This document shows positions 1 through 64,000 of a stretch of DNA of 64,000 nucleotides, piece after piece. The notes beneath the pieces were generated by a model. It was not told where the DNA came from. It did not search any database and saw only the letters and a list, made by a program, of their open reading frames with translations. How positions within the stretch are numbered: the stretch's first letter is position 1; the number at the start of each line of letters is the position of its first letter. The translations under genes were made by a program, and so were the position numbers. This DNA comes from Bacteroidales bacterium (GTDB taxonomy: Bacteria > Bacteroidota > Bacteroidia > Bacteroidales > WCHB1-69), in assembly GCA_017525245.1 (NCBI GenBank), contig JAFXTE010000047.1, forward strand, positions 1-64,000. The letters run 5' to 3'.

Positions 1-317
1 TCAAAGGTGTCCGTGGTGGTGGCGGTGACGGCGGGACCTATTTGCTGAATATGGACGGATGTTGCTGTCGCGCAATAGTTGCCTTCTCCCATACAATCCA
101 TGTGACGTAGCTGGCCATTTTCAAAAACGCACCCTTTACAGTTTTTTCCGTCATGCCCGATACTCATCATAAGGATTGTCGAACCCGCTGTTTTTCCATC
201 AGCAGGGATGTTTATCACTCGGTTAGACGAAAGTTCTTGTGTTGTGGGGTTGCTCGTTTTTTCACACGCGCCAAATAAAACGGCGGCAAGTAGTGTAAAT
301 GTTAATACTTTTTTCAT
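1..317 (-). CDS. Lipoprotein of unknown function (3' end cut by window edge)
   Basis: The first 105 residues are visible; the gene runs off the left edge. It begins with a short charged N-terminus, a hydrophobic stretch and a lipobox ending LFGAC (Cys18), so it should be an outer- or periplasmic-membrane lipoprotein. The mature part has several cysteines in pairs (NCKGC, a later C..C) and a Thr-rich stretch at the cut end. No family recognised. It is divergent from the LytTR regulator at 620 and shares its 300-bp control region, which may make it a target of that regulator (inference). Confidence 0.7.
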   Translation of the reverse strand, partial: MKKVLTFTLLAAVLFGACEKTSNPTTQELSSNRVINIPADGKTAGSTILMMSIGHDGKNCKGCVFENGQLRHMDCMGEGNYCATATSVHIQQIGPAVTATTTDTF

Positions 318-396
318 TGTGTTTTGATTTTAAAATGTGTTAGTTTGTTGATTTTCGCTGACAAAAATACAATTTTTTTGTATTATTATAAACCCT

Positions 397-438
397 CACA
401 TCTGAAATGTGAACCCACATCTGCAAAATGTGAACCCA
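397..438. promoter_or_regulatory. Tandem 21-bp direct repeat, candidate LytTR operator
   Basis: Two near-identical units of the form CACATCTG(C)AAA(A)TGTGAACCCA sit head to tail, with the shared ATGTGAACCCA ends at 407-417 and 428-438, exactly 21 bp apart. Each unit also has CACAT/ATGTG dyad symmetry. Paired direct repeats spaced two helical turns apart are the usual binding geometry of LytTR-domain proteins, and a LytTR gene starts 180 bp downstream. The rest of the 318-619 gap is AT-rich and holds no gene I can support. Confidence 0.45.
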
Positions 439-588
439 TAGTTAAATACAACCCCTTTTTAACGAGTGTATTTTACTGATAATCTACACACTGCAAAGTG
501 TTGTTGTTGTTTTATTGTGTGAGGGGATAAGCGGATGTTTGTGAAGGGATAAATATGTTTTTCTAGGATAGAATGTCGGAAAAATGAT

Positions 589-596
589 TATCTTTG
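589..596 (+). promoter_or_regulatory. Bacteroidota -7 box for the LytTR gene
   Basis: TATCTTTG matches the TAnnTTTG -7 consensus of the Bacteroidota primary sigma factor. It lies 24 bp before the ATG at 620 and argues against the upstream ATG at 584, which would precede the box. No clear -33 element. Confidence 0.5.
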
Positions 597-619
597 CCAC
601 CAGATTCAATCACAATATT

Positions 620-1690
620 ATGAAACACCTTAACACAATTGTCATCATTTTGCTGAACATACTGTTTTGCTTCTGTTTGCTTTGGTTCTTTACCCGTAAC
701 GCTTTCTTGCGCCCGTATGCAGGCAGTACTCTTAAAGAGGCCGTCACCGGTCTTTTGCTTTTAGGGTCTCTATATGCCAATTATTTCCTTTTGTATCCGA
801 AACTTCACCAAAAACATTCACACAACTTCTATTGGTTGTCTGTGTTTTTCATTGCTTTGGCAACAGGAACCATAGAGTTGGCCATTGCCTATCAAAACAT
901 ATCATTGTGTAATGCAGAGATTATACAAGAATTTGGATTCTTCAGCTTCTTTTCAAAACGATTGCTTTTTATCGTTGGTCGTAACCTTGCATTCAATTTC
1001 TTTCCTTTCCTAATTGGTGAGCGGCAACATTTCCGACAATCATGGGAAAAAGAGGTTAGGATTGTGTACCAAGATGTTCGGAAGCTTGACATTACCGATG
1101 GTGACAACAATATACAATTGGTTCCCATCGAAGACATATTCTATTGTCAACAACAAGGAAACTTCACCAATATCTTTATGGTGAATGACAAGAAATACAC
1201 ACGGCTTGGTTCCATGAAGCATCTTCAACAGCTGGTCGGAGAGGAGGAATTCATCCGCATAACGACTACCTTGCTGGTGCCATTCCGACACATTGAGTCG
1301 TGTAAAGACTATACGGTAATCATGAAAAAAATGCCTTGGGAACAAGAACCTACCACATTCAAATTGGAACCCAAAACCCAAGAAGAGGTCGCCAAAAAAG
1401 TTGTAGAAGGCATTCTGAAATACAGAACCATAGTAAGCGGTAAAGAAATCTCAAAGAAACAAGACCCTCCAAAATCCAAACGGAAACCGACAACACCTCC
1501 GAAAGAAAAGATCAATGAGGTTCTCTCTTATATAGAAAAGCATTCAAATTGCAACTCGGCGGATATCATCGCCGAGACGAAGTTTTCTTTGAGCACCGTC
1601 GAGCGTTGCCTGTTGGAACTTAAAAAGAAAGGAATCATCGAACACTCCGGCAGCAAGAAGACCGGCGGGTACCGAGTGACGGAAAGGTAG
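620..1690 (+). CDS. Membrane-anchored LytTR-family transcription regulator with C-terminal winged helix
   Basis: 356 residues from the ATG at 620. The N-terminal ~130 residues form about four hydrophobic membrane segments. They are followed by a LytTR DNA-binding domain (about 150-235; the IPIEDIFYCQQQGNFTNIF region is typical) and, after a Lys/Pro-rich linker, by a C-terminal winged-helix-like segment (about 300-356, SADIIAETKFSLSTVERCL). It has no receiver domain, so it is not a classical response regulator; the membrane part may sense the envelope directly. A second DNA-binding module after LytTR is unusual. The tandem repeat at 397-438 may be its operator. Function is inferred from domains only. 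Confidence 0.75.
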   Translation: MKHLNTIVIILLNILFCFCLLWFFTRNAFLRPYAGSTLKEAVTGLLLLGSLYANYFLLYPKLHQKHSHNFYWLSVFFIALATGTIELAIAYQNISLCNAEIIQEFGFFSFFSKRLLFIVGRNLAFNFFPFLIGERQHFRQSWEKEVRIVYQDVRKLDITDGDNNIQLVPIEDIFYCQQQGNFTNIFMVNDKKYTRLGSMKHLQQLVGEEEFIRITTTLLVPFRHIESCKDYTVIMKKMPWEQEPTTFKLEPKTQEEVAKKVVEGILKYRTIVSGKEISKKQDPPKSKRKPTTPPKEKINEVLSYIEKHSNCNSADIIAETKFSLSTVERCLLELKKKGIIEHSGSKKTGGYRVTER

Positions 1691-1714
1691 TGCTTTTTGT
1701 TTCCCAATTTTTTG

Positions 1715-1722
1715 TACTTTTG
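1715..1722 (+). promoter_or_regulatory. -7 box of the ftsX operon
   Basis: TACTTTTG matches TAnnTTTG and lies 17 bp before the ftsX ATG. A TTTG at 1696-1699 could be the -33 element, though the 15-bp spacer is shorter than usual. Confidence 0.45.
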
Positions 1723-1739
1723 CGGCGCAAAAATTTACT

Positions 1740-2624
1740 ATGGCAAATTATCCGGATTCGATAGACAGAATTACGAAAGCGCGGCTCAGACTCTCCGCTT
1801 TCGGTTCCATTTTCAGCATCGCACTCACCATGTTCTTCATCGGGGCGCTGGCGTTTTTCGCTTTTTTCTCGATGAGGTATCTCCAAAATCTCTCTCAGAA
1901 AATCGAAATGGAAGTGCTTTTCTATTCCGACATCAAGGAGGCCGACATCGACGCATTAGAGAAGCAAATCAAGCTGAAACCGTACATCGAGTCATCGCGG
2001 GTGTCGTCACGGGAGGAAAACACACGCACCGCGCAGCAAATCATCGGCAGCAACTTCACGGAGGTGATATCCAACCCCATCAACGCCTCCATCATCGTCA
2101 ACGTGAAACCGCAATACGCCAACTCCGACTCCCTCAACAAAATCTCCAAAGAGCTGAAACGCAACCCGATCGTGCAAGACGTTGATTACCCAGACTTTAT
2201 CGTGAAATCCATCAGTAACAATTTCCGTAAAATCCAATGGGTGATTTTAGCCATCTGCGCAGTCTTCATGATTATCTCCATGCTGTTGGTGGCTAACTGC
2301 ATCCGCCTCAACATCTTCGCCAAACGGTTCAATATCAAGAGTATGCTGTTGGTGGGAGCCACACCCCAATTCGTCCGCCGGCCTTTTGTCACAAAGGGGA
2401 TGCTCCAAGGCATCTGGGGCGGTCTCATCGCCGTGGCTCTGTTAGCGGCAACGCTGCTTTACAGCAACCGGATGGCCCCCGATTTTGTGGATTTCTCGGC
2501 CATGATTTATATTGTCATCATCCTGGCGGCCGTATTCGTGTTCAGTATGCTGTTCACCATGCTGATTTCGGCGTTCTCCGTGAACAGGTACATCCGGGTC
2601 AATGACGAAAGATTATACATGTAA
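1740..2624 (+). CDS. ftsX: Cell division protein FtsX
   Basis: 294 residues. FtsX is the membrane partner of the ABC ATPase FtsE; the complex sits at the septum and activates peptidoglycan hydrolases. The sequence shows one N-terminal membrane segment (about 25-47), an extracytoplasmic domain (about 50-165) and three C-terminal membrane segments in the usual FtsX permease layout. It is the first gene of a tight operon with a DUF3098 gene, uppP and truB, an order I know from many Bacteroidota. ftsE is not in the window. An EnvC-like protein, the usual target of FtsX, is encoded at 24.9-26.2 kb. Confidence 0.9.
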   Translation: MANYPDSIDRITKARLRLSAFGSIFSIALTMFFIGALAFFAFFSMRYLQNLSQKIEMEVLFYSDIKEADIDALEKQIKLKPYIESSRVSSREENTRTAQQIIGSNFTEVISNPINASIIVNVKPQYANSDSLNKISKELKRNPIVQDVDYPDFIVKSISNNFRKIQWVILAICAVFMIISMLLVANCIRLNIFAKRFNIKSMLLVGATPQFVRRPFVTKGMLQGIWGGLIAVALLAATLLYSNRMAPDFVDFSAMIYIVIILAAVFVFSMLFTMLISAFSVNRYIRVNDERLYM

Positions 2625-2643
2625 ATTATTAACATCCAATATT

Positions 2644-2922
2644 ATGAGCAATTCGAAAAATGAGAACGCAATCAACGAGAGAGGCAACCGCCCGCCGTTG
2701 TTCCGCACAATGAACTACATACTGATGGGCATAGGCGCATTACTCCTGCTCATCGGCTATATCTGCCTCGCTGGCGGCGACGTCCCGGACGAGGTCTTCG
2801 ACGGCGAAATCTTCAACACCCGCCGAATTGTGGTGGCCCCAATCCTGATTTTCATAGGCTTAGTGGTGGAAATCGTGGCCATCATGTGGCATCCGAAAGC
2901 CACCGAAAACAACAACCAATAA
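2644..2922 (+). CDS. DUF3098 family small membrane protein
   Basis: 92 residues from the ATG at 2644 (MSNSKNENA...), chosen because the upstream reading overlaps ftsX. Two hydrophobic segments (about 26-45 and 66-84) with a short acidic loop between them (GGDVPDEVFDGEIF) that continues into FNTRRIVVAPI, the usual DUF3098 pattern. Function unknown; it sits between ftsX and uppP, which suggests a role in envelope growth or division (inference). Confidence 0.85.
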   Translation: MSNSKNENAINERGNRPPLFRTMNYILMGIGALLLLIGYICLAGGDVPDEVFDGEIFNTRRIVVAPILIFIGLVVEIVAIMWHPKATENNNQ

Positions 2923-2931
2923 TCCTCCGTC

Positions 2932-3756
2932 ATGAGCTGGTTAGAAGCTTTAATCTTAGGTGTAGTACAAGGACTGACCGAATTCCTGCCTGTCAGCAGC
3001 AGCGGACATCTCACCATCCTCTCCAACCTGTTCGGGTTAGAAGGCGAATCCAACCTGACGATGATTGTAGTCCTGCATGTAGCCACCGTGCTCAGCACCT
3101 TGACCATCTTGTGGAAAGAAGTCGTATGGATTTTCAAAGATTTGTTCTCAAAACAGTCGTGGAAAAGCTATTCCGGGTTGAACGAAGGCACTAAATTCGC
3201 CATCAACATCCTGATTTCCATGATTCCCGTTGCCATTGTGGGCTTCTGTTTCAAAGACACGGTGGAAGAGATTTTTGGTTCCGGCCTGCTGATTGTCGGC
3301 ATCATGCTGTTGGTCACGGCCTCGCTGCTGGCTTTCTCCTATTATGCAAAACCGCGCCAGCGTGAGGAAATTTCCCCGCTGCACGCCTTCATCATCGGCA
3401 TCGGGCAGGCAGTCGCCGTTATGCCCGGTCTTTCGCGTTCGGGAACAACCATCGCCACGGGACTGCTGTTAGGCAACAAAAAGGAGCGGATGGCACAGTT
3501 CTCCTTCCTGATGGTCATCCCGCCCGTGCTGGGAGAGGCACTGCTTGACACCCTCGACATTGCCGAACAAGGATTCAGCACGGCTATGAGCGGCATTTCC
3601 GCCGTTTCCCTGGCCGTGGGTTTCATCGCCGCCTTCATCACCGGCTGTCTGGCATGCAAATGGATGATTAACATCGTGAAGAAGGGCAAGCTGATTTGGT
3701 TCGCCGTTTATTGTGTAATTGTCGGCATTTTGGCCATCATTCTGGGCTTATGCTAA
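2932..3756 (+). CDS. uppP: Undecaprenyl-diphosphatase UppP (BacA)
   Basis: 274 residues, the normal family length. UppP removes a phosphate from undecaprenyl pyrophosphate to recycle the lipid carrier for peptidoglycan and surface polysaccharides, acting in the cytoplasmic membrane. Family motifs are visible: [14 protein letters not shown] near the N-terminus and [12 protein letters not shown] near residue 165, plus about eight membrane segments. Starts 9 bp after the DUF3098 stop and overlaps truB by 7 bp, so translation is probably coupled. Confidence 0.95.
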
Positions 3757-4466
3757 AGAAGATGATCCATGATGTCACCTTCGAGCTACCGCCCGATCTG
3801 GACATCAATCCCGAAGGCGATTTATTGCTGATTGACAAACCTTACAAATGTACTTCGTTTGATGTGGTCGGACGGGTGCGTCGGCATGTGCAACGCGCTG
3901 TGGGCCACAAGGTGAAAGTGGGTCATGCGGGCACTTTGGATCCGTTGGCTACCGGCTTGCTGCTCATCTGCGTGGGCAAGATGACCAAGCAGGTCGATTC
4001 GTTGCAGGCGCAGGAGAAAACCTATACCGGCACGTTCATGATGGGCGCAACCACACCGAGCTACGACTTAGAAAAACCGATCGACGCAACATTCCCCTAC
4101 GAGCATATCACCCGCGAGATGGCAGAGGCTGCCGCACAATCGTTCACAGGGGAGATTCAGCAGGTGCCGCCGATGTTCTCCGCCGTAAAACACCAGGGCG
4201 AACGTTCCTACGAAATCGCCCGCCGAGGCGAAGAGGCTGCCTTAACAGCCAAAACCATCACCGTTTATGAGTTCGAAATCACCCGCTTTGAGCTGCCGGA
4301 AATCGATTTCCGCATCCGCTGCTCAAAAGGGACGTACATCCGCGCCATCGCCCGTGACTTCGGTGCCGCGCTCAACAGCGGCGCACACCTCTCTGCACTG
4401 CGGAGAACCCGCATCGGAGGCTTGTGCGTGGAAGATGCCATCCGGCCGGAAATCCGGGAACGGTAA
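3750..4466 (+). CDS. truB: tRNA pseudouridine(55) synthase TruB
   Basis: 238 residues from the ATG at 3750, which overlaps the uppP stop. TruB makes pseudouridine 55 in the T loop of tRNA. The catalytic Asp is in the motif [13 protein letters not shown] (residues ~53-65), and the [13 protein letters not shown] segment near the C-terminus is also typical. It lacks a C-terminal PUA domain, as is common in this phylum. Last gene of the ftsX operon, convergent with the AMP nucleosidase gene. Confidence 0.95.
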
Positions 4467-4475
4467 CCCTTTTCA

Positions 4476-5261
4476 CTATTCGTAATAGTCGAAACGCAGG
4501 TGTTTCACCGAAATACCTTTGTTCTGCAACTCCTGCAGCGACTGTATGCCGATTTTCAAGTGCGTAAGTGCGAAATTCTCGGTCACTTTCTTGTCCGACT
4601 GCTCCGTTTTGATACCATCAGGGAGCATCGGCTGGTCTGAAACCATCAGCAACGCACCCGTGGGAATGCGGTTGTAGAAGCCAACGGAGAAGAGCGTTGC
4701 TGTCTCCATATCCACAGCCGTGGCACGGATGCTGCGCAGATAGTCCTTGAACTTTTCGTCATGCTCCCACACGCGACGGTTGGTTGTATAGACCGTTCCA
4801 GTCCAATACTCTAACCCATAGCTACTTATAGTGGCAGAAATGGCTTTTTCCAAGTTAAAAGCGGGCAAGGCAGGCACCTCTTCGGGAAAATAGTCGAGGG
4901 AGGTACCTTCTCCTCGGATACCGGCTATGGGCAACAACATGGCACCCAGCCCGATATAGGATTTCAAACTGCCGCATTTGCCAAGAAACAGCACGGCCTT
5001 GGGCTTCACCGCTGTCAGCAAGTCCATGATGGTGGCCGCATTTGCACTGCCCATCATGAAGTTGATGATGGTGATGTTGTCACTCGTGGCGCACTGCATC
5101 GATTTTTCCATCCCATAGACTTGGACGCCGGTCAGCTCGGCAAAATTGTTCACGTATGACTGGAAATTCGTCAGTAAAATGTACTGCCCAAATTCTTCCA
5201 GCGGCATCCCTGTGTAGCGCGGGAGCCAATTTTTCACGATGTCGTCTTTGGATTTTAACAT
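4476..5261 (-). CDS. amn: AMP nucleosidase (short, Bacteroidota type)
   Basis: 261 residues. The family hydrolyses AMP to adenine and ribose 5-phosphate. The fold is the phosphorylase superfamily type, with LFLGKCGSL near residue 92 and AVDMETATLFSVG near residue 190; the Met-Glu of that motif binds the ribose in this superfamily. It is much shorter than the E. coli enzyme because it lacks the N-terminal regulatory domain. A specific nucleoside phosphorylase role cannot be fully excluded. Separated from aroB by a heptamer repeat. Confidence 0.8.
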   Translation of the reverse strand: MLKSKDDIVKNWLPRYTGMPLEEFGQYILLTNFQSYVNNFAELTGVQVYGMEKSMQCATSDNITIINFMMGSANAATIMDLLTAVKPKAVLFLGKCGSLKSYIGLGAMLLPIAGIRGEGTSLDYFPEEVPALPAFNLEKAISATISSYGLEYWTGTVYTTNRRVWEHDEKFKDYLRSIRATAVDMETATLFSVGFYNRIPTGALLMVSDQPMLPDGIKTEQSDKKVTENFALTHLKIGIQSLQELQNKGISVKHLRFDYYE

Positions 5262-5269
5262 TTTATAAA

Positions 5270-5297
5270 GGTTATAGGTTATGGGTTATAGGTTATT
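5270..5297. repeat. Heptamer tandem repeat (GGTTATA)
   Basis: Four consecutive 7-base units, GGTTATA with one-base changes, between amn and the 3' end of aroB. One member of the window-wide heptamer set. Confidence 0.8.
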
Positions 5298-6293
5298 GAG
5301 AGTTGAATCAAGGATTTGGTGATTATACGTGGCATGACCAATATGGTCAAGAAGGGTGAAATTGATTTCCGTATGTTGATTTTTCTTGTCATTCTGCATA
5401 TAATTAATCAACTTTGGCTTGATTTCTTTTGTAATCGGCATAATCTCAAAGTGTTTAGTCAGAAAATCAGCGATTTTTCGCCATTCGTCCTGGGGAAGAT
5501 GACCGATTTTTGCGGAAAGAAGGCTTTCGTAATAGAGACCTTGCGCCACTGCGAGACCGTGTGCAATAGGTTTTCCCATTTCCATAGCATAGCTTTCAAT
5601 CGCGTGACCGAAAGTATGCCCGAAATTCAAAATATGCCGGAAATCATGGTCATTCGGGTCTTTTTCAACCACTTCTTGCTTAAACTTCACGCAAAAATCA
5701 ACATATTCTGGTTTAATGACAGGGAAAACATCTGACCGGCACAATTCATGAAACAATTCCGTAGAACCGATAAGCGCATATTTCACCAATTCGCCGAAAC
5801 CGCTGTGCATCTCTTCTTGAGGAAGGGTTCCCAGTAAAGAGACATCTGTGGGAAGCTGAATATCAGGAAAATAGAATGTTCCAACCACATTCTTCAGCCC
5901 TTGCAGATTCACTCCGGTCTTGCCACCAACGGCAGCATCTATCATAGCCAACAACGTGGTCGGGACATTGGTGAATCGGATGCCTCGTTTATAGGTAGAT
6001 GCCACAAATCCGCCAAGATCACAAATCATTCCACCTCCGAAATTCAGGAGAAAAACACCTCTATCATATTGTTTGTCAGCTAAATAGTTCCAAACAAAAA
6101 TAGCTGTTTCAATAGATTTCGACTTTTCACCGGAAGGCAACACGATTTTGTCCAAGGAAACAATTTCCGACAACTCAGAAAAGTAATCGGAATAACACTT
6201 CTCCACATTCTCATCCGTCAAAACCACCGCTTTTCGGATGTTTTGATGCCGAAAATGTTCAAAAAGCTGCCATATTATGTCCGTTTTAGCCAT
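5286..6293 (-). CDS. aroB: 3-dehydroquinate synthase AroB
   Basis: 335 residues from the ATG at 6293, which overlaps the folB stop as TAATG; longer readings would lie inside folB. AroB converts DAHP to 3-dehydroquinate, the second step of the shikimate pathway, using NAD and a divalent metal. Motifs: GGGMICDLGGFVAST (NAD site), KRGIRFTNVPTTLLAMID, GGKTGVN, and the metal-binding HILNFGHTFGHAIE near residue 235. The last codons are encoded inside the GGTTATA repeat, so the C-terminus is probably shaped by repeat growth. Confidence 0.95.
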   Translation of the reverse strand: MAKTDIIWQLFEHFRHQNIRKAVVLTDENVEKCYSDYFSELSEIVSLDKIVLPSGEKSKSIETAIFVWNYLADKQYDRGVFLLNFGGGMICDLGGFVASTYKRGIRFTNVPTTLLAMIDAAVGGKTGVNLQGLKNVVGTFYFPDIQLPTDVSLLGTLPQEEMHSGFGELVKYALIGSTELFHELCRSDVFPVIKPEYVDFCVKFKQEVVEKDPNDHDFRHILNFGHTFGHAIESYAMEMGKPIAHGLAVAQGLYYESLLSAKIGHLPQDEWRKIADFLTKHFEIMPITKEIKPKLINYMQNDKKNQHTEINFTLLDHIGHATYNHQILDSTLNNL

Positions 6294-6649
6294 TAACCTT
6301 CCATTTGCACCGCCACATATTCGGTTTTCCCATCCAATGGCGGATTCAGTTTGCACAATTTCACCGTAACCATGCTTACTTGAGGGAATTCTTGTTTGAT
6401 ATTGCGAATTATATGGTCCGCTACCGTCTCAATGAGATGCCTCGGCACGCCCATCACCTGCTGAATGGCTTTATAAACCATCTGGTAATTCACGGACTTC
6501 TCCACATCATCGGTTGCAACGGCTGCTTCCGCATCATACGTAAGCATCACATCCACAATAAAATGCGTACCAATATGCTGTTCCTCCTCAAAACAGCCGT
6601 GATAAGCATAAAACTGCATTCCCTTCAAAAAAATCGTCGTATTCTTCAT
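6293..6649 (-). CDS. folB: Dihydroneopterin aldolase FolB
   Basis: 118 residues, standard length. FolB cleaves 7,8-dihydroneopterin in folate synthesis. The N-terminal FLKGMQFYAYHGCFEEEQ and the central PRHLIETVADHI segment carry the conserved tyrosine and glutamate of the family. Translation is coupled to aroB through a TAATG overlap. Confidence 0.93.
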   Translation of the reverse strand: MKNTTIFLKGMQFYAYHGCFEEEQHIGTHFIVDVMLTYDAEAAVATDDVEKSVNYQMVYKAIQQVMGVPRHLIETVADHIIRNIKQEFPQVSMVTVKLCKLNPPLDGKTEYVAVQMEG

Positions 6650-6663
6650 ATTCTATTTTATCA

Positions 6664-6703
6664 TTAACCTTTTAACCCTCTAACCTTCTAACCTCCTAAC
6701 CCT
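6664..6703. repeat. Short tandem repeat (TTTAACC / CTAACC words)
   Basis: About five units ending in TAACC with a period of about 8 bases between folB and the permease gene. Similar in style to the heptamer repeats. Confidence 0.6.
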
Positions 6704-7839
6704 CACTTCGGTGTCAATCGCAGCATCACAATTGTGATAATCAAAAAGATAATATTCGGGAACCACGTGCCCAGCACGGGAGGGAGGCCTCCGGAGACGG
6801 AGAAGACTGTAGAAACCTGTTGGAGGAATATGAACGAAAATGCCAACCCCATCCCAATAAAGACATGGACTCCAACTCCGCGTGTGGATTTCCGGCACGA
6901 CACGCTCACTCCCAACAACGTCATAATCAGGATTCCTAACGGATTAGCGAGACGTTTGTGCTGTTCTATCTGATAGTTGGCCAGCAACGACGACCCTCTC
7001 AACTTCTCCTCTTTGATAAACTGTCGTAATTCCCTGTAAGACATTGTTTCACTGACAAATGCGTCCTGATAGAGATTCCTCGGCAATATATTCAACACCG
7101 TATCAAACTCCGCTCCTTGGGTGATAATTTCCTCATTTTCAGGAGTAATAACCCTACGTGTGAAACGATGCAACTGCCAGACTTTTTTCTCCTCATTATA
7201 ATCAACCGTTTGTGCCGAAATTTTCAACCGCATGGCGTTGTCAGTAAACTCCTCGTAAGTGAAATTGTAACCCATCTCCTCCATTTTATCCCATCGTTCC
7301 ACAAAAACATAGCTGTTTTTGGAGTTTTTGATATGCAGATAAGTGGCCGCCACACTTTTTCTTCCAAAATACTGATACTTGAAATCGTTCAGCTTCCAAT
7401 TGGTCTTAGGGACAATAAAATTTGCCAATAACAAAGAAATCAACATGATGATGACCGCTCCAGTAATATAGGGAACCAACATCCTGTTAAAACTGATGCC
7501 GTTGTCAAAGATGGAGATGATTTCATTGCGAGAAGATAGTTTTGAAGTGAACCAAATGACACTGATAAACGTGAATAACGGGATAAAAAGATTGATGAAA
7601 TACGGGATGAAATTGAAATAGTAGCCGACTATCACCTCTTTGGCAGGAATATTGTGGGTCATAAACCGCTGAATGTTCTCCGACACATCAAACACCACCA
7701 CGATTGTCATCAACAGCGTTATGGCAAAAACTACCGTACCCAACATCTTCCGGAGCAGATAGCTGTCGATAATCTTCCAACCGATCTTCTCCCGAACACG
7801 CTCGTTAAATTCCTTTATGCGGCCAAACCCATTCATCAT
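6703..7839 (-). CDS. LptF/LptG family lipopolysaccharide export permease
   Basis: 378 residues of the YjgP/YjgQ family. These proteins form the inner-membrane channel that, with the LptB ATPase, extracts lipopolysaccharide and passes it to the periplasmic bridge. Three N-terminal membrane segments (about 33-55, 75-95, 119-140), a periplasmic domain and three C-terminal segments after the typical ANPLGILIMTLLGVSVS stretch. I cannot say from sequence alone whether it is LptF or LptG. Flanked on both sides by short tandem repeats. Confidence 0.88.
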   Translation of the reverse strand: MMNGFGRIKEFNERVREKIGWKIIDSYLLRKMLGTVVFAITLLMTIVVVFDVSENIQRFMTHNIPAKEVIVGYYFNFIPYFINLFIPLFTFISVIWFTSKLSSRNEIISIFDNGISFNRMLVPYITGAVIIMLISLLLANFIVPKTNWKLNDFKYQYFGRKSVAATYLHIKNSKNSYVFVERWDKMEEMGYNFTYEEFTDNAMRLKISAQTVDYNEEKKVWQLHRFTRRVITPENEEIITQGAEFDTVLNILPRNLYQDAFVSETMSYRELRQFIKEEKLRGSSLLANYQIEQHKRLANPLGILIMTLLGVSVSCRKSTRGVGVHVFIGMGLAFSFIFLQQVSTVFSVSGGLPPVLGTWFPNIIFLIITIVMLRLTPK

Positions 7840-7892
7840 TAATCATTAATCATTAACCATTAACCATCAATAACCAATAACCAATAACCATT
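7838..7892. repeat. Heptamer tandem repeat (ATTAATC / ATTAACC / AATAACC)
   Basis: About seven 7-base units that drift from ATTAATC to ATTAACC to AATAACC between two minus-strand genes. Part of the heptamer set. Confidence 0.8.
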
Positions 7893-9972
7893 ATTTCAGC
7901 CATTGGTCAAGCCATCTGAAAAACTCCCTTTGCCACAGCATGGAATTTTGCGGCTTCGACACAAAATGACATTCTTCAGGGAAATAGAGGAACCGACTCG
8001 GTATGCCCTGCATCTGCGCGGCATCGAAAGCCTGCATACCCTCGGTGTAAGGGATGCGGAAGTCTTTGCCGCCGTGGATAACCAGAATCGGAGTATCCCA
8101 ATTGCCCACGAACTTATGGGGCGAGAAGCTGTAGCTCTTCGGCACCGGTTTTTGCCAGTACGCTCCCTCAATGTCGTGGTTGGCGAAGAAAAGTTCCTCG
8201 GTGGTGCCATACCAGCTTTCAAGGTTGAACATGCCGCAGTGTGCGATGAAAGCCTTGAACCGCTTCTGGTGGTGACCGGCGAGCCAATAGACGCTGAATC
8301 CACCGTAACTGGCTCCCACACAGCCCAAACGTTCAGCATCCACGTATGGCTCTTTCGCCACATCGTCGATGGCGGCGAGATAATCCTTCATGTTCTGCCC
8401 ACCATAGTCGCCGCTAATCTGGTCGTTCCACTCGTGACCGAAACCGGGCAGTCCGCGACGGTTCGGTGCCACGATGATGTAGTCGTGCGCGGCCATCATC
8501 TGGAAGTTCCAACGGTAGGAGAAGAACTGGCTCACAGCTGATTGCGGACCGCCCTGACAGTAGAGCAAGGCGGGGTATTTCTTCGTGGAGTCGAAGTTCG
8601 GGGGCAGAATCACCCACACAAGCATCTGTTTGCCGTCGGTGGTTTTCACCCAGCGTTTCACGGACTTGGCCGGCGTTATCTTGTCTAAAACGTCCTTGTT
8701 GATGAAACTCAGCTGTTTCACCGACTTGTCTCTTAATTGCACAGCGTAAATCTCTGACGGACAGGCATGTGTGGTTCTTGTCACAATCAGCTGGTTGCCG
8801 TCCACCTGAACGGAGTTGTAATCGTAGTCTCCATCCGTAAGTTGCTCAATGGCACGACTTTCCACATCCAGCTTATAGACTTGGTGGGTGGCTTCTTTAC
8901 AGCTGATGAAATAGACGGATTTGCTGTCCTCACTCCAAGCGAATCCTGTGGCGTCCTGGTCGAAGTCGGTACTGTAGTCTTCCACAGTGGTCGTCTCGAA
9001 ATCATAAATCATCAGACTGTGTTTTTCAGATTCAAAGCCATCGGTTTTCATGTTCCACCACACCATTTTCTTGCCATCGGGGGAAATGACGGGATCCATG
9101 TCATAGCCCTTATTAGGCTCTGTCAGGTTCACGGTGGTCTTTGTATTCAGGTCGTAAAAGTAGATATCGGTGTTGGTACTCTCCGCGAATGCCTTTCCTG
9201 TCAGCTTTTTACAGCAATAAACAAGCTTGTCGCCGTCGGGAAGCCAAGCCACTTCCTCCATGCCACCGAACGGTGGATTCGGGCAGTGGAATTTCTGGCC
9301 TTCCAACAGATCAACTTCGTTTTCCATCGACGGGTAGTCGGCCACAAAGAGGTGGCTGTAGGAGCCGTCAGCCCAGTAATTCCAGTGGCGGTACATCAAA
9401 TCGTCATAGATCATAGCATCGGCATCCGGCAGGTCGGGGTATCGGTCTGCAACTGTCTGCTCTAACTGCACGTTGCGGAAGTAACAAATGTGTTTCATGT
9501 CGGGTGCATAGCCGAAACCGTTGATGTCGCCATCTATATTGCTGATTGCCTTGGCGTTCGAGCCGTCAGGGTCGGCCTCCCAGATCTGCATTCCCTTGTC
9601 GTTGGCACGCAGATAGGCGATTTTCTTGCCATCAGGCCGCCACACGGGCTGCATCTCGTTCTCCTCTGTCACGGTGATGCGGGTGGGTTCGCCGCCAGTG
9701 GCAGGCATCGTGTAAAGCTCCGTGTTGCCCTTGTTGACACGATAGTCATAATAGGTCACCGTGTAGAGCAGCGTCTGCCCGTCTGGCGACACCTGCACAT
9801 CGCCCAGCCGTCCGAGATACCAGAGGATTTTCTCGTCCATCACACCTTTCGAGAAATCGGGTGTTTCGCGGCTTTCCTTGTCAATAACCGTTGTACTTTT
9901 CTCGTTTTTTGCTTGTTTACAACCACTTACTATTATCATAATCAATGATAAACCGAAAAGAACTTTCTTCAT
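7891..9972 (-). CDS. S9 family prolyl oligopeptidase-like lipoprotein, DPP5-like
   Basis: 693 residues from the ATG at 9972, supported by a lipoprotein signal (lipobox IVSGC) and the promoter at 10015. An N-terminal beta-propeller with TolB/WD40-like blades (for example VSPDGQTLLYTV, WRPDGKKIAYLR) is followed by an alpha/beta hydrolase domain with the nucleophile in GASYGGF, the acid in HGGKDFRIPY and the His in EECHFVSKP. It most resembles dipeptidyl peptidase 5 of Porphyromonas, which releases dipeptides in the periplasm for amino acid catabolism. Exact specificity is inferred. Confidence 0.88.
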   Translation of the reverse strand: MKKVLFGLSLIMIIVSGCKQAKNEKSTTVIDKESRETPDFSKGVMDEKILWYLGRLGDVQVSPDGQTLLYTVTYYDYRVNKGNTELYTMPATGGEPTRITVTEENEMQPVWRPDGKKIAYLRANDKGMQIWEADPDGSNAKAISNIDGDINGFGYAPDMKHICYFRNVQLEQTVADRYPDLPDADAMIYDDLMYRHWNYWADGSYSHLFVADYPSMENEVDLLEGQKFHCPNPPFGGMEEVAWLPDGDKLVYCCKKLTGKAFAESTNTDIYFYDLNTKTTVNLTEPNKGYDMDPVISPDGKKMVWWNMKTDGFESEKHSLMIYDFETTTVEDYSTDFDQDATGFAWSEDSKSVYFISCKEATHQVYKLDVESRAIEQLTDGDYDYNSVQVDGNQLIVTRTTHACPSEIYAVQLRDKSVKQLSFINKDVLDKITPAKSVKRWVKTTDGKQMLVWVILPPNFDSTKKYPALLYCQGGPQSAVSQFFSYRWNFQMMAAHDYIIVAPNRRGLPGFGHEWNDQISGDYGGQNMKDYLAAIDDVAKEPYVDAERLGCVGASYGGFSVYWLAGHHQKRFKAFIAHCGMFNLESWYGTTEELFFANHDIEGAYWQKPVPKSYSFSPHKFVGNWDTPILVIHGGKDFRIPYTEGMQAFDAAQMQGIPSRFLYFPEECHFVSKPQNSMLWQREFFRWLDQWLK

Positions 9973-10014
9973 TATATTTTTTTTGCTTGTTTGATAATCC
10001 TGACAAACGGAGGG

Positions 10015-10022
10015 CAAAGATA
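10015..10022 (-). promoter_or_regulatory. -7 box of the DPP5-like gene
   Basis: TATCTTTG on the minus strand, 42 bp before the ATG at 9972. It supports the internal start over a longer reading that would begin inside the acyltransferase gene. Confidence 0.5.
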
Positions 10023-10034
10023 CACTTTTTTGGG

Positions 10035-10703
10035 TTATAGATGATGCTCCCAGCGGACTTCCCGCTTGAGGACGGCGGGTGGGTTGCCGCCAATCACCTG
10101 ATTTTCGCCTTCGAAGGCACTTTTCAGCAGCGTGCCGGCCGCTACCACCGTGTTGTCGGGCACCTCCGCGCCCTTCAACAACACGCATTTGCAGCCAATC
10201 CAGACATGGTTGCCCACCACAATGGGACGGTTGGGATTCAGCCGGTTGCCCGCCATGTCGTACAGTGGATGTTCGTCAGTGTCCATTACGAGGACGTCCC
10301 AGCCCACCAGACAGTCGTTACCGAAGGTGATGCTGTCAGCACAGACAATCGTGCTCTCAGCCGTCATATTGAAGTTCTCACCGAAGCTCAGGTTGCCGCG
10401 CACCGAGAGTTTCGAGCCGTGACCGATGCCGGCCTTCCCATGGAATGTCACCTTCCCGCTCACCTGCCAGATGCCACGGGAACGCTTGCGGTCGTAGTGC
10501 CCCACATCACCGAACCCGATCTTCACCATCGCCGTCTCCACCTTCTCCGGCAACACGACCTCGCCGTGCAGTTCCCGCAAATAGGTGCGGCGCGACACGA
10601 AAACCGGCAGTTTCAACGCCGTTTTCAGTGGAAAATAGTGCAAGTTGAAGCGCAACGTCTTCGGCAACGAGCAGAGAACATTCCAAAAATCGGATACGGT
10701 CAT
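10035..10703 (-). CDS. Left-handed beta-helix (hexapeptide repeat) acyltransferase
   Basis: 222 residues from the ATG at 10703; an ATG at 10712 is possible but lies almost on the transcription start predicted from the box at 10724. The C-terminal half has hexapeptide repeats of the WbbJ/maltose O-acetyltransferase group (VVGNHVWIGCKCVLLKGAEV), ending with IGGNPPAVLKR. Such enzymes acetylate sugars, usually in capsule, O-antigen or exopolysaccharide synthesis. The acceptor is unknown; no glycan cluster surrounds it. Confidence 0.85.
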   Translation of the reverse strand: MTVSDFWNVLCSLPKTLRFNLHYFPLKTALKLPVFVSRRTYLRELHGEVVLPEKVETAMVKIGFGDVGHYDRKRSRGIWQVSGKVTFHGKAGIGHGSKLSVRGNLSFGENFNMTAESTIVCADSITFGNDCLVGWDVLVMDTDEHPLYDMAGNRLNPNRPIVVGNHVWIGCKCVLLKGAEVPDNTVVAAGTLLKSAFEGENQVIGGNPPAVLKREVRWEHHL

Positions 10704-10723
10704 AACAATCAAGTTTTACCTTG

Positions 10724-10731
10724 CAAAAGTA
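10724..10731 (-). promoter_or_regulatory. -7 box of the acyltransferase gene
   Basis: TACTTTTG on the minus strand, 20 bp before the ATG at 10703. It pairs divergently with the radical SAM promoter at 10791. Confidence 0.45.
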
Positions 10732-10750
10732 CACTTTTTACTTTTACAAC

Positions 10751-10785
10751 AGCCAAAGGCTAAAAGCCAACAGCCAAAAGCTAAA
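10751..10785. repeat. Heptamer tandem repeat (AGCCAAA)
   Basis: Five 7-base units (AGCCAAA, GGCTAAA, AGCCAAC, AGCCAAA, AGCTAAA) between the divergent promoters of the acyltransferase and radical SAM genes. Confidence 0.8.
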
Positions 10786-10790
10786 ATTAC

Positions 10791-10798
10791 TATCTTTG
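10791..10798 (+). promoter_or_regulatory. -7 box of the radical SAM gene
   Basis: TATCTTTG, 23 bp before the ATG at 10822. It places the start there and excludes a longer reading from 10645. Confidence 0.5.
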
Positions 10799-10821
10799 CC
10801 GCCCGAAAAACCCCATCCGCA

Positions 10822-11718
10822 ATGATGATATTCTACTTAGGCAGCTGGTATTTCCAGACGAAATTCCTGAAACGGCGCAAACCACTGCAGACGGTGCTGT
10901 TCATCACCAACCGGTGCAACCTGTCGTGCTCGCACTGCAGCGTCTATGACCACGAACACCCGACCGACAAAAGCTACGAGCAGATTCGTGAGGAGCTACA
11001 GTATTCTTACGATTTAGGCTCCCGCTTCGTTGATTTCGAAGGTGGCGAACCGACCCTCTGGCGCGACGGCGACCGACGGCTCAACGACCTCATCGACCTT
11101 GCGCACAAAATCGGCTTCTTCACCACCACCGTGACCACCAACGCGCAACAACCCTTCGCCGGACTGAAGGCCAACTCGATATGGGTCAGCATGGACGGCA
11201 TTCACGAGTATCATGATGCCGTACGCGGGCAAGGCACCTTCGACAAACTGGTAAAAAACGTTGATTGTTGCGGGCATAAAGCCTTGAGTGCCAACATGGT
11301 GATTGATGCCAACAACTACGTCAACGTGATGGACACGCTGCAGTTCGTGAAAGAGCATCCCACTTTCAAGAGCATCGCCTTCAATTTCTACACTCCGGCT
11401 TTTTTCAAGGACGAGGATCCGCTGATTCTGGATTGGGGCAAGCGTATCGAATTGATTGACAAGTTAATAGAACAGAAAAAGAAACGAATGCCCATCATGA
11501 ACTCCGTTTCCGGTTTGAAACGGATGAAAGATTTGGCGTTTGAGAAAGCTTGTTGGATGTGCAACTACATTCTGCCCGACGGCACGCGCCTGCCTGAGTG
11601 CGTGGGTAAAAGTGCGGGTGTATGCGACCAATGCGGCTTCTGCATGGCCGGCGAAATGCGTTCCGTCATGGACTTCCGCCCCGACACGCTGATGGCAGGA
11701 CTTTCTTTGAGAGGATGA
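10822..11718 (+). CDS. Radical SAM protein with C-terminal cysteine cluster
   Basis: 298 residues. The 4Fe-4S motif CNLSCSHC (residues ~30-37) and the following FEGGEPTLW are typical of radical SAM enzymes. A C-terminal set of cysteines (CWMC ... C ... CDQCGFC) probably binds an auxiliary cluster, as in SPASM-like or HpnH-like proteins. Substrate unknown. Neighbours (acyltransferase, lipoate ligase) do not settle it. The stop codon lies at the edge of a heptamer repeat. Confidence 0.8.
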   Translation: MMIFYLGSWYFQTKFLKRRKPLQTVLFITNRCNLSCSHCSVYDHEHPTDKSYEQIREELQYSYDLGSRFVDFEGGEPTLWRDGDRRLNDLIDLAHKIGFFTTTVTTNAQQPFAGLKANSIWVSMDGIHEYHDAVRGQGTFDKLVKNVDCCGHKALSANMVIDANNYVNVMDTLQFVKEHPTFKSIAFNFYTPAFFKDEDPLILDWGKRIELIDKLIEQKKKRMPIMNSVSGLKRMKDLAFEKACWMCNYILPDGTRLPECVGKSAGVCDQCGFCMAGEMRSVMDFRPDTLMAGLSLRG

Positions 11719-11765
11719 GACTTAAGACTTGAGACTTGAGACTTGAGACTTGGGACTTGAGACTT
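11717..11765. repeat. Heptamer tandem repeat (GAGACTT x7)
   Basis: Seven successive 7-base units of GAGACTT with single changes, starting inside the stop codon of the radical SAM gene. A looser reverse-oriented relative (GTCTTAAGTCTTACG) lies at about 11866-11880, before lplA. Confidence 0.9.
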
Positions 11766-11893
11766 AGGCTGAAACATAAAAACAAGAAAAAAGATAAAAA
11801 TGAAATACGTAAGGACAAAAGAATAGATCAACAACTATCATCGTTAAACCCCAATAGTCTTACGTCTTAAGTCTTACGCCTAAATAATAAAAT

Positions 11894-12889
11894 ATGGAAA
11901 AGATACGTTACATCTCCCTCAACAGCATCTCCCCATACCACAACCTCGCGGTGGAGGAGTATCTGTTACAGCAAACCACGGACAACGTCTTCATGTTGTG
12001 GCAGAACTACAACACCATTGTCATCGGCCGGCATCAGAACACGGCGGCGGAAGTTAACCAAGAATACGTTGACAGCCATCACGTTAACATAGTTCGTCGA
12101 TTGACCGGCGGCGGTGCGGTCTTCCACGACACCGGCAACCTCAACTTCACCTTCATCCAGAATGTGGAACCTGGGAGGAAGGAAATCGACTTTCTGAGGT
12201 ACTTGCAGCCCATTGTGGATGCACTGCGGTCCTTGGGTGTTCCGGTGGCGTTTTCCGGACGCAACGATTTGGTCATCAACGAGCAAAAAATTTCCGGCAA
12301 CGCTATGACTTTCTTCGGAAACCGTGTGTTGGAACACGGCACGCTGCTGTTCGCCTCGCAGATGTCAGATTTGGCCAATGCCCTGAAAGCCGATCCCGAC
12401 AAATTCATCGACAAGGCGGTGAAATCCGTGCGCAGCCGCGTCACCAACATCTCCGACCATCTCCCCCACCCCATGACCGTCTTGGAGTTTAAGAATTACC
12501 TGATGGAGTTCATCATGAAAGACAATCATATCTCTGAAATTCAAAATCTTACTGAAGAAGAAGAGGCCATTGTCAACCGGTTGATGGAGGAGAAATACCA
12601 AACCTGGGAATGGAACTACGGCAAGTCCCCGGAGTACTCGATGAACAAAAAAATCCGCACCAAAGGCGGCACCGTGCAGGTGATTGCTGATGTCCGCGAA
12701 GGTCTCATACGCGACCTCCGCTTCTACGGTGACTTTTTTGCCGGAAAAGACCCGCAAGAACTTACCAACCAGCTTTTGGGTGTCCGCCTCGACAAACCAT
12801 CCATCTCCAATGCCCTCGCCGACATCAACATCAACGACTACTTCCACAATGTAACCCACGAAGATATTATCAACCTTCTAACCCTTTGA
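11894..12889 (+). CDS. lplA: Lipoate--protein ligase A
   Basis: 331 residues. LplA activates lipoate with ATP and attaches it to lipoyl domains of 2-oxoacid dehydrogenases and the glycine cleavage H protein. The N-terminal catalytic domain shows RRLTGGGAVFHDTGNLNFTF (residues ~71-90) and the conserved Lys of KISGNAM (about 132-138). A C-terminal accessory domain follows (about 250-331). It is preceded by heptamer repeats and followed by a palindromic repeat. Confidence 0.93.
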   Translation: MEKIRYISLNSISPYHNLAVEEYLLQQTTDNVFMLWQNYNTIVIGRHQNTAAEVNQEYVDSHHVNIVRRLTGGGAVFHDTGNLNFTFIQNVEPGRKEIDFLRYLQPIVDALRSLGVPVAFSGRNDLVINEQKISGNAMTFFGNRVLEHGTLLFASQMSDLANALKADPDKFIDKAVKSVRSRVTNISDHLPHPMTVLEFKNYLMEFIMKDNHISEIQNLTEEEEAIVNRLMEEKYQTWEWNYGKSPEYSMNKKIRTKGGTVQVIADVREGLIRDLRFYGDFFAGKDPQELTNQLLGVRLDKPSISNALADININDYFHNVTHEDIINLLTL

Positions 12890-12897
12890 TGATTTAT

Positions 12898-12939
12898 GGC
12901 GGACGTATGCGATTCTTGCCGGGCGTATGCGATACGCCC
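12898..12939. repeat. Palindromic intergenic repeat (GGGCGTAT arms)
   Basis: A perfect 8-bp inverted repeat GGGCGTAT-GCG-ATACGCCC at 12921-12939, preceded by a partial copy (GGACGTATGCGATTC). It resembles a REP-like extragenic palindrome. Confidence 0.65.
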
Positions 12940-12943
12940 CTAC

Positions 12944-13018
12944 TTACCATTAACCTTTAACAATTAACCTCTAACCTATAACCCTCAATAACCAATAACC
13001 TATAACCAATAACCATTA
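12944..13018. repeat. Heptamer tandem repeat (TAACCAA family)
   Basis: About ten irregular units of the words ATTAACC, TATAACC and AATAACC, mostly 7 bases apart, ending directly at the start codon of the next gene. Confidence 0.8.
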
Positions 13019-13019
13019 A

Positions 13020-13670
13020 ATGAAAATCATCGTTTTTGACCTCGATGGCACGCTGCTCAACTCCCTGGAGGATTTGGCAGACTCTGCCAACCATGTGCTG
13101 GAGCAGCACGGATTTCCGACTCACCCTGTGGATGCCTACCGTTATTTCGTGGGCGACGGCGTCCGCAAGCTCATTGAGCGCATTCTTCCGCAAGACGAGC
13201 GCACCGAAGAAAGAATTGAACAATGCCGGCAGGAATTCGTGGTTTATTACAAAGTACACATGGAGGATAAAACATCTGTTTATGACGGGATTACTGAATT
13301 ACTCACGGCGTTGAAAAAACGTGGGCTGAAGATTGCCGTAGCCACGAACAAGGTGCATATTGCCGTGAAACCGCTGATGGAGAAATATTTTCCCGGAATC
13401 CAATTTGATTCGATGATCGGGCAACGCGAAGGCGTTCCCGTGAAGCCTGCCCCACAAATCATGTACGACATTCTGAAAGAGACTGGTTGCGAGCCGTCGG
13501 AGGCTCTGCACGTGGGCGACACCGCCACAGATATGCAACTCGCGCACAACGCGGGAATCACCCCGGTGGGTGTTCTGTGGGGCTATCGTCCGTTAGAAGA
13601 ATTGCGGGAAGCAGGTGCCCGATATATCATTGAACACCCCCTTGAGTTGTTGGAAATTGTTGACCATTAA
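13020..13670 (+). CDS. gph: HAD-family hydrolase, phosphoglycolate phosphatase-like
   Basis: 216 residues. Motif I is DLDGTLLNS (residues ~6-14), motif II is AVATNK (about 107-112) and the last motif is HVGDTATDMQLAHNAG (about 162-177), so it is a HAD phosphatase with a small helical cap, of the Gph/PgpA-like subgroup. Phosphoglycolate is the likely substrate by family, but related enzymes act on other small phosphates. The start codon directly follows a heptamer repeat, so no normal ribosome-binding site is obvious. Confidence 0.78.
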   Translation: MKIIVFDLDGTLLNSLEDLADSANHVLEQHGFPTHPVDAYRYFVGDGVRKLIERILPQDERTEERIEQCRQEFVVYYKVHMEDKTSVYDGITELLTALKKRGLKIAVATNKVHIAVKPLMEKYFPGIQFDSMIGQREGVPVKPAPQIMYDILKETGCEPSEALHVGDTATDMQLAHNAGITPVGVLWGYRPLEELREAGARYIIEHPLELLEIVDH

Positions 13671-13687
13671 CTATTGGCTTTCGGACA

Positions 13688-13715
13688 CTAACTGCTAACT
13701 ACTAACTGCTAACTA
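13688..13715. repeat. Heptamer tandem repeat (CTAACTG / CTAACTA)
   Basis: Four exact 7-base units alternating CTAACTG and CTAACTA between the convergent gph-like gene and ispF. Confidence 0.85.
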
Positions 13716-14192
13716 TCGGACAAGGCTCACCGCCGCCACCGCTGCGATTCCTTCCCCTGCACCTGTGAAGCCCATCTTCTCATTGGTTTTGGCCTTCACC
13801 GCCACCCGATCAGACTCAACTCCCAGCAACTCCGAAAGCTTGTTGACAATAGCGTCAATATGCGGTTTCATCTTGGGCTTCTCCAAAATGAGCGTGCAAT
13901 CCAAGTTGTTGATTTTCCAGCCTTTTTCCGAGACCAACTCTACCACTTTAGTCAACAATTTAGTGCTATCCACATTTTTCCATGCGGGGTCGTTGTCGGG
14001 GAAATAGGTGCCGATGTCTTTCAACCCAGCGGCTCCCAAAAGTGCATCGCACACGGCATGGATGAGCACATCACCGTCGGAGTGGGCTGCCAATCCTAAC
14101 TCGTAAGGAATGACAATGCCCCCAATGACCAAGGGTCTGTCGGGGGCAAATCTATGAGAATCGTAGCCAAAACCTACGCGGAAATCCATCAT
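13713..14192 (-). CDS. ispF: 2-C-methyl-D-erythritol 2,4-cyclodiphosphate synthase
   Basis: 159 residues, normal length. IspF forms the cyclic diphosphate in the MEP isoprenoid pathway. The N-terminal RVGFGYDSHRFAPDRPL carries the zinc-binding Asp-x-His, AHSDGDVLIHAVCDALLGA gives the rest of the metal site and KAKTNEKMGFTGAGEGIAA the C-terminal signature. It ends inside the CTAACTA repeat and lies just downstream of porV, so it is probably cotranscribed. Confidence 0.95.
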   Translation of the reverse strand: MMDFRVGFGYDSHRFAPDRPLVIGGIVIPYELGLAAHSDGDVLIHAVCDALLGAAGLKDIGTYFPDNDPAWKNVDSTKLLTKVVELVSEKGWKINNLDCTLILEKPKMKPHIDAIVNKLSELLGVESDRVAVKAKTNEKMGFTGAGEGIAAVAAVSLVR

Positions 14193-14211
14193 AATTTGTT
14201 ATTGAATACGG

Positions 14212-15456
14212 TTATCTGAAACGTCCCTGCTGTTTAATCTCATTCTTGTTAGCGGAAACGAAATCAAAGTTCAGCGTGAAACGAAGCGTGTTGGCCAGCG
14301 GATGGTATTGTTTGGTGGCAACCAGATAGGAAACATCTATGCCAAAAACGCTATACTTAATGCCTGCGCCAACAGAAAGGAATTGACGGTTGCCTTTGTA
14401 TTGGCTCTCATGGAAATAGCCTAAACGCACAAAGAAGAGGTTGCGGTAACTGTATTCAGCACCCAATGCCCAGATAAATTCCCGCATTTCCTCTTTAAAT
14501 CCACCGGGAGCATCGTAGAAAGACTGAATCATACCCATAGGCACAGAAACATCAGGATTCCGGCCATAAGCAATCACAGGGTCTCCCGCCTCGTTATAAA
14601 CAATTCTTCCCATTGAATCGGTGGCATATATAGGATTCGTGGGGACTAACAGTTTGTTGATTTCTCCATTGACAGTCAACTTGTTATAGCCGTCAAAATC
14701 CAACTCATACCCAAGACCGATTTTGAGGTTGGTAGGCAAGAAATCACGGCGCAGCGTTCCTGAAGAGTAAGACATCTTGTTACCCATATTGGAGATGCAC
14801 AAGCCTGCACGCAACGTAGTGTTTTCCAAACCTCTGATATCAAAGTCCTGCTCGTAAAACAAAGACAGGTCGGCAGCACCTGCCAAGCCCGCTCTGGTTT
14901 CCTCACCTCCCACAAACTGGCCTGCTGTAAGGTTGGAATAAATAAAACGCGGGGTGATAGCAAGTGAAAGTTGGTCTATCAACTTACGGGAATAGGTGAA
15001 ATCTATGGCAAATTCATTGGGGTTCTGCGTACTGATAAAATATCCGTACTCATCCATAAACGAAATGTCACCTAATGAGAAATAACGCAAAGAAGCCCCA
15101 ATGGCATCCATATCTGTAATCCGCCAATAGCCAGCAAGATACGCCAAATTAACATCATTAACCAACTTTCTTAACCATGGACTGTAAGAAATGCTGAATC
15201 CGAATTTGTTTTCGTTAAACACATATTTTGCAGGATTGTAACTTTGCGAATTGCCATCCGCAGATGTGGCGCAACCAATGTCCCCCATAGCACCCGCACG
15301 CGAGTCGGGAGCGATGGTCAGAAATGGAACAGCCGTGGTGATGGCGTTAAGGGTTTGGCCAAGAGGGTTGTGCCCGTCCTGATTATTCTGTGCCTTAATG
15401 GTCTGCACACTGGCCGTTAAAAGAATTAAAGTCAAAACAGTTACTGCTTTTTTCAT
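14212..15456 (-). CDS. porV: Type IX secretion outer membrane protein PorV (LptO)
   Basis: 414 residues with a signal peptide (cleavage near VQTIKA|QNN) and a FadL-like beta-barrel. PorV shuttles cargo with the C-terminal signal from the Sov translocon to the attachment complex with PorU. Recognised from the N-terminal TIAPDSRAGAMGDIGCATS segment and its position beside porU, which is the usual order. It ends 20 bp before ispF. Confidence 0.92.
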   Translation of the reverse strand: MKKAVTVLTLILLTASVQTIKAQNNQDGHNPLGQTLNAITTAVPFLTIAPDSRAGAMGDIGCATSADGNSQSYNPAKYVFNENKFGFSISYSPWLRKLVNDVNLAYLAGYWRITDMDAIGASLRYFSLGDISFMDEYGYFISTQNPNEFAIDFTYSRKLIDQLSLAITPRFIYSNLTAGQFVGGEETRAGLAGAADLSLFYEQDFDIRGLENTTLRAGLCISNMGNKMSYSSGTLRRDFLPTNLKIGLGYELDFDGYNKLTVNGEINKLLVPTNPIYATDSMGRIVYNEAGDPVIAYGRNPDVSVPMGMIQSFYDAPGGFKEEMREFIWALGAEYSYRNLFFVRLGYFHESQYKGNRQFLSVGAGIKYSVFGIDVSYLVATKQYHPLANTLRFTLNFDFVSANKNEIKQQGRFR

Positions 15457-15491
15457 TACTTGATTATTTGTTATTAGTTTACGGGTTTTAT

Positions 15492-15499
15492 CAAATTTA
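15492..15499 (-). promoter_or_regulatory. Candidate -7 box of porV
   Basis: TAAATTTG on the minus strand fits TAnnTTTG and lies 35 bp before the porV ATG. The 15457-15700 gap otherwise holds only AT-rich sequence and a hexamer repeat. Confidence 0.35.
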
Positions 15500-15647
15500 T
15501 ATTTAAAGATTTACGGATAACGGCGTGTTGTTCGTTTTATTATATTTCCGAAAATTTTTTTTTGAAAAAAACTCAACTTGCCTTTTTTACCTTTTTATGA
15601 CAGGTCAAAGGTTATAGATTAGACAACAGATAATTAAATAATTGCCA

Positions 15648-15683
15648 AAGTCTAAGTCTAAGTTTAAGTCTAAGTCTAAGTCC
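15648..15683. repeat. Hexamer tandem repeat (AAGTCT x6)
   Basis: Six units of AAGTCT with single changes, just downstream of porU. The period is 6 here instead of the usual 7. Confidence 0.8.
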
Positions 15684-15700
15684 AAATAGTAGGCAAAAGC

Positions 15701-18700
15701 TTACAACTTCACCAGTTTCTCAATCACTTCCGCTGTCTGCCCATCCTGGTTTTTCACCCGAAGCCGATACAAATAAGTACCCTTCGCCAATTTGTCGCCA
15801 TAGTCATCCAAGCCGTCCCAAGAGATGGCGCGACAACGGTTCCCTTCCATATACTGGGTGTCATAGATGGTTTTCACCAATTTTCCGGAAATGGTATATA
15901 TCTGAACCTGAATGTCGAAATTGCCACCCGCTTGATTGTGCTCAAAATAGAAATCAGTGTGAGTGGTGAACGGGTTCGGATAATTCAGCACATGTTTCAA
16001 CTCAAACTTGTCTTCGCTCATCACTTTGAAAGTGAGTTCCTGTTCGGCCGTGTTGTTGTTGACATCCCAAGCGCGAACCGCAATGGTATGCTCACCCGGA
16101 GTGAGATTTTGCAGACGATAACGGACAATGCCACAATTGAAACTATCCTTTTCAGTCTGGTAATAGTCATTCAGCACGATTTTGGATCCTGTGGCATGGT
16201 CCAACACTCCGGTCAAATCGTGGCCGATGCCGTTCCCCGTTGTGTTGACCCCAAAATTGTCAGAAATCTTGGCAATCAGCACCGGGTTCGGATCGGTGAT
16301 ACCGCCGTTCACAAATTTCTCATCGTTCATAAACAGCTCTATTTCTGGACTTTCGTGATCCTCAATGCCCGTGGTATCCACTCCTCCGATGACAAAATCG
16401 GTGAACACCCCGGCCGCATCGTCATTCGCACCCCGTGCATAATAGCTTATTTTTCCGTTTCCGTAATTATAGTCTATATCTTTCGGGACGTAAAACGAAA
16501 ATTGGAACTGTCCGTTCCTTACCGTCACGTTACCTTTGAAGAGCACACTCTTCTGAATGTCAAATTCAAAAGGTCGGACATTGGGATTCGGGTCATTGAG
16601 CAGTGTCTGCGTGTGCACCTTTTTGTCATAAACCAAAGGGAAAACGGTTCCGTTAAAGTTCGTCAGATGTTGCAAATTGCTGTCGGTCACATGCCCGCTG
16701 ACCGTCACCATCGATAACGCCCTGACCGTGTCGTTAGACGACCCCACCCCCACAGCGTGATGGTTAACGGAATCGGTGATTATGTTGTATGTAGGTATCG
16801 CCAGCTTGATGGACGGGTCACCGATATAGACAAACATTTCTAAATTTTTTCTCGGAAAGTACATGTTTTTCGCCTTGCGCTCTATGTCGCTGACAGAATA
16901 GTATCGACCGGCATTGTCTTTCGAAAATATCAGGTTGAAAAAATATTCGCCATAATTGTTGTTAGACAGAGACCATGCTTCGCGGGTGGCCGCAATGACC
17001 GAAAACGCCCCGCCATCAGGATGAAAGAAAATCAAGTCGGCAGGTGACAACGTTGCCCGATCGTAAAAGGCAAACGTGCAAGAAAGGGACAGCAAGGCCG
17101 TGAGGTTGTATTTGTTCGTCCACCGATTTACATCAGCGTTTTCAAACACGCGTTCCGCCGCCCAGCCGTCTTTGCCGCTGTGCCCGATGTACGTATAGAA
17201 CAGCGCCCCTCTGTTCATCCGGCTGTTAATATCTGCAGCAGCCGCCGGATATCGTTGCCCGCCAGCATTGGAGACCTGCTGATAAGCGTCCAAATATATC
17301 TTATCAAAATTGATATTGGGGTTAATAGTGTCCACAATCGTGGTGAACTTGTCTGCATGAATCACGAAATCGTTGCTTTCCTCATCGTCCGCCACAAAAG
17401 CCATCACATTACGCCAATCCCCGAAATTGGAGATTTGCACGGAATTTTCGTCCACCAGATTCCGTTTCTCCGTATAACGAATGCTTTTATCCACCGCTGT
17501 AACCGCCTGTGCGCTAGTCATGCAAGGGAATCTGCCGATAGCCAAGTCAAACAGCCCATAGCCTTCCACACCTTCCCCGTCATCCAAAAGACCAAACGCA
17601 TCATCGTTGGTATATTGGCGAATATCAGAAAGATAAAAATATGTAGGATTATTCAGATGGAAATATTCCGTATTGTACTGGTAATTGGGGACGAAGATAC
17701 TTGTTCCCTGTTCTCTTCCCCGGAAATCATAGCTTGGACGCCCAAAGAGCAAGAGATATTTCGGATATTCTTTGCCAGTTTTGTCATAAATCAGCTTCAT
17801 ATAGTCCCTTATGGCCATCGGATCCTGCGAACCGCTCGAAAACTCGTTGTACACCTGCTGCACGGTGACCACTTTCACCTTCAAGCCGTTATTCTCAGCA
17901 CGATAATCGGCTAACCTATTGGCTTGCGCCATGAAATCGGGATGCGTGACAATTACCATATCCACTGCGCCTGTGGCATGCAGATTCTGGTTGGGAACAG
18001 AAGAAAGCGGCGTCACAGACTTGTAAGTAGAACCGTCAAAGACGATGAACTCTCGCAACACGTCCGTGGGAGACTTGAAAGACGCGCCTTGCCCGTCCGC
18101 AGTCAAGGCGATGCGCACCGTTCGGGCCGGATCCGTGACATCCCACAGCGATGCGGAGGCGGTCACCCCTGCAATGTTAAATTTAGCAATATTGCCACTG
18201 CCTACCGTTGAAAGGTTACGGAAACATGTCTGTCCGTCCCTCAATGCCAGGGAACAGGGGATCTCTACCTCAAACCAATCTAAATATGCCGCAGATGAGG
18301 TAGTTGGCTTATTGTAGGTCAAAGTGACGTTCAAATCCTTTGACGAAGTATTCAGGGTCAGATCACTTGTTCTAATGCAGACAATGACACCATCGGCCGA
18401 TCCCATGACCGCATTTCCGATGTTATTCTGATTGACGGAAACCTGGAAAAAAGAGGAAGTGGATGCGGAAGAAGCTCCGCGGACGGAGATACGTCCAGAG
18501 CCTACGGGTGTCCCGGGAAGTCGCATTGTGTAACTGTGGGTAAGCGTGGCATCAAAACGGTCCCCGAACCAGGTCTTTCCCGATTCGCACAAGTTGACGG
18601 CATCTGTTTCGTAGAAGTCGAAGAACTGGAAATCCTGTACCGTGATATTCTCCGCAAGCTGTTCATTGTTAACCGTTTGAATCCGTTTTTTTTCACCGAT

Positions 18701-19570
18701 GCCCGGAGTTGGAGTGACAAAATAAACAGAAGCGTCCGAGTAGATGTTGTACGAGTGAGTAAAACGGTTATTCAAGGTGTCATACGAAATCCCATGCGGT
18801 GACTCCCCATAAAAAAGGAAATAGTCCCCGCTCTCAAAAGAGCCGTCTCCTCCATCGGACACCGTTATTGGAATCTCACGCAGGTCATCAATACGCTCCA
18901 CATCGTTCGATTCAGGCAACATTCTGCCGCTGTTCCCGAAAAGCGCCAGTTGAGAGGAGGCAACAGGAATAGGCATTCCCATCGCTGCCAGTTCCTGCCC
19001 TGTCACCTTATAGATTCCCGTTTCAGCCAACGAAAAACGGTACCACTGCCCCGAAGCCAGCACCGACTGCGCCGCATGGCTGCGAACGCCTTTGGATTCG
19101 GCCACCTTCTTCCCGGTAATCTCCAATGTGACGGAAAGCAGTTTCTGGTAATGCCCCTCAGAAGTCATCACTATGGGGATAAAGGTAAGCAATGCAAAAA
19201 TCTCCTTTCTGTCGTAAGAGGAAACCACTTGATAATCAATGTTGCGCTGCCGGAATGCGGCGGGCACCAAACGGCACTCCTCCGCACTCATATCCGCAAA
19301 CTCCCGGTCAATGACCCTGACCTCGTATTCGGAGAAAAAGTTATCAACAGGAATCGCCTCATAAATGGACGGCAATTCGGGAAAATCCTGTCCGAAAACA
19401 GCCTTTTCAAAATAGAGAAATTCCTCCGAAAAACCGTTTTCGAAGGTATAAGACTGTGGTCCCCGCCAGTTGAACGTATATTTTTTTTGAATCGTTTGAG
19501 ATTGACTATCAACTAATTGCACAACAAAAAAAATAAAAAACAAAAGTCGTACCCAAGAATAATGCTTCAT
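15701..19570 (-). CDS. porU: Type IX secretion sortase-like C-terminal signal peptidase PorU
   Basis: 1289 residues with a signal peptide. PorU is a gingipain-type (C25) cysteine peptidase on the cell surface that removes the C-terminal signal of type IX cargo and joins the cargo to A-LPS. The catalytic His797 is in YIGHSG and Cys831 in LSLSCTFAFYD. The last ~80 residues look like a type IX C-terminal domain (LNYPNPFTTHT ... GTYLYRLRVK), which is normal for PorU. porV follows about 240 bp downstream. The 134-bp gap to porP holds divergent starts. Confidence 0.93.
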   Translation of the reverse strand: MKHYSWVRLLFFIFFVVQLVDSQSQTIQKKYTFNWRGPQSYTFENGFSEEFLYFEKAVFGQDFPELPSIYEAIPVDNFFSEYEVRVIDREFADMSAEECRLVPAAFRQRNIDYQVVSSYDRKEIFALLTFIPIVMTSEGHYQKLLSVTLEITGKKVAESKGVRSHAAQSVLASGQWYRFSLAETGIYKVTGQELAAMGMPIPVASSQLALFGNSGRMLPESNDVERIDDLREIPITVSDGGDGSFESGDYFLFYGESPHGISYDTLNNRFTHSYNIYSDASVYFVTPTPGIGEKKRIQTVNNEQLAENITVQDFQFFDFYETDAVNLCESGKTWFGDRFDATLTHSYTMRLPGTPVGSGRISVRGASSASTSSFFQVSVNQNNIGNAVMGSADGVIVCIRTSDLTLNTSSKDLNVTLTYNKPTTSSAAYLDWFEVEIPCSLALRDGQTCFRNLSTVGSGNIAKFNIAGVTASASLWDVTDPARTVRIALTADGQGASFKSPTDVLREFIVFDGSTYKSVTPLSSVPNQNLHATGAVDMVIVTHPDFMAQANRLADYRAENNGLKVKVVTVQQVYNEFSSGSQDPMAIRDYMKLIYDKTGKEYPKYLLLFGRPSYDFRGREQGTSIFVPNYQYNTEYFHLNNPTYFYLSDIRQYTNDDAFGLLDDGEGVEGYGLFDLAIGRFPCMTSAQAVTAVDKSIRYTEKRNLVDENSVQISNFGDWRNVMAFVADDEESNDFVIHADKFTTIVDTINPNINFDKIYLDAYQQVSNAGGQRYPAAAADINSRMNRGALFYTYIGHSGKDGWAAERVFENADVNRWTNKYNLTALLSLSCTFAFYDRATLSPADLIFFHPDGGAFSVIAATREAWSLSNNNYGEYFFNLIFSKDNAGRYYSVSDIERKAKNMYFPRKNLEMFVYIGDPSIKLAIPTYNIITDSVNHHAVGVGSSNDTVRALSMVTVSGHVTDSNLQHLTNFNGTVFPLVYDKKVHTQTLLNDPNPNVRPFEFDIQKSVLFKGNVTVRNGQFQFSFYVPKDIDYNYGNGKISYYARGANDDAAGVFTDFVIGGVDTTGIEDHESPEIELFMNDEKFVNGGITDPNPVLIAKISDNFGVNTTGNGIGHDLTGVLDHATGSKIVLNDYYQTEKDSFNCGIVRYRLQNLTPGEHTIAVRAWDVNNNTAEQELTFKVMSEDKFELKHVLNYPNPFTTHTDFYFEHNQAGGNFDIQVQIYTISGKLVKTIYDTQYMEGNRCRAISWDGLDDYGDKLAKGTYLYRLRVKNQDGQTAEVIEKLVKL

Positions 19571-19655
19571 TTTTCGTTTATTTGATGAAAAAGCTATAAT
19601 TTTCTTAACGAAACCACGTTAAAATTATTACAGAAAAAATGTAACAAATCAAGGG

Positions 19656-19685
19656 TTGAATGCGTTAAATAATTTTGTATCTTTG
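19656..19685 (+). promoter_or_regulatory. Promoter of porP-gldJ
   Basis: A -7 box TATCTTTG at 19678-19685 with a TTG at 19656-19658, 19 bp upstream, as the -33 element. This is the expected spacing and lies 19 bp before the porP ATG. Confidence 0.6.
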
Positions 19686-19704
19686 CCCGCTTAATATATG
19701 TGAT

Positions 19705-20787
19705 ATGAAAAGAGGAATTATTGCCATAATGACTATTGTGCTAGCATTGACAGGAATGCGGCTTCAAGCTCAAGACGCCATGTTTTCGCAATACTATGCC
19801 AATCCCCTGTATTTGAATCCGGCCTTTGCGGGGACAAATGTTTGTCCGCGCCTTGCATTCCATTTCCGCGACCAATGGCCGTCGGCACCAGGAACTTTCA
19901 TGACTTACACCGCCTCATACGATGAACATTTCGACAAAATCTCCGGCGGTGTGGGCGTGTTGCTGTTCGGCGACCGCGCCGGCGAAGGTGGAATCATCAA
20001 CACATATACGGCCAGTGCCATGTATTCCTTCAAATTGAAAGTGGCCAGAAACTTCAACATGCGCTTCGCCCTGCAAGCGTCATACGAATACCGAGGACTC
20101 AACTGGGATGCCCTCACTTTCCCTGACATGATAGACCCCAAGTACGGCTTCGTGTATCAGACTTCAGAACAACAACCCGACAAGCTGGCCATCCACTCCT
20201 TTGATATGGCCGCTGGCTTCCTCGGCTACACCCCCCACCTCTATTTTGGTGTCGCCGCACATCACATCGTCCCTGTTTTAGGCGCACAAGGCTTTATCTC
20301 CAATGGCTTGGAAAATCCTTACGACTACCGGCCCGTGAAATGGACCGCTCATGTCGGCGGATATTTCGACCTGAAACGCAAAAGCAAAAAAGAGACTTCT
20401 TTCGGAGATATCTCCATCAGCCCGAATTTCATCTACCAACACCAACAAAACTTCAACTACTTCAGTGAAGGCTGCTATTTCAATTTCTACCCCTTCACCG
20501 TTGGTTTATGGCTCCGTCACGGTTTGACTTACAAGGGTCAGTCTTTCGTGGGAATAGACTCCCTCGGCAATGCCCTCACCCAACCCATCTCCTACCATAA
20601 CATGGACGCTTTCATCGTGATGTTCGGCGTGGAATACGAATGGTTCAAGGTGGCCTATTCTTACGATGTCACCATCAGCAAATTAGCCAACTATACCGGC
20701 GGCTCCCATGAGGTTTCCCTCCAATTCCTGCTTCCGTGTCCCAACAAACGGAAAGCAATCAAGGACCTCAACTGTCCGGCGTTCTAA
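19705..20787 (+). CDS. PorP/SprF family type IX secretion membrane protein
   Basis: 360 residues from the ATG at 19705, downstream of the promoter. A signal peptide (cleavage after LQA|QDAMF) is followed by the family signature MFSQYYANPLYLNPAFAGTN and a beta-barrel of about 12-14 strands. PorP/SprF proteins sit in the outer membrane and anchor the PorE or SprB-type surface parts to the PorKN ring. This copy heads an operon with gldJ; several paralogs are usual per genome, so I leave the symbol empty. Confidence 0.88.
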   Translation: MKRGIIAIMTIVLALTGMRLQAQDAMFSQYYANPLYLNPAFAGTNVCPRLAFHFRDQWPSAPGTFMTYTASYDEHFDKISGGVGVLLFGDRAGEGGIINTYTASAMYSFKLKVARNFNMRFALQASYEYRGLNWDALTFPDMIDPKYGFVYQTSEQQPDKLAIHSFDMAAGFLGYTPHLYFGVAAHHIVPVLGAQGFISNGLENPYDYRPVKWTAHVGGYFDLKRKSKKETSFGDISISPNFIYQHQQNFNYFSEGCYFNFYPFTVGLWLRHGLTYKGQSFVGIDSLGNALTQPISYHNMDAFIVMFGVEYEWFKVAYSYDVTISKLANYTGGSHEVSLQFLLPCPNKRKAIKDLNCPAF

Positions 20788-20837
20788 TTTTAATCATGTA
20801 ACATTTTCATTAACAAATAGAAATAATCGTTCAAACA

Positions 20838-22334
20838 ATGAATACAGCAAAGAAATTATTAGGATTGTTTACCGTAGCAGCACTGCTGTTAGGAATGTCC
20901 TCTTGTAAGAAAGAGAAATCCGCCACAACTGGCTGGAACTACAACGATGCCAAGAACGGCGGTTTCGAAGTGGCGCCCTTTGAGGAACAAGCCACCGGTC
21001 CCGGCCTCGTCTTCATCGAAGGCGGTTCTTTCGTGATGGGCCAGATGGAAGAGGATGTCATGAAAGACTGGAACAACACCCCGCGCCGCGTCTCTGTAGC
21101 CTCTTTCTATATGGACGAGTGCGAGATTTCTAACCTCGACTACCTTGAGTATCTCTACTGGCTGGAACGCGTTTTCATCCCGCAGGATCTGAAAGTGGTC
21201 TATGACAACGCTGTCCCCGATGAAGCCGTATGGCGCGACCGTTTGGGTTACAACGAGCCGCAGGTGGAATACTACTTCCGCCATCCCGCTTTCCGCCACT
21301 ACCCCGTCGTGGGTGTCAACTGGCTGCAAGCCACCAACTACGCCGCTTGGCGTACCGACCGTGTGAACGAGCAGATTCTCGTGGACCGCGGCTACATTGA
21401 ATTTGCTGAAACCCCTTCCGCTGAAGGCTATTTCAACACTGATGCCTACCTAACCTATGAATCATACGAAGCTGAAGGTCAGAAACGTCTCCGCTACATC
21501 TCCAGCGGTGAATACCGCAATGTGAAGATGGAAGACGGCATCCTCCTGCCGAAATACCGCCTGCCAACAGAAGCAGAATGGGAATATGCGGCCTACGCCA
21601 CCGTCGGCAACACTTTGAACGAGCGCGTACTGGAACGTAAAGTGTATCCGTGGAACGGCCAACAATTGCGTACTGAAGACAAGAGATACTACGGTGACTA
21701 CATGACCGACATGCGCCGTGGCCGTGGCGACTACATGGGTGTCGCCAGTGCTTTGAACGATGGCGGTTTCTATACTAAAGAAGTCAAATCCGACTGGCCG
21801 AACGACTACGGCCTCTACCAAATGGGCGGTAACGTCTCCGAGTGGGTCATGGATGTCTATCGTCAATCCTCTCACGATGACGTGACCGAATACAACCCGT
21901 TCCGTGGTAACTATTTCGAAACCAAAAAGTTGCTGGAAGACGGTACTGTTGCCGAACGTGACAGCGTGGGTAAAATCCCCATGGTTCCCGTTTCTGATTT
22001 CAAGAACGACAGACGCCGCAACTACCGCGCCGCCGACAACAAGAACTATCTCGATGGTGACTGGCAGTCCCTCAAAAGCATGGATGACTGGAAGAACGCC
22101 ACCACCAACACGGAAGCCACTGACATCATGTATGCCAAAACCACAAATCCTTTCGATTTCTCTCTCGTCAGCGACCAAGCCCGCGTCTATAAGGGCGGTT
22201 CCTGGAAGGACATTCCTTACTGGTCTTCCCCCGGCACCAGACGCTACCTCGATGAAGACGAGTCCACTGACTATATCGGCTTCCGTTGCGCTATGGCCCG
22301 CGTAGGCAGCCAAACGCAAGGCAAACGCAGATAA
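20838..22334 (+). CDS. gldJ: Gliding/type IX secretion lipoprotein GldJ (GldK-related, SUMF fold)
   Basis: 498 residues with a lipobox ending GMSSC (Cys23). A formylglycine-generating-enzyme-like (SUMF) domain covers most of the protein: FIEGGSFVMGQ, YRLPTEAEWEYAAYA, YGLYQMGGNVSEWVMD and the terminal YIGFRCAMA. The N-terminal TGWNYNDAKNGGFEV and the RLGYNEPQVEYYFRHPA stretch point to GldJ more than GldK. In Flavobacterium gldJ lies next to porU and porV, as here with porP between. It stabilises other secretion components; no enzymatic role is known. Confidence 0.82.
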   Translation: MNTAKKLLGLFTVAALLLGMSSCKKEKSATTGWNYNDAKNGGFEVAPFEEQATGPGLVFIEGGSFVMGQMEEDVMKDWNNTPRRVSVASFYMDECEISNLDYLEYLYWLERVFIPQDLKVVYDNAVPDEAVWRDRLGYNEPQVEYYFRHPAFRHYPVVGVNWLQATNYAAWRTDRVNEQILVDRGYIEFAETPSAEGYFNTDAYLTYESYEAEGQKRLRYISSGEYRNVKMEDGILLPKYRLPTEAEWEYAAYATVGNTLNERVLERKVYPWNGQQLRTEDKRYYGDYMTDMRRGRGDYMGVASALNDGGFYTKEVKSDWPNDYGLYQMGGNVSEWVMDVYRQSSHDDVTEYNPFRGNYFETKKLLEDGTVAERDSVGKIPMVPVSDFKNDRRRNYRAADNKNYLDGDWQSLKSMDDWKNATTNTEATDIMYAKTTNPFDFSLVSDQARVYKGGSWKDIPYWSSPGTRRYLDEDESTDYIGFRCAMARVGSQTQGKRR

Positions 22335-22360
22335 GTTCCAACATATCCATTACGAAACAT

Positions 22361-22392
22361 GACCTCTTTCCTCGTGAAAGAGGTCAATTTTT
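22361..22392 (+). terminator. Rho-independent terminator after gldJ
   Basis: Stem GACCTCTTT / AAAGAGGTC with a CCTCGTG loop followed by AATTTTTA. It lies 26 bp after the gldJ stop and shows that the next gene starts at 22401, not within the hairpin. Confidence 0.85.
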
Positions 22393-22400
22393 ATGTCATT

Positions 22401-23792
22401 ATGCAAACAAAACTATCTTTCCGACCTGTTGAAATCCAACATCGTGATATTTTTCAGCCCTATTTGACCAAAAACTCGCAGACCTGCGACCGTGCTTTCG
22501 TCAACACCTTCTGCTGGCAACATCTTTTTCACACGCAATGGACAGAGGAAAACGGCTTTCTCGTCATCCGGGCATTCATCAATGGTGAAAGGAGAGCCGC
22601 CTATATCGTTGTTTCCCAAAAAGACACGCCCACCTACACCGACATTCTTCCTCTTTTGGAAGCCGATGCCGCAGAATTCGACCAACCCCTGACGCTCATG
22701 GGGCTCAGCGAAGAAGAGTGCGATACTTTGCAACAACAATTTCCCGGACAGTTTTTCTTCGACAAAAACCGGGATTTCGCAGACTATGTCTATAAAGCCG
22801 AAGACCTGAAAACTTTGAAAGGCAGGAAATATGCCCAAAAAAGAAATCATGTCAACAAATTCAAGTCATTGTATAACTATCATTATGAGGCCATTACGAA
22901 GGAAAACATTGCCGATTGCCTGCAATTGGAGGAATCCTGGATCAGCCAGCATTCGGAGGACGAATCTGCGCAGTCCGAATATATCACCATTCAAAAAGCC
23001 TTCCAGCACTTCAAAGCTCTTGGTCTTTTGGGCGGGGCACTTTATGTTGACGACAAGTTGGTGGCTTTCACATACGGTTCGGCCATCCGCAACGACATAT
23101 TCTGCACCCATGTGGAAAAGGCAGACATCCATTACGAAGGGGTCTATCAGATGATCAATTATCTGTTCGCACAACATCTTCCCGAACAGTTTACGTTTAT
23201 CAACAGGGAGGAAGACATGGGGTTAGCCGGGCTACGAAAGTCGAAAAGCTCGTATCAACCAGCAATGTTAGCTTATAAACACACCGCACTGAAACTGAAC
23301 GATGAGATGCAAGACATCATCCACGTTTGGAAAAAATGCTTTGGCGAGGATGACCCATCCATCTACACATTCCTGTCGCGCTACTACTTCAACCACTGCA
23401 CAATGTTGGAGAAGGTGGATGGTCACGTAGTCTCCACTGTTTTCATGATTCCCTGCCAAACACAGTTCGGACTCGCTGCCTACCTGTATGGCATCGCTAC
23501 ACTTCCCGAATATCAACACCAAGGCATTTCGGGCAGGTTAATCCGGCAAATGTTGGAAAAAAGCAGAGAGAACGGGGCTGTTTTCAACTTTCTGATTCCT
23601 GCGGACGATAAACTGAAAGATTATTACGCGAAATTCGGGTATATGAACACCCAAACGAATGCCGTTTTTGAAAGCGACATGGATTTGGGAACTGGTGATA
23701 CAAAAAAAGACAGAATCATGGTTCTGCCTTTTGATGAGATTTTTCGGATAGAAAATCTTTCCGAAACACTGGAATGCCGTCCGATGTTGTAA
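22401..23792 (+). CDS. Two-domain GNAT protein (DUF2156-like plus acetyltransferase)
   Basis: 463 residues from the ATG at 22401, since an upstream ATG at 22359 lies within the terminator region. The N-terminal ~285 residues look like DUF2156, the catalytic fold of phosphatidylglycerol lysyltransferases (KRNHVNKFKSLYNYHYEAI). The C-terminal part (about 290-435) is a GNAT acetyltransferase domain with the acetyl-CoA loop YQHQGISGRLIRQML. It lacks membrane segments, so it is unlikely to be a full MprF. Substrate unknown. Confidence 0.75.
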   Translation: MQTKLSFRPVEIQHRDIFQPYLTKNSQTCDRAFVNTFCWQHLFHTQWTEENGFLVIRAFINGERRAAYIVVSQKDTPTYTDILPLLEADAAEFDQPLTLMGLSEEECDTLQQQFPGQFFFDKNRDFADYVYKAEDLKTLKGRKYAQKRNHVNKFKSLYNYHYEAITKENIADCLQLEESWISQHSEDESAQSEYITIQKAFQHFKALGLLGGALYVDDKLVAFTYGSAIRNDIFCTHVEKADIHYEGVYQMINYLFAQHLPEQFTFINREEDMGLAGLRKSKSSYQPAMLAYKHTALKLNDEMQDIIHVWKKCFGEDDPSIYTFLSRYYFNHCTMLEKVDGHVVSTVFMIPCQTQFGLAAYLYGIATLPEYQHQGISGRLIRQMLEKSRENGAVFNFLIPADDKLKDYYAKFGYMNTQTNAVFESDMDLGTGDTKKDRIMVLPFDEIFRIENLSETLECRPML

Positions 23793-23795
23793 GAA

Positions 23796-24242
23796 CTACT
23801 CAACTTCCTCCAAATTCACTCCTTTGAAACGCATAAGCTCTTCATTCTCAGAGAATAAAGTTAACTCATCATCCTTTAATTCATAACGTGTGACATCGCG
23901 TTTCAATACTGCGAGGAATCTTCTTTCCACCTCCATTTTGGAACAAAGTCGCTTTGTAGCACCCTCGAACTGGACTTTCATCTTCTGTTTCTTGGAAACC
24001 TCGTATGAACCAAAGAACGAATTACAGCCGAGATTGCCTTGGAAAGAGCCTGCGGTGTCAAACACGATAAAAGGATGCAGCGCAAATTCTTTGTTGAACT
24101 CCTCCCCTTCCAGCGCCACTAACATCCACTGCGTTCCAATCAATGGATATTTTTCGGTTTTCAGACTTTTTTTGGATGTCTTGCAGCAGCTGCAGGACAA
24201 AACGAGGATTATGGCCGTCAGACTATATATTATTTTTCTCAT
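23796..24242 (-). CDS. META domain lipoprotein (HslJ-like)
   Basis: 148 residues with an N-terminal hydrophobic segment and a Cys-rich lipobox region (LSCSCC). The META domain spans about 34-140 and shows GTQWMLVALEG and the characteristic GNLGCNSFFGSYEV. In enterobacteria HslJ is linked to heat and novobiocin tolerance; in this phylum the role is unknown. Cotranscribed with engB, which ends just upstream (7-bp gap). Confidence 0.82.
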   Translation of the reverse strand: MRKIIYSLTAIILVLSCSCCKTSKKSLKTEKYPLIGTQWMLVALEGEEFNKEFALHPFIVFDTAGSFQGNLGCNSFFGSYEVSKKQKMKVQFEGATKRLCSKMEVERRFLAVLKRDVTRYELKDDELTLFSENEELMRFKGVNLEEVE

Positions 24243-24249
24243 AAAAATG

Positions 24250-24858
24250 TTATTTGGTGTTATAATACTGTTGGTTTATTTCTTCGATGTAATTCAAAAT
24301 CTGCTCTTTTCCAAGACCTGACAACGACGAGGACTTAATCATCAACGGAAGTTCCTCCCAAGTTTCGTAAAGTTTGTTTTTCATCTTCTGAATGTTGCTC
24401 ATGGCTTTTCCAGAGGATATTTTGTCCGTTTTTGTGAAAATAATAGCAAACGGAACACCTTGTTCTCCCAAATTGTTGATAAAATCAAGATCAATTTGCT
24501 GTGGTTCCAGACGTGAATCCACCAACTCGAACACCACCTGAAGGTTCTCGCGGTGAAGGAGGTAGTCGGAAATCATCTTCTGCCATTTTTCACGGTTGGT
24601 TTTGGACGTTTTCGCGAAACCATAACCCGGCAAATCCACAAGATACCAAGTTTTGTTCATCAGGAAATGGTTGATGGTCTGCGTTTTCCCGGGTTTTGAA
24701 GATGTTTTTGCCAACTTACTATTGTTAGTCAGCATGTTTATTAGGGAAGACTTGCCCACGTTGGATCTTCCGATAAAGGCATACTCAGGCATCTGCGGAG
24801 CAGGGCATTTCCGCCAGTCAACCACACTTTGCAGATATTCGGCCGTTTTGATTTCCAT
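24250..24858 (-). CDS. engB: Ribosome biogenesis GTPase EngB (YsxC/YihA)
   Basis: 202 residues. EngB is an essential GTPase for assembly of the 50S subunit. GTP-binding motifs: G1 [12 protein letters not shown] (residues ~31-42), G3 DLPGYG (about 75-80), G4 TKTD (about 141-144), and a late SSLSGLG as G5. Lies directly after the EnvC-like gene. Confidence 0.95.
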
Positions 24859-24864
24859 CTGTAT

Positions 24865-26178
24865 TTATTTTCGTGCTAACCATTCGTTCGGGTTGACATA
24901 CCGGTCGTTCTTCCAAATCTCGAAGTGGAGTTCATAGGTGTTGGAGGAGGAACTCTTGGCCACCGTGCCAATGGTCTGTTTCGTGGAGACTTTGTCGCCT
25001 TTTTTCACATTAGCCGATGAAAGATTCTGATACACTGTGAGATATTCCCCATGGCGAACCATGACCACCGTTGTGCCCATGATGTTCATCACGCCGGTCA
25101 CCACGCCCTCGAACACCGCACGTGCGGGTGTGCCGGCTTCCACCATTATATCGATGCCGTGGTTGTCAACCTGCACGGAAGGTACATCGGGATGGGGATA
25201 ACTGCCGAAATCGCTCACTTTGGCGCCTTTCGCAACAGGCCACGGCAGTCTGCCCTTGTTGTTGATGAACGAGGTGTTCAGGGTTTGCTCCTCCGGGGTT
25301 AAGGAAATGGTGGCGGTGGGTTTTGTGGAACCTGACGTGCTGGGTTTTGTGGATGTGGAAGTGCCCGAGGACTTGCCCTTTGCCGCCTTGGCTTTTCTCT
25401 CGCGTTCGGCATTGGCTCTCGCAATCTCCTCTTTCACAGCCTTTTGGATTGCTGCTTCGATATTTTTTCGCTGTTGTTGCTGCTTTTTCAAATCATCATT
25501 CAGCTTTTTCGACTCCTTTTTCAGCTTTTCGGCATTCTGGGTCTTTTTCCGACGGTCAATTTCCAGATTCTTGATTTCCTGTTCTTTAGACGAAAGTGTA
25601 TTCAGCTTGTCGTTTTTCAACACAACAATTTCCTCATTCTTCTTTGTCAGTTCTCCCGTTGTCTTTGTAATACGTTCAGCTTGTTCCCTGACATTTCGGG
25701 AGAAAATGGCATAATAGCGCAATCTGCGGAACATTTGGGAAAAGTCATCCGCCGCCAAGATAAACGTGACTTTGTCCATCAACCGACGGTTGCGGTAGGC
25801 GTTATAGACTACTTGCGCATAATCCGCCTTCATATAGGATAGCTTCTTTTCTAACTGACTGATTTCCTGTTGATTTTGCTCCTGTTCATCCTCCATCTGG
25901 ATGATTTGGGAATTAAGATTGGTGATGATTTTCTCCCTGTTTTGAATCTGTTGCCGCAACAATGCTGCCTGCTGCACAGCCGCTTTCTGGTTCGATTCCG
26001 TCTTCTTCAACAGTTTCTGCGTTTGGGCTATTTCGTTTTCAATTTTCTGTTTGTCTTTTTTAAGCTGTGTGCTGCTCTTCCCGCTTTGGGCAAACCCATA
26101 AGCAGTGAAAAGCAGAAAAACGGACAGACACAACAGGCGAACCGCCCCTTTACCATATCTCGTTTGAAAATTCTTCAT
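24865..26178 (-). CDS. EnvC-like murein hydrolase activator (degenerate M23 peptidase)
   Basis: 437 residues from the ATG at 26178, chosen because the ATG at 26199 overlaps the promoter box. Signal peptide, a long coiled coil (about 25-250), a Ser/Thr linker and a C-terminal LytM/M23 domain. The zinc site is incomplete: the first motif reads NHGIDI (Asn where the metal His should be) and the HxH motif reads ELHFE. That is the state expected of EnvC, which activates amidases rather than cutting peptidoglycan. FtsX, its usual membrane partner, is encoded at 1.7 kb. Confidence 0.88.
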   Translation of the reverse strand: MKNFQTRYGKGAVRLLCLSVFLLFTAYGFAQSGKSSTQLKKDKQKIENEIAQTQKLLKKTESNQKAAVQQAALLRQQIQNREKIITNLNSQIIQMEDEQEQNQQEISQLEKKLSYMKADYAQVVYNAYRNRRLMDKVTFILAADDFSQMFRRLRYYAIFSRNVREQAERITKTTGELTKKNEEIVVLKNDKLNTLSSKEQEIKNLEIDRRKKTQNAEKLKKESKKLNDDLKKQQQQRKNIEAAIQKAVKEEIARANAERERKAKAAKGKSSGTSTSTKPSTSGSTKPTATISLTPEEQTLNTSFINNKGRLPWPVAKGAKVSDFGSYPHPDVPSVQVDNHGIDIMVEAGTPARAVFEGVVTGVMNIMGTTVVMVRHGEYLTVYQNLSSANVKKGDKVSTKQTIGTVAKSSSSNTYELHFEIWKNDRYVNPNEWLARK

Positions 26179-26196
26179 ATACAAATACATAACCTG

Positions 26197-26204
26197 CAAA
26201 AATA
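26197..26204 (-). promoter_or_regulatory. -7 box of the envC-like gene
   Basis: TATTTTTG on the minus strand, 18 bp before the ATG at 26178. It decides the start. Confidence 0.45.
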
Positions 26205-26282
26205 ACAGATATTTACGTTTTAACCTTAAATTTCCAGCATTTTTATGAACAATCTAACGTTAATCGCATTTGAATTATTTTC

Positions 26283-26290
26283 TATTTTTG
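26283..26290 (+). promoter_or_regulatory. -7 box of pnuC
   Basis: TATTTTTG, 26 bp before the ATG at 26317; longer readings from 26245 would include it. Confidence 0.45.
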
Positions 26291-26316
26291 CGCGTTTTTT
26301 TTTAGACTGTACCAAA

Positions 26317-26922
26317 ATGTCAACAGAACTTATCATTGAGATTATTGGCGCCGCTATCGGACTGATATATCTTTATTTGGAATATAAGGCCAATGTGTGG
26401 CTTTGGCCAGTAGGCATTGTGATGTCGATCTTTTACGTGGTCATTTTCTTCCATAGCAAGTTCTATGCCGATGCCGCGATATACCTTTACTATATTGGTG
26501 CGAACACATACGGGCTGTTCCAATGGAAACGCTCACGCGGCCAAACGTTGGCGGAGAACGGAACAGCGGTGGAAATGCCTATCACACACGTGCCCGCAAA
26601 GCGAATCCTGCCGTTAGCCATCGTCACGTTCGCTTTGTGGATGCTTCTCTATGGGATTCTGAAAACCATAACCGACAGTCCGATACCATTAGGGGATGCC
26701 TTCACCACATCGGTAAGCATCGTGGCCACCTGGATGCTGGCACAGAAATATCTGGAACAATGGCTGTTATGGATAGTGGTCAATATCGTATCCACCATCC
26801 TGTATTTCTGGAAAGGCCTCTACCCTACCGGCGTGCTGTTCATCGTTTACGTGATTGTCGCCGTGCTCGGATATTTACGTTGGCGCAAGGAAATGACCAA
26901 TACCCGTAGAGACGTTTCCTGA
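26317..26922 (+). CDS. pnuC: PnuC-family vitamin (nicotinamide riboside or related) transporter
   Basis: 201 residues from the ATG at 26317. About seven membrane segments with the family Trp and Tyr positions (VWLWPVGIVMSIFYVVIFF; LYYIGANTYGLFQWKR). PnuC proteins are facilitators for nicotinamide riboside; relatives move thiamine or riboflavin, so the substrate is not certain. The last residues (RRDVS and the stop) are encoded by one arm and centre of the 13-bp palindrome at 26906. Confidence 0.85.
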   Translation: MSTELIIEIIGAAIGLIYLYLEYKANVWLWPVGIVMSIFYVVIFFHSKFYADAAIYLYYIGANTYGLFQWKRSRGQTLAENGTAVEMPITHVPAKRILPLAIVTFALWMLLYGILKTITDSPIPLGDAFTTSVSIVATWMLAQKYLEQWLLWIVVNIVSTILYFWKGLYPTGVLFIVYVIVAVLGYLRWRKEMTNTRRDVS

Positions 26923-26933
26923 AACGTCTCTAC
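26906..26933. repeat. 13-bp perfect palindrome, copy 1
   Basis: GTAGAGACGTTTC, two bases, GAAACGTCTCTAC. The TGA stop of pnuC lies at its centre. Two more copies are at 30868-30916 and 61851-61878. Confidence 0.9.
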
Positions 26934-26963
26934 ACCGAATAACACAACGATTTGATTAAACTG

Positions 26964-28226
26964 TTACACCGCCTGCCAACCGATGTCTTTGCGATAGAAC
27001 AAATCGGGGTGTTTCATCTTTTCAACTCCTTGATAGGCATCCTGTTGCGCTTCTTTGAGTGTTTTTCCTCTGCCCACCACGAACAGCACGCGGCCGCCAT
27101 TGGAGAACAATTGACCATTTTCCTCTTTCACGCCCATGCAGAAAACCTGTTGTTGAAGGTCAGCGGGATTATGTAACGGAATATTCTTTATGTAACTGCC
27201 GGGATAGCCTTTTGCCGCCAACACCACACCCAAAAAGGCATCTTCGTGAAATTCCGGCTTTACTTCCTTATTGTCAAGAATATCCAACATCAATTGCACA
27301 AGGTCACTCTTGAGTTTCGGCAGCACCACTTCGGTTTCGGGGTCGCCGAAACGGGCATTGAACTCAATGACTTTGGGCCCGTCCTTCGTCAGCATCAAAC
27401 CACCGTAAAGTACCCCGCAAAACGGGCAACCCTCCGCAATCAACGCTTTGGCGGTCGGTTTCATGATATGCTCCACGGCCCAGTCAATCTGCTCTTGCGG
27501 GATGACGGGCACGGGCGAATAAGCACCCATGCCGCCTGTGTTCGGTCCCTTGTCGCCATCGTAGGCGCGCTTGTGATCCTGCGCAATGACGAGCGGCACC
27601 ACCTGCTCACCGTTCACGAGCGTAAGCAGCGAAAATTCAGGGCCTTGCAGAAATTCCTCCATCACCACCTTGCCTTTGCCGAATCGGTTGTCTAACAGCA
27701 TGTCTTTCAAGGCATTGTCAGCTTCTTCCAAGGTCATGGCAACCACCACGCCTTTTCCAGCGGCCAATCCATCGTATTTGATGACGATGGGGGCTCCTTT
27801 TTCGTCCAAATAGGTTTTCGCATCCTCATAGTGGTCGAACGTGCGATAGGCTGCCGTAGGGATGTCGTATTTCCGCATCAGATCTTTGGCGAACTCCTTG
27901 CTGCTTTCGATTTGCGCGGCGGCAGCGGTTGGGGCGAATACACGCAGTCCGGCAGCGGCAAAGACCGTGGCGATGTCGTTGGCGAGCGCAGCCTCCGGCC
28001 CGACTACCGTCAAATCAACACAATTCTGCAGGGCGAAATCTCGCAACGCCTCCGTCGCATTCTCGTCAATGCTGACCAATGTTACAGGCACACCCGTTTG
28101 CCGGGTGATTTCCTTCATGCCCGCGTTTCCGGGGGCGATAAAAATTTCCGGCTTCAAAGCCGACTGAGCCATTTTCCAGGCGATGGCGTGTTCACGGCCA
28201 CCGCGTCCGATTACCAATACTTTCAT
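26964..28226 (-). CDS. purD: Phosphoribosylamine--glycine ligase PurD
   Basis: 420 residues. PurD joins glycine to phosphoribosylamine with ATP in purine synthesis. ATP-grasp domain with the N-terminal VIGRGGREHAIAWK, APGNAG, KYDGLAAGKGVVVA and the metal site VIEFNARFGDPETEV. Its start overlaps the end of the mltF-like gene by 4 bp, so they are cotranscribed. Confidence 0.96.
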   Translation of the reverse strand: MKVLVIGRGGREHAIAWKMAQSALKPEIFIAPGNAGMKEITRQTGVPVTLVSIDENATEALRDFALQNCVDLTVVGPEAALANDIATVFAAAGLRVFAPTAAAAQIESSKEFAKDLMRKYDIPTAAYRTFDHYEDAKTYLDEKGAPIVIKYDGLAAGKGVVVAMTLEEADNALKDMLLDNRFGKGKVVMEEFLQGPEFSLLTLVNGEQVVPLVIAQDHKRAYDGDKGPNTGGMGAYSPVPVIPQEQIDWAVEHIMKPTAKALIAEGCPFCGVLYGGLMLTKDGPKVIEFNARFGDPETEVVLPKLKSDLVQLMLDILDNKEVKPEFHEDAFLGVVLAAKGYPGSYIKNIPLHNPADLQQQVFCMGVKEENGQLFSNGGRVLFVVGRGKTLKEAQQDAYQGVEKMKHPDLFYRKDIGWQAV

Positions 28227-29584
28227 TCTTCTTTCGTTAATGCAAATCCGTTGTAACGCGACATCACCTCTTCCACATAGTTAACCGTATGTTTTCCAGG
28301 ATAATAGCCGCATTTCACAACCGTATCCCTATAATATTCCTTGTGTGATTTCAGAATCAGATATTCCGCCACTTTTGCCCATCGAGTATTGTCTTCTCCA
28401 TATTTTTTGCATAAAGCCATTGCATCAAGAATGTGCCCGGGTCCTGAATTATAAGCACCAGCCACAAAATAGTACAAATCACCGGTATCTACTTTCTCCC
28501 TGAAAATATTGCACAAGAAGGAAATATACTTGGCGCCGGCCCATATCTGGTCCTCCACAGTGGACGAGTCTGTGATGCCGTATCGCTCGCAGGTAACAGG
28601 CATCATCTGCATGACACCATAGCTGCCGCCAAAGCCCACCAAATCAGGAATGAATCGCGATTCCTGATATATGATGGAAGAAATGAGCCGCCAATCAAAG
28701 CCATGCTTAGAAGCCGCTTTTTTCAAGACAGCATCGTATTGGGATGTGCTGTTGCGGCTCTTGCCGAAGGATCGGGAAATGACATACGAATGAGGGGAAA
28801 GATATTTTTCGCACAAAGACTGGTACTTGTTTGTTTCCTTATACTGCTCAAGCCATCGATTGATGGTGTCATTCAGCAATTTATTGTGCGTATTCAGAAT
28901 CCATGTCCGCGGAAAATTTTCCCCGACACGAGGGCCTATCGTCAGCTGTTTATAAAACGGCATCAGCGTGACGGCCTCATTGTAATTACACACCGCATAG
29001 TCGATTTGCTTGTCCACAAGCATATCCATCAAATCCTCAATGGCCAAGTCAGGATTGTGCTTTACCTTCCACGCCGCCTCGTCTTCAAAAGAGCTGAAAT
29101 CCAACTTGTTCTGGTACTTTGCGGCCGTATTGACGATATGCACCGCAGAATCGCACAAGTCCTCTTTCTTGCGCATAATCAAAACCGGATATGTGTATGC
29201 CACGGCGTTGGACAATGTGAGGTAATCCGGCACATATTTGGTCTTATCAAAATCGAAACAGACGATGTCGTATTGGTTGGACAATGCCGTGACAAACATT
29301 TTGTCAGGATCTGACTCAATGGTAATGTCCACCGGATGGTTCAAATCCTTCTCCATCTGTTTCAAAATATCATATTGGAAACCAATCACCGAACCCTGAT
29401 AGACAAAATAGTCGGCGGCATGGTAAAACAGGCACACCGAAAGCGTATCGCTGTGATCCTTTTGCTTTTTTTCAAGTCTGGGAATATGCAGTTTGGGAAT
29501 AAGTCGTCCATGTGAGAGCACACCGACGGCGAGAAGAATTGAGGCAATCGCTAAAAAAAGATAACTAAGATGTTTCTTTTTCAA
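28223..29584 (-). CDS. MltF-like membrane-bound lytic transglycosylase
   Basis: 453 residues. An N-terminal signal or anchor (6-25) is followed by a periplasmic solute-binding-like domain (about 45-270) and a C-terminal SLT (family 1) transglycosylase domain with the catalytic Glu in IYQESRF, then GSYGVMQMMP and VAGAYNSGPGH. MltF-type enzymes cut glycan strands of peptidoglycan to 1,6-anhydro ends. It overlaps purD by the bases ATGA. Confidence 0.9.
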   Translation of the reverse strand: MKKKHLSYLFLAIASILLAVGVLSHGRLIPKLHIPRLEKKQKDHSDTLSVCLFYHAADYFVYQGSVIGFQYDILKQMEKDLNHPVDITIESDPDKMFVTALSNQYDIVCFDFDKTKYVPDYLTLSNAVAYTYPVLIMRKKEDLCDSAVHIVNTAAKYQNKLDFSSFEDEAAWKVKHNPDLAIEDLMDMLVDKQIDYAVCNYNEAVTLMPFYKQLTIGPRVGENFPRTWILNTHNKLLNDTINRWLEQYKETNKYQSLCEKYLSPHSYVISRSFGKSRNSTSQYDAVLKKAASKHGFDWRLISSIIYQESRFIPDLVGFGGSYGVMQMMPVTCERYGITDSSTVEDQIWAGAKYISFLCNIFREKVDTGDLYYFVAGAYNSGPGHILDAMALCKKYGEDNTRWAKVAEYLILKSHKEYYRDTVVKCGYYPGKHTVNYVEEVMSRYNGFALTKEE

Positions 29585-29594
29585 AATCAGTTAT

Positions 29595-30080
29595 TTAGTT
29601 AGTCTCAACCATCAAGAGGGTCTTTTCTGTGGTTTCACCCTCATCCACCTGTACCTGAATAGTACCTGTGTGTTTTACATATTCAAGGATATTGCCTAAT
29701 GTATCCTTGATAGCCTCTACTTTTACAGCATTAACGATAAGCAGCGCGGGATATGGAAGCGTATATTCAAATACCCCCTGCGCATTCGTTTTGTACTTGT
29801 AATTGGTTGTTTGGCACCATCTGTACAAGCTGTCTGTTGACCATTCGTTAATCCTATCCACATTGACCTGGGAGATGAGCGTGTCAATACTTCCATTATG
29901 GTATTTGGTCGTGTCGAAAGTGATAATCGTGAACGGCGCGACATCACCGGCATCCAAACCGTTGGAGGAATACTTGCAAACAACACGCATCTTGCACGAA
30001 TGGTCTTTTTTGCATTGGCTAAACAACACTACGCCTATCAAGGCGATAACTATCGGGAGAAAAAATCTCAAATTCTTCAT
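29595..30080 (-). CDS. Lipoprotein of unknown function
   Basis: 161 residues, lipobox LFSQC at residues ~19-23 followed by KKD. The mature part looks like a beta-sandwich (for example TIITFDTTKYHN, LPYPALLIVNAVKVEA, TIQVQVDEGETTEKTLLMVE), similar in style to small cell-surface lipoproteins. Probably cotranscribed with the mltF-like gene, which starts 11 bp downstream. No family recognised. Confidence 0.7.
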   Translation of the reverse strand: MKNLRFFLPIVIALIGVVLFSQCKKDHSCKMRVVCKYSSNGLDAGDVAPFTIITFDTTKYHNGSIDTLISQVNVDRINEWSTDSLYRWCQTTNYKYKTNAQGVFEYTLPYPALLIVNAVKVEAIKDTLGNILEYVKHTGTIQVQVDEGETTEKTLLMVETN

Positions 30081-30107
30081 AGCGATTTATTTTCTAAAAA
30101 CGAAATG

Positions 30108-30115
30108 CAAAAATA
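30108..30115 (-). promoter_or_regulatory. -7 box of the lipoprotein-mltF-purD unit
   Basis: TATTTTTG on the minus strand, 27 bp before the lipoprotein ATG. Two plus-strand boxes for lspA lie 40 bp away. Confidence 0.4.
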
Positions 30116-30147
30116 TAAAATATTTCGTAACCCAGCACTTTTTATGA

Positions 30148-30163
30148 TATTTTTGTATTTTTG
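30148..30163 (+). promoter_or_regulatory. Two adjacent -7 boxes upstream of lspA
   Basis: TATTTTTG occurs twice in a row (30148-30155 and 30156-30163). Either would give a leader of about 40 bases before the TTG start at 30208. Confidence 0.45.
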
Positions 30164-30207
30164 CCGTCTTGTTATAAATAATAGTTTCAAACTAAAGAAA
30201 AGTCGAA

Positions 30208-30963
30208 TTGAAAAAGAAATACGCTTGGATAGCCGTTGCAGTTATCATCACTCTGATTGTCATTGACCAAATCATCAAGTTTTGGGTAAAGACGAATCTC
30301 GTTGTCGGACAGACGATTCCGTTAATCGGACAATGGTTTAACCTGCATTTTGTGGAAAACGAGGGAATGGCTTTCGGCATCAGTTTCGGACAGCAAATCG
30401 GAAAGTTTATCCTGTCGTTGGTTCGTATTTTTCTGGTGGGTGCGCTCTGTTGGTATTTTGCTTACCGGCTAAAGCGTGGCAAAATGGACGGAGTGGTGTT
30501 GGCTATATTCTGTCTGGTGATTGCCGGCGCGTTCGGCAACATCATCGACAGCATGTTCTACGGACTCGTCTTCACCGAAAGCAATTTCTTGCAAGTGGCG
30601 CAATGGTCGCCCGGACACGGCTATGCACCGTTCTTTTTCGGCAAGGTGGTTGATATGTTCTACCTCAAACTTTTCCCCATCCCCGACAAATTCCCGCTTT
30701 GGGGCGGTTCCTACTTCTTCCCTGCCATTTTCAACTTCGCCGATTCTTGCATCACTGTCGGAATATTCATGGCCATCATTTTCAACAAACGGATTTTCAA
30801 CGACTTGGATGACAACAAAGAAAAAAATGTAGTAACCGAAGGGATGGATGCGTCTATGGATGAAAATGTAGAGACGTTTCAGGAAAATGTAGAGACGTTT
30901 CAGGAAACGTCTCTACAGAACGAACAAGCTTCTGTTGTAGATAATAATTCAAACAAACAATAA
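30208..30963 (+). CDS. lspA: Lipoprotein signal peptidase LspA with repeat-derived C-terminal tail
   Basis: 251 residues, starting with TTG because no ATG fits the conserved N-terminus (KKKYAWIAVAVI). LspA cleaves prolipoproteins after lipidation in the inner membrane. Four membrane segments; the two catalytic aspartates are in GNIIDSMF (near 115) and FNFADSCITVGIF (near 180). The usual protein ends near residue 195; here ~55 extra residues follow, including two copies of ENVETFQ encoded by a 21-bp tandem copy of the palindrome arm. Last gene before the S46 peptidase, probably one transcript. Confidence 0.92.
   Translation: MKKKYAWIAVAVIITLIVIDQIIKFWVKTNLVVGQTIPLIGQWFNLHFVENEGMAFGISFGQQIGKFILSLVRIFLVGALCWYFAYRLKRGKMDGVVLAIFCLVIAGAFGNIIDSMFYGLVFTESNFLQVAQWSPGHGYAPFFFGKVVDMFYLKLFPIPDKFPLWGGSYFFPAIFNFADSCITVGIFMAIIFNKRIFNDLDDNKEKNVVTEGMDASMDENVETFQENVETFQETSLQNEQASVVDNNSNKQ
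30868..30916. repeat. 13-bp palindrome, copy 2 (one and a half units), inside lspA
   Basis: An extra half-site GTAGAGACGTTTC at 30868-30880 and a full inverted repeat at 30889-30916, all translated in the LspA tail. Confidence 0.9.
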
Positions 30964-30979
30964 TTTAATCAAAAGTACT

Positions 30980-33139
30980 ATGAAATTCTTATCATTTTTG
31001 AAAAAGCAACTGCTGTTAGTGGCAGTTTTGGCGATTACGGCTCCTGTTTTTGCCGTGAATCCGCCCGATGAAGGCATGTGGCTGCCGATGTTCATCAAGA
31101 ACTACAACTATGCGACCATGCAGAAGATGGGCTTGAAGCTGACAGCCGAACAACTTTACAACATCAACAATTCGTCCCTAAAGGATGCTATCGTGCAACT
31201 CGGCGACGGTTTCTGCACCGGCGAGATGGTCTCCAAAGACGGTCTGATGTTCACCAACCACCACTGCGGCTACTCTTCCGTGGTGGAACTCTCCTCCGTG
31301 GAGCACGACTACCTCAACAACGGCTTCTTCGCCATGAGTAAAGAAGAGGAACTGCCCGTTGATTTCCACGTGCATTTTCTTGAAAGAATGGAAGATGTGA
31401 CCAGTATCGTTCTTGAGAAAGTCGATAACAACACCTCGGAATCCGACCGTGCAAAATACGTGGAAGAGGCCATCAAGAAGCTGCGCAAAGAGAACTCCGC
31501 CGACGGCCGATACAAAGTCATCGTGAAACCCTTCTACGAAGGCAACGAGTACTACATGTTCGTCTATACCATGTATGAGGATGTGCGCCTCGTGGTGGCT
31601 CCCCCGAGTGCCATCGGCAAATTCGGCGGCGACACCGACAACTGGATGTGGCCCCGTCACACTGGCGACTTCACCGTGTTCCGCATCTACACCGCCCCCG
31701 ACGGTTCTCCCGCCAAGTACTCCAAGGACAATGTTCCGATGCATCCAAAGCATTATCTGCCTATCAGCTTAAAGGGTTATAAACCTGGTGATTACACTAT
31801 GATTTGGGGTTATCCCGGCACCACCAACCGTTTCATGACCTCCTACGAGGTACAGAACGAGATCGACATCAACGCCCCGGCTATCTATGAGCCGCTGGAT
31901 GTCATCCTGCCCGTGATGCACGACGCCATGGAGGCTTCCAACAAGGTGAACCTGCAATATGCCGACAAACACGCCGGTCTGGCCAACTACTGGAAGAATC
32001 AACACGGCGAAGTTGAGAGCCTGAAAGCCCTCAAAGTGGTGGAATCCAAAGCAAAGCAAGAAGCTGAACTGACCAAATGGATCAACGCCGACAAAAAGCG
32101 CAAAGAGAAATATGGCAATTGTCTGGCCGAAATCGAGAAAATCTGCAAAGAGGTTGACGGCGCAAAGTACAAATCCGCATTGAATGGCAACCTGCAGTTC
32201 TCCGCCTCCCCCACCCTGCTCGCCACCCTTCGTCTGCAAGGACAGCTGAAGCTCGACAAAGGGGTGAAAAAATTCGATGACAGCAAAGTGGAGAAGCTTT
32301 TGAAAGCTTTTGACAAGTACAACAACGACACTGATCCCGCTACTGAAGCCAAGATCGTGGTGGCATGCCTCAAGACTTGGCAGAGCCATTCCGAAGCCAA
32401 CCGTCCCGACCTCACCTTCTTCACCAAGAACTACAAAGGCAACTACGATGCTTTCGAGAAAGCCATGCTCAACTCCATTTTCATCAGCAAGGATAATTTC
32501 GAGAAATTTGTCAAAAAACCGTCCAACAAGGTTTTGGAGAGCGATCCTTCATACCAGTATTTCCAGGCACTGCTCCAATATGTCATGTCAGCATCCTCTG
32601 CTATGGATGCAGAAGAGAAGTTAGAGGTTCCGCGCCGCACCTACATCGCCGCGTTGAAAGAGATGAACGCCTCCACGCCGATGTATCCGGATGCCAACAG
32701 CACCATGCGTACCACTTTCGGCACCATTTGCGACTACTATCCCGCCGACGGTGTGCATTACAACTACTACACCACCACGAAAGGTATCTTGGAGAAAGAG
32801 GTTCCCGGTGACTTCGAATTTGACGTGCCTGCCAAGCTGAAAGACCTCATCCTGAAGAAAGATTTCGGCCAATATTTGGACAAGGACGGCACCATGCACG
32901 TTTGCTTCCTCTCCAACAACGACATCACGGGCGGTAACTCCGGCAGCCCGATCATGAATGCCAACGGCGAGCTCATCGGCCTGGCCTTCGACGGCAACTG
33001 GGAGGCCTTGAGCAGCGACATCGTGTTCAACACCGAGCTGCAACGCTGCATCAACGTGGATGTGCGTTACGTACTCTTCGTCATCGACAAGTTCGGCGGC
33101 GCCGGCTACCTGCTGAAAGAGATGGATGTGCGGAAATAG
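30980..33139 (+). CDS. S46 family dipeptidyl-peptidase, DPP7-type
   Basis: 719 residues with a signal peptide ending TAPVFA. S46 peptidases (DPP7, DPP11) release dipeptides from oligopeptides in the periplasm. The triad is visible: His in MFTNHHCGYSS (94-95), Asp in GDTDNWMWPRHTGDF, Ser in TGGNSGSPI. DPP11 is known to carry an Arg in the S1 subsite, 18 residues after the Ser, and DPP7 a Gly; here that position is the Gly of AFDGNWE, which suggests the DPP7 type (hydrophobic P1). With the DPP5-like gene it fits a peptide-fermenting lifestyle (inference). Confidence 0.88.
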   Translation: MKFLSFLKKQLLLVAVLAITAPVFAVNPPDEGMWLPMFIKNYNYATMQKMGLKLTAEQLYNINNSSLKDAIVQLGDGFCTGEMVSKDGLMFTNHHCGYSSVVELSSVEHDYLNNGFFAMSKEEELPVDFHVHFLERMEDVTSIVLEKVDNNTSESDRAKYVEEAIKKLRKENSADGRYKVIVKPFYEGNEYYMFVYTMYEDVRLVVAPPSAIGKFGGDTDNWMWPRHTGDFTVFRIYTAPDGSPAKYSKDNVPMHPKHYLPISLKGYKPGDYTMIWGYPGTTNRFMTSYEVQNEIDINAPAIYEPLDVILPVMHDAMEASNKVNLQYADKHAGLANYWKNQHGEVESLKALKVVESKAKQEAELTKWINADKKRKEKYGNCLAEIEKICKEVDGAKYKSALNGNLQFSASPTLLATLRLQGQLKLDKGVKKFDDSKVEKLLKAFDKYNNDTDPATEAKIVVACLKTWQSHSEANRPDLTFFTKNYKGNYDAFEKAMLNSIFISKDNFEKFVKKPSNKVLESDPSYQYFQALLQYVMSASSAMDAEEKLEVPRRTYIAALKEMNASTPMYPDANSTMRTTFGTICDYYPADGVHYNYYTTTKGILEKEVPGDFEFDVPAKLKDLILKKDFGQYLDKDGTMHVCFLSNNDITGGNSGSPIMNANGELIGLAFDGNWEALSSDIVFNTELQRCINVDVRYVLFVIDKFGGAGYLLKEMDVRK

Positions 33140-33162
33140 TACAATCTTGTGTTATAAGACAG

Positions 33163-33196
33163 AAAGAGACACCTTTTTCGGGTGTCTCTTTTTTTA
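33163..33196 (+). terminator. Rho-independent terminator after the S46 peptidase gene
   Basis: Stem AAAGAGACACC / GGTGTCTCTTT with a short loop and a T tract. It marks the left boundary between conserved chromosome and the RHS array. Confidence 0.85.
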
Positions 33197-33212
33197 GTGC
33201 GTGCGCCTCGGA

Positions 33213-33233
33213 CAGTTAGCAGTTAGCAGTTGA
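33213..33233. repeat. Heptamer tandem repeat (CAGTTAG x3)
   Basis: Three 7-base units in the 33140-33342 gap, which otherwise holds no gene. The same word appears at 37884-37918 in an RHS leader. Confidence 0.75.
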
Positions 33234-33342
33234 GTGACATTGACATTCCTGCGGGGTTCTGCAGAGGAAATGGGCTATATGTGAGGGTGGCGGGCATAGG
33301 ATTTTTTGAAAGGACAAAGATACATAATCCCGTGTTGTTCGT

Positions 33343-33768
33343 TTAAAATTTTGGTTGTGTCAAATAGCGTTTTCTAAATCTCCTTTTATTCCTTTTTAGC
33401 TTATCAGGATAACTATAACCGATGTGAATACGATCTTCTTTAAGCACAATTGTTCCAAAATCAGTGGTGATATGATATCCTTCTGGAATCCTTGCTCTTC
33501 TCATTTCATATTCCTGTAGCAATATCCAATCTCTATTTCTTAAATGATAATAAATCAGACACGAATTATAATTCGCGGAATGTAGAGAATTGCACATCTC
33601 TTTCGACAAATGATATGTCAGTTGAAAAAGACCATACGTGTCAATTTGAACAATATCATTTGACGTTACGTAAATAGTATCGGCAACAGAACACACTCTA
33701 AATATCGTATCTGGAGTACTGGCATTCAGAGATATAACAATCGACAATATCTTAACAAAGTTCATCAT
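33343..33768 (-). CDS. Small exported protein, presumed immunity to L1 toxin
   Basis: 141 residues with a short hydrophobic N-terminus that may act as a signal. The middle contains ITTDFGTIVLKEDRIHIGY and the C-terminus is strongly basic (KLKRNKRRFRKR). Its start overlaps the stop of the L1 RHS gene by ATGA, the coupling expected of a toxin/immunity pair. No family recognised; the role is inferred from position. Confidence 0.6.
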   Translation of the reverse strand: MMNFVKILSIVISLNASTPDTIFRVCSVADTIYVTSNDIVQIDTYGLFQLTYHLSKEMCNSLHSANYNSCLIYYHLRNRDWILLQEYEMRRARIPEGYHITTDFGTIVLKEDRIHIGYSYPDKLKRNKRRFRKRYLTQPKF

Positions 33769-34832
33769 CTTCTTCTATTTTTCCGATTATAGTATCCTTG
33801 TCCAGCATTCCCCAATCTGTCACAATTGCCCCCATAACCATTTTCAAACAGCATCCTTTCAGTTGTGGATACTTCTGGACGTTTCACCCATCCATTTTTA
33901 GTGAAGACGTATTCTGTCCCATTCCTGTCGGTTCCCATATAGACAGCTCCATGCGATTTTTCCTCAACATTATTTCCAAATCTCAAAACGGTCTTCCCAA
34001 CCGAGGCTGATTCTTGTCCTCCTTGCAAATAACCGTTGCTCAAACAATTATCAAAGTCTTCAAGACTATTAAGATGATACCCCACTCCTTCAAAGTCATC
34101 GGGACCTGCTCCTTGTATTTTTATACATTTGCTTACGGCAATAGCAGCTCCCCAACAATTGTAGTTCTCACTATTTTCAAAATCAGGATCATTATAGGCA
34201 TCATTAATCGCATCTGTCATTATTTGGAATTCTCTCCCGTATGTTTTAGTCAGATTAATGCTGCCGTCTTGTGACATCTGTCCATATATGTTGTTTATCT
34301 CATCCTCGCTATAGGCTGACCCCATGAACTTTTTAAATGAATTGATGTCATCACCATCTTCGCGAGTTACGATGATGTTGTTGTCCTCATCCAACCCGGG
34401 AATCCATCTCCCGTCAGGATCGGTTAGTTTCACCGGGTTATTCGCGCAATAAACATACGGCGATAAAGACGGATATTTGTCACTCATCGGATCCACGCTC
34501 AGCCAGATGCTCAGGTCGGAGGAGTAATATCTTGATCCAAAGTAACTTAGTCCAGTTTCGGAGTCGCGTTCTTTGGCGGAGAAGGTGTAACAATGCATAA
34601 TGCATGATTCATAATTCATAATTGGTTGGGGGACAACGGGATGCGTGGCGGTGATTCGGAACGGCAGGCTATCCCCGTCAGGGAATGCCTCTCTGTAGCC
34701 GAGGTAGTTACGGTGCGAGGGATAAATCCCCGCGAGGGGATTCATGGGTTTCCACGGATCGCGCGAATCTGCACGTATGGGATCTGCGGGTGGCTGCTGG
34801 AGCGGCGGGCGAATAAAGTTGAGACATTTCAT
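33765..34832 (-). CDS. Orphan RHS tip L1 with NlpC/P60-like candidate toxin domain
   Basis: 355 residues: leader (1-81), RHS core (82-141, YTFSAKER to DPDG) and C-terminal domain (~145-355). The C-terminal domain has Cys226 in NYNCWGAA and His294 in SHGAVYMG, followed by YVFTKNGW, which resembles an NlpC/P60 or CHAP papain-like fold; such toxins cut peptidoglycan peptides. The match is by eye and modest. No YD-repeat body or signal peptide. Unlike other tips, no clear -7 box precedes the start. Confidence 0.72.
   Translation of the reverse strand: MKCLNFIRPPLQQPPADPIRADSRDPWKPMNPLAGIYPSHRNYLGYREAFPDGDSLPFRITATHPVVPQPIMNYESCIMHCYTFSAKERDSETGLSYFGSRYYSSDLSIWLSVDPMSDKYPSLSPYVYCANNPVKLTDPDGRWIPGLDEDNNIIVTREDGDDINSFKKFMGSAYSEDEINNIYGQMSQDGSINLTKTYGREFQIMTDAINDAYNDPDFENSENYNCWGAAIAVSKCIKIQGAGPDDFEGVGYHLNSLEDFDNCLSNGYLQGGQESASVGKTVLRFGNNVEEKSHGAVYMGTDRNGTEYVFTKNGWVKRPEVSTTERMLFENGYGGNCDRLGNAGQGYYNRKNRRR
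34594..34624. repeat. Heptamer repeat translated in the L1 leader
   Basis: Minus-strand words ATTATGA / ATCATGC / ATTATGC, read as the leader segment MNYESCIMHC just before the core. The same stretch occurs at 36191-36221, 46761-46792 and 48442-48473. Confidence 0.8.
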
Positions 34833-34867
34833 TTGCGGTTCGTAGTTTTATTCATCAAGCTGCATAT

Positions 34868-35416
34868 TCAAATTAATCCTCTGAAAAATTTCTCACAATA
34901 ATAGCCAACTTTTCTATTATCCCGTCCGATTAGAATGATATGCCATCTTGATCTCAAATGAAAAAGGAAGCAATAACATTTTCCGTTGAATGTGATTTTC
35001 ACCTCACATAATGCGTTTTTTGTTTTGTTTCTTTTAAAATTACAATATTCGTAACAATTTCTGCTATTATAGATGATTTTCGGCTGGTTGTTTGAATAAT
35101 AGACGAGGAAAAAACATTCATCCATCATCCCATTAATGTCAGCAATTTGTAAACTGTCCTCGTTATTGTAAACATGATTGTCTAACACAATCTTACCGTC
35201 AATTTTCATAGATAAAGTGTCTCCCACCTTCAATCCCGTAATTGTCAACACTGCATGTTTTTTTTTATAAGGTTTGGCAAAATCCCATATATCTTCAATG
35301 GTTCGACATTTATTTTTAAATGTGCTTGATTTTATTGGTTTTTGTCCCACTGTGGTGGTCACAAAAAACAATAAGGGTAACATGATTACAATACTTTTAC
35401 GATACAAACATTTCAT
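34868..35416 (-). CDS. Exported protein, presumed immunity to L2 metzincin
   Basis: 182 residues from the ATG at 35416, 5 bp after the L2 stop (ATGs at 35425 and 35434 overlap it). A signal peptide ends near TTTVGQ. The mature part is Cys-rich and beta-strand-like (GDTLSMKIDGKIVLDN, YNSRNCYEYCNFKRN). Its layout is similar to the protein at 45952, the partner of the related R2 metzincin (NDTFSITINGVQLYDK), which supports a shared immunity family (inference). Confidence 0.62.
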   Translation of the reverse strand: MKCLYRKSIVIMLPLLFFVTTTVGQKPIKSSTFKNKCRTIEDIWDFAKPYKKKHAVLTITGLKVGDTLSMKIDGKIVLDNHVYNNEDSLQIADINGMMDECFFLVYYSNNQPKIIYNSRNCYEYCNFKRNKTKNALCEVKITFNGKCYCFLFHLRSRWHIILIGRDNRKVGYYCEKFFRGLI

Positions 35417-35421
35417 AACAT

Positions 35422-36438
35422 TCATTTTCGGCAATGATTATGGACATTTCTTTCAAAATCGCGATACCAAATACCCTGATTGATTTTGATAGTTTTATGG
35501 TTGTCCACAGCTTCATTAATTTGATCCGAAGACACCGTTGTTCCAATACCACCTGATTGCATAAGATTTCCTTTTATATCCACATCAGGCAACCCCAACA
35601 AATGCCCAAACTCATGTGCGGCAGTTCTTTTAATATCATTGTCATTAGCTCCCTGCCCGATATCCCACTTGATATCCATTTTATTTCCATAATCTTCTGC
35701 TTCTGCGATATGATCAGCCTTGCTACATTCATCAACAATATTGATAAAATGCCTGTTGGACTCTTTCATCACATCATTGGTTTTTTCATCAATGTTACAG
35801 ATGATGTCCACATTCACATTAACAGTTGCGTCCTCATATTGTCCCGAATAAATATCTTTGATTCCAGAAGAGATGTTATCCCTCAGTCTTTCCATTTCCT
35901 TATCACTATATGTGTGGGAGGATTTGTTTATGATTTTTGCCGTAAAGTTTATTGTGATAGTCTTCTTCCCCTTTGCATCAGTTTCTGTAATTATCACTAT
36001 CTCCTCCCCATCCGGATCCACGCACCTCACCGGGTTATCCGCGCAATAAACATACGGACTCAGCGACGGATATTTCGCAGCCATCGGGTCCACGCTCAAC
36101 CATACACTCAGGTCGCTGCTGTAATAGCGTGAGCCAAAGTAACTTAGACCCGTTTCGGAGTCCTTTTCTTTGGCGGAGAAGGTGTAACAATGCATAATGC
36201 ATGATTCATAATTCATAATTGGTTGGGGAACAACGGGATGGGTGGCGGTGATTCGGAACGGCGGACTATCCCCGTCAGGAGATGAATGCCTGTAGCCGGG
36301 GTAGTTACGGTGCGAGGGATAAATCCCCGCGAGGGGATTCATGGGGCTCCGCGGATCGCACGGATCTACACGTATGATGTATGCAGAAATCTGCACGGTC
36401 TGCAGGCGGTATGGGCTATATCTTCGGCTCGGGTCCAT
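35422..36438 (-). CDS. Orphan RHS tip L2 with metzincin-like metalloprotease domain
   Basis: 338 residues: leader (1-84), core (85-145), toxin domain (~146-338). The toxin has the full metzincin zinc signature HExxHxxGxxD, seen as HEFGHLLGLPD (275-285), with a possible Met-turn at NLMQ (Met293). It is a clear paralog of the R2 domain on the other arm. A metalloprotease toxin without its own signal peptide would need another RHS body or a secretion system for export. Confidence 0.8.
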   Translation of the reverse strand: MDPSRRYSPYRLQTVQISAYIIRVDPCDPRSPMNPLAGIYPSHRNYPGYRHSSPDGDSPPFRITATHPVVPQPIMNYESCIMHCYTFSAKEKDSETGLSYFGSRYYSSDLSVWLSVDPMAAKYPSLSPYVYCADNPVRCVDPDGEEIVIITETDAKGKKTITINFTAKIINKSSHTYSDKEMERLRDNISSGIKDIYSGQYEDATVNVNVDIICNIDEKTNDVMKESNRHFINIVDECSKADHIAEAEDYGNKMDIKWDIGQGANDNDIKRTAAHEFGHLLGLPDVDIKGNLMQSGGIGTTVSSDQINEAVDNHKTIKINQGIWYRDFERNVHNHCRK

Positions 36439-36458
36439 TGGTGGTTATTATTATGGGG

Positions 36459-36466
36459 CGAAATTA
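36459..36466 (-). promoter_or_regulatory. Cassette -7-like box, L2
   Basis: TAATTTCG followed by CCCC and ending in ACCACCAATG; 20 bp to the start. One base off TAnnTTTG. The rest of the 36439-36672 gap holds no recognisable gene. Confidence 0.4.
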
Positions 36467-36672
36467 CAAAATTTTGGGATTGAATTCAAATATACACTTT
36501 GCCTTTGATGTATATGTTTCCCCTGCGGGTGCTGATATTTACCATAAATTGATATTTTGGCAAAGATGCTTCAACTGTCCGTCACAGGAAGGGATGATTA
36601 CGGTTCAGTAGAAGTTTAGACAACCAGATTTCGTTTTTTTATCTTCGTATAGAATAGATATATTGTGTTCAT

Positions 36673-37068
36673 TCAAAATTTCGCAGCTATTGCTTCTTTT
36701 TCGCAATAGTGTAGAAAATCAGCATAACGCATTGGCCCGATTTGAGTATTAGTTTTCATATCAATAACCCAAAATAAGATTTCGTTGCTTTCAGAATAAC
36801 CATAATTATATTTATTGTAGATTTCAGGAATTGGATAACAGGGAGACCATTTTATCAGGACATGCCGTTTTTCAATATAATAATCCAAAACATTTGGAGG
36901 AATTTCGTATCTTCCTTTTTTGTCCAATATATCTTTTCTTTGAGTGTTGTAATAAATGTCGTTTGTTATTTTGATACTATCAGCATCATATGTCAAAGAA
37001 ATTAGTAAAACTACGATAATCACAGAAACACCCATTGATAAAACATAAAACAGCCTGTATTTTTTCAT
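36673..37068 (-). CDS. Small membrane-anchored protein, presumed immunity to L3 toxin
   Basis: 131 residues with one N-terminal membrane segment (about 7-26, LFYVLSMGVSVIIVVLLISL) and a hydrophilic extracytoplasmic part rich in Tyr and Ile. It starts 12 bp after the stop of the L3 RHS gene. No family recognised. Confidence 0.6.
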   Translation of the reverse strand: MKKYRLFYVLSMGVSVIIVVLLISLTYDADSIKITNDIYYNTQRKDILDKKGRYEIPPNVLDYYIEKRHVLIKWSPCYPIPEIYNKYNYGYSESNEILFWVIDMKTNTQIGPMRYADFLHYCEKEAIAAKF

Positions 37069-37080
37069 AGTAGCAGATAT

Positions 37081-38034
37081 TCAGTGTGCAAAGATAGACG
37101 AGCGAAGTTGAGCTGTTCCGTAAAAATATATTGTATAAGGAGTGCCTTCTCCGGCAACATGTTGTCCTATTATTGTTTCTATGTTTCTCCCCCAGTTTGA
37201 CAGTTTCCTCCAATTTTTCATATCAAAATCATATTTATCTGCAAAAGCACGAACACCATTATTAGAAGTCCTGATAAAAGTAACATTCCCATAGACAAGT
37301 CCATCATCTGTGGGACCTGTTGATAGAAGTAAATTGAATCGATATGTTTTACCTACTTTTGAATCTCCCAGTGATCTAAAACCCGATAAGTCGATTTTTG
37401 TTAAATCTGCAAACAAGGGCGTCCCATCGCCAGTTCTATACCACTCGTTGGCTTCGTCTAATGTTATATAACCATCATAATCAGGTCTGTCTTTTAGTGA
37501 TTTATAATGATCCCAGTATCGAATCTCAGCAGCAAAACTTTGAGAAGGATCAAAACATGTTGATTTCGACATAGCTTCTGTATGGCTCATATTTTGGCGG
37601 AAATCTTTTTTATCCATAATAATTGCATCACCTTGTAATCCTAAATCATCGGTGCAAAGAAAATAACCAAATCTATCATAGATGGGATTAACTTCCTCCC
37701 CATTCGGATCCACGCACCTCACCGGGTTATCCGCGCAATAAACATACGGACTCAGCGACGGATATTTCGAAGCCATCGGGTCCACGCTCAGCCATACACT
37801 CAAATCGGAGGAGTAATATCTTGAGCCAAAGTAGCTTAGGCCGGTTTCGGAGTCGCGTTCTTTGGCGGAGAACGTGTAAGTCGAGTTAGCAGTTAGCAGT
37901 GAGTAGTGAGCAGTTAGAGGTGGTGCCATCTGCGCCCCGCAAACAGGGCATCTTCGCGTGTCGCGTGTGGCTGCACAGATGGCCTCGGTGAGGATTTGCG
38001 AGGGTTGTGGACGATATGGTTGACCGTGGTTCAT
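37081..38034 (-). CDS. Orphan RHS tip L3 with uncharacterised C-terminal domain
   Basis: 317 residues from the ATG at 38034 (MNHGQPYRP), chosen by the shared promoter and leader pattern; an ATG at 38082 is upstream of the box. The leader is followed by heptamer-encoded residues and the core. The C-terminal domain begins NPIYDRFGYFLCTDDLG, then GYITLDEANEWYRTGDG and ends with an Ile/Tyr-rich segment. From memory, similar DDLGLQGDAI domains recur at the ends of Bacteroidota RHS proteins, but I know no function. No zinc motif seen. Confidence 0.7.
   Translation of the reverse strand: MNHGQPYRPQPSQILTEAICAATRDTRRCPVCGAQMAPPLTAHYSLLTANSTYTFSAKERDSETGLSYFGSRYYSSDLSVWLSVDPMASKYPSLSPYVYCADNPVRCVDPNGEEVNPIYDRFGYFLCTDDLGLQGDAIIMDKKDFRQNMSHTEAMSKSTCFDPSQSFAAEIRYWDHYKSLKDRPDYDGYITLDEANEWYRTGDGTPLFADLTKIDLSGFRSLGDSKVGKTYRFNLLLSTGPTDDGLVYGNVTFIRTSNNGVRAFADKYDFDMKNWRKLSNWGRNIETIIGQHVAGEGTPYTIYFYGTAQLRSSIFAH
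37884..37918. repeat. Heptamer repeat in the L3 leader (AGTTAGC)
   Basis: Five 7-base units (AGTTAGC, AGTTAGC, AGTGAGT, AGTGAGC, AGTTAGA), translated on the minus strand immediately before the core. Confidence 0.85.
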
Positions 38035-38051
38035 TGATGTTTTTGACGGGG

Positions 38052-38059
38052 CGAAGGTA
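38052..38059 (-). promoter_or_regulatory. Cassette -7-like box, L3
   Basis: TACCTTCG followed by CCCCGTCAAAAA; 17 bp before the ATG at 38034. Confidence 0.45.
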
Positions 38060-38099
38060 CGAAAAAAGTGAAAAAAAATCAAAACAAAAAAATCATATT

Positions 38100-38606
38100 C
38101 TATGGTCTGCGTATTAATTCAAGAATAATTGATTGCTTCAGAATGCAACAATCCTGCTTACTTATACGATTTGCAGGGTCTGCTAAATCTATATGGTCAA
38201 ATACAGGATTTTCTATGCCATTTGGAATAATATCGTTGATAAATGAAAAATCGCACAAAGTATCACTTGTCATCAAAAATTGTTTTAGTTTCTTCGCTTG
38301 AAGAGTTGTCCATGCAAGTCTTTTTTCAAAGCTAGTAGGCTCAAAATCGTATAGGTAAATATTACACGTATACATAGGATACAACTTCATGAATTGACAC
38401 ATCTCTGTAAAAAATCGCATTGTCTCTGCATTAAAGCGACCTTCAACAGAGCACGGGATTTTGCTCAGGACAATCTTTGTAGTGTCACGAAGGGTGTCTA
38501 TATGATAGGGGTATCCTATGTAATATTGAGCTTGTACTCGCCCCACAGAAAACAAACAGAGTATTCCAAACAAAAAAACAATCTTGTTAATGAATTTATT
38601 TTGCAT
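38100..38606 (-). CDS. Exported protein, presumed immunity to L4 toxin
   Basis: 168 residues with a signal peptide (cleavage near GRVQA|QYY). The middle (EKRLAWTTLQAKKLKQFLM) faintly recalls the helix of OmpA-like domains but the peptidoglycan-binding residues are not evident. The ATG overlaps the L4 stop by 11 bp. Role inferred from position. Confidence 0.6.
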   Translation of the reverse strand: MQNKFINKIVFLFGILCLFSVGRVQAQYYIGYPYHIDTLRDTTKIVLSKIPCSVEGRFNAETMRFFTEMCQFMKLYPMYTCNIYLYDFEPTSFEKRLAWTTLQAKKLKQFLMTSDTLCDFSFINDIIPNGIENPVFDHIDLADPANRISKQDCCILKQSIILELIRRP

Positions 38607-39645
38607 ATTGAATGGCTGTTTTATGAAAATTATTAATACTAGAGGTTATCGTCGGAGGAATAAAAGACGCATACCCATCAGCACTAATTGAGTATCCCCA
38701 TTTAATCGAAACAACACGAGAATTATCAGATGAGTTCACCACTGATGAGGTGAAGTGCATACCTATTTCTTTTCCAGAACCCACAAACCGCCTATTCCCG
38801 TCACTCAGGGTTGTTGTTTTCTGATATGGATTGAAAAAACATGAAATGGTAGGATCTGTACTTTGGGCCCCACAATCCACATAATCAGAATAACTATCTG
38901 TTATTCTGTCAAAAGCAAATTCACCATTTGAATCCGTAAAAAAATTCGTGGAATATGTTTGTACCCAATTATAAGATTTTTTTGAATCAGTCGGAATAAA
39001 TTCAATATTGATTTCTGCCATAGCCGATTCATTATCCCCCAAATATCGATTCCCACCATATGTGTTATAGGAAACATTTCCCAAACTTCCGGATCCATCT
39101 GGTAAATCATATTTTGCCCCTACGTATCTGTAACCGTCAGGTGTATTTTCTTGGCAAGTAACATCTTGCATCCATATCACCTCACCTGATGTTAAGTTCT
39201 CTACCCAATCTATCTCCTCCCCATTCGGGTCCACCACCTTCACCGGGTTATTCGCGCAATAAACATACGGCGATAAAGACGGATATTTGTCACTCATCGG
39301 GTCCACGCTCAGCCAGATGCTCAGGTCGCTGCTGTAATAGCGTGAGCCAAAGTAAGATAGGCCGGTTTCGGAGTCCTTTTCTTTGGCGGAGAACGTGTAA
39401 GTCCAGTGAACAGTGAGCAGTGAACAGTGAACAGAGAGATGGGGGAGGTCGGAAGGGTTCCCCGTGATTCCGAACAGCAGGTTATCCCCGTTAGGAGATG
39501 AATATCTGTAGCCGAGGGCGTTACGATGAAGATTCTGAATCCCCAGATGGGGATTCATCGGTCTTCGCGGATTGCGAGTGTCTTCGCGAAGAATGTCATC
39601 GGACATTCGTGAGACCAGCAGGCGATTTGGTTGGTGCCTAATCAT
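38596..39645 (-). CDS. Orphan RHS tip L4 with uncharacterised C-terminal domain
   Basis: 349 residues: leader (1-82), core (83-143) and a ~205-residue C-terminal domain rich in Ser, Tyr and Asn (for example TYGGNRYLGDNESAMAE, DYVDCGAQSTDPTISC). It looks beta-rich and carries no HExxH, Cys-His or nuclease-like motif I can recognise. Start supported by the box at 39663. Confidence 0.7.
   Translation of the reverse strand: MIRHQPNRLLVSRMSDDILREDTRNPRRPMNPHLGIQNLHRNALGYRYSSPNGDNLLFGITGNPSDLPHLSVHCSLLTVHWTYTFSAKEKDSETGLSYFGSRYYSSDLSIWLSVDPMSDKYPSLSPYVYCANNPVKVVDPNGEEIDWVENLTSGEVIWMQDVTCQENTPDGYRYVGAKYDLPDGSGSLGNVSYNTYGGNRYLGDNESAMAEINIEFIPTDSKKSYNWVQTYSTNFFTDSNGEFAFDRITDSYSDYVDCGAQSTDPTISCFFNPYQKTTTLSDGNRRFVGSGKEIGMHFTSSVVNSSDNSRVVSIKWGYSISADGYASFIPPTITSSINNFHKTAIQYAK
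39404..39438. repeat. Heptamer repeat in the L4 leader (CAGTGAA)
   Basis: Five 7-base units (CAGTGAA, CAGTGAG, CAGTGAA, CAGTGAA, CAGAGAG) just before the core; translated on the minus strand as SLLTVHW-like residues. Confidence 0.85.
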
Positions 39646-39662
39646 CGGTGGGTTTTGTTGGG

Positions 39663-39670
39663 CAAAAGTA
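39663..39670 (-). promoter_or_regulatory. Cassette -7 box, L4
   Basis: A perfect TACTTTTG, followed by CCC, 17 bp before the ATG at 39645. Confidence 0.5.
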
Positions 39671-39739
39671 CACTTTTTTGATTAACAAGTGCTTGAACAG
39701 TGTGGAATTCTATCGTTTATCTGATTAAAGTTTGCAATG

Positions 39740-40342
39740 TCACCTTCGTTTATTACCCCGAAAAATAATTTTAGGTTTCCTATAATGAATGATATTGTTT
39801 TGTGATAGGTGACGCAAGCACCTTAATTCGCATTTTGGGATACTTCCTTGGGGGTCGGTGGGTATATTCGGATGAAAAATATAATATTGCCTGATATTGC
39901 ATAATGTTGAATTGTCAACATTTTTAAAGTTGTTCAACACCCAACGAACAACGTCTTCAACATTGTGTCTTTTTTTGCAACAATTAAGTCCTATAAAGGC
40001 GAATATGCTATCATTGTACGGGATAATAATCATTGAAACTTTTCCATATACGTTAGGAGAGACCACATGATATAAATGACTGTTTATAAGATATAATGTG
40101 TCGTTTTCAGACACCAACTTATTGTTATTATCCACAAGATCATACATATAAAACAATCCATGCTTAATCCCTGTTCGATACCATCTGTTTAATTTCTCAA
40201 ATTCCTTACCGATGCATTTCTGATAGGGATCCTTGTCTCCATAAAATGTTATTTTTGACAGAGTGTCCTGTGCTGAACAAATATGTTGCAAGAAAAAGGC
40301 TGTCAACAAGAAGAAAACATATTTATTAATCTTACCTTGCAT
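39740..40342 (-). CDS. Exported protein, presumed immunity to L5 toxin
   Basis: 200 residues from the ATG at 40342, where a signal peptide begins (FFLLTAFFLQHICSAQ). It overlaps the end of the L5 RHS gene by 11 bp. The mature part contains YRTGIKHGLFYMYDLVDNN and a basic C-terminus. No family recognised. Confidence 0.6.
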   Translation of the reverse strand: MQGKINKYVFFLLTAFFLQHICSAQDTLSKITFYGDKDPYQKCIGKEFEKLNRWYRTGIKHGLFYMYDLVDNNNKLVSENDTLYLINSHLYHVVSPNVYGKVSMIIIPYNDSIFAFIGLNCCKKRHNVEDVVRWVLNNFKNVDNSTLCNIRQYYIFHPNIPTDPQGSIPKCELRCLRHLSQNNIIHYRKPKIIFRGNKRR

Positions 40343-42641
40343 AGTATATCTCCCTGAGAGTTTTGTTCTCAACCCTTTCAGCATTTCTTTCAACATTACG
40401 TGAATTCATACCACCTCCCACAGTCGCATATTTAATTGAAAGGATGTCTAGTTTGTTCAAATTGTGTTCGGCTTCATGTGCGAAGACCGCCACCATTGCA
40501 TTTTCAGTTGTCAGAGGTTTTTTATCTTGATAACTAAATTGACCTTTGGATTTGTCCACAGCATTTTCAAAAATTGTTATAGTGGCTTCCTTGTAAGTGG
40601 TATTATTGGCATAACCTGGCAAATCCGAAAAAACACCTTGATCCGCATTCCACTCCAAGGGTTCCCCGTTTTCACCATGTGCTTGGTGGTATCCGAGTTT
40701 CCCGCCATCGCCATCACCCTGAACTATTTGAAAATGAATCTTACATTCGTTTTTTGATAATTTCATGAATTGTTTGGCTGCCGTTTTGCTGCCCGATGAA
40801 TTTATCATTGATGCCATTCGTTTCAAATCTTCAGACGCATTGTCTCCCACCGATATTTGCCCATTCTTATTTCGATTCACCTCAACATTTTCTCCATCAA
40901 CCCCAACAAACGTCTCCCCGTTCGGATCCACCAACTTCACCGGATTATTCGCACAATAACTGTACGGACTCAAAGACGGATATTTGTCACTCATCGGGTC
41001 CACGCTCAGCCAGATGCTCAAATCGCTGCTGTAATAGCGTGAGCCAAAGTAAGATAGGCCGGTTTCGGAGTCCTTTTCTTTGGCGGAGAACGTGTAACGC
41101 ACCCCGTCGAAGAAGTTTTGCCGCTGGTCCACGAAGTCCTCGCCCCAGGGGAGGTAGTGCAGGTGCTGCACAGCCTTGCCGTTGGCATCCGTTATCCAGG
41201 AGGAGCTGCCCAAATGGTCGGGATGGTACCAGTATGTCTCGTTGGTGATGCTCGGGAAAATTGTGCTGTTGACCAGATATGCAAACTGCGCCGTGGCTCC
41301 CATGATGTTCGGGTTGAGTGCCCGCATGAGGCTGTCGGCACTGCGCAACTTGTGCCTGTCGGTGGAAGTGTCCGTCACCGGTGTGGTCAAAGAGGGGAAA
41401 GTGCCGCAACCGATTTGGGAAGAGATGCGCTCCGCCTCAGCATAGTAGTGCTTGGTGTAGCCCTGCGGGGTGATTACGAGATAGGGCGAAGCATACAGCG
41501 TGGCTTCCGCCGGATACCAATAGACGGAACGCTCCCCGCTGCGGTTGCCCGCAGTCCTGCCGCAAGGCAGCTTGTAGGTGCGCTCACCGGAGGCGTCATA
41601 CTGGTAGTAGGAAAACCAGTTATTATCCGTCACTGTCTGCAAGCGGTTGTCTTCCGTCCAGGAGTGTTCCATCATGTTCCGTCTTTCGGGAATGGTATGG
41701 GTCAGCAAATTGCCTGTGGATTGCCATGTGAATCGGTGTGTGGTATGTGAAATGGAGTCGAACATGCTTGCTAAAGTATTGGGTTGTTGCGTGTTATAGT
41801 TATACTGTCTGTTGTAGTTGATAACCCCCATCTGCAAGGGGGAAAGCGTGTGGGCAAAGACCTTTTTCCTGATAATGCGCCCGTTTTTGTGATAGGACAT
41901 CTGAACCGTATCCGCCAAACGGAGGTGCTGGGATCGGTCTTCCCAAAGGCCGGTGGTGTAGGTCAGCCGGTACAGGTTGTCGTACTCGTAGCCGTGGCGG
42001 TACGTCCCGCCGAAAATGGCACCCGGCAAGTCTGCGGAGTTGTTGATTTCGACGATGTTGCTTACGGCATTATATGTGTATGTGATGTCCTGCATGTCAT
42101 CTCCCGCAGCAGTCCGGCACCGCAGGGTCTGCAGCCGTTGGAGGTCATCGTAGGCATACTGCGTGTGTGTGCCGTTGCCGTAGAAGACCTCGCTCTTCAA
42201 CTCGAACTCGTTGTAGCAAATGCTGTCGATGTAGCGGCACGGGCGGTTCGGCCTTGATCCAGACACACGCTTCAGCATCCCGCCAAGATTGTAGCTATAG
42301 GTCACCACCTCCCCGTCGGGGTAAAACATGCTGTCAATGCGGTTCCAACTGTCGTAGCAATACTGCATTTTGAAAGTGTAGGTTTGGGATTCAAACGGCA
42401 GTGCAAAAGTACGAATATTTTCGGTAACTTCGCCAAGTTTGCCGTATTTAAAAGTTTGAAAACCTGAAGCGTCCTCTTGGAAAATGATTTTGCCCACGGC
42501 ATTGGTGGCGGCATCTGTTGTCGTTCCATACTGGTAATGCACGTTGTTGGCGGGATAGCGCGGATATTCCACATCGGTGAGCTGGTTGTAGTAATAGCGG
42601 TATTTTATGGTGTCGCCCAAGTCGTTGACATGGCAGGTCAT
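40332..42641 (-). CDS. RHS protein L5: YD-repeat body (5'-truncated), core and HExxH toxin domain
   Basis: 769 residues. The only member with an RHS body: YD-type repeats (for example YAYDDLQRLQTL, YEYDNLYRLTYT, YYQYDASGERTY) cover ~1-500, then WYHPDHLGSSSWITDANG and the core (about 516-576). The toxin domain has HEAEH (722-726) after VAVFA and a downstream Glu-rich stretch, fitting a zincin peptidase. The frame stays open upstream of the ATG (YDDAGN directly precedes Met1) to about 42690, where it runs into the recombinase gene, so the natural N-terminal half is missing. Translation may restart after the recombinase stop, 13 bp upstream. Confidence 0.82.
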   Translation of the reverse strand: MTCHVNDLGDTIKYRYYYNQLTDVEYPRYPANNVHYQYGTTTDAATNAVGKIIFQEDASGFQTFKYGKLGEVTENIRTFALPFESQTYTFKMQYCYDSWNRIDSMFYPDGEVVTYSYNLGGMLKRVSGSRPNRPCRYIDSICYNEFELKSEVFYGNGTHTQYAYDDLQRLQTLRCRTAAGDDMQDITYTYNAVSNIVEINNSADLPGAIFGGTYRHGYEYDNLYRLTYTTGLWEDRSQHLRLADTVQMSYHKNGRIIRKKVFAHTLSPLQMGVINYNRQYNYNTQQPNTLASMFDSISHTTHRFTWQSTGNLLTHTIPERRNMMEHSWTEDNRLQTVTDNNWFSYYQYDASGERTYKLPCGRTAGNRSGERSVYWYPAEATLYASPYLVITPQGYTKHYYAEAERISSQIGCGTFPSLTTPVTDTSTDRHKLRSADSLMRALNPNIMGATAQFAYLVNSTIFPSITNETYWYHPDHLGSSSWITDANGKAVQHLHYLPWGEDFVDQRQNFFDGVRYTFSAKEKDSETGLSYFGSRYYSSDLSIWLSVDPMSDKYPSLSPYSYCANNPVKLVDPNGETFVGVDGENVEVNRNKNGQISVGDNASEDLKRMASMINSSGSKTAAKQFMKLSKNECKIHFQIVQGDGDGGKLGYHQAHGENGEPLEWNADQGVFSDLPGYANNTTYKEATITIFENAVDKSKGQFSYQDKKPLTTENAMVAVFAHEAEHNLNKLDILSIKYATVGGGMNSRNVERNAERVENKTLREIYYAR

Positions 42642-42654
42642 GTTGCCAGCATCG

Positions 42655-43365
42655 TCATAGTCTAAGCATAAGCATCTCTTTTGGACGAATCAAATATCTG
42701 AAACACAAGCGGATCATGGCAACATATCCGCTCATCTCCCGCTTGTGGAAATAGTTGAGGATTCTTTTTCGGTCTTGCTTGGGGATGGTGACCCTGCGTT
42801 TGGTCTCCCGCTTTTTTCCTTTGAATGTGGCAAACGGGTTGTGCGCTGCAAGTCCGTCAGCGACAAACGACCGGAACAGGCTCTTCAGAAACTGGAGCAT
42901 GCTGTTGTAGGAGTAGGTGCTCCGTCCGCCTGCGCCATATTCGTCAAGGAGACTCGCGGCATGTGCATTGGTGAAACGCCCGCAGAGCCAGTCGGAAATG
43001 CCGACCTTCTCGCACCATCTGGTGAAGAATGACAGTTTCGACCGGTAGCTGCGCACGCTATCCTTTCGGAGGTCTTTGACCTTCCGGCGAACATGGTCGG
43101 TGGCTGCTTCCACAATAGAGACTCTTTTCTTGGATATGGAATCCTCTCCCATCAGCGGGTTCCACCCATTGTAGAGTTTCCGGTTGATTTCGCCACAGAG
43201 CAGTGTAGCGTATTTTGTCCGCTCACGCGGGTTTTTGATACGGTTGCAGCGTATGCGCATGCGTTTGAGTTTGTCGTTAGTCGGGTCAAGGACGTAGTAA
43301 CAGACATAGACTTCCTTGTCTCCCATGATTTGTGCGGGTCTGAAATCGACGAATGGAGTTGCCAT
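42655..43365 (-). pseudogene. Tyrosine recombinase (phage-type integrase), C-terminally truncated
   Basis: 236 residues remain. An N-terminal arm-binding-like part (1-~85), a SAM-like core-binding domain (~95-190; SFFTRWCEKVGISDWL, YSYNSMLQFLKSLFRSFV) and the very start of the catalytic domain ending RPKEMLMLRL. The first catalytic Arg is present but the HxxR and Tyr motifs are gone, so it cannot recombine. It ends exactly where RHS YD-repeat sequence begins. The longest ORF expected of this family is roughly 380-420 residues. Confidence 0.8.
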
Positions 43366-43492
43366 AACAAATTAACAATGAAATTAAAAATATTGTATAT
43401 ATAAAATTAGTGTTATATTTCCCGAAAAAGTCGTGATTTCATGGTTTATGGCACGTTTCTGGCGCAGTTCAATTAACAGAAAGTCTTAATAT

Positions 43493-43575
43493 CAAAGATA
43501 TTTCAAACGATTGTTGAAAAACCCGATGGCGCAAAGATAACCTTTTTACGCATTACGAAAAAAATGTTACCTTTG
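43493..43575. promoter_or_regulatory. Divergent promoter hub of the RHS array
   Basis: Two minus-strand TATCTTTG boxes (43493-43500 and 43532-43539) face the recombinase remnant and left arm; a plus-strand TACCTTTG (43568-43575) faces R1, 19 bp before its ATG. The 43366-43594 gap is otherwise AT-rich and holds no gene. Confidence 0.5.
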
Positions 43576-43594
43576 CACCGTCAAACAATCGGGT

Positions 43595-44353
43595 ATGAAC
43601 CAGCATATTACATATTCAACAACACCCCTGCCCACTTTCTTTGCGGACATTTACACCTTCTCCGCCAAAGAAAAGGACTCCGAAACCGGCTTATCCTACT
43701 TCGGCTCAAGGTATTACAGCAGCGACCTGAGTGTATGGTTGAGCGTGGACCCGATGGCTGCGAAATATCCGTTGCTGAGTCCGTATGTTTATTGCGCGGA
43801 TAACCCGGTGAGGTTGGTGGATCCGGATGGGGAGGAGATAGTTGAAGACAAACCACCTGGAAAAATATCGAACTTCTTGACTAATCTCGATCGGAAAGTT
43901 GTTGGAACTTCTGAAAACAGACAATTTGAAGGTGGCAGCGATGGTGCAAACCAAGGCACAATGACGAAACAAGATGTGGAGGCTGGTGTTTCTGTTATTT
44001 CAACGATAGTGTCCACTGGTACCGCCTTGGAGGCAAGGGGTGCATTTGAAACAACTGTAGCTATAGTTTCTGCAGCAAATAGTATTGATGACGCAACGGT
44101 TAACACTTCAGGCCAATCAGGATTGCAAAGGGCTACCGCTAACAGCAAAGGGGCAAGTAACACTGTCACTTTTGTGAAAACAGCATCTTCCGTGACATCA
44201 GTTGGGGTTTCTTGTCGTAATGTAAAAAACATTGTTGTAAAAGGAACGGGGGAAATCAAAAAAAACGCAAACAAGATTATTAACAATGTTGTTAGTGCTG
44301 CCTCCAGTGCATATAGTGCATTCTCATCTTTATTTAAAAAGAAAAAATCATAA
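43595..44353 (+). CDS. Orphan RHS tip R1 with hydrophobic, possibly pore-forming domain
   Basis: 252 residues: a very short leader (1-19) without the proline-rich part, core (20-81) and a C-terminal domain rich in Gly, Ala, Ser and Val. Two mildly hydrophobic stretches (GVSVISTIVSTGTALEA; FETTVAIVSAANSIDD) and a basic tail (FKKKKS). The composition and the membrane nature of the partner protein suggest membrane insertion, but this is a guess. Confidence 0.7.
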   Translation: MNQHITYSTTPLPTFFADIYTFSAKEKDSETGLSYFGSRYYSSDLSVWLSVDPMAAKYPLLSPYVYCADNPVRLVDPDGEEIVEDKPPGKISNFLTNLDRKVVGTSENRQFEGGSDGANQGTMTKQDVEAGVSVISTIVSTGTALEARGAFETTVAIVSAANSIDDATVNTSGQSGLQRATANSKGASNTVTFVKTASSVTSVGVSCRNVKNIVVKGTGEIKKNANKIINNVVSAASSAYSAFSSLFKKKKS

Positions 44354-44354
44354 A

Positions 44355-44807
44355 ATGTTAAACAAAAGAAAACCTCTTTTGCGAATAGCTTCTTGGTATG
44401 TGTTGTTTCTTCCTATCACATCTTCGACTCTTTTGTTATATAGCGGAGGTGATTGGAAATGGTGGATTGTGATTGTCAGTCAATTTATTTTGTTTTATCC
44501 TCTTATCTGTTTCGTTTTTCAATTTGTGTTTTTCTATGAGGATTGTATGGTTATTATCCGTCCATTAAATCCATTTCGCATGAAGAGGATCATAACATAT
44601 AACCAAATTGACCATATTAAGGATGTATTCCAAGGTCGCACAACAGCTGTAATGTCACCTTATGATTTGTTGGTGTATATACATGGCAAAAGACAACCCG
44701 TCGGGATTCCCATGCCATCATCATCAAAAAAACAAGAATCTCTAAAGATATTGATTGAATCAAAGGGAGTGCGTGCTGAATGGGGTATTTATGGAAATCA
44801 TTTTTGA
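44355..44807 (+). CDS. Membrane protein with PH-like domain, presumed immunity to R1
   Basis: 150 residues from the ATG at 44355, one base after the R1 stop. Two membrane segments (about 9-30 and 36-57) precede a soluble part (FRMKRIITYNQIDHIKDVF ...) that looks like a small bacterial PH domain. A membrane immunity protein would suit a membrane-acting toxin. Family call is tentative. Confidence 0.6.
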   Translation: MLNKRKPLLRIASWYVLFLPITSSTLLLYSGGDWKWWIVIVSQFILFYPLICFVFQFVFFYEDCMVIIRPLNPFRMKRIITYNQIDHIKDVFQGRTTAVMSPYDLLVYIHGKRQPVGIPMPSSSKKQESLKILIESKGVRAEWGIYGNHF

Positions 44808-44878
44808 AATATACTAATCTACATTTTCGGACAGCAAATCATCCAAAAATATCGTTCTTTCACGCTATCAAAAAGCCT

Positions 44879-45955
44879 ATGCCCGCCACCTACACATATA
44901 ACCCGCCACCTCTGCAAAACCCCGCAGGAATACTACGCGCAGATCAGTGCGATCCGCGGAGATACCTGGCCGCGCCATCCACCGCGCCCTGCCCGGTTCA
45001 GCCCCTGAAGGGGCTCCGGAGGACCCGCGCCGCCGTTTCCTACCGAGTTTTTGCCCCTGTCGGGGCAAACCTGCCATTTACAATTGAGGGTAACCCTTCC
45101 GTCTCTCCCACAATTGTACATTGTTCATTGTACATTGTACATTGTCCGAGTTACACCTTCTCCGCCAAAGAAAAGGACTCCGAAACCGGCCTAAGCTACT
45201 TTGGCTCAAGATATTACTCTTCCGATTTGAGCATTTGGTTGAGCGTGGACCCGCAGGCTTCGAAATATCCGTCGCTTTCGCCGTACGTTTACTGCGCGAA
45301 TAATCCGGTGAGGGTGGTGGATCCGGATGGGGAGGAGATTGTGATAACGGAAACGACCGATAACAATGGGAATAAGGTGATTAATATTCATTTCACGGCT
45401 GCGTTGGTTAATAAATCCTCCAGATTCATTTCTTCTGAAAAGATGGAATTATATAAATCCAGTATTGAAACATCTTTGAAAAATCATTACGGTGGTTCAT
45501 ACGACGATGGAACAACAGTGAATGTTTCTGTTGATTTACAAATATATGATAAAGATGACCTTTCTTATTGTTTGACAGATCGTCACAACATTTTCATAAA
45601 GGATCATTGCTCGGATTATACTAAAGCAGGCATGGCGGAAGAAGGAGGTCGAGATATGGAACTAAGTTTGGCAGTGTGCGACAACATTAACGACCAACGT
45701 GTTTCAAATATGTCCAACACTTTTGAAAGAACAGTGGCGCACGAATTCGGGCATTTCTTGAATTTGGCTCATGATAAGGCTGATAATAATTTGATGAATG
45801 AGAAAACAGAAGGAACCGTAATTACAACTGGGCAAAACAACACTGCTTTGAGCAATTTTCGAAGCAACAAAATGAATCAGGGGAATGGTTTCTTTTATTA
45901 CCAACAACGAATGAGACGCAGAAATTCTTTAGGTACACCACCCCATAAATCATGA
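44879..45955 (+). CDS. Orphan RHS tip R2 with metzincin-like metalloprotease domain
   Basis: 358 residues from the ATG at 44879 (MPATYTYNPPP), preferred over 44780 because it begins the proline-rich leader. Leader (1-91), core (92-153), toxin domain (~154-358). Zinc motif HEFGHFLNLAH (288-298) fits HExxHxxNxxH, with Met306 as a possible Met-turn. Homologous to L2 over its length (shared VNKSS, TVNVSVDL, AHEFGH). The gene overlaps its partner by ATGA. Confidence 0.78.
   Translation: MPATYTYNPPPLQNPAGILRADQCDPRRYLAAPSTAPCPVQPLKGLRRTRAAVSYRVFAPVGANLPFTIEGNPSVSPTIVHCSLYIVHCPSYTFSAKEKDSETGLSYFGSRYYSSDLSIWLSVDPQASKYPSLSPYVYCANNPVRVVDPDGEEIVITETTDNNGNKVINIHFTAALVNKSSRFISSEKMELYKSSIETSLKNHYGGSYDDGTTVNVSVDLQIYDKDDLSYCLTDRHNIFIKDHCSDYTKAGMAEEGGRDMELSLAVCDNINDQRVSNMSNTFERTVAHEFGHFLNLAHDKADNNLMNEKTEGTVITTGQNNTALSNFRSNKMNQGNGFFYYQQRMRRRNSLGTPPHKS
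45113..45147. repeat. Heptamer repeat in the R2 leader (ATTGTAC)
   Basis: Five 7-base units (ATTGTAC, ATTGTTC, ATTGTAC, ATTGTAC, ATTGTCC), translated as HCSLYIVHC just before the core. Confidence 0.88.
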
Positions 45956-46497
45956 ATTTTATGTTAAAACAAAGAGGGATAGTCTTACCCTTGATTGCTT
46001 TCTTCGCTTTTTGTTTCTTATATGGTTGTAACACGTATAAGAACACATTACCTAATTCGTTTTATGCGGTGATGGATAACCCCAAATTTGCGGATGGTGA
46101 GATCATGTTGTTCCGTTTTTATATATGCGAAAACGACACGTTTTCTATAACAATAAATGGGGTACAGTTGTACGACAAATACACTCCCTCAAATTTTTCG
46201 GAATGTACATACTTGGATGACCACACAACAGATGGGTACGCTTCGTATAATTATGATTTTGTGATATACCAGTGTTCTCAAAAACGTGCCGTTATGTATT
46301 TGTTGAATAACCAGAGTATTTCATTCTCGATTCCTTTACGAAATCAATCAATAGATATCTCTGGAAGTTACTCACCTGGTAATTTCAACTTTTCTGTTCC
46401 TATGGGGAATTGTAAACAGTTTATTGTCCACCATTTTCATAATGATACTACAGTTGTCAGAAAAGAATCTCTTCAGGGCATTCGATTTTACGAATAG
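45952..46497 (+). CDS. Lipoprotein, presumed immunity to R2 metzincin
   Basis: 181 residues, overlapping R2 by ATGA; an ATG at 45961 is an alternative. Lipobox FLYGC at ~24. The mature part is beta-strand-like (ENDTFSITINGVQLYDK, SISFSIPLRNQSIDISGSY). Same general plan as the L2 partner at 34868. Role inferred. Confidence 0.65.
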   Translation: MNFMLKQRGIVLPLIAFFAFCFLYGCNTYKNTLPNSFYAVMDNPKFADGEIMLFRFYICENDTFSITINGVQLYDKYTPSNFSECTYLDDHTTDGYASYNYDFVIYQCSQKRAVMYLLNNQSISFSIPLRNQSIDISGSYSPGNFNFSVPMGNCKQFIVHHFHNDTTVVRKESLQGIRFYE

Positions 46498-46521
46498 AAA
46501 AACTAATTGTCGCTATTTATG

Positions 46522-46529
46522 TACTTATT
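46522..46529 (+). promoter_or_regulatory. Cassette -7-like box, R3
   Basis: TACTTATT, then ACCCCATCACCAATG; 12 bp to the start. It keeps the flanks of the other cassette boxes but has drifted in the TTTG part. Confidence 0.35.
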
Positions 46530-46541
46530 ACCCCATCACCA

Positions 46542-47570
46542 ATGAACCACCCCCAACCATATCCCCCGCCGCTTTCGCCGATTCCCGAAGACCCTCTCCT
46601 CGGGAATCCTTGTGATTCGCGCGATCCGCGGAGCCCCATGAATCCCCTCGCGGGGATTCGGGCTACGCATCGGACCACCTACGGCTACAGAGAGGCATTC
46701 CCTGACGGGGATAGTCCGCCGTTCCGAATCACTGCCACGCATCCCGTTGTCCCCCAACCAATTATGAATTATGAATCATGCATTATGCATTGTTACACCT
46801 TCTCCGCCAAAGAACGCGACTCCGAAACCGGCCTAAGCTACTTTGGCTCAAGATATTACTCCTCCGATTTGAGTGTATGGCTGAGCGTGGACCCGATGAG
46901 TGACAAATATCCTTCGCTGAGCCCGTATGTTTATTGCGCGGACAACCCGGTGAAGTTGGTGGATCCGAACGGGGAGGAGATTGTTATTTTCGTAAACAAG
47001 ACGAAATATACCTACAATGGTAAAGATTTCGTTGACGGAAACGGTAATGTTGCCAATTTCAACAAAAATTCCTTCGAATACCGTGTCCTTTCAGATCTGA
47101 ACAAACTGTATAATTCCAAAAGTGGCATGATACGGAGTAAATTAACTGATATGATGAAAAGCAAGCACCAGCATTCAATTGTTAACAGGACAACATCCGA
47201 TGGTGTCGGTTTTAATCATGCTTTAAAGCCAACTCTTGCAGAAAAATATGGGGAGGGATCCGACACAGAAACAGGATACAACCCTTTTGCCACTGAAAGT
47301 GCATGTGCAGATGGAGGATATGTATCATGTGCCACTTTAGCACACGAATTGTTGGGGCATGGTTGGAACAACGACCAAGGACTCCACGAGGCTGATGACC
47401 ATAGAACCGAAAACGGTATTAGGTTCGAAGAAATAAACGCTATAAATGTCCAAAACAAGGTTTTGGTCGAACATCATCAAAAACCACGCTCTTTAGTCGG
47501 TAAGCCAGGTGAGGCTAAACAAATCCCTGTACATCTGATAAACCATTATTATACAACTAAACCTAAATAA
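46542..47570 (+). CDS. Orphan RHS tip R3 with HELLGH metallopeptidase-like domain
   Basis: 342 residues: leader (1-84, MNHPQPYPPPLSP), core (85-145), toxin domain (~146-342). A CATLAHELLGHGWN motif (His268, Glu269, His273) is followed by acidic RFEEINAINVQNK. It is one residue longer than HExxH between the two His, so either an unusual zinc site or a relative of M91 (NleD-like) peptidases, whose HExxH and downstream Glu-Glu...Asn pattern it recalls. Starts with CACCAATG context. Confidence 0.7.
   Translation: MNHPQPYPPPLSPIPEDPLLGNPCDSRDPRSPMNPLAGIRATHRTTYGYREAFPDGDSPPFRITATHPVVPQPIMNYESCIMHCYTFSAKERDSETGLSYFGSRYYSSDLSVWLSVDPMSDKYPSLSPYVYCADNPVKLVDPNGEEIVIFVNKTKYTYNGKDFVDGNGNVANFNKNSFEYRVLSDLNKLYNSKSGMIRSKLTDMMKSKHQHSIVNRTTSDGVGFNHALKPTLAEKYGEGSDTETGYNPFATESACADGGYVSCATLAHELLGHGWNNDQGLHEADDHRTENGIRFEEINAINVQNKVLVEHHQKPRSLVGKPGEAKQIPVHLINHYYTTKPK
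46761..46792. repeat. Heptamer repeat in the R3 leader (ATTATGA)
   Basis: Units ATTATGA, ATTATGA, ATCATGC, ATTATGC before the core; the same sequence occurs in L1, L2, R4 and, with a different end, R5. Confidence 0.85.
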
Positions 47571-47579
47571 ACAATTGTC

Positions 47580-48155
47580 ATGAATAATAAAAACATATAT
47601 TTCACCACATTATTCATTGTTGTCTTGACCGTCGTAGGTGTCTTTCCTTCGGATGCCCAGTCCATTCTTGGACGGGATATTTCTTTTCGAAAATACGTTA
47701 GATTAAATAACCGTCGCAGTCGTGAAGAAGTTATTCGTGAAGCGGTAAAGTCTTATGCTTTTCTATATCTTACCATCAAAGACGGTGACTTTCAAGGAAA
47801 AGTCATGATGTCAAACGATGCTCTTATCAATTATTATCACAAGTGGATGCCTGACAGTCTGCTTCAAGATAATCCTTCATACGAAGATTGGGCAACCAAT
47901 ATCATCCTTAATGAAGTACCTCTTGATGTAACAGGATTTTATCGAGAATATCACAAAGTGGACAGTCTTGTCAACTGGAAAGGTCCTAAATACAAATTAC
48001 TGGAAAAATGCATTGAATTATGCGACAAAGACATTATCGATTACAATATTTTAGCCACTTTGTTCCAATGGAACATTGTGTTAGATAATGTTGACGAAGA
48101 GTTGCATCTCTATTTCTTTCCCTTGGAATTCAGACAATATGGGAGAGAGCCTTGA
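47580..48155 (+). CDS. Exported protein, presumed immunity to R3
   Basis: 191 residues with a signal peptide (cleavage near FPSDAQ|SIL), 9 bp after R3. Helix-rich mature part (REEVIREAVKSYAFLYLTI; KYKLLEKCIELCDKDII). No family recognised. Confidence 0.6.
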   Translation: MNNKNIYFTTLFIVVLTVVGVFPSDAQSILGRDISFRKYVRLNNRRSREEVIREAVKSYAFLYLTIKDGDFQGKVMMSNDALINYYHKWMPDSLLQDNPSYEDWATNIILNEVPLDVTGFYREYHKVDSLVNWKGPKYKLLEKCIELCDKDIIDYNILATLFQWNIVLDNVDEELHLYFFPLEFRQYGREP

Positions 48156-48194
48156 AAGATGCCTTGTGTAGATATGATCACTTTCTAAATCTCG

Positions 48195-48202
48195 TATCTT
48201 CA
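48195..48202 (+). promoter_or_regulatory. Cassette -7-like box, R4
   Basis: TATCTTCA followed by CCTCGTCAAAAAA and CACCAATG; 20 bp to the start. Confidence 0.4.
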
Positions 48203-48222
48203 CCTCGTCAAAAAAATCACCA

Positions 48223-49263
48223 ATGAACCACCCCCAACAATATCCCCTGCCGCTTTCGCCGATTCCCGCAGACTCTCTCCGCGGAGATCCGTGTGATTCG
48301 CGCGATCCGCGGAAACCCATGAATCCCCTCACGGGGATTTGGTCTACGCATCGGACCACCCTCGGCTACAGAGAGGCATCCCCTGACGGGGATAGCCTGC
48401 CGTTCCGAATCACCGCCACGCATCCCGTTGTCCCCCAACCAATTATGAATTATGAATCATGCATTATGCATTGTTACACCTTCTCCGCCAAAGAAAAGGA
48501 CTCCGAAACCGGCTTATCCTACTTCGGCTCAAGGTATTACAGCAGCGACCTGAGTGTATGGTTGAGCGTGGACCCGATGGCGGCGAAATATCCTTCGCTT
48601 TCGCCTTACGTTTATTGCGCGGACAATCCGGTGAGGGTGGTGGATCCGGATGGGGAGGAGATAGGGGAATATAGAGATTGGAACGGTAATTTATTGGGGA
48701 CTGATGGAAAAGATGATCTTAATGTTTTTTTTGTTTCAGATGAGAAAAGTGTCAATACTATAAGAAATAACAACGTTTCAGGTAAAACAACTAATCGTTC
48801 CGATGTAAAAATTGATTGGGAGACAAATAAAATAGTGACACATACAATCGTATCCGTGTATGATATGACTGTGAACAATGGTGGGGATCGTGAAGAAGCT
48901 GCTTCTTTTCCAAGAGAATGCGGGCTGCCTAAATTTTATCCAACAGGGAGCGATGATGGAGAAATTGAAATAGATTCTAAAGGATATTTGTCCATACACT
49001 CCCATAAACTGAATTATTTCGATTGTCCTGATGGTACCGAAACCTGTGTACAGACGCCATTCGATTTATCCGATAAAGACAAAGCCGTTTTCCCAAATTA
49101 TAAATATAACGTTGTTGTCGGGAACAGTTATCAATCGGTGACTAATTTCAGTACGGGAACGGTCTATGAAAAGAGATTGGGAACCGCCGTGATTTACGAT
49201 TCGGGAAAGAATAAAGTTGGGGAAATAAGTATAAATAATTTGAGAAAAATCAAATATTTCTAG
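48223..49263 (+). CDS. Orphan RHS tip R4 with JAB/MPN-like candidate domain
   Basis: 346 residues: leader (1-84), core (85-145), C-terminal domain (~146-346). YLSIHSHKLNYF (His259, His261) and PFDLSDKD (Ser283, Asp286), with upstream Glu225-226, resemble the JAMM metal site (E...HxH...SxxD), although the gap between HxH and Ser is longer than usual. Such domains occur in polymorphic toxins. The match is tentative. Confidence 0.68.
   Translation: MNHPQQYPLPLSPIPADSLRGDPCDSRDPRKPMNPLTGIWSTHRTTLGYREASPDGDSLPFRITATHPVVPQPIMNYESCIMHCYTFSAKEKDSETGLSYFGSRYYSSDLSVWLSVDPMAAKYPSLSPYVYCADNPVRVVDPDGEEIGEYRDWNGNLLGTDGKDDLNVFFVSDEKSVNTIRNNNVSGKTTNRSDVKIDWETNKIVTHTIVSVYDMTVNNGGDREEAASFPRECGLPKFYPTGSDDGEIEIDSKGYLSIHSHKLNYFDCPDGTETCVQTPFDLSDKDKAVFPNYKYNVVVGNSYQSVTNFSTGTVYEKRLGTAVIYDSGKNKVGEISINNLRKIKYF
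48442..48473. repeat. Heptamer repeat in the R4 leader (ATTATGA)
   Basis: Same four units as in R3, immediately before the core. Confidence 0.85.
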
Positions 49264-49271
49264 TTTTTGAC

Positions 49272-49796
49272 ATGAAAAAGTTAAGTTTGTTTGTTTTTGT
49301 GGTTATGTTTGCCAATATGGTTTTGGCACAGAAGATAGTTCCCGCAATATTTGTCGTTGATGGAATGCTTCCTGAATCTATAGGTTTCACGTGTGTTACT
49401 AGTTCTGGCGATACACTGTCTTTCTCCTATTTCAGAAGTCATTTTCAAATAGAAAGTCTAACCTATCAGAAGTTGCGAAACCTCCCTGATACGGCAGCTA
49501 TAAATATCACAATGATTTACACCGAATGGTATGAAGGACCACCCCACAAGAAGACGTATGAATTTAAATGTGATATGTGGAAAGAAGTTCTATTGAGTGG
49601 GAACGTTCTCATAAGTGTTACCACATTTGACAGTGAGAAAACCATTTACTATGTTGATTATTCAGGAGGCCTTTGGGTGAAGAAATATGAATATGATAAA
49701 CGTTTCGGCAACCGCAAGAAGGCATTCCAAAGAGTTCATGCCATATATCCAAAACGTTATACGAGTAAGAAAAATGTAATTATCTATAGCCGATGA
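49272..49796 (+). CDS. Exported protein, presumed immunity to R4
   Basis: 174 residues with a signal peptide (cleavage near MVLAQ|KIV), 8 bp after the R4 stop. Beta-rich mature part (SFSYFRSHFQIESLTYQ; TTFDSEKTIYYVDYSGG) and a basic C-terminus. No family recognised. Confidence 0.6.
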   Translation: MKKLSLFVFVVMFANMVLAQKIVPAIFVVDGMLPESIGFTCVTSSGDTLSFSYFRSHFQIESLTYQKLRNLPDTAAINITMIYTEWYEGPPHKKTYEFKCDMWKEVLLSGNVLISVTTFDSEKTIYYVDYSGGLWVKKYEYDKRFGNRKKAFQRVHAIYPKRYTSKKNVIIYSR

Positions 49797-49831
49797 AAAG
49801 TAAAGCGCTATACTATTTGTCGTTATTTTTG

Positions 49832-50102
49832 TACTTATTGCCCCCTCAAATATTCACCAATGGTCCGTCGCCAACCATATTCCCTGCCGCTTTCGCCGAT
49901 TCCCGCAGACCCTCTCCGCGGAGATCCGTGTGATCCGCGGAGACCCATGAATCCCCTCACTGGGATTCGGGCTACGCATCGGACCACCCTCGGCTACAGA
50001 GAGGCATCCCCTGACGGGGATAGTCCGCCGTTCCGAATCACCGCCACGCATCCCGTTGTCCCCCAACCAATTATGAATTATGAATCATGAATTATGAATT
50101 AC
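49832..50102 (+). pseudogene. Empty RHS cassette R5: promoter and leader without core or toxin
   Basis: A -7-like TACTTATT (49832-49839), CACCAATG context and a leader of 76 codons from 49860 nearly identical to those of R3 and R4 (LSPIPADPLRGD ... ITATHPVVPQP), ending MNYES and then a stop in the ATTATGA heptamers, where the others continue into the core. The heptamer run (50070-50102) then joins the 3' end of coaE. Either a deletion product or an unfilled precursor. Confidence 0.75.
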
Positions 50103-50648
50103 AATCCCTTCCCGATACGTCTCCCCCGTGCAAACCACCAAATCCGCACGGGAGCATTTCTCCTCCTGCGACATCTGCCGCGACATGCGCTCTCGGATGT
50201 CCGCTTCGGTCAGATGGGGATTCCGCGCCAAGATGCGTCTGATGCGCAATGCCTCCGGCGCGTCCGCGACAATGATTTTGTCGAAAGAGGAGATCAGATC
50301 ATACTCGAACAAGATGGCCGACTCCATCATCACCGCAGGCGTGTTCTGCTGCGCTGCCCAGCTTTCAAAGTCGCGCATCACAAACGGATGCACGAAACGG
50401 CTGAGCCGCTGCAGGAAATTCTCGTCCGCAAAAGACTTTGCCAACTCGTTCATGTCAAGCGTTTCATCGGGAAGCCACAACCGCTCATCAGGAAACGCTT
50501 GGCGCATTTCCCTCAAGAACTCAGGTTGGCGATAAAGCTTTTTCGCTTCCTCGTCGGCATAATACACCGGAATGCCCATGTCACGGAAATGGGCTGACAG
50601 GTAGGTCTTCCCCGTTCCTATCCCTCCGGTAAGCCCAATTTTAACCAT
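50085..50648 (-). CDS. coaE: Dephospho-CoA kinase CoaE
   Basis: 187 residues from the ATG at 50648. CoaE phosphorylates dephospho-CoA in the last step of coenzyme A synthesis. P-loop GLTGGIGTGKTYLS at residues 5-18, DEEAKKLYRQPEF and ESAILFEYDL follow. The last residues (GIVIHNS) and stop are encoded by the heptamer repeat of the empty RHS cassette, so the natural C-terminus was probably altered by the array. Two bases from the YbbR gene. Confidence 0.93.
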   Translation of the reverse strand: MVKIGLTGGIGTGKTYLSAHFRDMGIPVYYADEEAKKLYRQPEFLREMRQAFPDERLWLPDETLDMNELAKSFADENFLQRLSRFVHPFVMRDFESWAAQQNTPAVMMESAILFEYDLISSFDKIIVADAPEALRIRRILARNPHLTEADIRERMSRQMSQEEKCSRADLVVCTGETYREGIVIHNS

Positions 50649-50650
50649 TT

Positions 50651-51073
50651 TTAACGCAAATAGAATGTAATCACCTCTGGCGATGACACAGCCACCAGCT
50701 CCGGACCGAAATTGTGGGTGGAGAGGAAATCGCACATTTCCTTATTCGTAAAAGTGTAAACACTCACCTTATGTTTCGGTTTGATCAAATCACTGACGGA
50801 TATTGTCACCTCCTTGTCTTTCTTCGTGAAGGGTTTTGAAAGATAACGCAACCCTTTCTGATTGAAAGTCAACTCAATAACAGTATCCGATGCCGTCACG
50901 GACTTGCGGCCTTCTGGGAGATTGTCACAGACCAGCTTATACTCGTATGTCATTTTGTAATCTTTGGAGAAGGTGACAAGCACCCAGCACGATATGGAAA
51001 TCAGCAGGCACACCATAAACGCCAACGACGGCAATTTGACAGGGATTCTATGTTGCTTATTGTCTTCTGCCAT
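50651..51073 (-). CDS. YbbR-like domain protein
   Basis: 140 residues, one N-terminal membrane segment (about 17-36) followed by a single YbbR-like repeat region (TASDTVIELTFNQKGLRYL; VSDLIKPKHKVSVYTF). In this phylum a YbbR-like gene commonly lies between yajC and coaE. Bacillus YbbR regulates diadenylate cyclase, but no such link is evident here. Confidence 0.75.
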   Translation of the reverse strand: MAEDNKQHRIPVKLPSLAFMVCLLISISCWVLVTFSKDYKMTYEYKLVCDNLPEGRKSVTASDTVIELTFNQKGLRYLSKPFTKKDKEVTISVSDLIKPKHKVSVYTFTNKEMCDFLSTHNFGPELVAVSSPEVITFYLR

Positions 51074-51076
51074 TGT

Positions 51077-51448
51077 TTACTCGTTTTCCTTCTTCTCCTC
51101 CGCCTTGTTGTCGCTCTTGGATTGGTTCAGCGTGGCTTCGTTGAAAGAAATGGCGGCCTTATCCACTTCAATGCGGACATCGTGGGCAATCTCTATGGTG
51201 AAAGTGCTGTCCTTAATGTCGGTGATTTTGCCGTGAATACCACCAATAGTGACCACCTTGTCGCCTTTTTGAAGACTGTTGCGGGCCTCTTCGATTTTTT
51301 TCTGTTTCTTCTGTTGAGGACGAATCATGAAGAAATAGAAAACGAGAATCATCAACAGAATCATAATGAGCATAGAGGATCCGCCCCCTGCGCCTGACGG
51401 AGCAGCGGCGGGTGCCCCGTCTAATAAAGGAAATAAAATGTTCAGCAT
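51077..51448 (-). CDS. yajC: Preprotein translocase accessory subunit YajC
   Basis: 123 residues. One N-terminal membrane segment and the signature FFMIRPQQKKQKKIEEARNSLQKGDKVVTIGGIHGKI. YajC joins the SecDF complex at the Sec translocon. The acidic/lysine tail is typical. 3 bp from the YbbR gene. Confidence 0.95.
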   Translation of the reverse strand: MLNILFPLLDGAPAAAPSGAGGGSSMLIMILLMILVFYFFMIRPQQKKQKKIEEARNSLQKGDKVVTIGGIHGKITDIKDSTFTIEIAHDVRIEVDKAAISFNEATLNQSKSDNKAEEKKENE

Positions 51449-51516
51449 ACGTTTGTTTTTTTGTTGAATTGTTTTATTTACGATTTACGATCAGGTTTCA
51501 ATTCACTGATCACTGT

Positions 51517-51987
51517 TCACTTACTTGACGACACATTTGCAGTGATGGTCAGGATGGTTTCCACAGGATAGGTATTAGCCCCAACCAGAATTCTTTTTTC
51601 CACATAACCTTTCTGCCCCTTGGAGTCGAAAGTCACAATTATCTCATCACCTTCGCCCGGACGAATAGGAGCTTTGGGCGGCTGCGAGGTGGTGCAACCG
51701 CATGTTGCCTCAGAGGAATAGATGATCAGGTTGGACTTTCCCGTGTTCTTAAACTTGAACGAATATGTCAGCCGTTCACCTTCAATCACGTCCCCAAAGT
51801 CATACGTTTTGGTTTCAAACTCGATAACTGGTAACTTTTCGGCATCTTTGACCGACATTCCTTCGGCTGTTTGCGGATTATGCACGTCTTTTACAGAAAA
51901 ATCACCTTCCTTGGCGGGCTTCTGATGACACCCGCCAAACATCATCCCAATGGACAATAACACTGCAATTATCGTGATCTTATTCAT
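51517..51987 (-). CDS. DUF1573 lipoprotein
   Basis: 156 residues from the ATG at 51987 (MNKITII); longer readings begin in the heptamer repeat. Lipobox MFGGC, then a DUF1573 immunoglobulin-like domain: YDFGDVIEGERLTYSFKFKN and CGCTTSQPPKAPIRPGE. Cell-surface or periplasmic lipoprotein of unknown role, commonly found upstream of yajC in this phylum. Confidence 0.88.
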   Translation of the reverse strand: MNKITIIAVLLSIGMMFGGCHQKPAKEGDFSVKDVHNPQTAEGMSVKDAEKLPVIEFETKTYDFGDVIEGERLTYSFKFKNTGKSNLIIYSSEATCGCTTSQPPKAPIRPGEGDEIIVTFDSKGQKGYVEKRILVGANTYPVETILTITANVSSSK

Positions 51988-52022
51988 CATTCTACATTCT
52001 ACATTCTTCATTCTACATTCTT
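51988..52022. repeat. Heptamer tandem repeat (CATTCTA x5)
   Basis: Five 7-base units, CATTCTA or CATTCTT, between nusB and the DUF1573 gene. The same word is at 59757-59796. Confidence 0.9.
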
Positions 52023-52968
52023 AATTCTGATACAGTCCCCGCCCCGTCTTCACAATGCGTCCGTTGTCACGCAAATCCACAATCAGTCGGTCGAGAATGC
52101 CGTTGACGAACACTTTGCTCTTGTCGGAGCTGTACCACTTGGCCAATTCAATGTACTCGTTCAGCGTCACTTTGATGGGTATCTGGGGGAACTCAAGCAG
52201 CTCGACCAACGCCATCTGCATCAACAGCATATCAAGGTTGATGACCCGCTCCAACTCCCAATTCTGCAGTTTCCCTTCTATCATTTGCGTGTATTCCGCC
52301 GCATGTTCAATGGTTTTGCGGAAGAGCTGTTTGCAGAAAAGTTCGTCCTCGTTACTTTTATACAAAGAGTCAATTCTGCATTCATCGCCTTTAGATTCCT
52401 TGAATTCCTTAACGTTCTGATAAAACATCATCATCGCTTCATCATAGTCGTCAATCCAGTGCGTGTTTTTTTCACCAAGAAACCAATGCAACAAGTCATT
52501 TCCGGCGAAAACCTTCTCAATCACTGTCAGCACAAACTTTTTGTCCTCCTGATAATCATTCTCCCGTCCCGACATATAAACCTCATATTCAGGCAATTGC
52601 TCAATTTCGCGGAACAATTTGGCAATCAAGTCTTTCTCATCTTCCCATTTAATATGGTATTTCGGCCAGAGATGCACCAATTCCTTGTTGTTTTCGATTT
52701 GCCCGATCACCATGTTATTCACGAATTTGGTATTGGGATTCAAATCCTCATCCGTAGGGTTGAACTTTTCCTTCAGACTGTCCAGTTTTTTTGTCCGGTA
52801 GAAGGCAATCTCCGGCAACAACGCAAAAAGCCACAAAAAAAGCTCGTAGCAGCCTCGGACGGACTTCAACAAATCAGCCTCTGCAACCATTATATTCGCC
52901 TTAGGATTAGCATTATACGCATATAACGCCTGCATGGTCTTGATTCTCAAAAAACGCCTACTAACCAT
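52021..52968 (-). CDS. nusB: Transcription antitermination factor NusB (long Bacteroidota form)
   Basis: 315 residues, about twice the usual NusB because of an N-terminal and middle extension typical of this phylum. The C-terminal part carries the NusB helices (NLDMLLMQMALVELLEFPQIPIKVTLNEYIELAKWYS ... FVNGILDRL). NusB with NusE binds boxA RNA in rRNA transcripts. Confidence 0.92.
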   Translation of the reverse strand: MVSRRFLRIKTMQALYAYNANPKANIMVAEADLLKSVRGCYELFLWLFALLPEIAFYRTKKLDSLKEKFNPTDEDLNPNTKFVNNMVIGQIENNKELVHLWPKYHIKWEDEKDLIAKLFREIEQLPEYEVYMSGRENDYQEDKKFVLTVIEKVFAGNDLLHWFLGEKNTHWIDDYDEAMMMFYQNVKEFKESKGDECRIDSLYKSNEDELFCKQLFRKTIEHAAEYTQMIEGKLQNWELERVINLDMLLMQMALVELLEFPQIPIKVTLNEYIELAKWYSSDKSKVFVNGILDRLIVDLRDNGRIVKTGRGLYQN

Positions 52969-52996
52969 ATTGTTCGGGATTTATAAGTGAAGCACA

Positions 52997-53944
52997 TTAT
53001 TTCAACGTGAAGAAGCATTCTCCAAGGAACTGGTCGTCGGTGTAAACCTGAACGCTGTATTGTCCTTTGATAGCTTTGTCATCGGACATTAAATCCCAAT
53101 TCAAATCAATGTTTTCAGCCTTGTTATTGTAATTCACCACCGTTTTGCACGAATACTGCAGCCGCTGGCCGTTATGCACGAACGAATAGGTATCGCCCGA
53201 TCCCATGGTCAGCACCTTCCCGGTTTCCGGAATGGCAATACGGCAGTAGATGTTCACGGGACCCGGCTCAATCAAGGAGTTTTCACCCAACATCAAGGTC
53301 GTCTTGATCCGTTTCACCTTGCTGGCTTTTTCGGTCGGTTCCTCCGTGCCTTTGTTGCGCACCAAATAACCTGCGCTCTTGATATTGTAGGCCTTGAACG
53401 TGGCGGCATTGCTGATCTTCTGAGACAAATCCTCGTTGGATTTCTGAATATTGCGGGTCACCTCGCGTTCTTGCTCCAATGTAGCGCGAACCTGCTGGTT
53501 TTCCTCCTTCAAGGCTTGGTTCTCCTGATAGAGCTTGTCCATCTCCTGAACATACTCCTGTGAGATGTTCTGCAGACGAGCCAGTTGTTTCTTGATGCGG
53601 TTATAATCCGCCTGAGAGTTAATCAGCTTTTCAATCTCCGCAGCACCAGCCATGATGATACTGTCCTTTTCGCTCAGCTGCTCGGAAAGCTCACCATATT
53701 GCTCTTTAATGCGTTCGTGCTCAGCCAAAAGAGCATCCAACTCGCTTTGCAACTCCACATTTTTCGTCTCCACTTCTGTATATACCTTGTTCATTGTCGG
53801 TTTGGCGAAGCGAGCGAAATAAATCGTGGTGCAAAGGAAAATACCCGCCAGAGCGCCTAAAATAATCACCCATTTCTTCAGCGGATTTTCCTGATTTGCA
53901 TTCTGACTTTGTCCTCCGTAATTCATTGAATTTGTCGTTTCCAT
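52997..53944 (-). CDS. Membrane-anchored coiled-coil protein of unknown function
   Basis: 315 residues: a short N-terminus rich in Asn and Gln, one membrane segment (about 25-46), a long coiled coil (about 55-185) and a C-terminal beta-rich domain (about 195-315; GPVNIYCRIAIPETGKVLTMGSG). The layout suggests an envelope scaffold. Between nusB and an alkaline phosphatase; no family recognised. Confidence 0.7.
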   Translation of the reverse strand: METTNSMNYGGQSQNANQENPLKKWVIILGALAGIFLCTTIYFARFAKPTMNKVYTEVETKNVELQSELDALLAEHERIKEQYGELSEQLSEKDSIIMAGAAEIEKLINSQADYNRIKKQLARLQNISQEYVQEMDKLYQENQALKEENQQVRATLEQEREVTRNIQKSNEDLSQKISNAATFKAYNIKSAGYLVRNKGTEEPTEKASKVKRIKTTLMLGENSLIEPGPVNIYCRIAIPETGKVLTMGSGDTYSFVHNGQRLQYSCKTVVNYNNKAENIDLNWDLMSDDKAIKGQYSVQVYTDDQFLGECFFTLK

Positions 53945-54009
53945 TTTATACTTTTTACTAATTCGAACGTTGTTAACGCTTTTTTCTTAAAAAAATTTTA
54001 TTCCTGACT

Positions 54010-55656
54010 TTATTTTAATTCTATATAAAACCTCAAATCTTTGGGCAAATAAAACGTTTTGTTTTTGTCCATATAGACGATGACCGATTCAAGGTTGACT
54101 TTTTTACTGTTGATGGTGAAATAGTTTTCATAACTGTCCGCCACCAGCACATTCCTCTTGTTTTTGACCGTCAGGCGATAATGGTATTTGTCTAAGCTAT
54201 CAATTTTCATGTCATAGCCTTCAAAAACCTGATGATGGTCGGCGTAGATATCCTCCGTCAGCTGCTTCATCTCGCCGCTCAACCCCATCTGACGGCAAAG
54301 GTAGTTGAAAACGTCAATATTCGTGGGAACACCTTTAAGCACATCATTTTGCGGATGATATACAGCTAAAAAGACATTCTCAACGGTATGTCCGAAGGTG
54401 GTGAAGCCAAAGTACGTGCGGTTGTAAAGCACCTGGCTGAGCATCTTGCACATCGAGAGATTGCCTTTGCGCTCTTCCTTCGGAACAGAGGATTTCTCGT
54501 AGTCTTTGGCTGTGGTAAGATAGGTAATTTCAGCAGGTTGCGGGATGAAACCGAAATAGGTCTCAAACAGTTGCGGCCATTCGGTGGTGTCGGCAGCTTT
54601 GAGTTTCTCGCCCATCGTCCAGTTGGAGAGCTGGTAGTTGTCAATAGGGCTCATCAGTTGTTTCAGTGACAGTTTGTCGTATCCGTCGCGGCTGGCTTTC
54701 GGGTTACCGAGAGTGACCGCACCGGTGCCGTGGTCGGGAAGAATCACCACGACCGTCTCGCCGTTCTTTTTCGCGAAATCCAGTGCCACACCGCACGCCT
54801 TGTCGAACTCAATAAACTCGATGATGGCGTTTTTGGCATCATTGTCGTGGGCAGCCCAATCAACTTTACTACCCTCCACCATCAGGAAAAACCCATCCTC
54901 ATCTTTGGAAAGCAACTCGATGGCTTTTTGTGTCATTTCGGCTAATGATGGCATTTTCTGTTTGTCTGCTTCCAGCCAGTAAGGCATGGAGGTTTCGCCG
55001 AAAAGAGCCCAGACTGGGGTTTTGTTACACTTTCTGAAACCCTGTATATCATCCAAATATACATTGTAACCGGTCTCTTTCAGGTCGTTTTGAAGTTTCT
55101 CGGAGAGATATTTCACACCGCCGCCCATTACCACATCCAGATGGTTATGAGCCATTTGCGGGGCAATCATACCATATTTGCTGCGTTTGTATGTGTGCGC
55201 GGAGCAGTCGGCAGGAGTGGCGTGAGGAAACTCGCAGGTAAAAACGAGACCCGTGGATTTATGCTGCAGGATTTTGGCTGCTTCCAACACTGTGGCCAAC
55301 GGCTGGTAAGCGCGGGCAGCATCCACCGGCACCAAATCGTGGTCGGTGGCCACGGGGTAAGTGGAGATGAATCCCGTTTGCGACGGTTGGCCGGAAACGT
55401 AACAGGACGTGGTGGGGGCCGAGTCGCCTATTGGGGCATCGGACGAATGCGTACGCACAAGACCGCAAATGTAAGGGTCGATATTCAAGGTGGTTTGGGT
55501 GGGATCCTGATAGGTTTGGTACCAGCGCGCTGCGGAGAGCAGGCTTGTGGAGGTGCCATCAGGAATCATGAGAATCACATTTTTGACAGGTTTAGGTTGT
55601 GCCATCGCACACAACAACGTGATACTCAGCAGACTATAAAGAACGTAACGTTTCAT
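54010..55656 (-). CDS. Alkaline phosphatase
   Basis: 548 residues from the ATG at 55656, since an ATG at 55680 overlaps the -7 box. Signal peptide ending CAMAQ. PhoA-like fold: metal Asp in NVILMIPDGTS, nucleophile region GDSAPTTSCYVSG, metal site VEGSKVDWAAHDNDA and VVVILPDHGTG. Hydrolyses phosphate monoesters in the periplasm. No PHO-box-like operator was sought. Confidence 0.9.
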   Translation of the reverse strand: MKRYVLYSLLSITLLCAMAQPKPVKNVILMIPDGTSTSLLSAARWYQTYQDPTQTTLNIDPYICGLVRTHSSDAPIGDSAPTTSCYVSGQPSQTGFISTYPVATDHDLVPVDAARAYQPLATVLEAAKILQHKSTGLVFTCEFPHATPADCSAHTYKRSKYGMIAPQMAHNHLDVVMGGGVKYLSEKLQNDLKETGYNVYLDDIQGFRKCNKTPVWALFGETSMPYWLEADKQKMPSLAEMTQKAIELLSKDEDGFFLMVEGSKVDWAAHDNDAKNAIIEFIEFDKACGVALDFAKKNGETVVVILPDHGTGAVTLGNPKASRDGYDKLSLKQLMSPIDNYQLSNWTMGEKLKAADTTEWPQLFETYFGFIPQPAEITYLTTAKDYEKSSVPKEERKGNLSMCKMLSQVLYNRTYFGFTTFGHTVENVFLAVYHPQNDVLKGVPTNIDVFNYLCRQMGLSGEMKQLTEDIYADHHQVFEGYDMKIDSLDKYHYRLTVKNKRNVLVADSYENYFTINSKKVNLESVIVYMDKNKTFYLPKDLRFYIELK

Positions 55657-55677
55657 TCGGGTATGATTTTGAAACGG

Positions 55678-55685
55678 CAAAGATA
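55678..55685 (-). promoter_or_regulatory. -7 box of the alkaline phosphatase gene
   Basis: TATCTTTG on the minus strand, 21 bp before the ATG at 55656. Confidence 0.5.
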
Positions 55686-55735
55686 TGTTTTTTTTGCTAA
55701 TGTTGAGCAGATTATTGCAAACAAACTATGAGAAA

Positions 55736-56800
55736 TTACCGCGTTTCCGTCAGCTGTGCGGCAGCGGCGTAGGGCGAAATCTGCTTTGACTGGATAAGCG
55801 GAAGCAGTGCCTCGATTTTCGTCTGTGTGGATTCGTTGTTATAGAATCGGTTATGTAAGGTGTATTCTATCCAATGATAGAAAATATTGATTAGTTGTTC
55901 GTTACGGGTTCTTTCAAAGCTGCCGTTCCCTTTGGTGAGCGTAACGAAATCCTGAATAATCTGCCATACCTTGTCCAACGCGAACCCTTCCCGAGCGGAA
56001 CAGACCTCAACAGGCACGTCCCAGCCGTTGTCACTTTTCGGGAAAAGCTTCAGTGCCGCGCGGTATTGCGATGCCGCACCTTTCGCCTTGGGCAGATTGT
56101 CGCCATCAGCCTTGTTAATCACCAAAGCATCAGCCATTTCCATGATACCGCGTTTGATACCCTGCAGCTCGTCACCGGCACCCGCCAACATTAGCAAGAG
56201 GAAGAAATCGACCATGGACTTGACCACTGTCTCCGACTGCCCCACCCCGACCGTTTCCACAATGATAATGTCGAAGCCGGCAGCCTCACACAGGATGATG
56301 GACTCGCGGGTCTTGCGGGCCACACCGCCCAACGCGGATCCCGACGGCGAAGGCCGGATGAACGCGTTCGGATCGACGGAAAGCGTCTCCATGCGTGTTT
56401 TGTCGCCCAAAATGCTGCCTTTGGTGCGTTCACTCGACGGGTCTATGGCTAAAACCGCCAATTTATGCCCTTGAGCGGTCAGCATTCCGCCAAACGACTC
56501 GATGAACGTACTTTTGCCCACACCCGGAACACCCGTGATACCGATGCGCAACGAGTTCCCCGAATGCGGAAGACAACGTTCGATAATTGTCTGGGCTATC
56601 GCAATATGCGCAGGATTCTCGCTCTCAATCATGGTGATGGCACGGCTGAGGATGGTACGATCGCCGTCCAAAATCCCTTTCACGTAATCGTCCACGGTCA
56701 ACTCGGCTTTCTTGCGCCGTTTGAAATTCGGATTCACCTGCATGGGCTGTTCCACGCCCGCGCGTTCCGTCAATGCCGATTCGTAATAGGGATTTGCCAT
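55736..56800 (-). CDS. meaB: Methylmalonyl-CoA mutase-associated GTPase MeaB
   Basis: 354 residues. MeaB is a G3E GTPase that loads and protects the B12 cofactor of methylmalonyl-CoA mutase, so the host probably uses the succinate-propionate route. P-loop GVPGVGKSTFIE, IDPSSERTKGSILGDKTRM, ETVGVGQSE and NKADGDN are all present. It starts 2 bases after lon; the mutase itself is not in the window. Confidence 0.93.
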   Translation of the reverse strand: MANPYYESALTERAGVEQPMQVNPNFKRRKKAELTVDDYVKGILDGDRTILSRAITMIESENPAHIAIAQTIIERCLPHSGNSLRIGITGVPGVGKSTFIESFGGMLTAQGHKLAVLAIDPSSERTKGSILGDKTRMETLSVDPNAFIRPSPSGSALGGVARKTRESIILCEAAGFDIIIVETVGVGQSETVVKSMVDFFLLLMLAGAGDELQGIKRGIMEMADALVINKADGDNLPKAKGAASQYRAALKLFPKSDNGWDVPVEVCSAREGFALDKVWQIIQDFVTLTKGNGSFERTRNEQLINIFYHWIEYTLHNRFYNNESTQTKIEALLPLIQSKQISPYAAAAQLTETR

Positions 56801-56801
56801 C

Positions 56802-59225
56802 TTATTTCCAATTAAAATTGAACTTAACAGCCTCTTTCATTGACTCAAAATAGTGGAAACGCATACCTTCGATGAAATTTTCTTTGATGTCGTCAATATC
56901 TTTCTTGTTCTCCTTGGACATCACTATGTCGAAAATGCCGCAGCGTTTGGCCGCGAGAATCTTCTCTTTGATACCGCCCACGGGCAGCAATTTGCCACGC
57001 AGGGTAATTTCGCCAGTCATGGCAATCTTCTCGCGCACAGGCGTTTGGGTATATGCGGAGACTAATGCCGTGAGAATGGTAATGCCTGCCGAGGGACCGT
57101 CTTTCGGAGTCGCACCTTCAGGTACATGAATGTGTACCTTTTTCGTGTTAAAGTTCTCAGAGTCAATGCCATAGTCCTGGGCATGTGCCTTCAGATACTC
57201 AAAGGCGATGGTGGCCGACTCTTTCATCACGTCGCCGAGGTTTCCGGTCAACGTCATCTCGCCTTTTCCGGTGCTCGTAAGCGCCTCCACGAAAAGGATT
57301 TCGCCGCCCACTGCCGTCCATGCCAAACCCGTGGCCACACCAAAGACATCCTTGTCAAGGGCCTTCTCCATCTGGAAAATCGGGGAGCCGAGAATCTCTT
57401 TCAATTCGTCAGGGCTGACGGTCGGATTCATGGAACCTTCTTGTACCAACTGGGCAGCACGTTTGCGGATAATCTTGGCGATGGTGCGTTCCAGGTTACG
57501 CACACCCGACTCGCGGGTATAATCACTGATGACCGCTTTCACCGTCTCTTCGGGAATAGTCAGTTGTTCCGAAGTCAATCCGTTGTCCGTCAACTGTTTC
57601 GGGATAAGATGCTTCATCGCGATGGCTAACTTCTCCTCCGCTAAATAGCCGGGAATGTCAATAATTTCCATACGGTCGAGCAGGGCGGGATGGATGTTGT
57701 TGAGGTTGTTGGCAGTGGCGATGAAGAGCACTTTGGAAAGGTCGAACGGCGTTTCGAGGTAGTTGTCGTTGAAGGTGCTGTTCTGTTCGGGATCCATCAC
57801 TTCCAACAAGGCCGCCGACGGGTCGCCATTGACGCCCATTCCAGACACCTTGTCGATTTCGTCCAGCACGAAAACGGGGTTGGCGTAGCCCACCTTGCGC
57901 ATATTCTGGATGATGCGGCCGGGCATGGCACCGATGTAGGTCTTGCGGTGGCCGCGGATCTCCGCCTCGTCATGAACGCCACCGAGGGAGATGCGGACAT
58001 ATTTTCTGCCGATTGATTCTGCAATGGAGCGGCCGAGCGAGGTCTTACCCACGCCTGGAGGCCCCGCCAGACAAAGAATCGGGGATTTCATATCGCCCTT
58101 CAGCTTCAAAACTGCCAAATACTCTATAATACGCTCTTTCACTTTCTCCAAACCATAGTGGTCTTTGTCAAGAATCTCGCGGGTCTTTTTCAGATCGAAA
58201 TTGTCCTCGCTATATTCGTTCCACGGCAGATCCAAGAGCAGCTCCAAATAGTTGAGTTGCACGGAGTAATCCGGCGACATGTAATTGGTGCGCTGCAGTT
58301 TCTTGAACTCCTTTTCAAAAAGGTCGGCGGTCTCCTGATCCCACTTTTTCTTGGCAGCACGTTCGCGCAGCTCGTCAAAATCTTTTTCGGTGGAAGGTCC
58401 GCCTAATTCCTCCTGAATGGTCTTCATCTGCTGATTCAGGATATATTCGCGTTGCTGCTTCTCCAATTCTTGATGGGATTTAGTATGGATCTGGTGCTTG
58501 ATTTCCACCACCTGCAGCTCGTGCGACAAGAAAGAAAGCACCTTGTCGGCGCGAAGCATGATGTTTTGTGTTTCCAGAACATCCTGTTTTTCCTCCACCG
58601 TAAGGGAGAGGTTGGAAATGATGAAATTGAGCAGGAAGGTGTTGCTCTCGATGTTGTTCACCGCAGCCATGGCGTCGCGGGGAGTGCCGGGAGTCAGCTG
58701 CATGATGTTGCTCATCGTTTCCCGAATCATCATCATCTTTGCCTTGAACTCCTCTGTGTCAGTCACTTTCGGATCCAAATCATTGGTCGGGAAAGGAAGG
58801 GTATTGCACCTGTAGTACGGGCGCGAATGCACGACTTTGCCCACTTCGAAAATCTTGATGCCTTGCACGACCATCATGACATTGCCGTCAGGAATGTTGA
58901 GGGTCTTGAGGATGCGGGCGATGGTGCCCACACGGTACATATCCTTGATGGTGGGATCCTCAATACTGTTGTCGCGCTGGGCGACCACTCCGATAGGTTC
59001 GTCGCTATTGGAGCAGTCTTTCGCCAATCTCAGCGACTTTTCGCGCCCCACCGTAATCGGGATGACCATACCCGGGAAGAGCACGGTGTTTCGCAACGGA
59101 AGAAGGGCCACTTCATCGGGTACATATTCCTCGCTGAGCTTGATTTCGTCATCGACCGAAAGGATGGGGATGACATTTGACTCGCCATTCAGAAAACCAC
59201 CTGCAGCAAATATATCTTTTATCAT
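56802..59225 (-). CDS. lon: ATP-dependent protease Lon
   Basis: 807 residues. Lon degrades misfolded and regulatory proteins in the cytoplasm. An N-terminal substrate-binding domain (about 35-240), coiled coil, AAA+ domain (Walker [14 protein letters not shown], Walker [11 protein letters not shown]) and the C-terminal peptidase domain with Ser in [10 protein letters not shown] and Lys in [14 protein letters not shown]. Probable start ATG 59225; 2 bases separate its end from meaB. Confidence 0.96.
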
Positions 59226-59240
59226 TTCAATAGGTTACCA

Positions 59241-59287
59241 TAAAAAAACTGACCTTTTTCGGGTTACAAAAAAGGTCAGCAAAAGTA
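59241..59287 (-). terminator. Terminator hairpin after rpmE2 overlapping a lon promoter
   Basis: Stem CTGACC-TTTTT / AAAAAGGTCAG (59249-59279) followed on the minus strand by seven T. A TACTTTTG -7 box (59280-59287) lies just before it, so a transcript from this box would begin within or just before the 5' arm and could miss part of the stem. Confidence 0.7.
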
Positions 59288-59300
59288 CAAAATAAACGGA

Positions 59301-59570
59301 TTATTTCGTTTTGCCTGCTTCAAAATGGCGGGCATATTTGTTGCGGAATTTATCCACACGACCGGCGGTGTCAACCAGTTTCATTTTGCCGGTGAAGAAG
59401 GGGTGGGAGGTGCTGGAAATCTCCAATTTCACGAGCGGATATTCATTTCCGTCTTCCCACACAATCGTGTCTTTCGTGTTGACCGTTGACTTCGTCAGGA
59501 ACGCATAATCATTTGACATGTCCTTGAAAACCACGGTTCTGTACTCTTTAGGATGGATGTCTTTTTTCAT
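59301..59570 (-). CDS. rpmE2: Type B ribosomal protein L31
   Basis: 89 residues from the ATG at 59570 ([11 protein letters not shown]), chosen over 59594 because all relatives begin there. Type B L31 lacks the zinc-binding cysteines, as here; it often replaces the zinc form under zinc limitation. A -7 box (TATTTTTG, minus strand, 59609-59616) lies 38 bp upstream. Confidence 0.95.
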
Positions 59571-59608
59571 AATATCACTATATTTTTTTGTCATTACAAA
59601 TTGGGCGG

Positions 59609-59616
59609 CAAAAATA
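59609..59616 (-). promoter_or_regulatory. -7 box of rpmE2
   Basis: TATTTTTG on the minus strand, 38 bp before the rpmE2 ATG. Confidence 0.45.
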
Positions 59617-59701
59617 CACTTTTTTTAATATCAAACGTGCGGTGTTGATTTTTTTTACCAAAGTAATGCAATCAATTATCCGTCAACAACTTGCAACAAA
59701 T

Positions 59702-59796
59702 GGATAATTGATAATGGATAATTGATAATTGTTGGGATAGTAGTTACCTCTCCCTCATTCTACATTCTACATTCTACATTCTACATTCTACATTCA
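59702..59796. repeat. Two tandem repeat blocks (GGATAATTGATAAT x2; CATTCTA x5)
   Basis: A 14-bp unit repeated twice at 59702-59729, and five CATTCTA units plus a partial at 59757-59796 abutting the ruvB stop. The 59595-59793 gap otherwise holds only the rpmE2 promoter. Confidence 0.88.
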
Positions 59797-60819
59797 AAAC
59801 AGTTCTCCCTGTCCCGACACATACCTCGACTTCCCCAAATGCGTGAATGCCAAGTCGGTGGCTTCGCGACCGCGGGGGGTGCGCATCAGGTATCCTTCCT
59901 GGATCAGGAACGGCTCATAGACCTCCTCGATGGTGCCGGGGTCTTCGCCCACGGCGGTGGCGATGGTGCTCAAGCCCACCGGACCGCCCTTGAACTTCTC
60001 GATGATGGTACTCAGGATACGGTTGTCCATTTCGTCCAATCCGTGCTTATCGACATTCAACGCCGTCAAGGCAACCTGCGTGATGGGCAGCGTGATGGTG
60101 CCGTCGCCCTTGATCTGGGCGAAGTCGCGGACACGTCGCAACAACAAGTTGGCGATACGCGGAGTGCCACGGCTGCGGGAAGCGATTTCGTAGGCGGCAT
60201 CCTCGTCAATGGGGATGTTCAAAATGGAAGCCGACCGTTTAATGATGTTGCCAAGTGTCTGGGCATCATAGTATTGCAGACGCAGGTTGATACCGAAGCG
60301 TGAACGCAACGGCGCTGTCAGCAAGCCCGACCGTGTGGTAGCACCCACCAGTGTGAACGGGTTGATGGAAATCTGCACGCTCCGAGCACTCGGACCACTG
60401 TCAATCATAATGTCGATTTTGTAGTCCTCCATCGCTGAGTAGAGGTACTCCTCCACCACCGGCGACAAACGGTGGATTTCGTCGATGAAGAGGACATCGT
60501 GCGGCTCCAGGTTGGTGAGCAGCCCGGCCAAATCGCCAGGTTTGTCAATGACGGGACCGGATGTCACCCGCACATTCACGCCCATCTCGTTGCCGATGAT
60601 GTGTGACAGGGTAGTCTTGCCCAAGCCCGGAGGACCATGCAGCAAAACGTGATCAAGAGCTTCACCGCGACCTTTCGCCGCATGTACAAAAACCATCAAA
60701 TTTTCCAGCACTTGCTTCTGTCCCTGGAAATCCGTGAACTGCGCAGGACGTATGGCGCGCTCAAATTCCTTGTCCGAGGCGGAAAGATGTTGTTGGGTAG
60801 GATCTAAATTCTCGTTCAT
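59794..60819 (-). CDS. ruvB: Holliday junction branch migration ATPase RuvB
   Basis: 341 residues. RuvB hexamers drive branch migration with RuvA at Holliday junctions. Walker [15 protein letters not shown] (~57), Walker B LFIDEIHR, sensor [19 protein letters not shown] and the C-terminal winged helix. It is relevant to the recombination-prone RHS array, though its role is general. Confidence 0.96.
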
Positions 60820-60825
60820 ACGCGT

Positions 60826-61827
60826 CTAATGTTGCAGTTTGTCCAAACGGTTGAGACCCTTGATGGCCGGCTCAAAGTTTGTGGAGAGCTTCAGCGTCTC
60901 CTCGTAATCCTTGCGGGCGGCCACATAGTTTCCCAAATACTCGTATGCCACTCCTCGGTTACAAATGGCATACACGAACTGCGGGTTGATTTGCAGCACT
61001 TGCGTAAAAAGTTTCACCGCTTCGTCGTATTTCTTGATATTGTCATCCAAATACAAATAACCCAGATTGTTAAGAGACGGAATATGAGTTGAGTCGATGG
61101 AAATGGCCGTTTTGTATTCTTGCTCCGCTTCCTCCAACTTGTCCATATCCTGGAACATTTTGCCCAAATTGTAGTGAAGCTCCACATTATTGGGATCCAC
61201 TTTCAATCCGTTCTGATAGTAGGAAATCGCCATCGGATCATTTTTCTGCTGGTAGAAGTAGCCAAGTTCCAAAAAGGCTTTCGTCTCCCGCGGATCCTGG
61301 TCGATAACCAGCTGTAGCATACGCAGATATCCGACCGTATCTTGCATGTCTTTCAACATGAAAGCCTTGATGAGGTATGCTTTCGGATTGTGCGGTTGAC
61401 GTTGCACAGCTTCGTCAATGGTTTTGCCGCAATCGTCAAATTGTCGCGTATGAAACTGCAGTTCAGCTAATTTCAGTCTTGCTTCGTTGTTATCCTCATC
61501 GGTGGAAATGGCCTTCAACAGCATCTCCTCCGTCAAGTCGGTTTCATGCTGCGCAAAGTAGAGGTCGGAGAGCATCACATAGTACTTGCTGCTGTCAGGC
61601 TGCAACTTGATGGCGGTCTGCATGTCAGCGATACCTTTGTCAATATTCTCGTGAAAGTAGTAATATTGTGCCCTTTTGTAATAATTTTCGGACTTTTTAG
61701 GATGCTTGTCAATGTTGAGACACAATTCGGCCAGCTCTGGCGGCAAGTCGGCGTACTTGTTCTTGTTTTGGCAACCGTAACTGAGAACTAAGAACAAGGC
61801 CAGTAGGCAGGTGATAATTTTTTTCAT
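60826..61827 (-). CDS. TPR repeat lipoprotein
   Basis: 333 residues, lipobox LSYGC. About eight tetratricopeptide repeats (for example YYVMLSDLYFAQHETDLTEEML, VELHYNLGKMFQDMDKLEEAEQEYKTAIS). Probably a periplasmic scaffold. Cotranscribed with ruvB (6-bp gap). No specific partner is evident. Confidence 0.85.
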   Translation of the reverse strand: MKKIITCLLALFLVLSYGCQNKNKYADLPPELAELCLNIDKHPKKSENYYKRAQYYYFHENIDKGIADMQTAIKLQPDSSKYYVMLSDLYFAQHETDLTEEMLLKAISTDEDNNEARLKLAELQFHTRQFDDCGKTIDEAVQRQPHNPKAYLIKAFMLKDMQDTVGYLRMLQLVIDQDPRETKAFLELGYFYQQKNDPMAISYYQNGLKVDPNNVELHYNLGKMFQDMDKLEEAEQEYKTAISIDSTHIPSLNNLGYLYLDDNIKKYDEAVKLFTQVLQINPQFVYAICNRGVAYEYLGNYVAARKDYEETLKLSTNFEPAIKGLNRLDKLQH

Positions 61828-61850
61828 TCTGTCTTTTTTTGCTATTGGCT

Positions 61851-61878
61851 GTAGAGACGTTTCCTGAAACGTCTCTAC
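61851..61878. repeat. 13-bp perfect palindrome, copy 3
   Basis: GTAGAGACGTTTC, CT, GAAACGTCTCTAC in the gap between recA and the TPR lipoprotein gene. Identical to copy 1. Confidence 0.9.
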
Positions 61879-61900
61879 AATTGGAAAATACTAACAGCTA

Positions 61901-62923
61901 CTACTTCATATTCTCTTTGATGGCTTCGCGGATCTTTGCCTCGATTTCATCAGAGAGTTCGGGATTGTCGTTGAGGAGCTGTTTCACGCTGTCGCGACCC
62001 TGGGCGAGCTTGGAGTCGCCGTAGGAGAACCAAGAGCCAGCCTTCTTAATAATATTGTATTCAACACCGAGATCGACAATTTCGCCCGACTTGGAAATAC
62101 CTTCACCGAACATGATGTCAAACTCAGCCGTGCGGAATGGAGGCGCGACCTTGTTTTTCACCACCTTGACTTTCACGTGGTTACCTATGGCTGTATCACC
62201 GTCTTTGATTTGGGTCTGGCGGCGAATGTCGAGACGTACGGAAGCATAGAACTTCAGTGCGTTACCACCCGTGGTGGTCTCCGGATTGCCGAACATGATG
62301 CCGATTTTCTCACGCAACTGGTTGATGAAGATGCAACAACAACCTGTCTTGTTGATGGTTGCAGTCAGCTTGCGCAGTGCCTGCGACATCAGGCGCGCCT
62401 GAAGGCCGACTTTGGAGTCGCCCATGTCGCCTTCGATTTCGCTTTTTGGGGTGAGGGCGGCCACGGAGTCAATGACGATGATGTCGATGGCGCCGGAGCG
62501 GATGAGGTTGTCGGCGATCTCGAGCGCCTGCTCACCGTTGTCGGGTTGGGAAATCAGCAGTTCAGCGGTATTCACGCCTAATTTTTCGGCATAGAAGCGG
62601 TCGAAGGCGTGTTCCGCATCGATGAAAGCGGCGATACCGCCCTGTTTTTGCGCCTCCGCGATGGCGTGGATGGCCAATGTGGTCTTACCGGAGGATTCGG
62701 GGCCATAGATTTCAACAATACGGCCTTTCGGGAATCCGCCGACACCGAGTGCCGTGTCCAGGCCAATAGAACCGGTAGATATGACGTCCATCTCTTCAAT
62801 ATGGGTCTCGCCCATGCGCATAATAGAGCCTTTTCCAAAGGTTTTTTCGAGTTTTTCGAGCGTGGAGTTGAGCACTTTCAGTTTCTCAGCATTCACATTG
62901 TTTTTAATTTCTTCTTTTTCCAT
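61901..62923 (-). CDS. recA: Recombinase RecA
   Basis: 340 residues. RecA forms filaments on single-stranded DNA for homologous recombination and the SOS response. Walker [17 protein letters not shown]-like [26 protein letters not shown] (L1/L2 region) and the C-terminal acidic part. Its activity would be needed for the core-to-core recombination proposed for the RHS array. Confidence 0.97.
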
Positions 62924-62951
62924 TCTTGATAGGTTTAATGATTTCAGGGGG

Positions 62952-62981
62952 CAAAGGTACGCTTTTTTTCAATCGTTCAAA
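62952..62981 (-). promoter_or_regulatory. recA promoter
   Basis: Minus-strand -7 box TACCTTTG at 62952-62959 and -33 TTTG at 62978-62981 with an 18-bp spacer, 28 bp before the recA ATG. One of the best promoter matches in the window. Confidence 0.65.
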
Positions 62982-63114
62982 GCCCGAAATCACAAAAATA
63001 TTTCATTGGAAACTAATTGTTTACGATAATTTTCACTATTGATAGTAAAGGTTAAATCACCAATTTCGCAAGATTCAAGGGCTGAATCCCAAAACGTTGA
63101 TGTGATGTTTTTTT

Positions 63115-63122
63115 TATTTTTG
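63115..63122 (+). promoter_or_regulatory. -7 box of the TlpA-like gene
   Basis: TATTTTTG, 40 bp before the ATG at 63163. Confidence 0.4.
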
Positions 63123-63162
63123 CACTTAGTTTCCTTTTTACCCATAAACGCCATTTGCCGCT

Positions 63163-64000
63163 ATGAAAAAAAATCTGTTCTATCTTATAATGGGGCTGAT
63201 TCTCTCCCTCCCCGCTATGGCGCAGAATCCCAATTTCACCGTGACGGGAACGGTGAAGGACATGGAAGGCGTTGTCGTCACCATGTATGATGATGCCACA
63301 AGACAAACTATGGATTCGATTGTAGTGAGTGACAACAAGTTCCAGCTCCAAGGCCGCGCCGATTCCGCCATGATGGTGGGGCTCTATTCCAGCGATTACA
63401 GTATGTATGCCGATCTGCTGGTTATGCCGGGCAGCCAAATGGCTGTTGACATGGTAGCTGGAACGGTGACGGGAAACAAACCCACGGAACAGCTTAACCG
63501 GCTTGCGCAGGGGAACAGGGCATTGATGAAAGAACGGACCAGAATCGCCTATCAAATGATGGCCGCCGGCGAAGGTCCGCTTTTCGACTCCTTGAATACG
63601 CTCTATCACAGCTGCGACAACCACCGGAAGCAGTTGATGGATTCATTGGGATGGCGCTATTATGAGGAGAATCTGGACAACCCGGCAGCCGCCCACATCC
63701 TCTTTGAGATTGCAAATGTAGTGACGGAAGACGTTTTTTTGGACAAAGGCGAGGAACCGACACCAGCCATCCTCCGCCTCTTCTCCCTCTATGAGTCTGC
63801 GCCGACCGCCGTGAAAGAATTCCCATCGTTGAAGCGAACCATGACCAAGCTTCAATCGCAGGCGGCGATAGCCCCGGGCAATCGTTTCCGCGACTTTGAA
63901 GCCATCGACTACATCACGGGAAAGCCCACAACCCTCGGGGAAAAAATCGCCGGACATTTGGCCGTCGTCGATTTTTGGGCGTCGTGGTGCGGACCGTGTC
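63163..64000 (+). CDS. TlpA-like thioredoxin-family protein (3' end cut by window edge)
   Basis: The first ~279 residues are visible. Signal peptide ending LPAMAQ, an N-terminal DUF4369-like domain (about 25-120; KDMEGVVVTMYDDAT), a helical linker and the start of a thioredoxin domain with the active site WASWCGPC at the very end. Such proteins are periplasmic disulfide reductases, common in this phylum; partner unknown. Confidence 0.88.
   Translation, partial: MKKNLFYLIMGLILSLPAMAQNPNFTVTGTVKDMEGVVVTMYDDATRQTMDSIVVSDNKFQLQGRADSAMMVGLYSSDYSMYADLLVMPGSQMAVDMVAGTVTGNKPTEQLNRLAQGNRALMKERTRIAYQMMAAGEGPLFDSLNTLYHSCDNHRKQLMDSLGWRYYEENLDNPAAAHILFEIANVVTEDVFLDKGEEPTPAILRLFSLYESAPTAVKEFPSLKRTMTKLQSQAAIAPGNRFRDFEAIDYITGKPTTLGEKIAGHLAVVDFWASWCGPC

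What the first reader, a model, noticed from the sequence alone, without database searches (positions are those of the whole stretch)
33343..50102. Outward-facing array of nine RHS toxin/immunity pairs around a truncated recombinase
Five RHS genes with partners are on the minus strand left of about 43.4 kb and four on the plus strand to its right. All share the same core and differ after it. Orphan RHS tips next to a full gene are known; a two-armed array with opposite orientations and independent promoter-like boxes is, to my knowledge, not described for this phylum.
Basis: partly seen in the sequence, partly recalled or inferred. Interest (0 to 1): 0.85.

Follow-up and report, generated by a model that had tools for sequence, protein, structure and literature searches.

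The report
Two-armed bank of toxin tips
A gut Bacteroidales genome keeps nine spare toxin-tip and partner-gene pairs in two rows that point away from each other around the wreck of a gene-shuffling enzyme, a layout that recurs in relatives and could help show how bacteria collect and swap weapons.

Summary
Nine RHS-core tips (five minus, four plus), each with a partner gene, lie between an S46 peptidase gene and coaE. Misassembly is unlikely: G020 has the same two-armed locus, G009 has the two arms on separate contigs, G013 and G025 have the empty site. In the genus, of 138 neighbouring core pairs 130 are co-directional, 8 divergent, 0 convergent.

The recombinase is the remnant of an RHS-linked integrase: 13 of 14 same-genus copies or remnants with readable upstream sequence lie 277-348 bp from, and divergent to, an RHS core. 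Intact loci continue with a gene with a weak T9SS-tail match and a ~3,050-aa RHS carrier. The cassette facing the integrase has a constant 21-codon leader with a TAnnTTTG box (18 of 18; other short leaders 6 of 67). Here a deletion fused integrase and carrier.

Tips are exchanged through a ~186-bp core. Orphan tips lack hydrophobic N-termini while partner proteins usually have them, so most tips look silent. Breakpoints at both core edges favour homologous recombination; an integron-like reaction is not excluded. The carrier was matched in only 13 of 35 core-bearing drafts. New variant of the known Rhs orphan-tip array.

The parts
30980..33139 (+). S46 peptidase gene, left flank of the insertion
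   Evidence: ORF; Pfam Peptidase_S46; adjacent to coaE with no array in G013 and G025
33245..33306 (-). coreless leader remnant closing the minus arm
   Evidence: 85% match to the leader of cassette G
33343..33768 (-). partner (putative immunity) gene A
   Evidence: ORF; no Pfam match at E 0.1
33765..34832 (-). orphan RHS tip A (outermost minus arm; conserved in G020)
   Evidence: TIGR03696; CT 99% identical to G020
34868..35434 (-). partner gene B
   Evidence: ORF
35422..36438 (-). orphan RHS tip B, metzincin-like metallopeptidase C-terminus (Pfam M10, below cut-off)
36673..37068 (-). partner gene C
   Evidence: ORF
37081..38082 (-). orphan RHS tip C; core-to-core block 36000-37888 is 95% identical in G009 but on the opposite arm
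38100..38606 (-). partner gene D
   Evidence: ORF
38596..39645 (-). orphan RHS tip D, TAnnTTTG box upstream
39740..40396 (-). partner gene E
   Evidence: ORF
40332..42641 (-). N-truncated remnant (769 aa) of a full-length RHS gene
   Evidence: aligns from about residue 2246-2304 of 3026-3105-aa relatives
42655..43365 (-). tyrosine recombinase remnant (residues 1-236 of 374), running straight into RHS homology
43366..43594 (.). central intergenic region between integrase and MNQ cassette; TGGCGCA at 43460 and 43527, TAnnTTTG box at 43568
   Evidence: 72% DNA identity to G027 and G036
43595..44353 (+). innermost plus cassette F: 21-codon MNQ leader + core + tip
44286..44807 (+). partner gene F
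   Evidence: ORF
44780..45955 (+). orphan RHS tip G, metzincin-like (Reprolysin/M10/M43 hits below cut-off)
45952..46497 (+). partner gene G, lipoprotein-like N-terminus (read by eye)
   Evidence: ORF
46542..47570 (+). orphan RHS tip H, M91-like (just below cut-off)
47580..48155 (+). partner gene H
   Evidence: ORF
48223..49263 (+). orphan RHS tip I (outermost plus arm; conserved in G020; CT family also on a full-length gene in G039)
49272..49796 (+). partner gene I
   Evidence: ORF
49854..50100 (+). coreless leader remnant closing the plus arm, ending in an ATTATG-type repeat at the coaE 3' end
50088..50648 (-). coaE, right flank; its 3' end is the insertion junction
   Evidence: Pfam CoaE

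Best explanation
This is a two-armed reservoir of orphan RHS toxin tips and their partner genes, built and reshuffled mainly by homologous recombination through a shared ~186-bp core. It grew around a bidirectional founder module. One side was an RHS-linked tyrosine integrase, a gene with a weak T9SS-tail match and a full-length RHS carrier with a hydrophobic, signal-peptide-like start. The other was a promoter-equipped slot with a constant-length 21-codon leader followed by a core and a tip. Core-to-core exchange adds, removes and swaps [tip + partner] units on either side. In this genome a deletion fused the integrase to the end of the carrier gene, leaving tips and partner genes. Shown: anatomy, recurrence, core-edge breakpoints, tip families shared by orphan, slot and full-length contexts, one block on opposite arms in two species, and the fusion. 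Inferred: that recombination is RecA-type, that tips act in the cell envelope, that most orphans are silent, and what the integrase does.
For: Neighbouring core orientations: 66 ++, 64 --, 8 -+, 0 +- among 251 cores from 35 genomes (count rechecked; 32 of 283 matches left out beforehand as weak, one of them from G000). G020 shares both ends and the centre of the locus, with the interior replaced. Empty site in G013 and G025. Block 36000-37888 runs core to core and lies on opposite arms in G000 and G009. 95 C-termini fall in 41 families (17 singletons); some families hold orphan, slot and full-length members. Integrase: 13 of 14 same-genus copies or remnants with readable upstream have a divergent core at 277-348 bp; in the named collection 7 of 7 intact close copies with upstream sequence do, and 0 of the 13 other loci. 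MNQ leaders have TAnnTTTG in 18 of 18, other short leaders in 6 of 67. Integrase residue 236 runs into RHS residue ~2,240-2,298 at the same place. Hydrophobic N-terminus with one method for all: partner ORFs 75 of 82, orphan toxins 3 of 79, carriers 5 of 5, other window ORFs 18 of 35. pN/pS 0.24 for cores, 0.72 for leaders. Core identity in six two-armed loci 0.79 within arms, 0.78 across arms; 0.735 between loci.
Against: The carrier's N-terminal half was matched in only 13 of the 35 core-bearing genomes (drafts, query from one species), and not in this one, so for many arrays there is no known carrier to draw on the reservoir. In-frame reading of leaders is kept open (median 58 codons against 20 and 28.5) and 65 of 81 have an in-frame ATG, so orphans may be translated. 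The hydropathy test is crude. G009's outermost tips differ from those of G000. The arm change of block C could be horizontal transfer. Divergent cases are not independent (three in G004; G000 and G020 orthologous) and G019 C80 looks like an artefact. Many clusters are cut by contig ends. No strain-level data, no experiment.
Confidence: 0.65

Rival explanations
1. Integron-like platform: the RHS-linked integrase captures circular core-tip-partner cassettes at a site at the leader/core junction behind the divergent slot promoter, and older cassettes are pushed outward.
For: Divergent integrase/slot geometry with narrow spacing. Constant 21-codon leader with promoter box in 18 of 18. Near-identical leaders step to unlike cores within the first 30 bp in 9 of 12 pairs, six of them among four G004 copies. 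In one of six same-tip pairs (tip I, G000/G020) the whole core travels with the tip and the step is at the leader edge. An imperfect 12-7-12 inverted repeat is centred on the junction, mean 8.22 of 12 in 18 MNQ leaders against 4.15 in 68 other short leaders. Seven intact integrases, pN/pS 0.22-0.44.
Against: In four of six same-tip pairs the step is at the other (tip) edge of the core, slight in a fifth, as gene conversion confined to the core would give. Three of 12 leader pairs stay alike into the core. Most of the inverted repeat follows from the conserved peptide: synonymous resampling mean 7.61, 5 of 1000 reach 8.22 (one leader per group: 8.10, 12 of 1000), after offsets had been scanned. 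No attC-like site was found, though only one motif was tried. Arrays at G004 C3, C12, C42 and G017 C58 have no integrase match. The recombinase box II reads YSLKD rather than the usual HxxR (by eye; motif recalled), so activity is not assured.
Confidence: 0.17
2. Shufflon-like: inverted cores on the two arms let inversion across the centre swap tips reversibly without losing any.
For: Such inversions preserve the divergent layout, and convergence was not seen. Block C sits on opposite arms in two species. Cores are as alike across arms as within arms.
Against: Only one arm change seen, explainable by transfer. Centre orientation relative to the flanks is the same in G000 and G020. No read or strain data.
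Confidence: 0.1
3. Ordinary orphan-tip arrays that happen to lie head to head; the recombinase is a bystander from an unrelated mobile element.
For: Single-direction clusters are the majority (54 of 62 multi-core clusters, many cut by contig ends).
Against: Eight divergent against zero convergent; the same integrase subfamily beside a divergent RHS core in 13 of 14 same-genus cases and 7 of 7 named loci.
Confidence: 0.06

Closest known systems
Rhs orphan-tip arrays of Enterobacteriaceae, C-terminal displacement (Jackson 2009, PMC2935791; passages read)
   Same: Conserved core, displaced tips kept in arrays, homologous recombination through the core, tips decoupled from cores
   Different: [quoted passage not shown] here two arms and an RHS-linked integrase. 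The find call counted no 'inver' or 'bacteroid' in the text
Salmonella main-rhs/orphan fusion (Koskiniemi 2014, PMC3967940; abstract and outline read)
   Same: Orphan tip without export signal, linked to an immunity gene, activated by recombination with the main gene
   Different: There the orphan lacks a translation start; here most leaders have an in-frame ATG, and no main gene was found in this draft
Rhs loci with nearby integrases in Snodgrassella and Gilliamella (Steele 2017, PMC5727410; passages read)
   Same: Integrase genes noted near Rhs genes, a role in capture suggested
   Different: The passages read mention no divergent slot, two arms or constant leader; T6SS-linked
Polymorphic toxin and polyimmunity loci (Zhang 2012, PMC3482391; passages read)
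   Same: Arrays of toxin cassettes with adjacent immunity genes; XerC/D-like recombinases beside some polyimmunity loci
   Different: Here cassettes keep both tip and partner and lie in two outward arms
Integrons (recalled; compared with Rhs or effector arrays in PMC2935791 and PMC5361080, passages read)
   Same: Tyrosine integrase divergent from a promoter and an array of cassettes
   Different: No attC-like site found (one motif tried); exchange tracts fit core homology

Membership tests
Rhs/RHS polymorphic toxin orphan-tip array | Rhs-associated core domain in each member | tested here: met
   TIGR03696 above cut-off in nine of nine
Rhs/RHS polymorphic toxin orphan-tip array | Variable C-terminus with a downstream partner gene | tested here: met
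   Nine of nine in the window; 82 of 91 surveyed cassettes have a downstream ORF
Rhs/RHS polymorphic toxin orphan-tip array | Full-length carrier gene in the genome | tested here: not met
   Only a 769-aa remnant here; carrier N-terminal half not found in this draft; found in 14 of 40 same-genus genomes, three of them weakly or at contig ends
Rhs/RHS polymorphic toxin orphan-tip array | Toxin activity and specific immunity | not testable with these tools
   Domain hits only, at E 0.001: JAB1, M91, M10, TseH, YkuD, Tlde1 and others among 91 C-termini
Integron | Tyrosine integrase divergent from the array | tested here: met
Integron | IntI-specific domain / IntI homology | not tested
   Pfam gives generic Phage_integrase; no IntI comparison made
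Integron | attI/attC recombination sites | tested here: inconclusive
   Junction inverted repeat mostly explained by the peptide; only one motif scanned elsewhere
Shufflon / invertible array | Alternative orientations in one population | not testable with these tools
   One assembly per species; one arm change between species
Tyrosine recombinase | Catalytic domain with conserved residues | tested here: inconclusive
   PF00589 at 1.1e-22 for the intact G018 relative; R227 and Y357 invariant in six intact copies, but box II has K where HxxR is usual (by eye, recalled motif); the window's remnant lacks all beyond the first R

The most novel reading that the evidence does not exclude
Probability: 0.17. 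Interest if true: 0.9.

Novelty: new variant of a known kind. Interest (0 to 1): 0.6.

Why it matters
[quoted passage not shown] integrases near Rhs genes were later noted in bee gut bacteria (PMC5727410, passage). Here an integrase subfamily sits beside RHS cores at a narrow distance, next to a constant promoter-leader slot, so the idea becomes directly testable. The two-armed geometry also gives inverted cores, which could allow tip exchange without loss. Some gut Bacteroidales would carry large tip and partner-gene libraries, and this locus shows what is left when the carrier decays.

Tried and rejected
Site-specific exchange as the main route: the step at the leader/core junction (9 of 12 pairs) looked like it, but in four of six same-tip pairs the step is at the opposite core edge, so homologous exchange within the core is favoured; one pair (tip I) goes the other way. 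The junction inverted repeat: most of it follows from the peptide; offsets and spacings were scanned first, so its p value is optimistic. Horizontal jump of the centre between G017 and G028: identity 93.8% equals their coaE-region identity 93.6%, so it looks inherited, although the flanks differ. Leaders as ordinary protein domains: pN/pS 0.72 over 31 non-independent pairs, and part of their DNA belongs to dispersed repeats. Cross-arm versus within-arm core identity: no clear difference. My first hydropathy comparison gave partner ORFs more start codons than toxins; rerun with one method for all. Structure prediction of tips I and A: tool switched off. Literature: ten searches (listings seen) showed no paper on a two-armed RHS array in Bacteroidales; the library is open-access only.
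Full report
What is there. The window (G000:C43:1-64000 of a 111-contig draft) holds nine ORFs with the RHS-associated core, five on the minus strand and four on the plus strand, each followed by a partner ORF. I call them A to E (minus, outer to inner) and F to I (plus, inner to outer). E is a 769-aa ORF that aligns from about residue 2246-2304 of 3026-3105-aa full-length relatives. The recombinase next to it stops at residue 236 of 374, and RHS homology (residue ~2,240-2,298) begins at the same place. So integrase and carrier were once in line on one strand, as in relatives, and a deletion joined them. Leaders without a core lie at both outer ends. The flanks are an S46 peptidase and CoaE.

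Misassembly is unlikely. G020 has the same two-armed locus between the same genes. Three blocks are shared: the left flank through tip A (95.5%), the centre from the integrase to the slot core (89.9%) and tip I through the right flank (91.5%), with the interior replaced. G009 has an S46-side and a coaE-side arm on two contigs. G013 and G025 have coaE and S46 adjacent with no array. In G013 the junction carries a short ATTCATAATT stretch that resembles the leader's end repeat, so it could also be a scar of loss.

Recurrence. A 63-aa core query matched 70 of 100 genomes, own included. From I kept 251 of 283 matches (32 weak ones left out) in 35 of the 40 genomes of the genus; 62 clusters (gaps under 5 kb) have two or more cores. 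Neighbouring pairs: 66 ++, 64 --, 8 divergent, 0 convergent. One divergent pair (G019, 181 bp) looks like an artefact. G004 gives three, and G000 and G020 are orthologous, so these are not independent events. G018, G027 and G032 are also divergent, with centres longer than the 5-kb limit.

The centre. An integrase search in the 40 genomes found seven full-length copies at 60-100% identity to G018's. Six have a divergent core upstream; for G037 the contig ends there. Remnants in G000, G020, G027, G031, G035, G036 and G004 C14 (the last at 50% identity) also have one; a C-terminal fragment in G039 C29 does not. That is 13 of 14 with readable upstream, at 277-348 bp. In the named collection, seven of seven intact close copies with upstream sequence (L047-L051, L053, L054) have the core; the other 13 loci (12 at 46% identity or less and one 72% fragment of 74 residues) have none in the fetched flanks, and L052 ends at its contig edge. 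On the integrase's other side come, where readable, a gene with a Por_Secre_tail match below the cut-off in five of five tested, and an RHS gene; the two carriers tested have SpvB, TcdB_midN, FG-GAP and RHS domains.

The slot. Eighteen cassettes have a 21-codon leader of the MNQ type, and 18 of 18 have TAnnTTTG upstream, against 6 of 67 other short-leader cassettes (the class was defined by leader length of about 21 codons and by its first residues). That TAnnTTTG is the Bacteroidetes -7 box is recalled. Reading the maps by eye, 17 of the 18 are innermost.

Exchange. Core identity falls sharply at both edges of about 186 bp. 95 C-termini fall into 41 families, 17 of them singletons; some families mix orphan, slot and full-length contexts. 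In 9 of 12 pairs with near-identical leaders the cores differ from the start. In four of six pairs with the same tip the cores differ up to the tip edge; a fifth shows a slight step and in the sixth (tip I) the core goes with the tip. So the core is the usual exchange tract. Block 36000-37888 runs core to core and lies on the S46 arm in G000 but the coaE arm in G009. Outermost tips A and I are kept in G020 but not in G009.

Function. With one method for all, a hydrophobic N-terminus is seen in 75 of 82 partner ORFs, 3 of 79 orphan toxins, 5 of 5 carriers and 18 of 35 other window ORFs; at a stricter threshold 60, 0, 5 and 13. This is hydropathy, not a signal-peptide predictor. Domain hits at E 0.001 among 91 C-termini are JAB1 (6), M91 (5), M10 (3), and single TseH, YkuD, Tlde1 and others. 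I infer envelope targets. Leaders evolve almost free of protein constraint (pooled pN/pS 0.72, core 0.24, 31 non-independent pairs) yet stay open in frame, so some translation is likely. The carrier's N-terminal half was not found in this draft; the same query matched 14 of 40 genomes, three of them weakly or at contig ends, 13 of these among the 35 with cores. Whether and how arrays without a carrier are used is unknown.

Verdict. A known kind of system (Rhs orphan tips exchanged through the core) in a new two-armed form tied to an RHS-linked integrase and a promoter-leader slot. What the integrase does is open.

Noticed in passing
window 46535-50100 leaders and G000:C70:8039-10061 (L011): The central part of the REP-like leaders matches dispersed, partly inverted-pair repeats on C70, and the ATTATGAATTATG-type stretch matches at 28 further listed places (only 40 of 83 candidates were scored).
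   Followed up: partly
L031 and L032 (G017:C5, G028:C2): The same centre, diverged at the species rate, sits beside different flanks in two close species, suggesting relocation or rearrangement through cores.
   Followed up: partly
L031 1-2410 and L015 8253-10662: G017 and G018 share this flank at 97% although their coaE regions are 86% and their centres 83% identical; not explained.
   Followed up: no
L020 2580-3653, L036 1567-2727, L034 2783-3922: LytTR-domain regulators (two of three also with winged-helix hits) lie divergent to the carrier operon.
   Followed up: partly
L013 7486-9366: An ORF that begins like the ORF6N-type gene at the contig edge (label by eye) and continues into RHS sequence.
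   Followed up: no
window 43460 and 43527, and relatives: Conserved TGGCGCA motifs between integrase and slot; in several relatives two copies lie 11 bp apart. An ATTGTATATAT stretch is also conserved. Possible binding sites.
   Followed up: partly
coaE 3' end, window 50088-50110: The last residues of CoaE differ between occupied and empty sites, so the insertion junction touches its 3' end.
   Followed up: no
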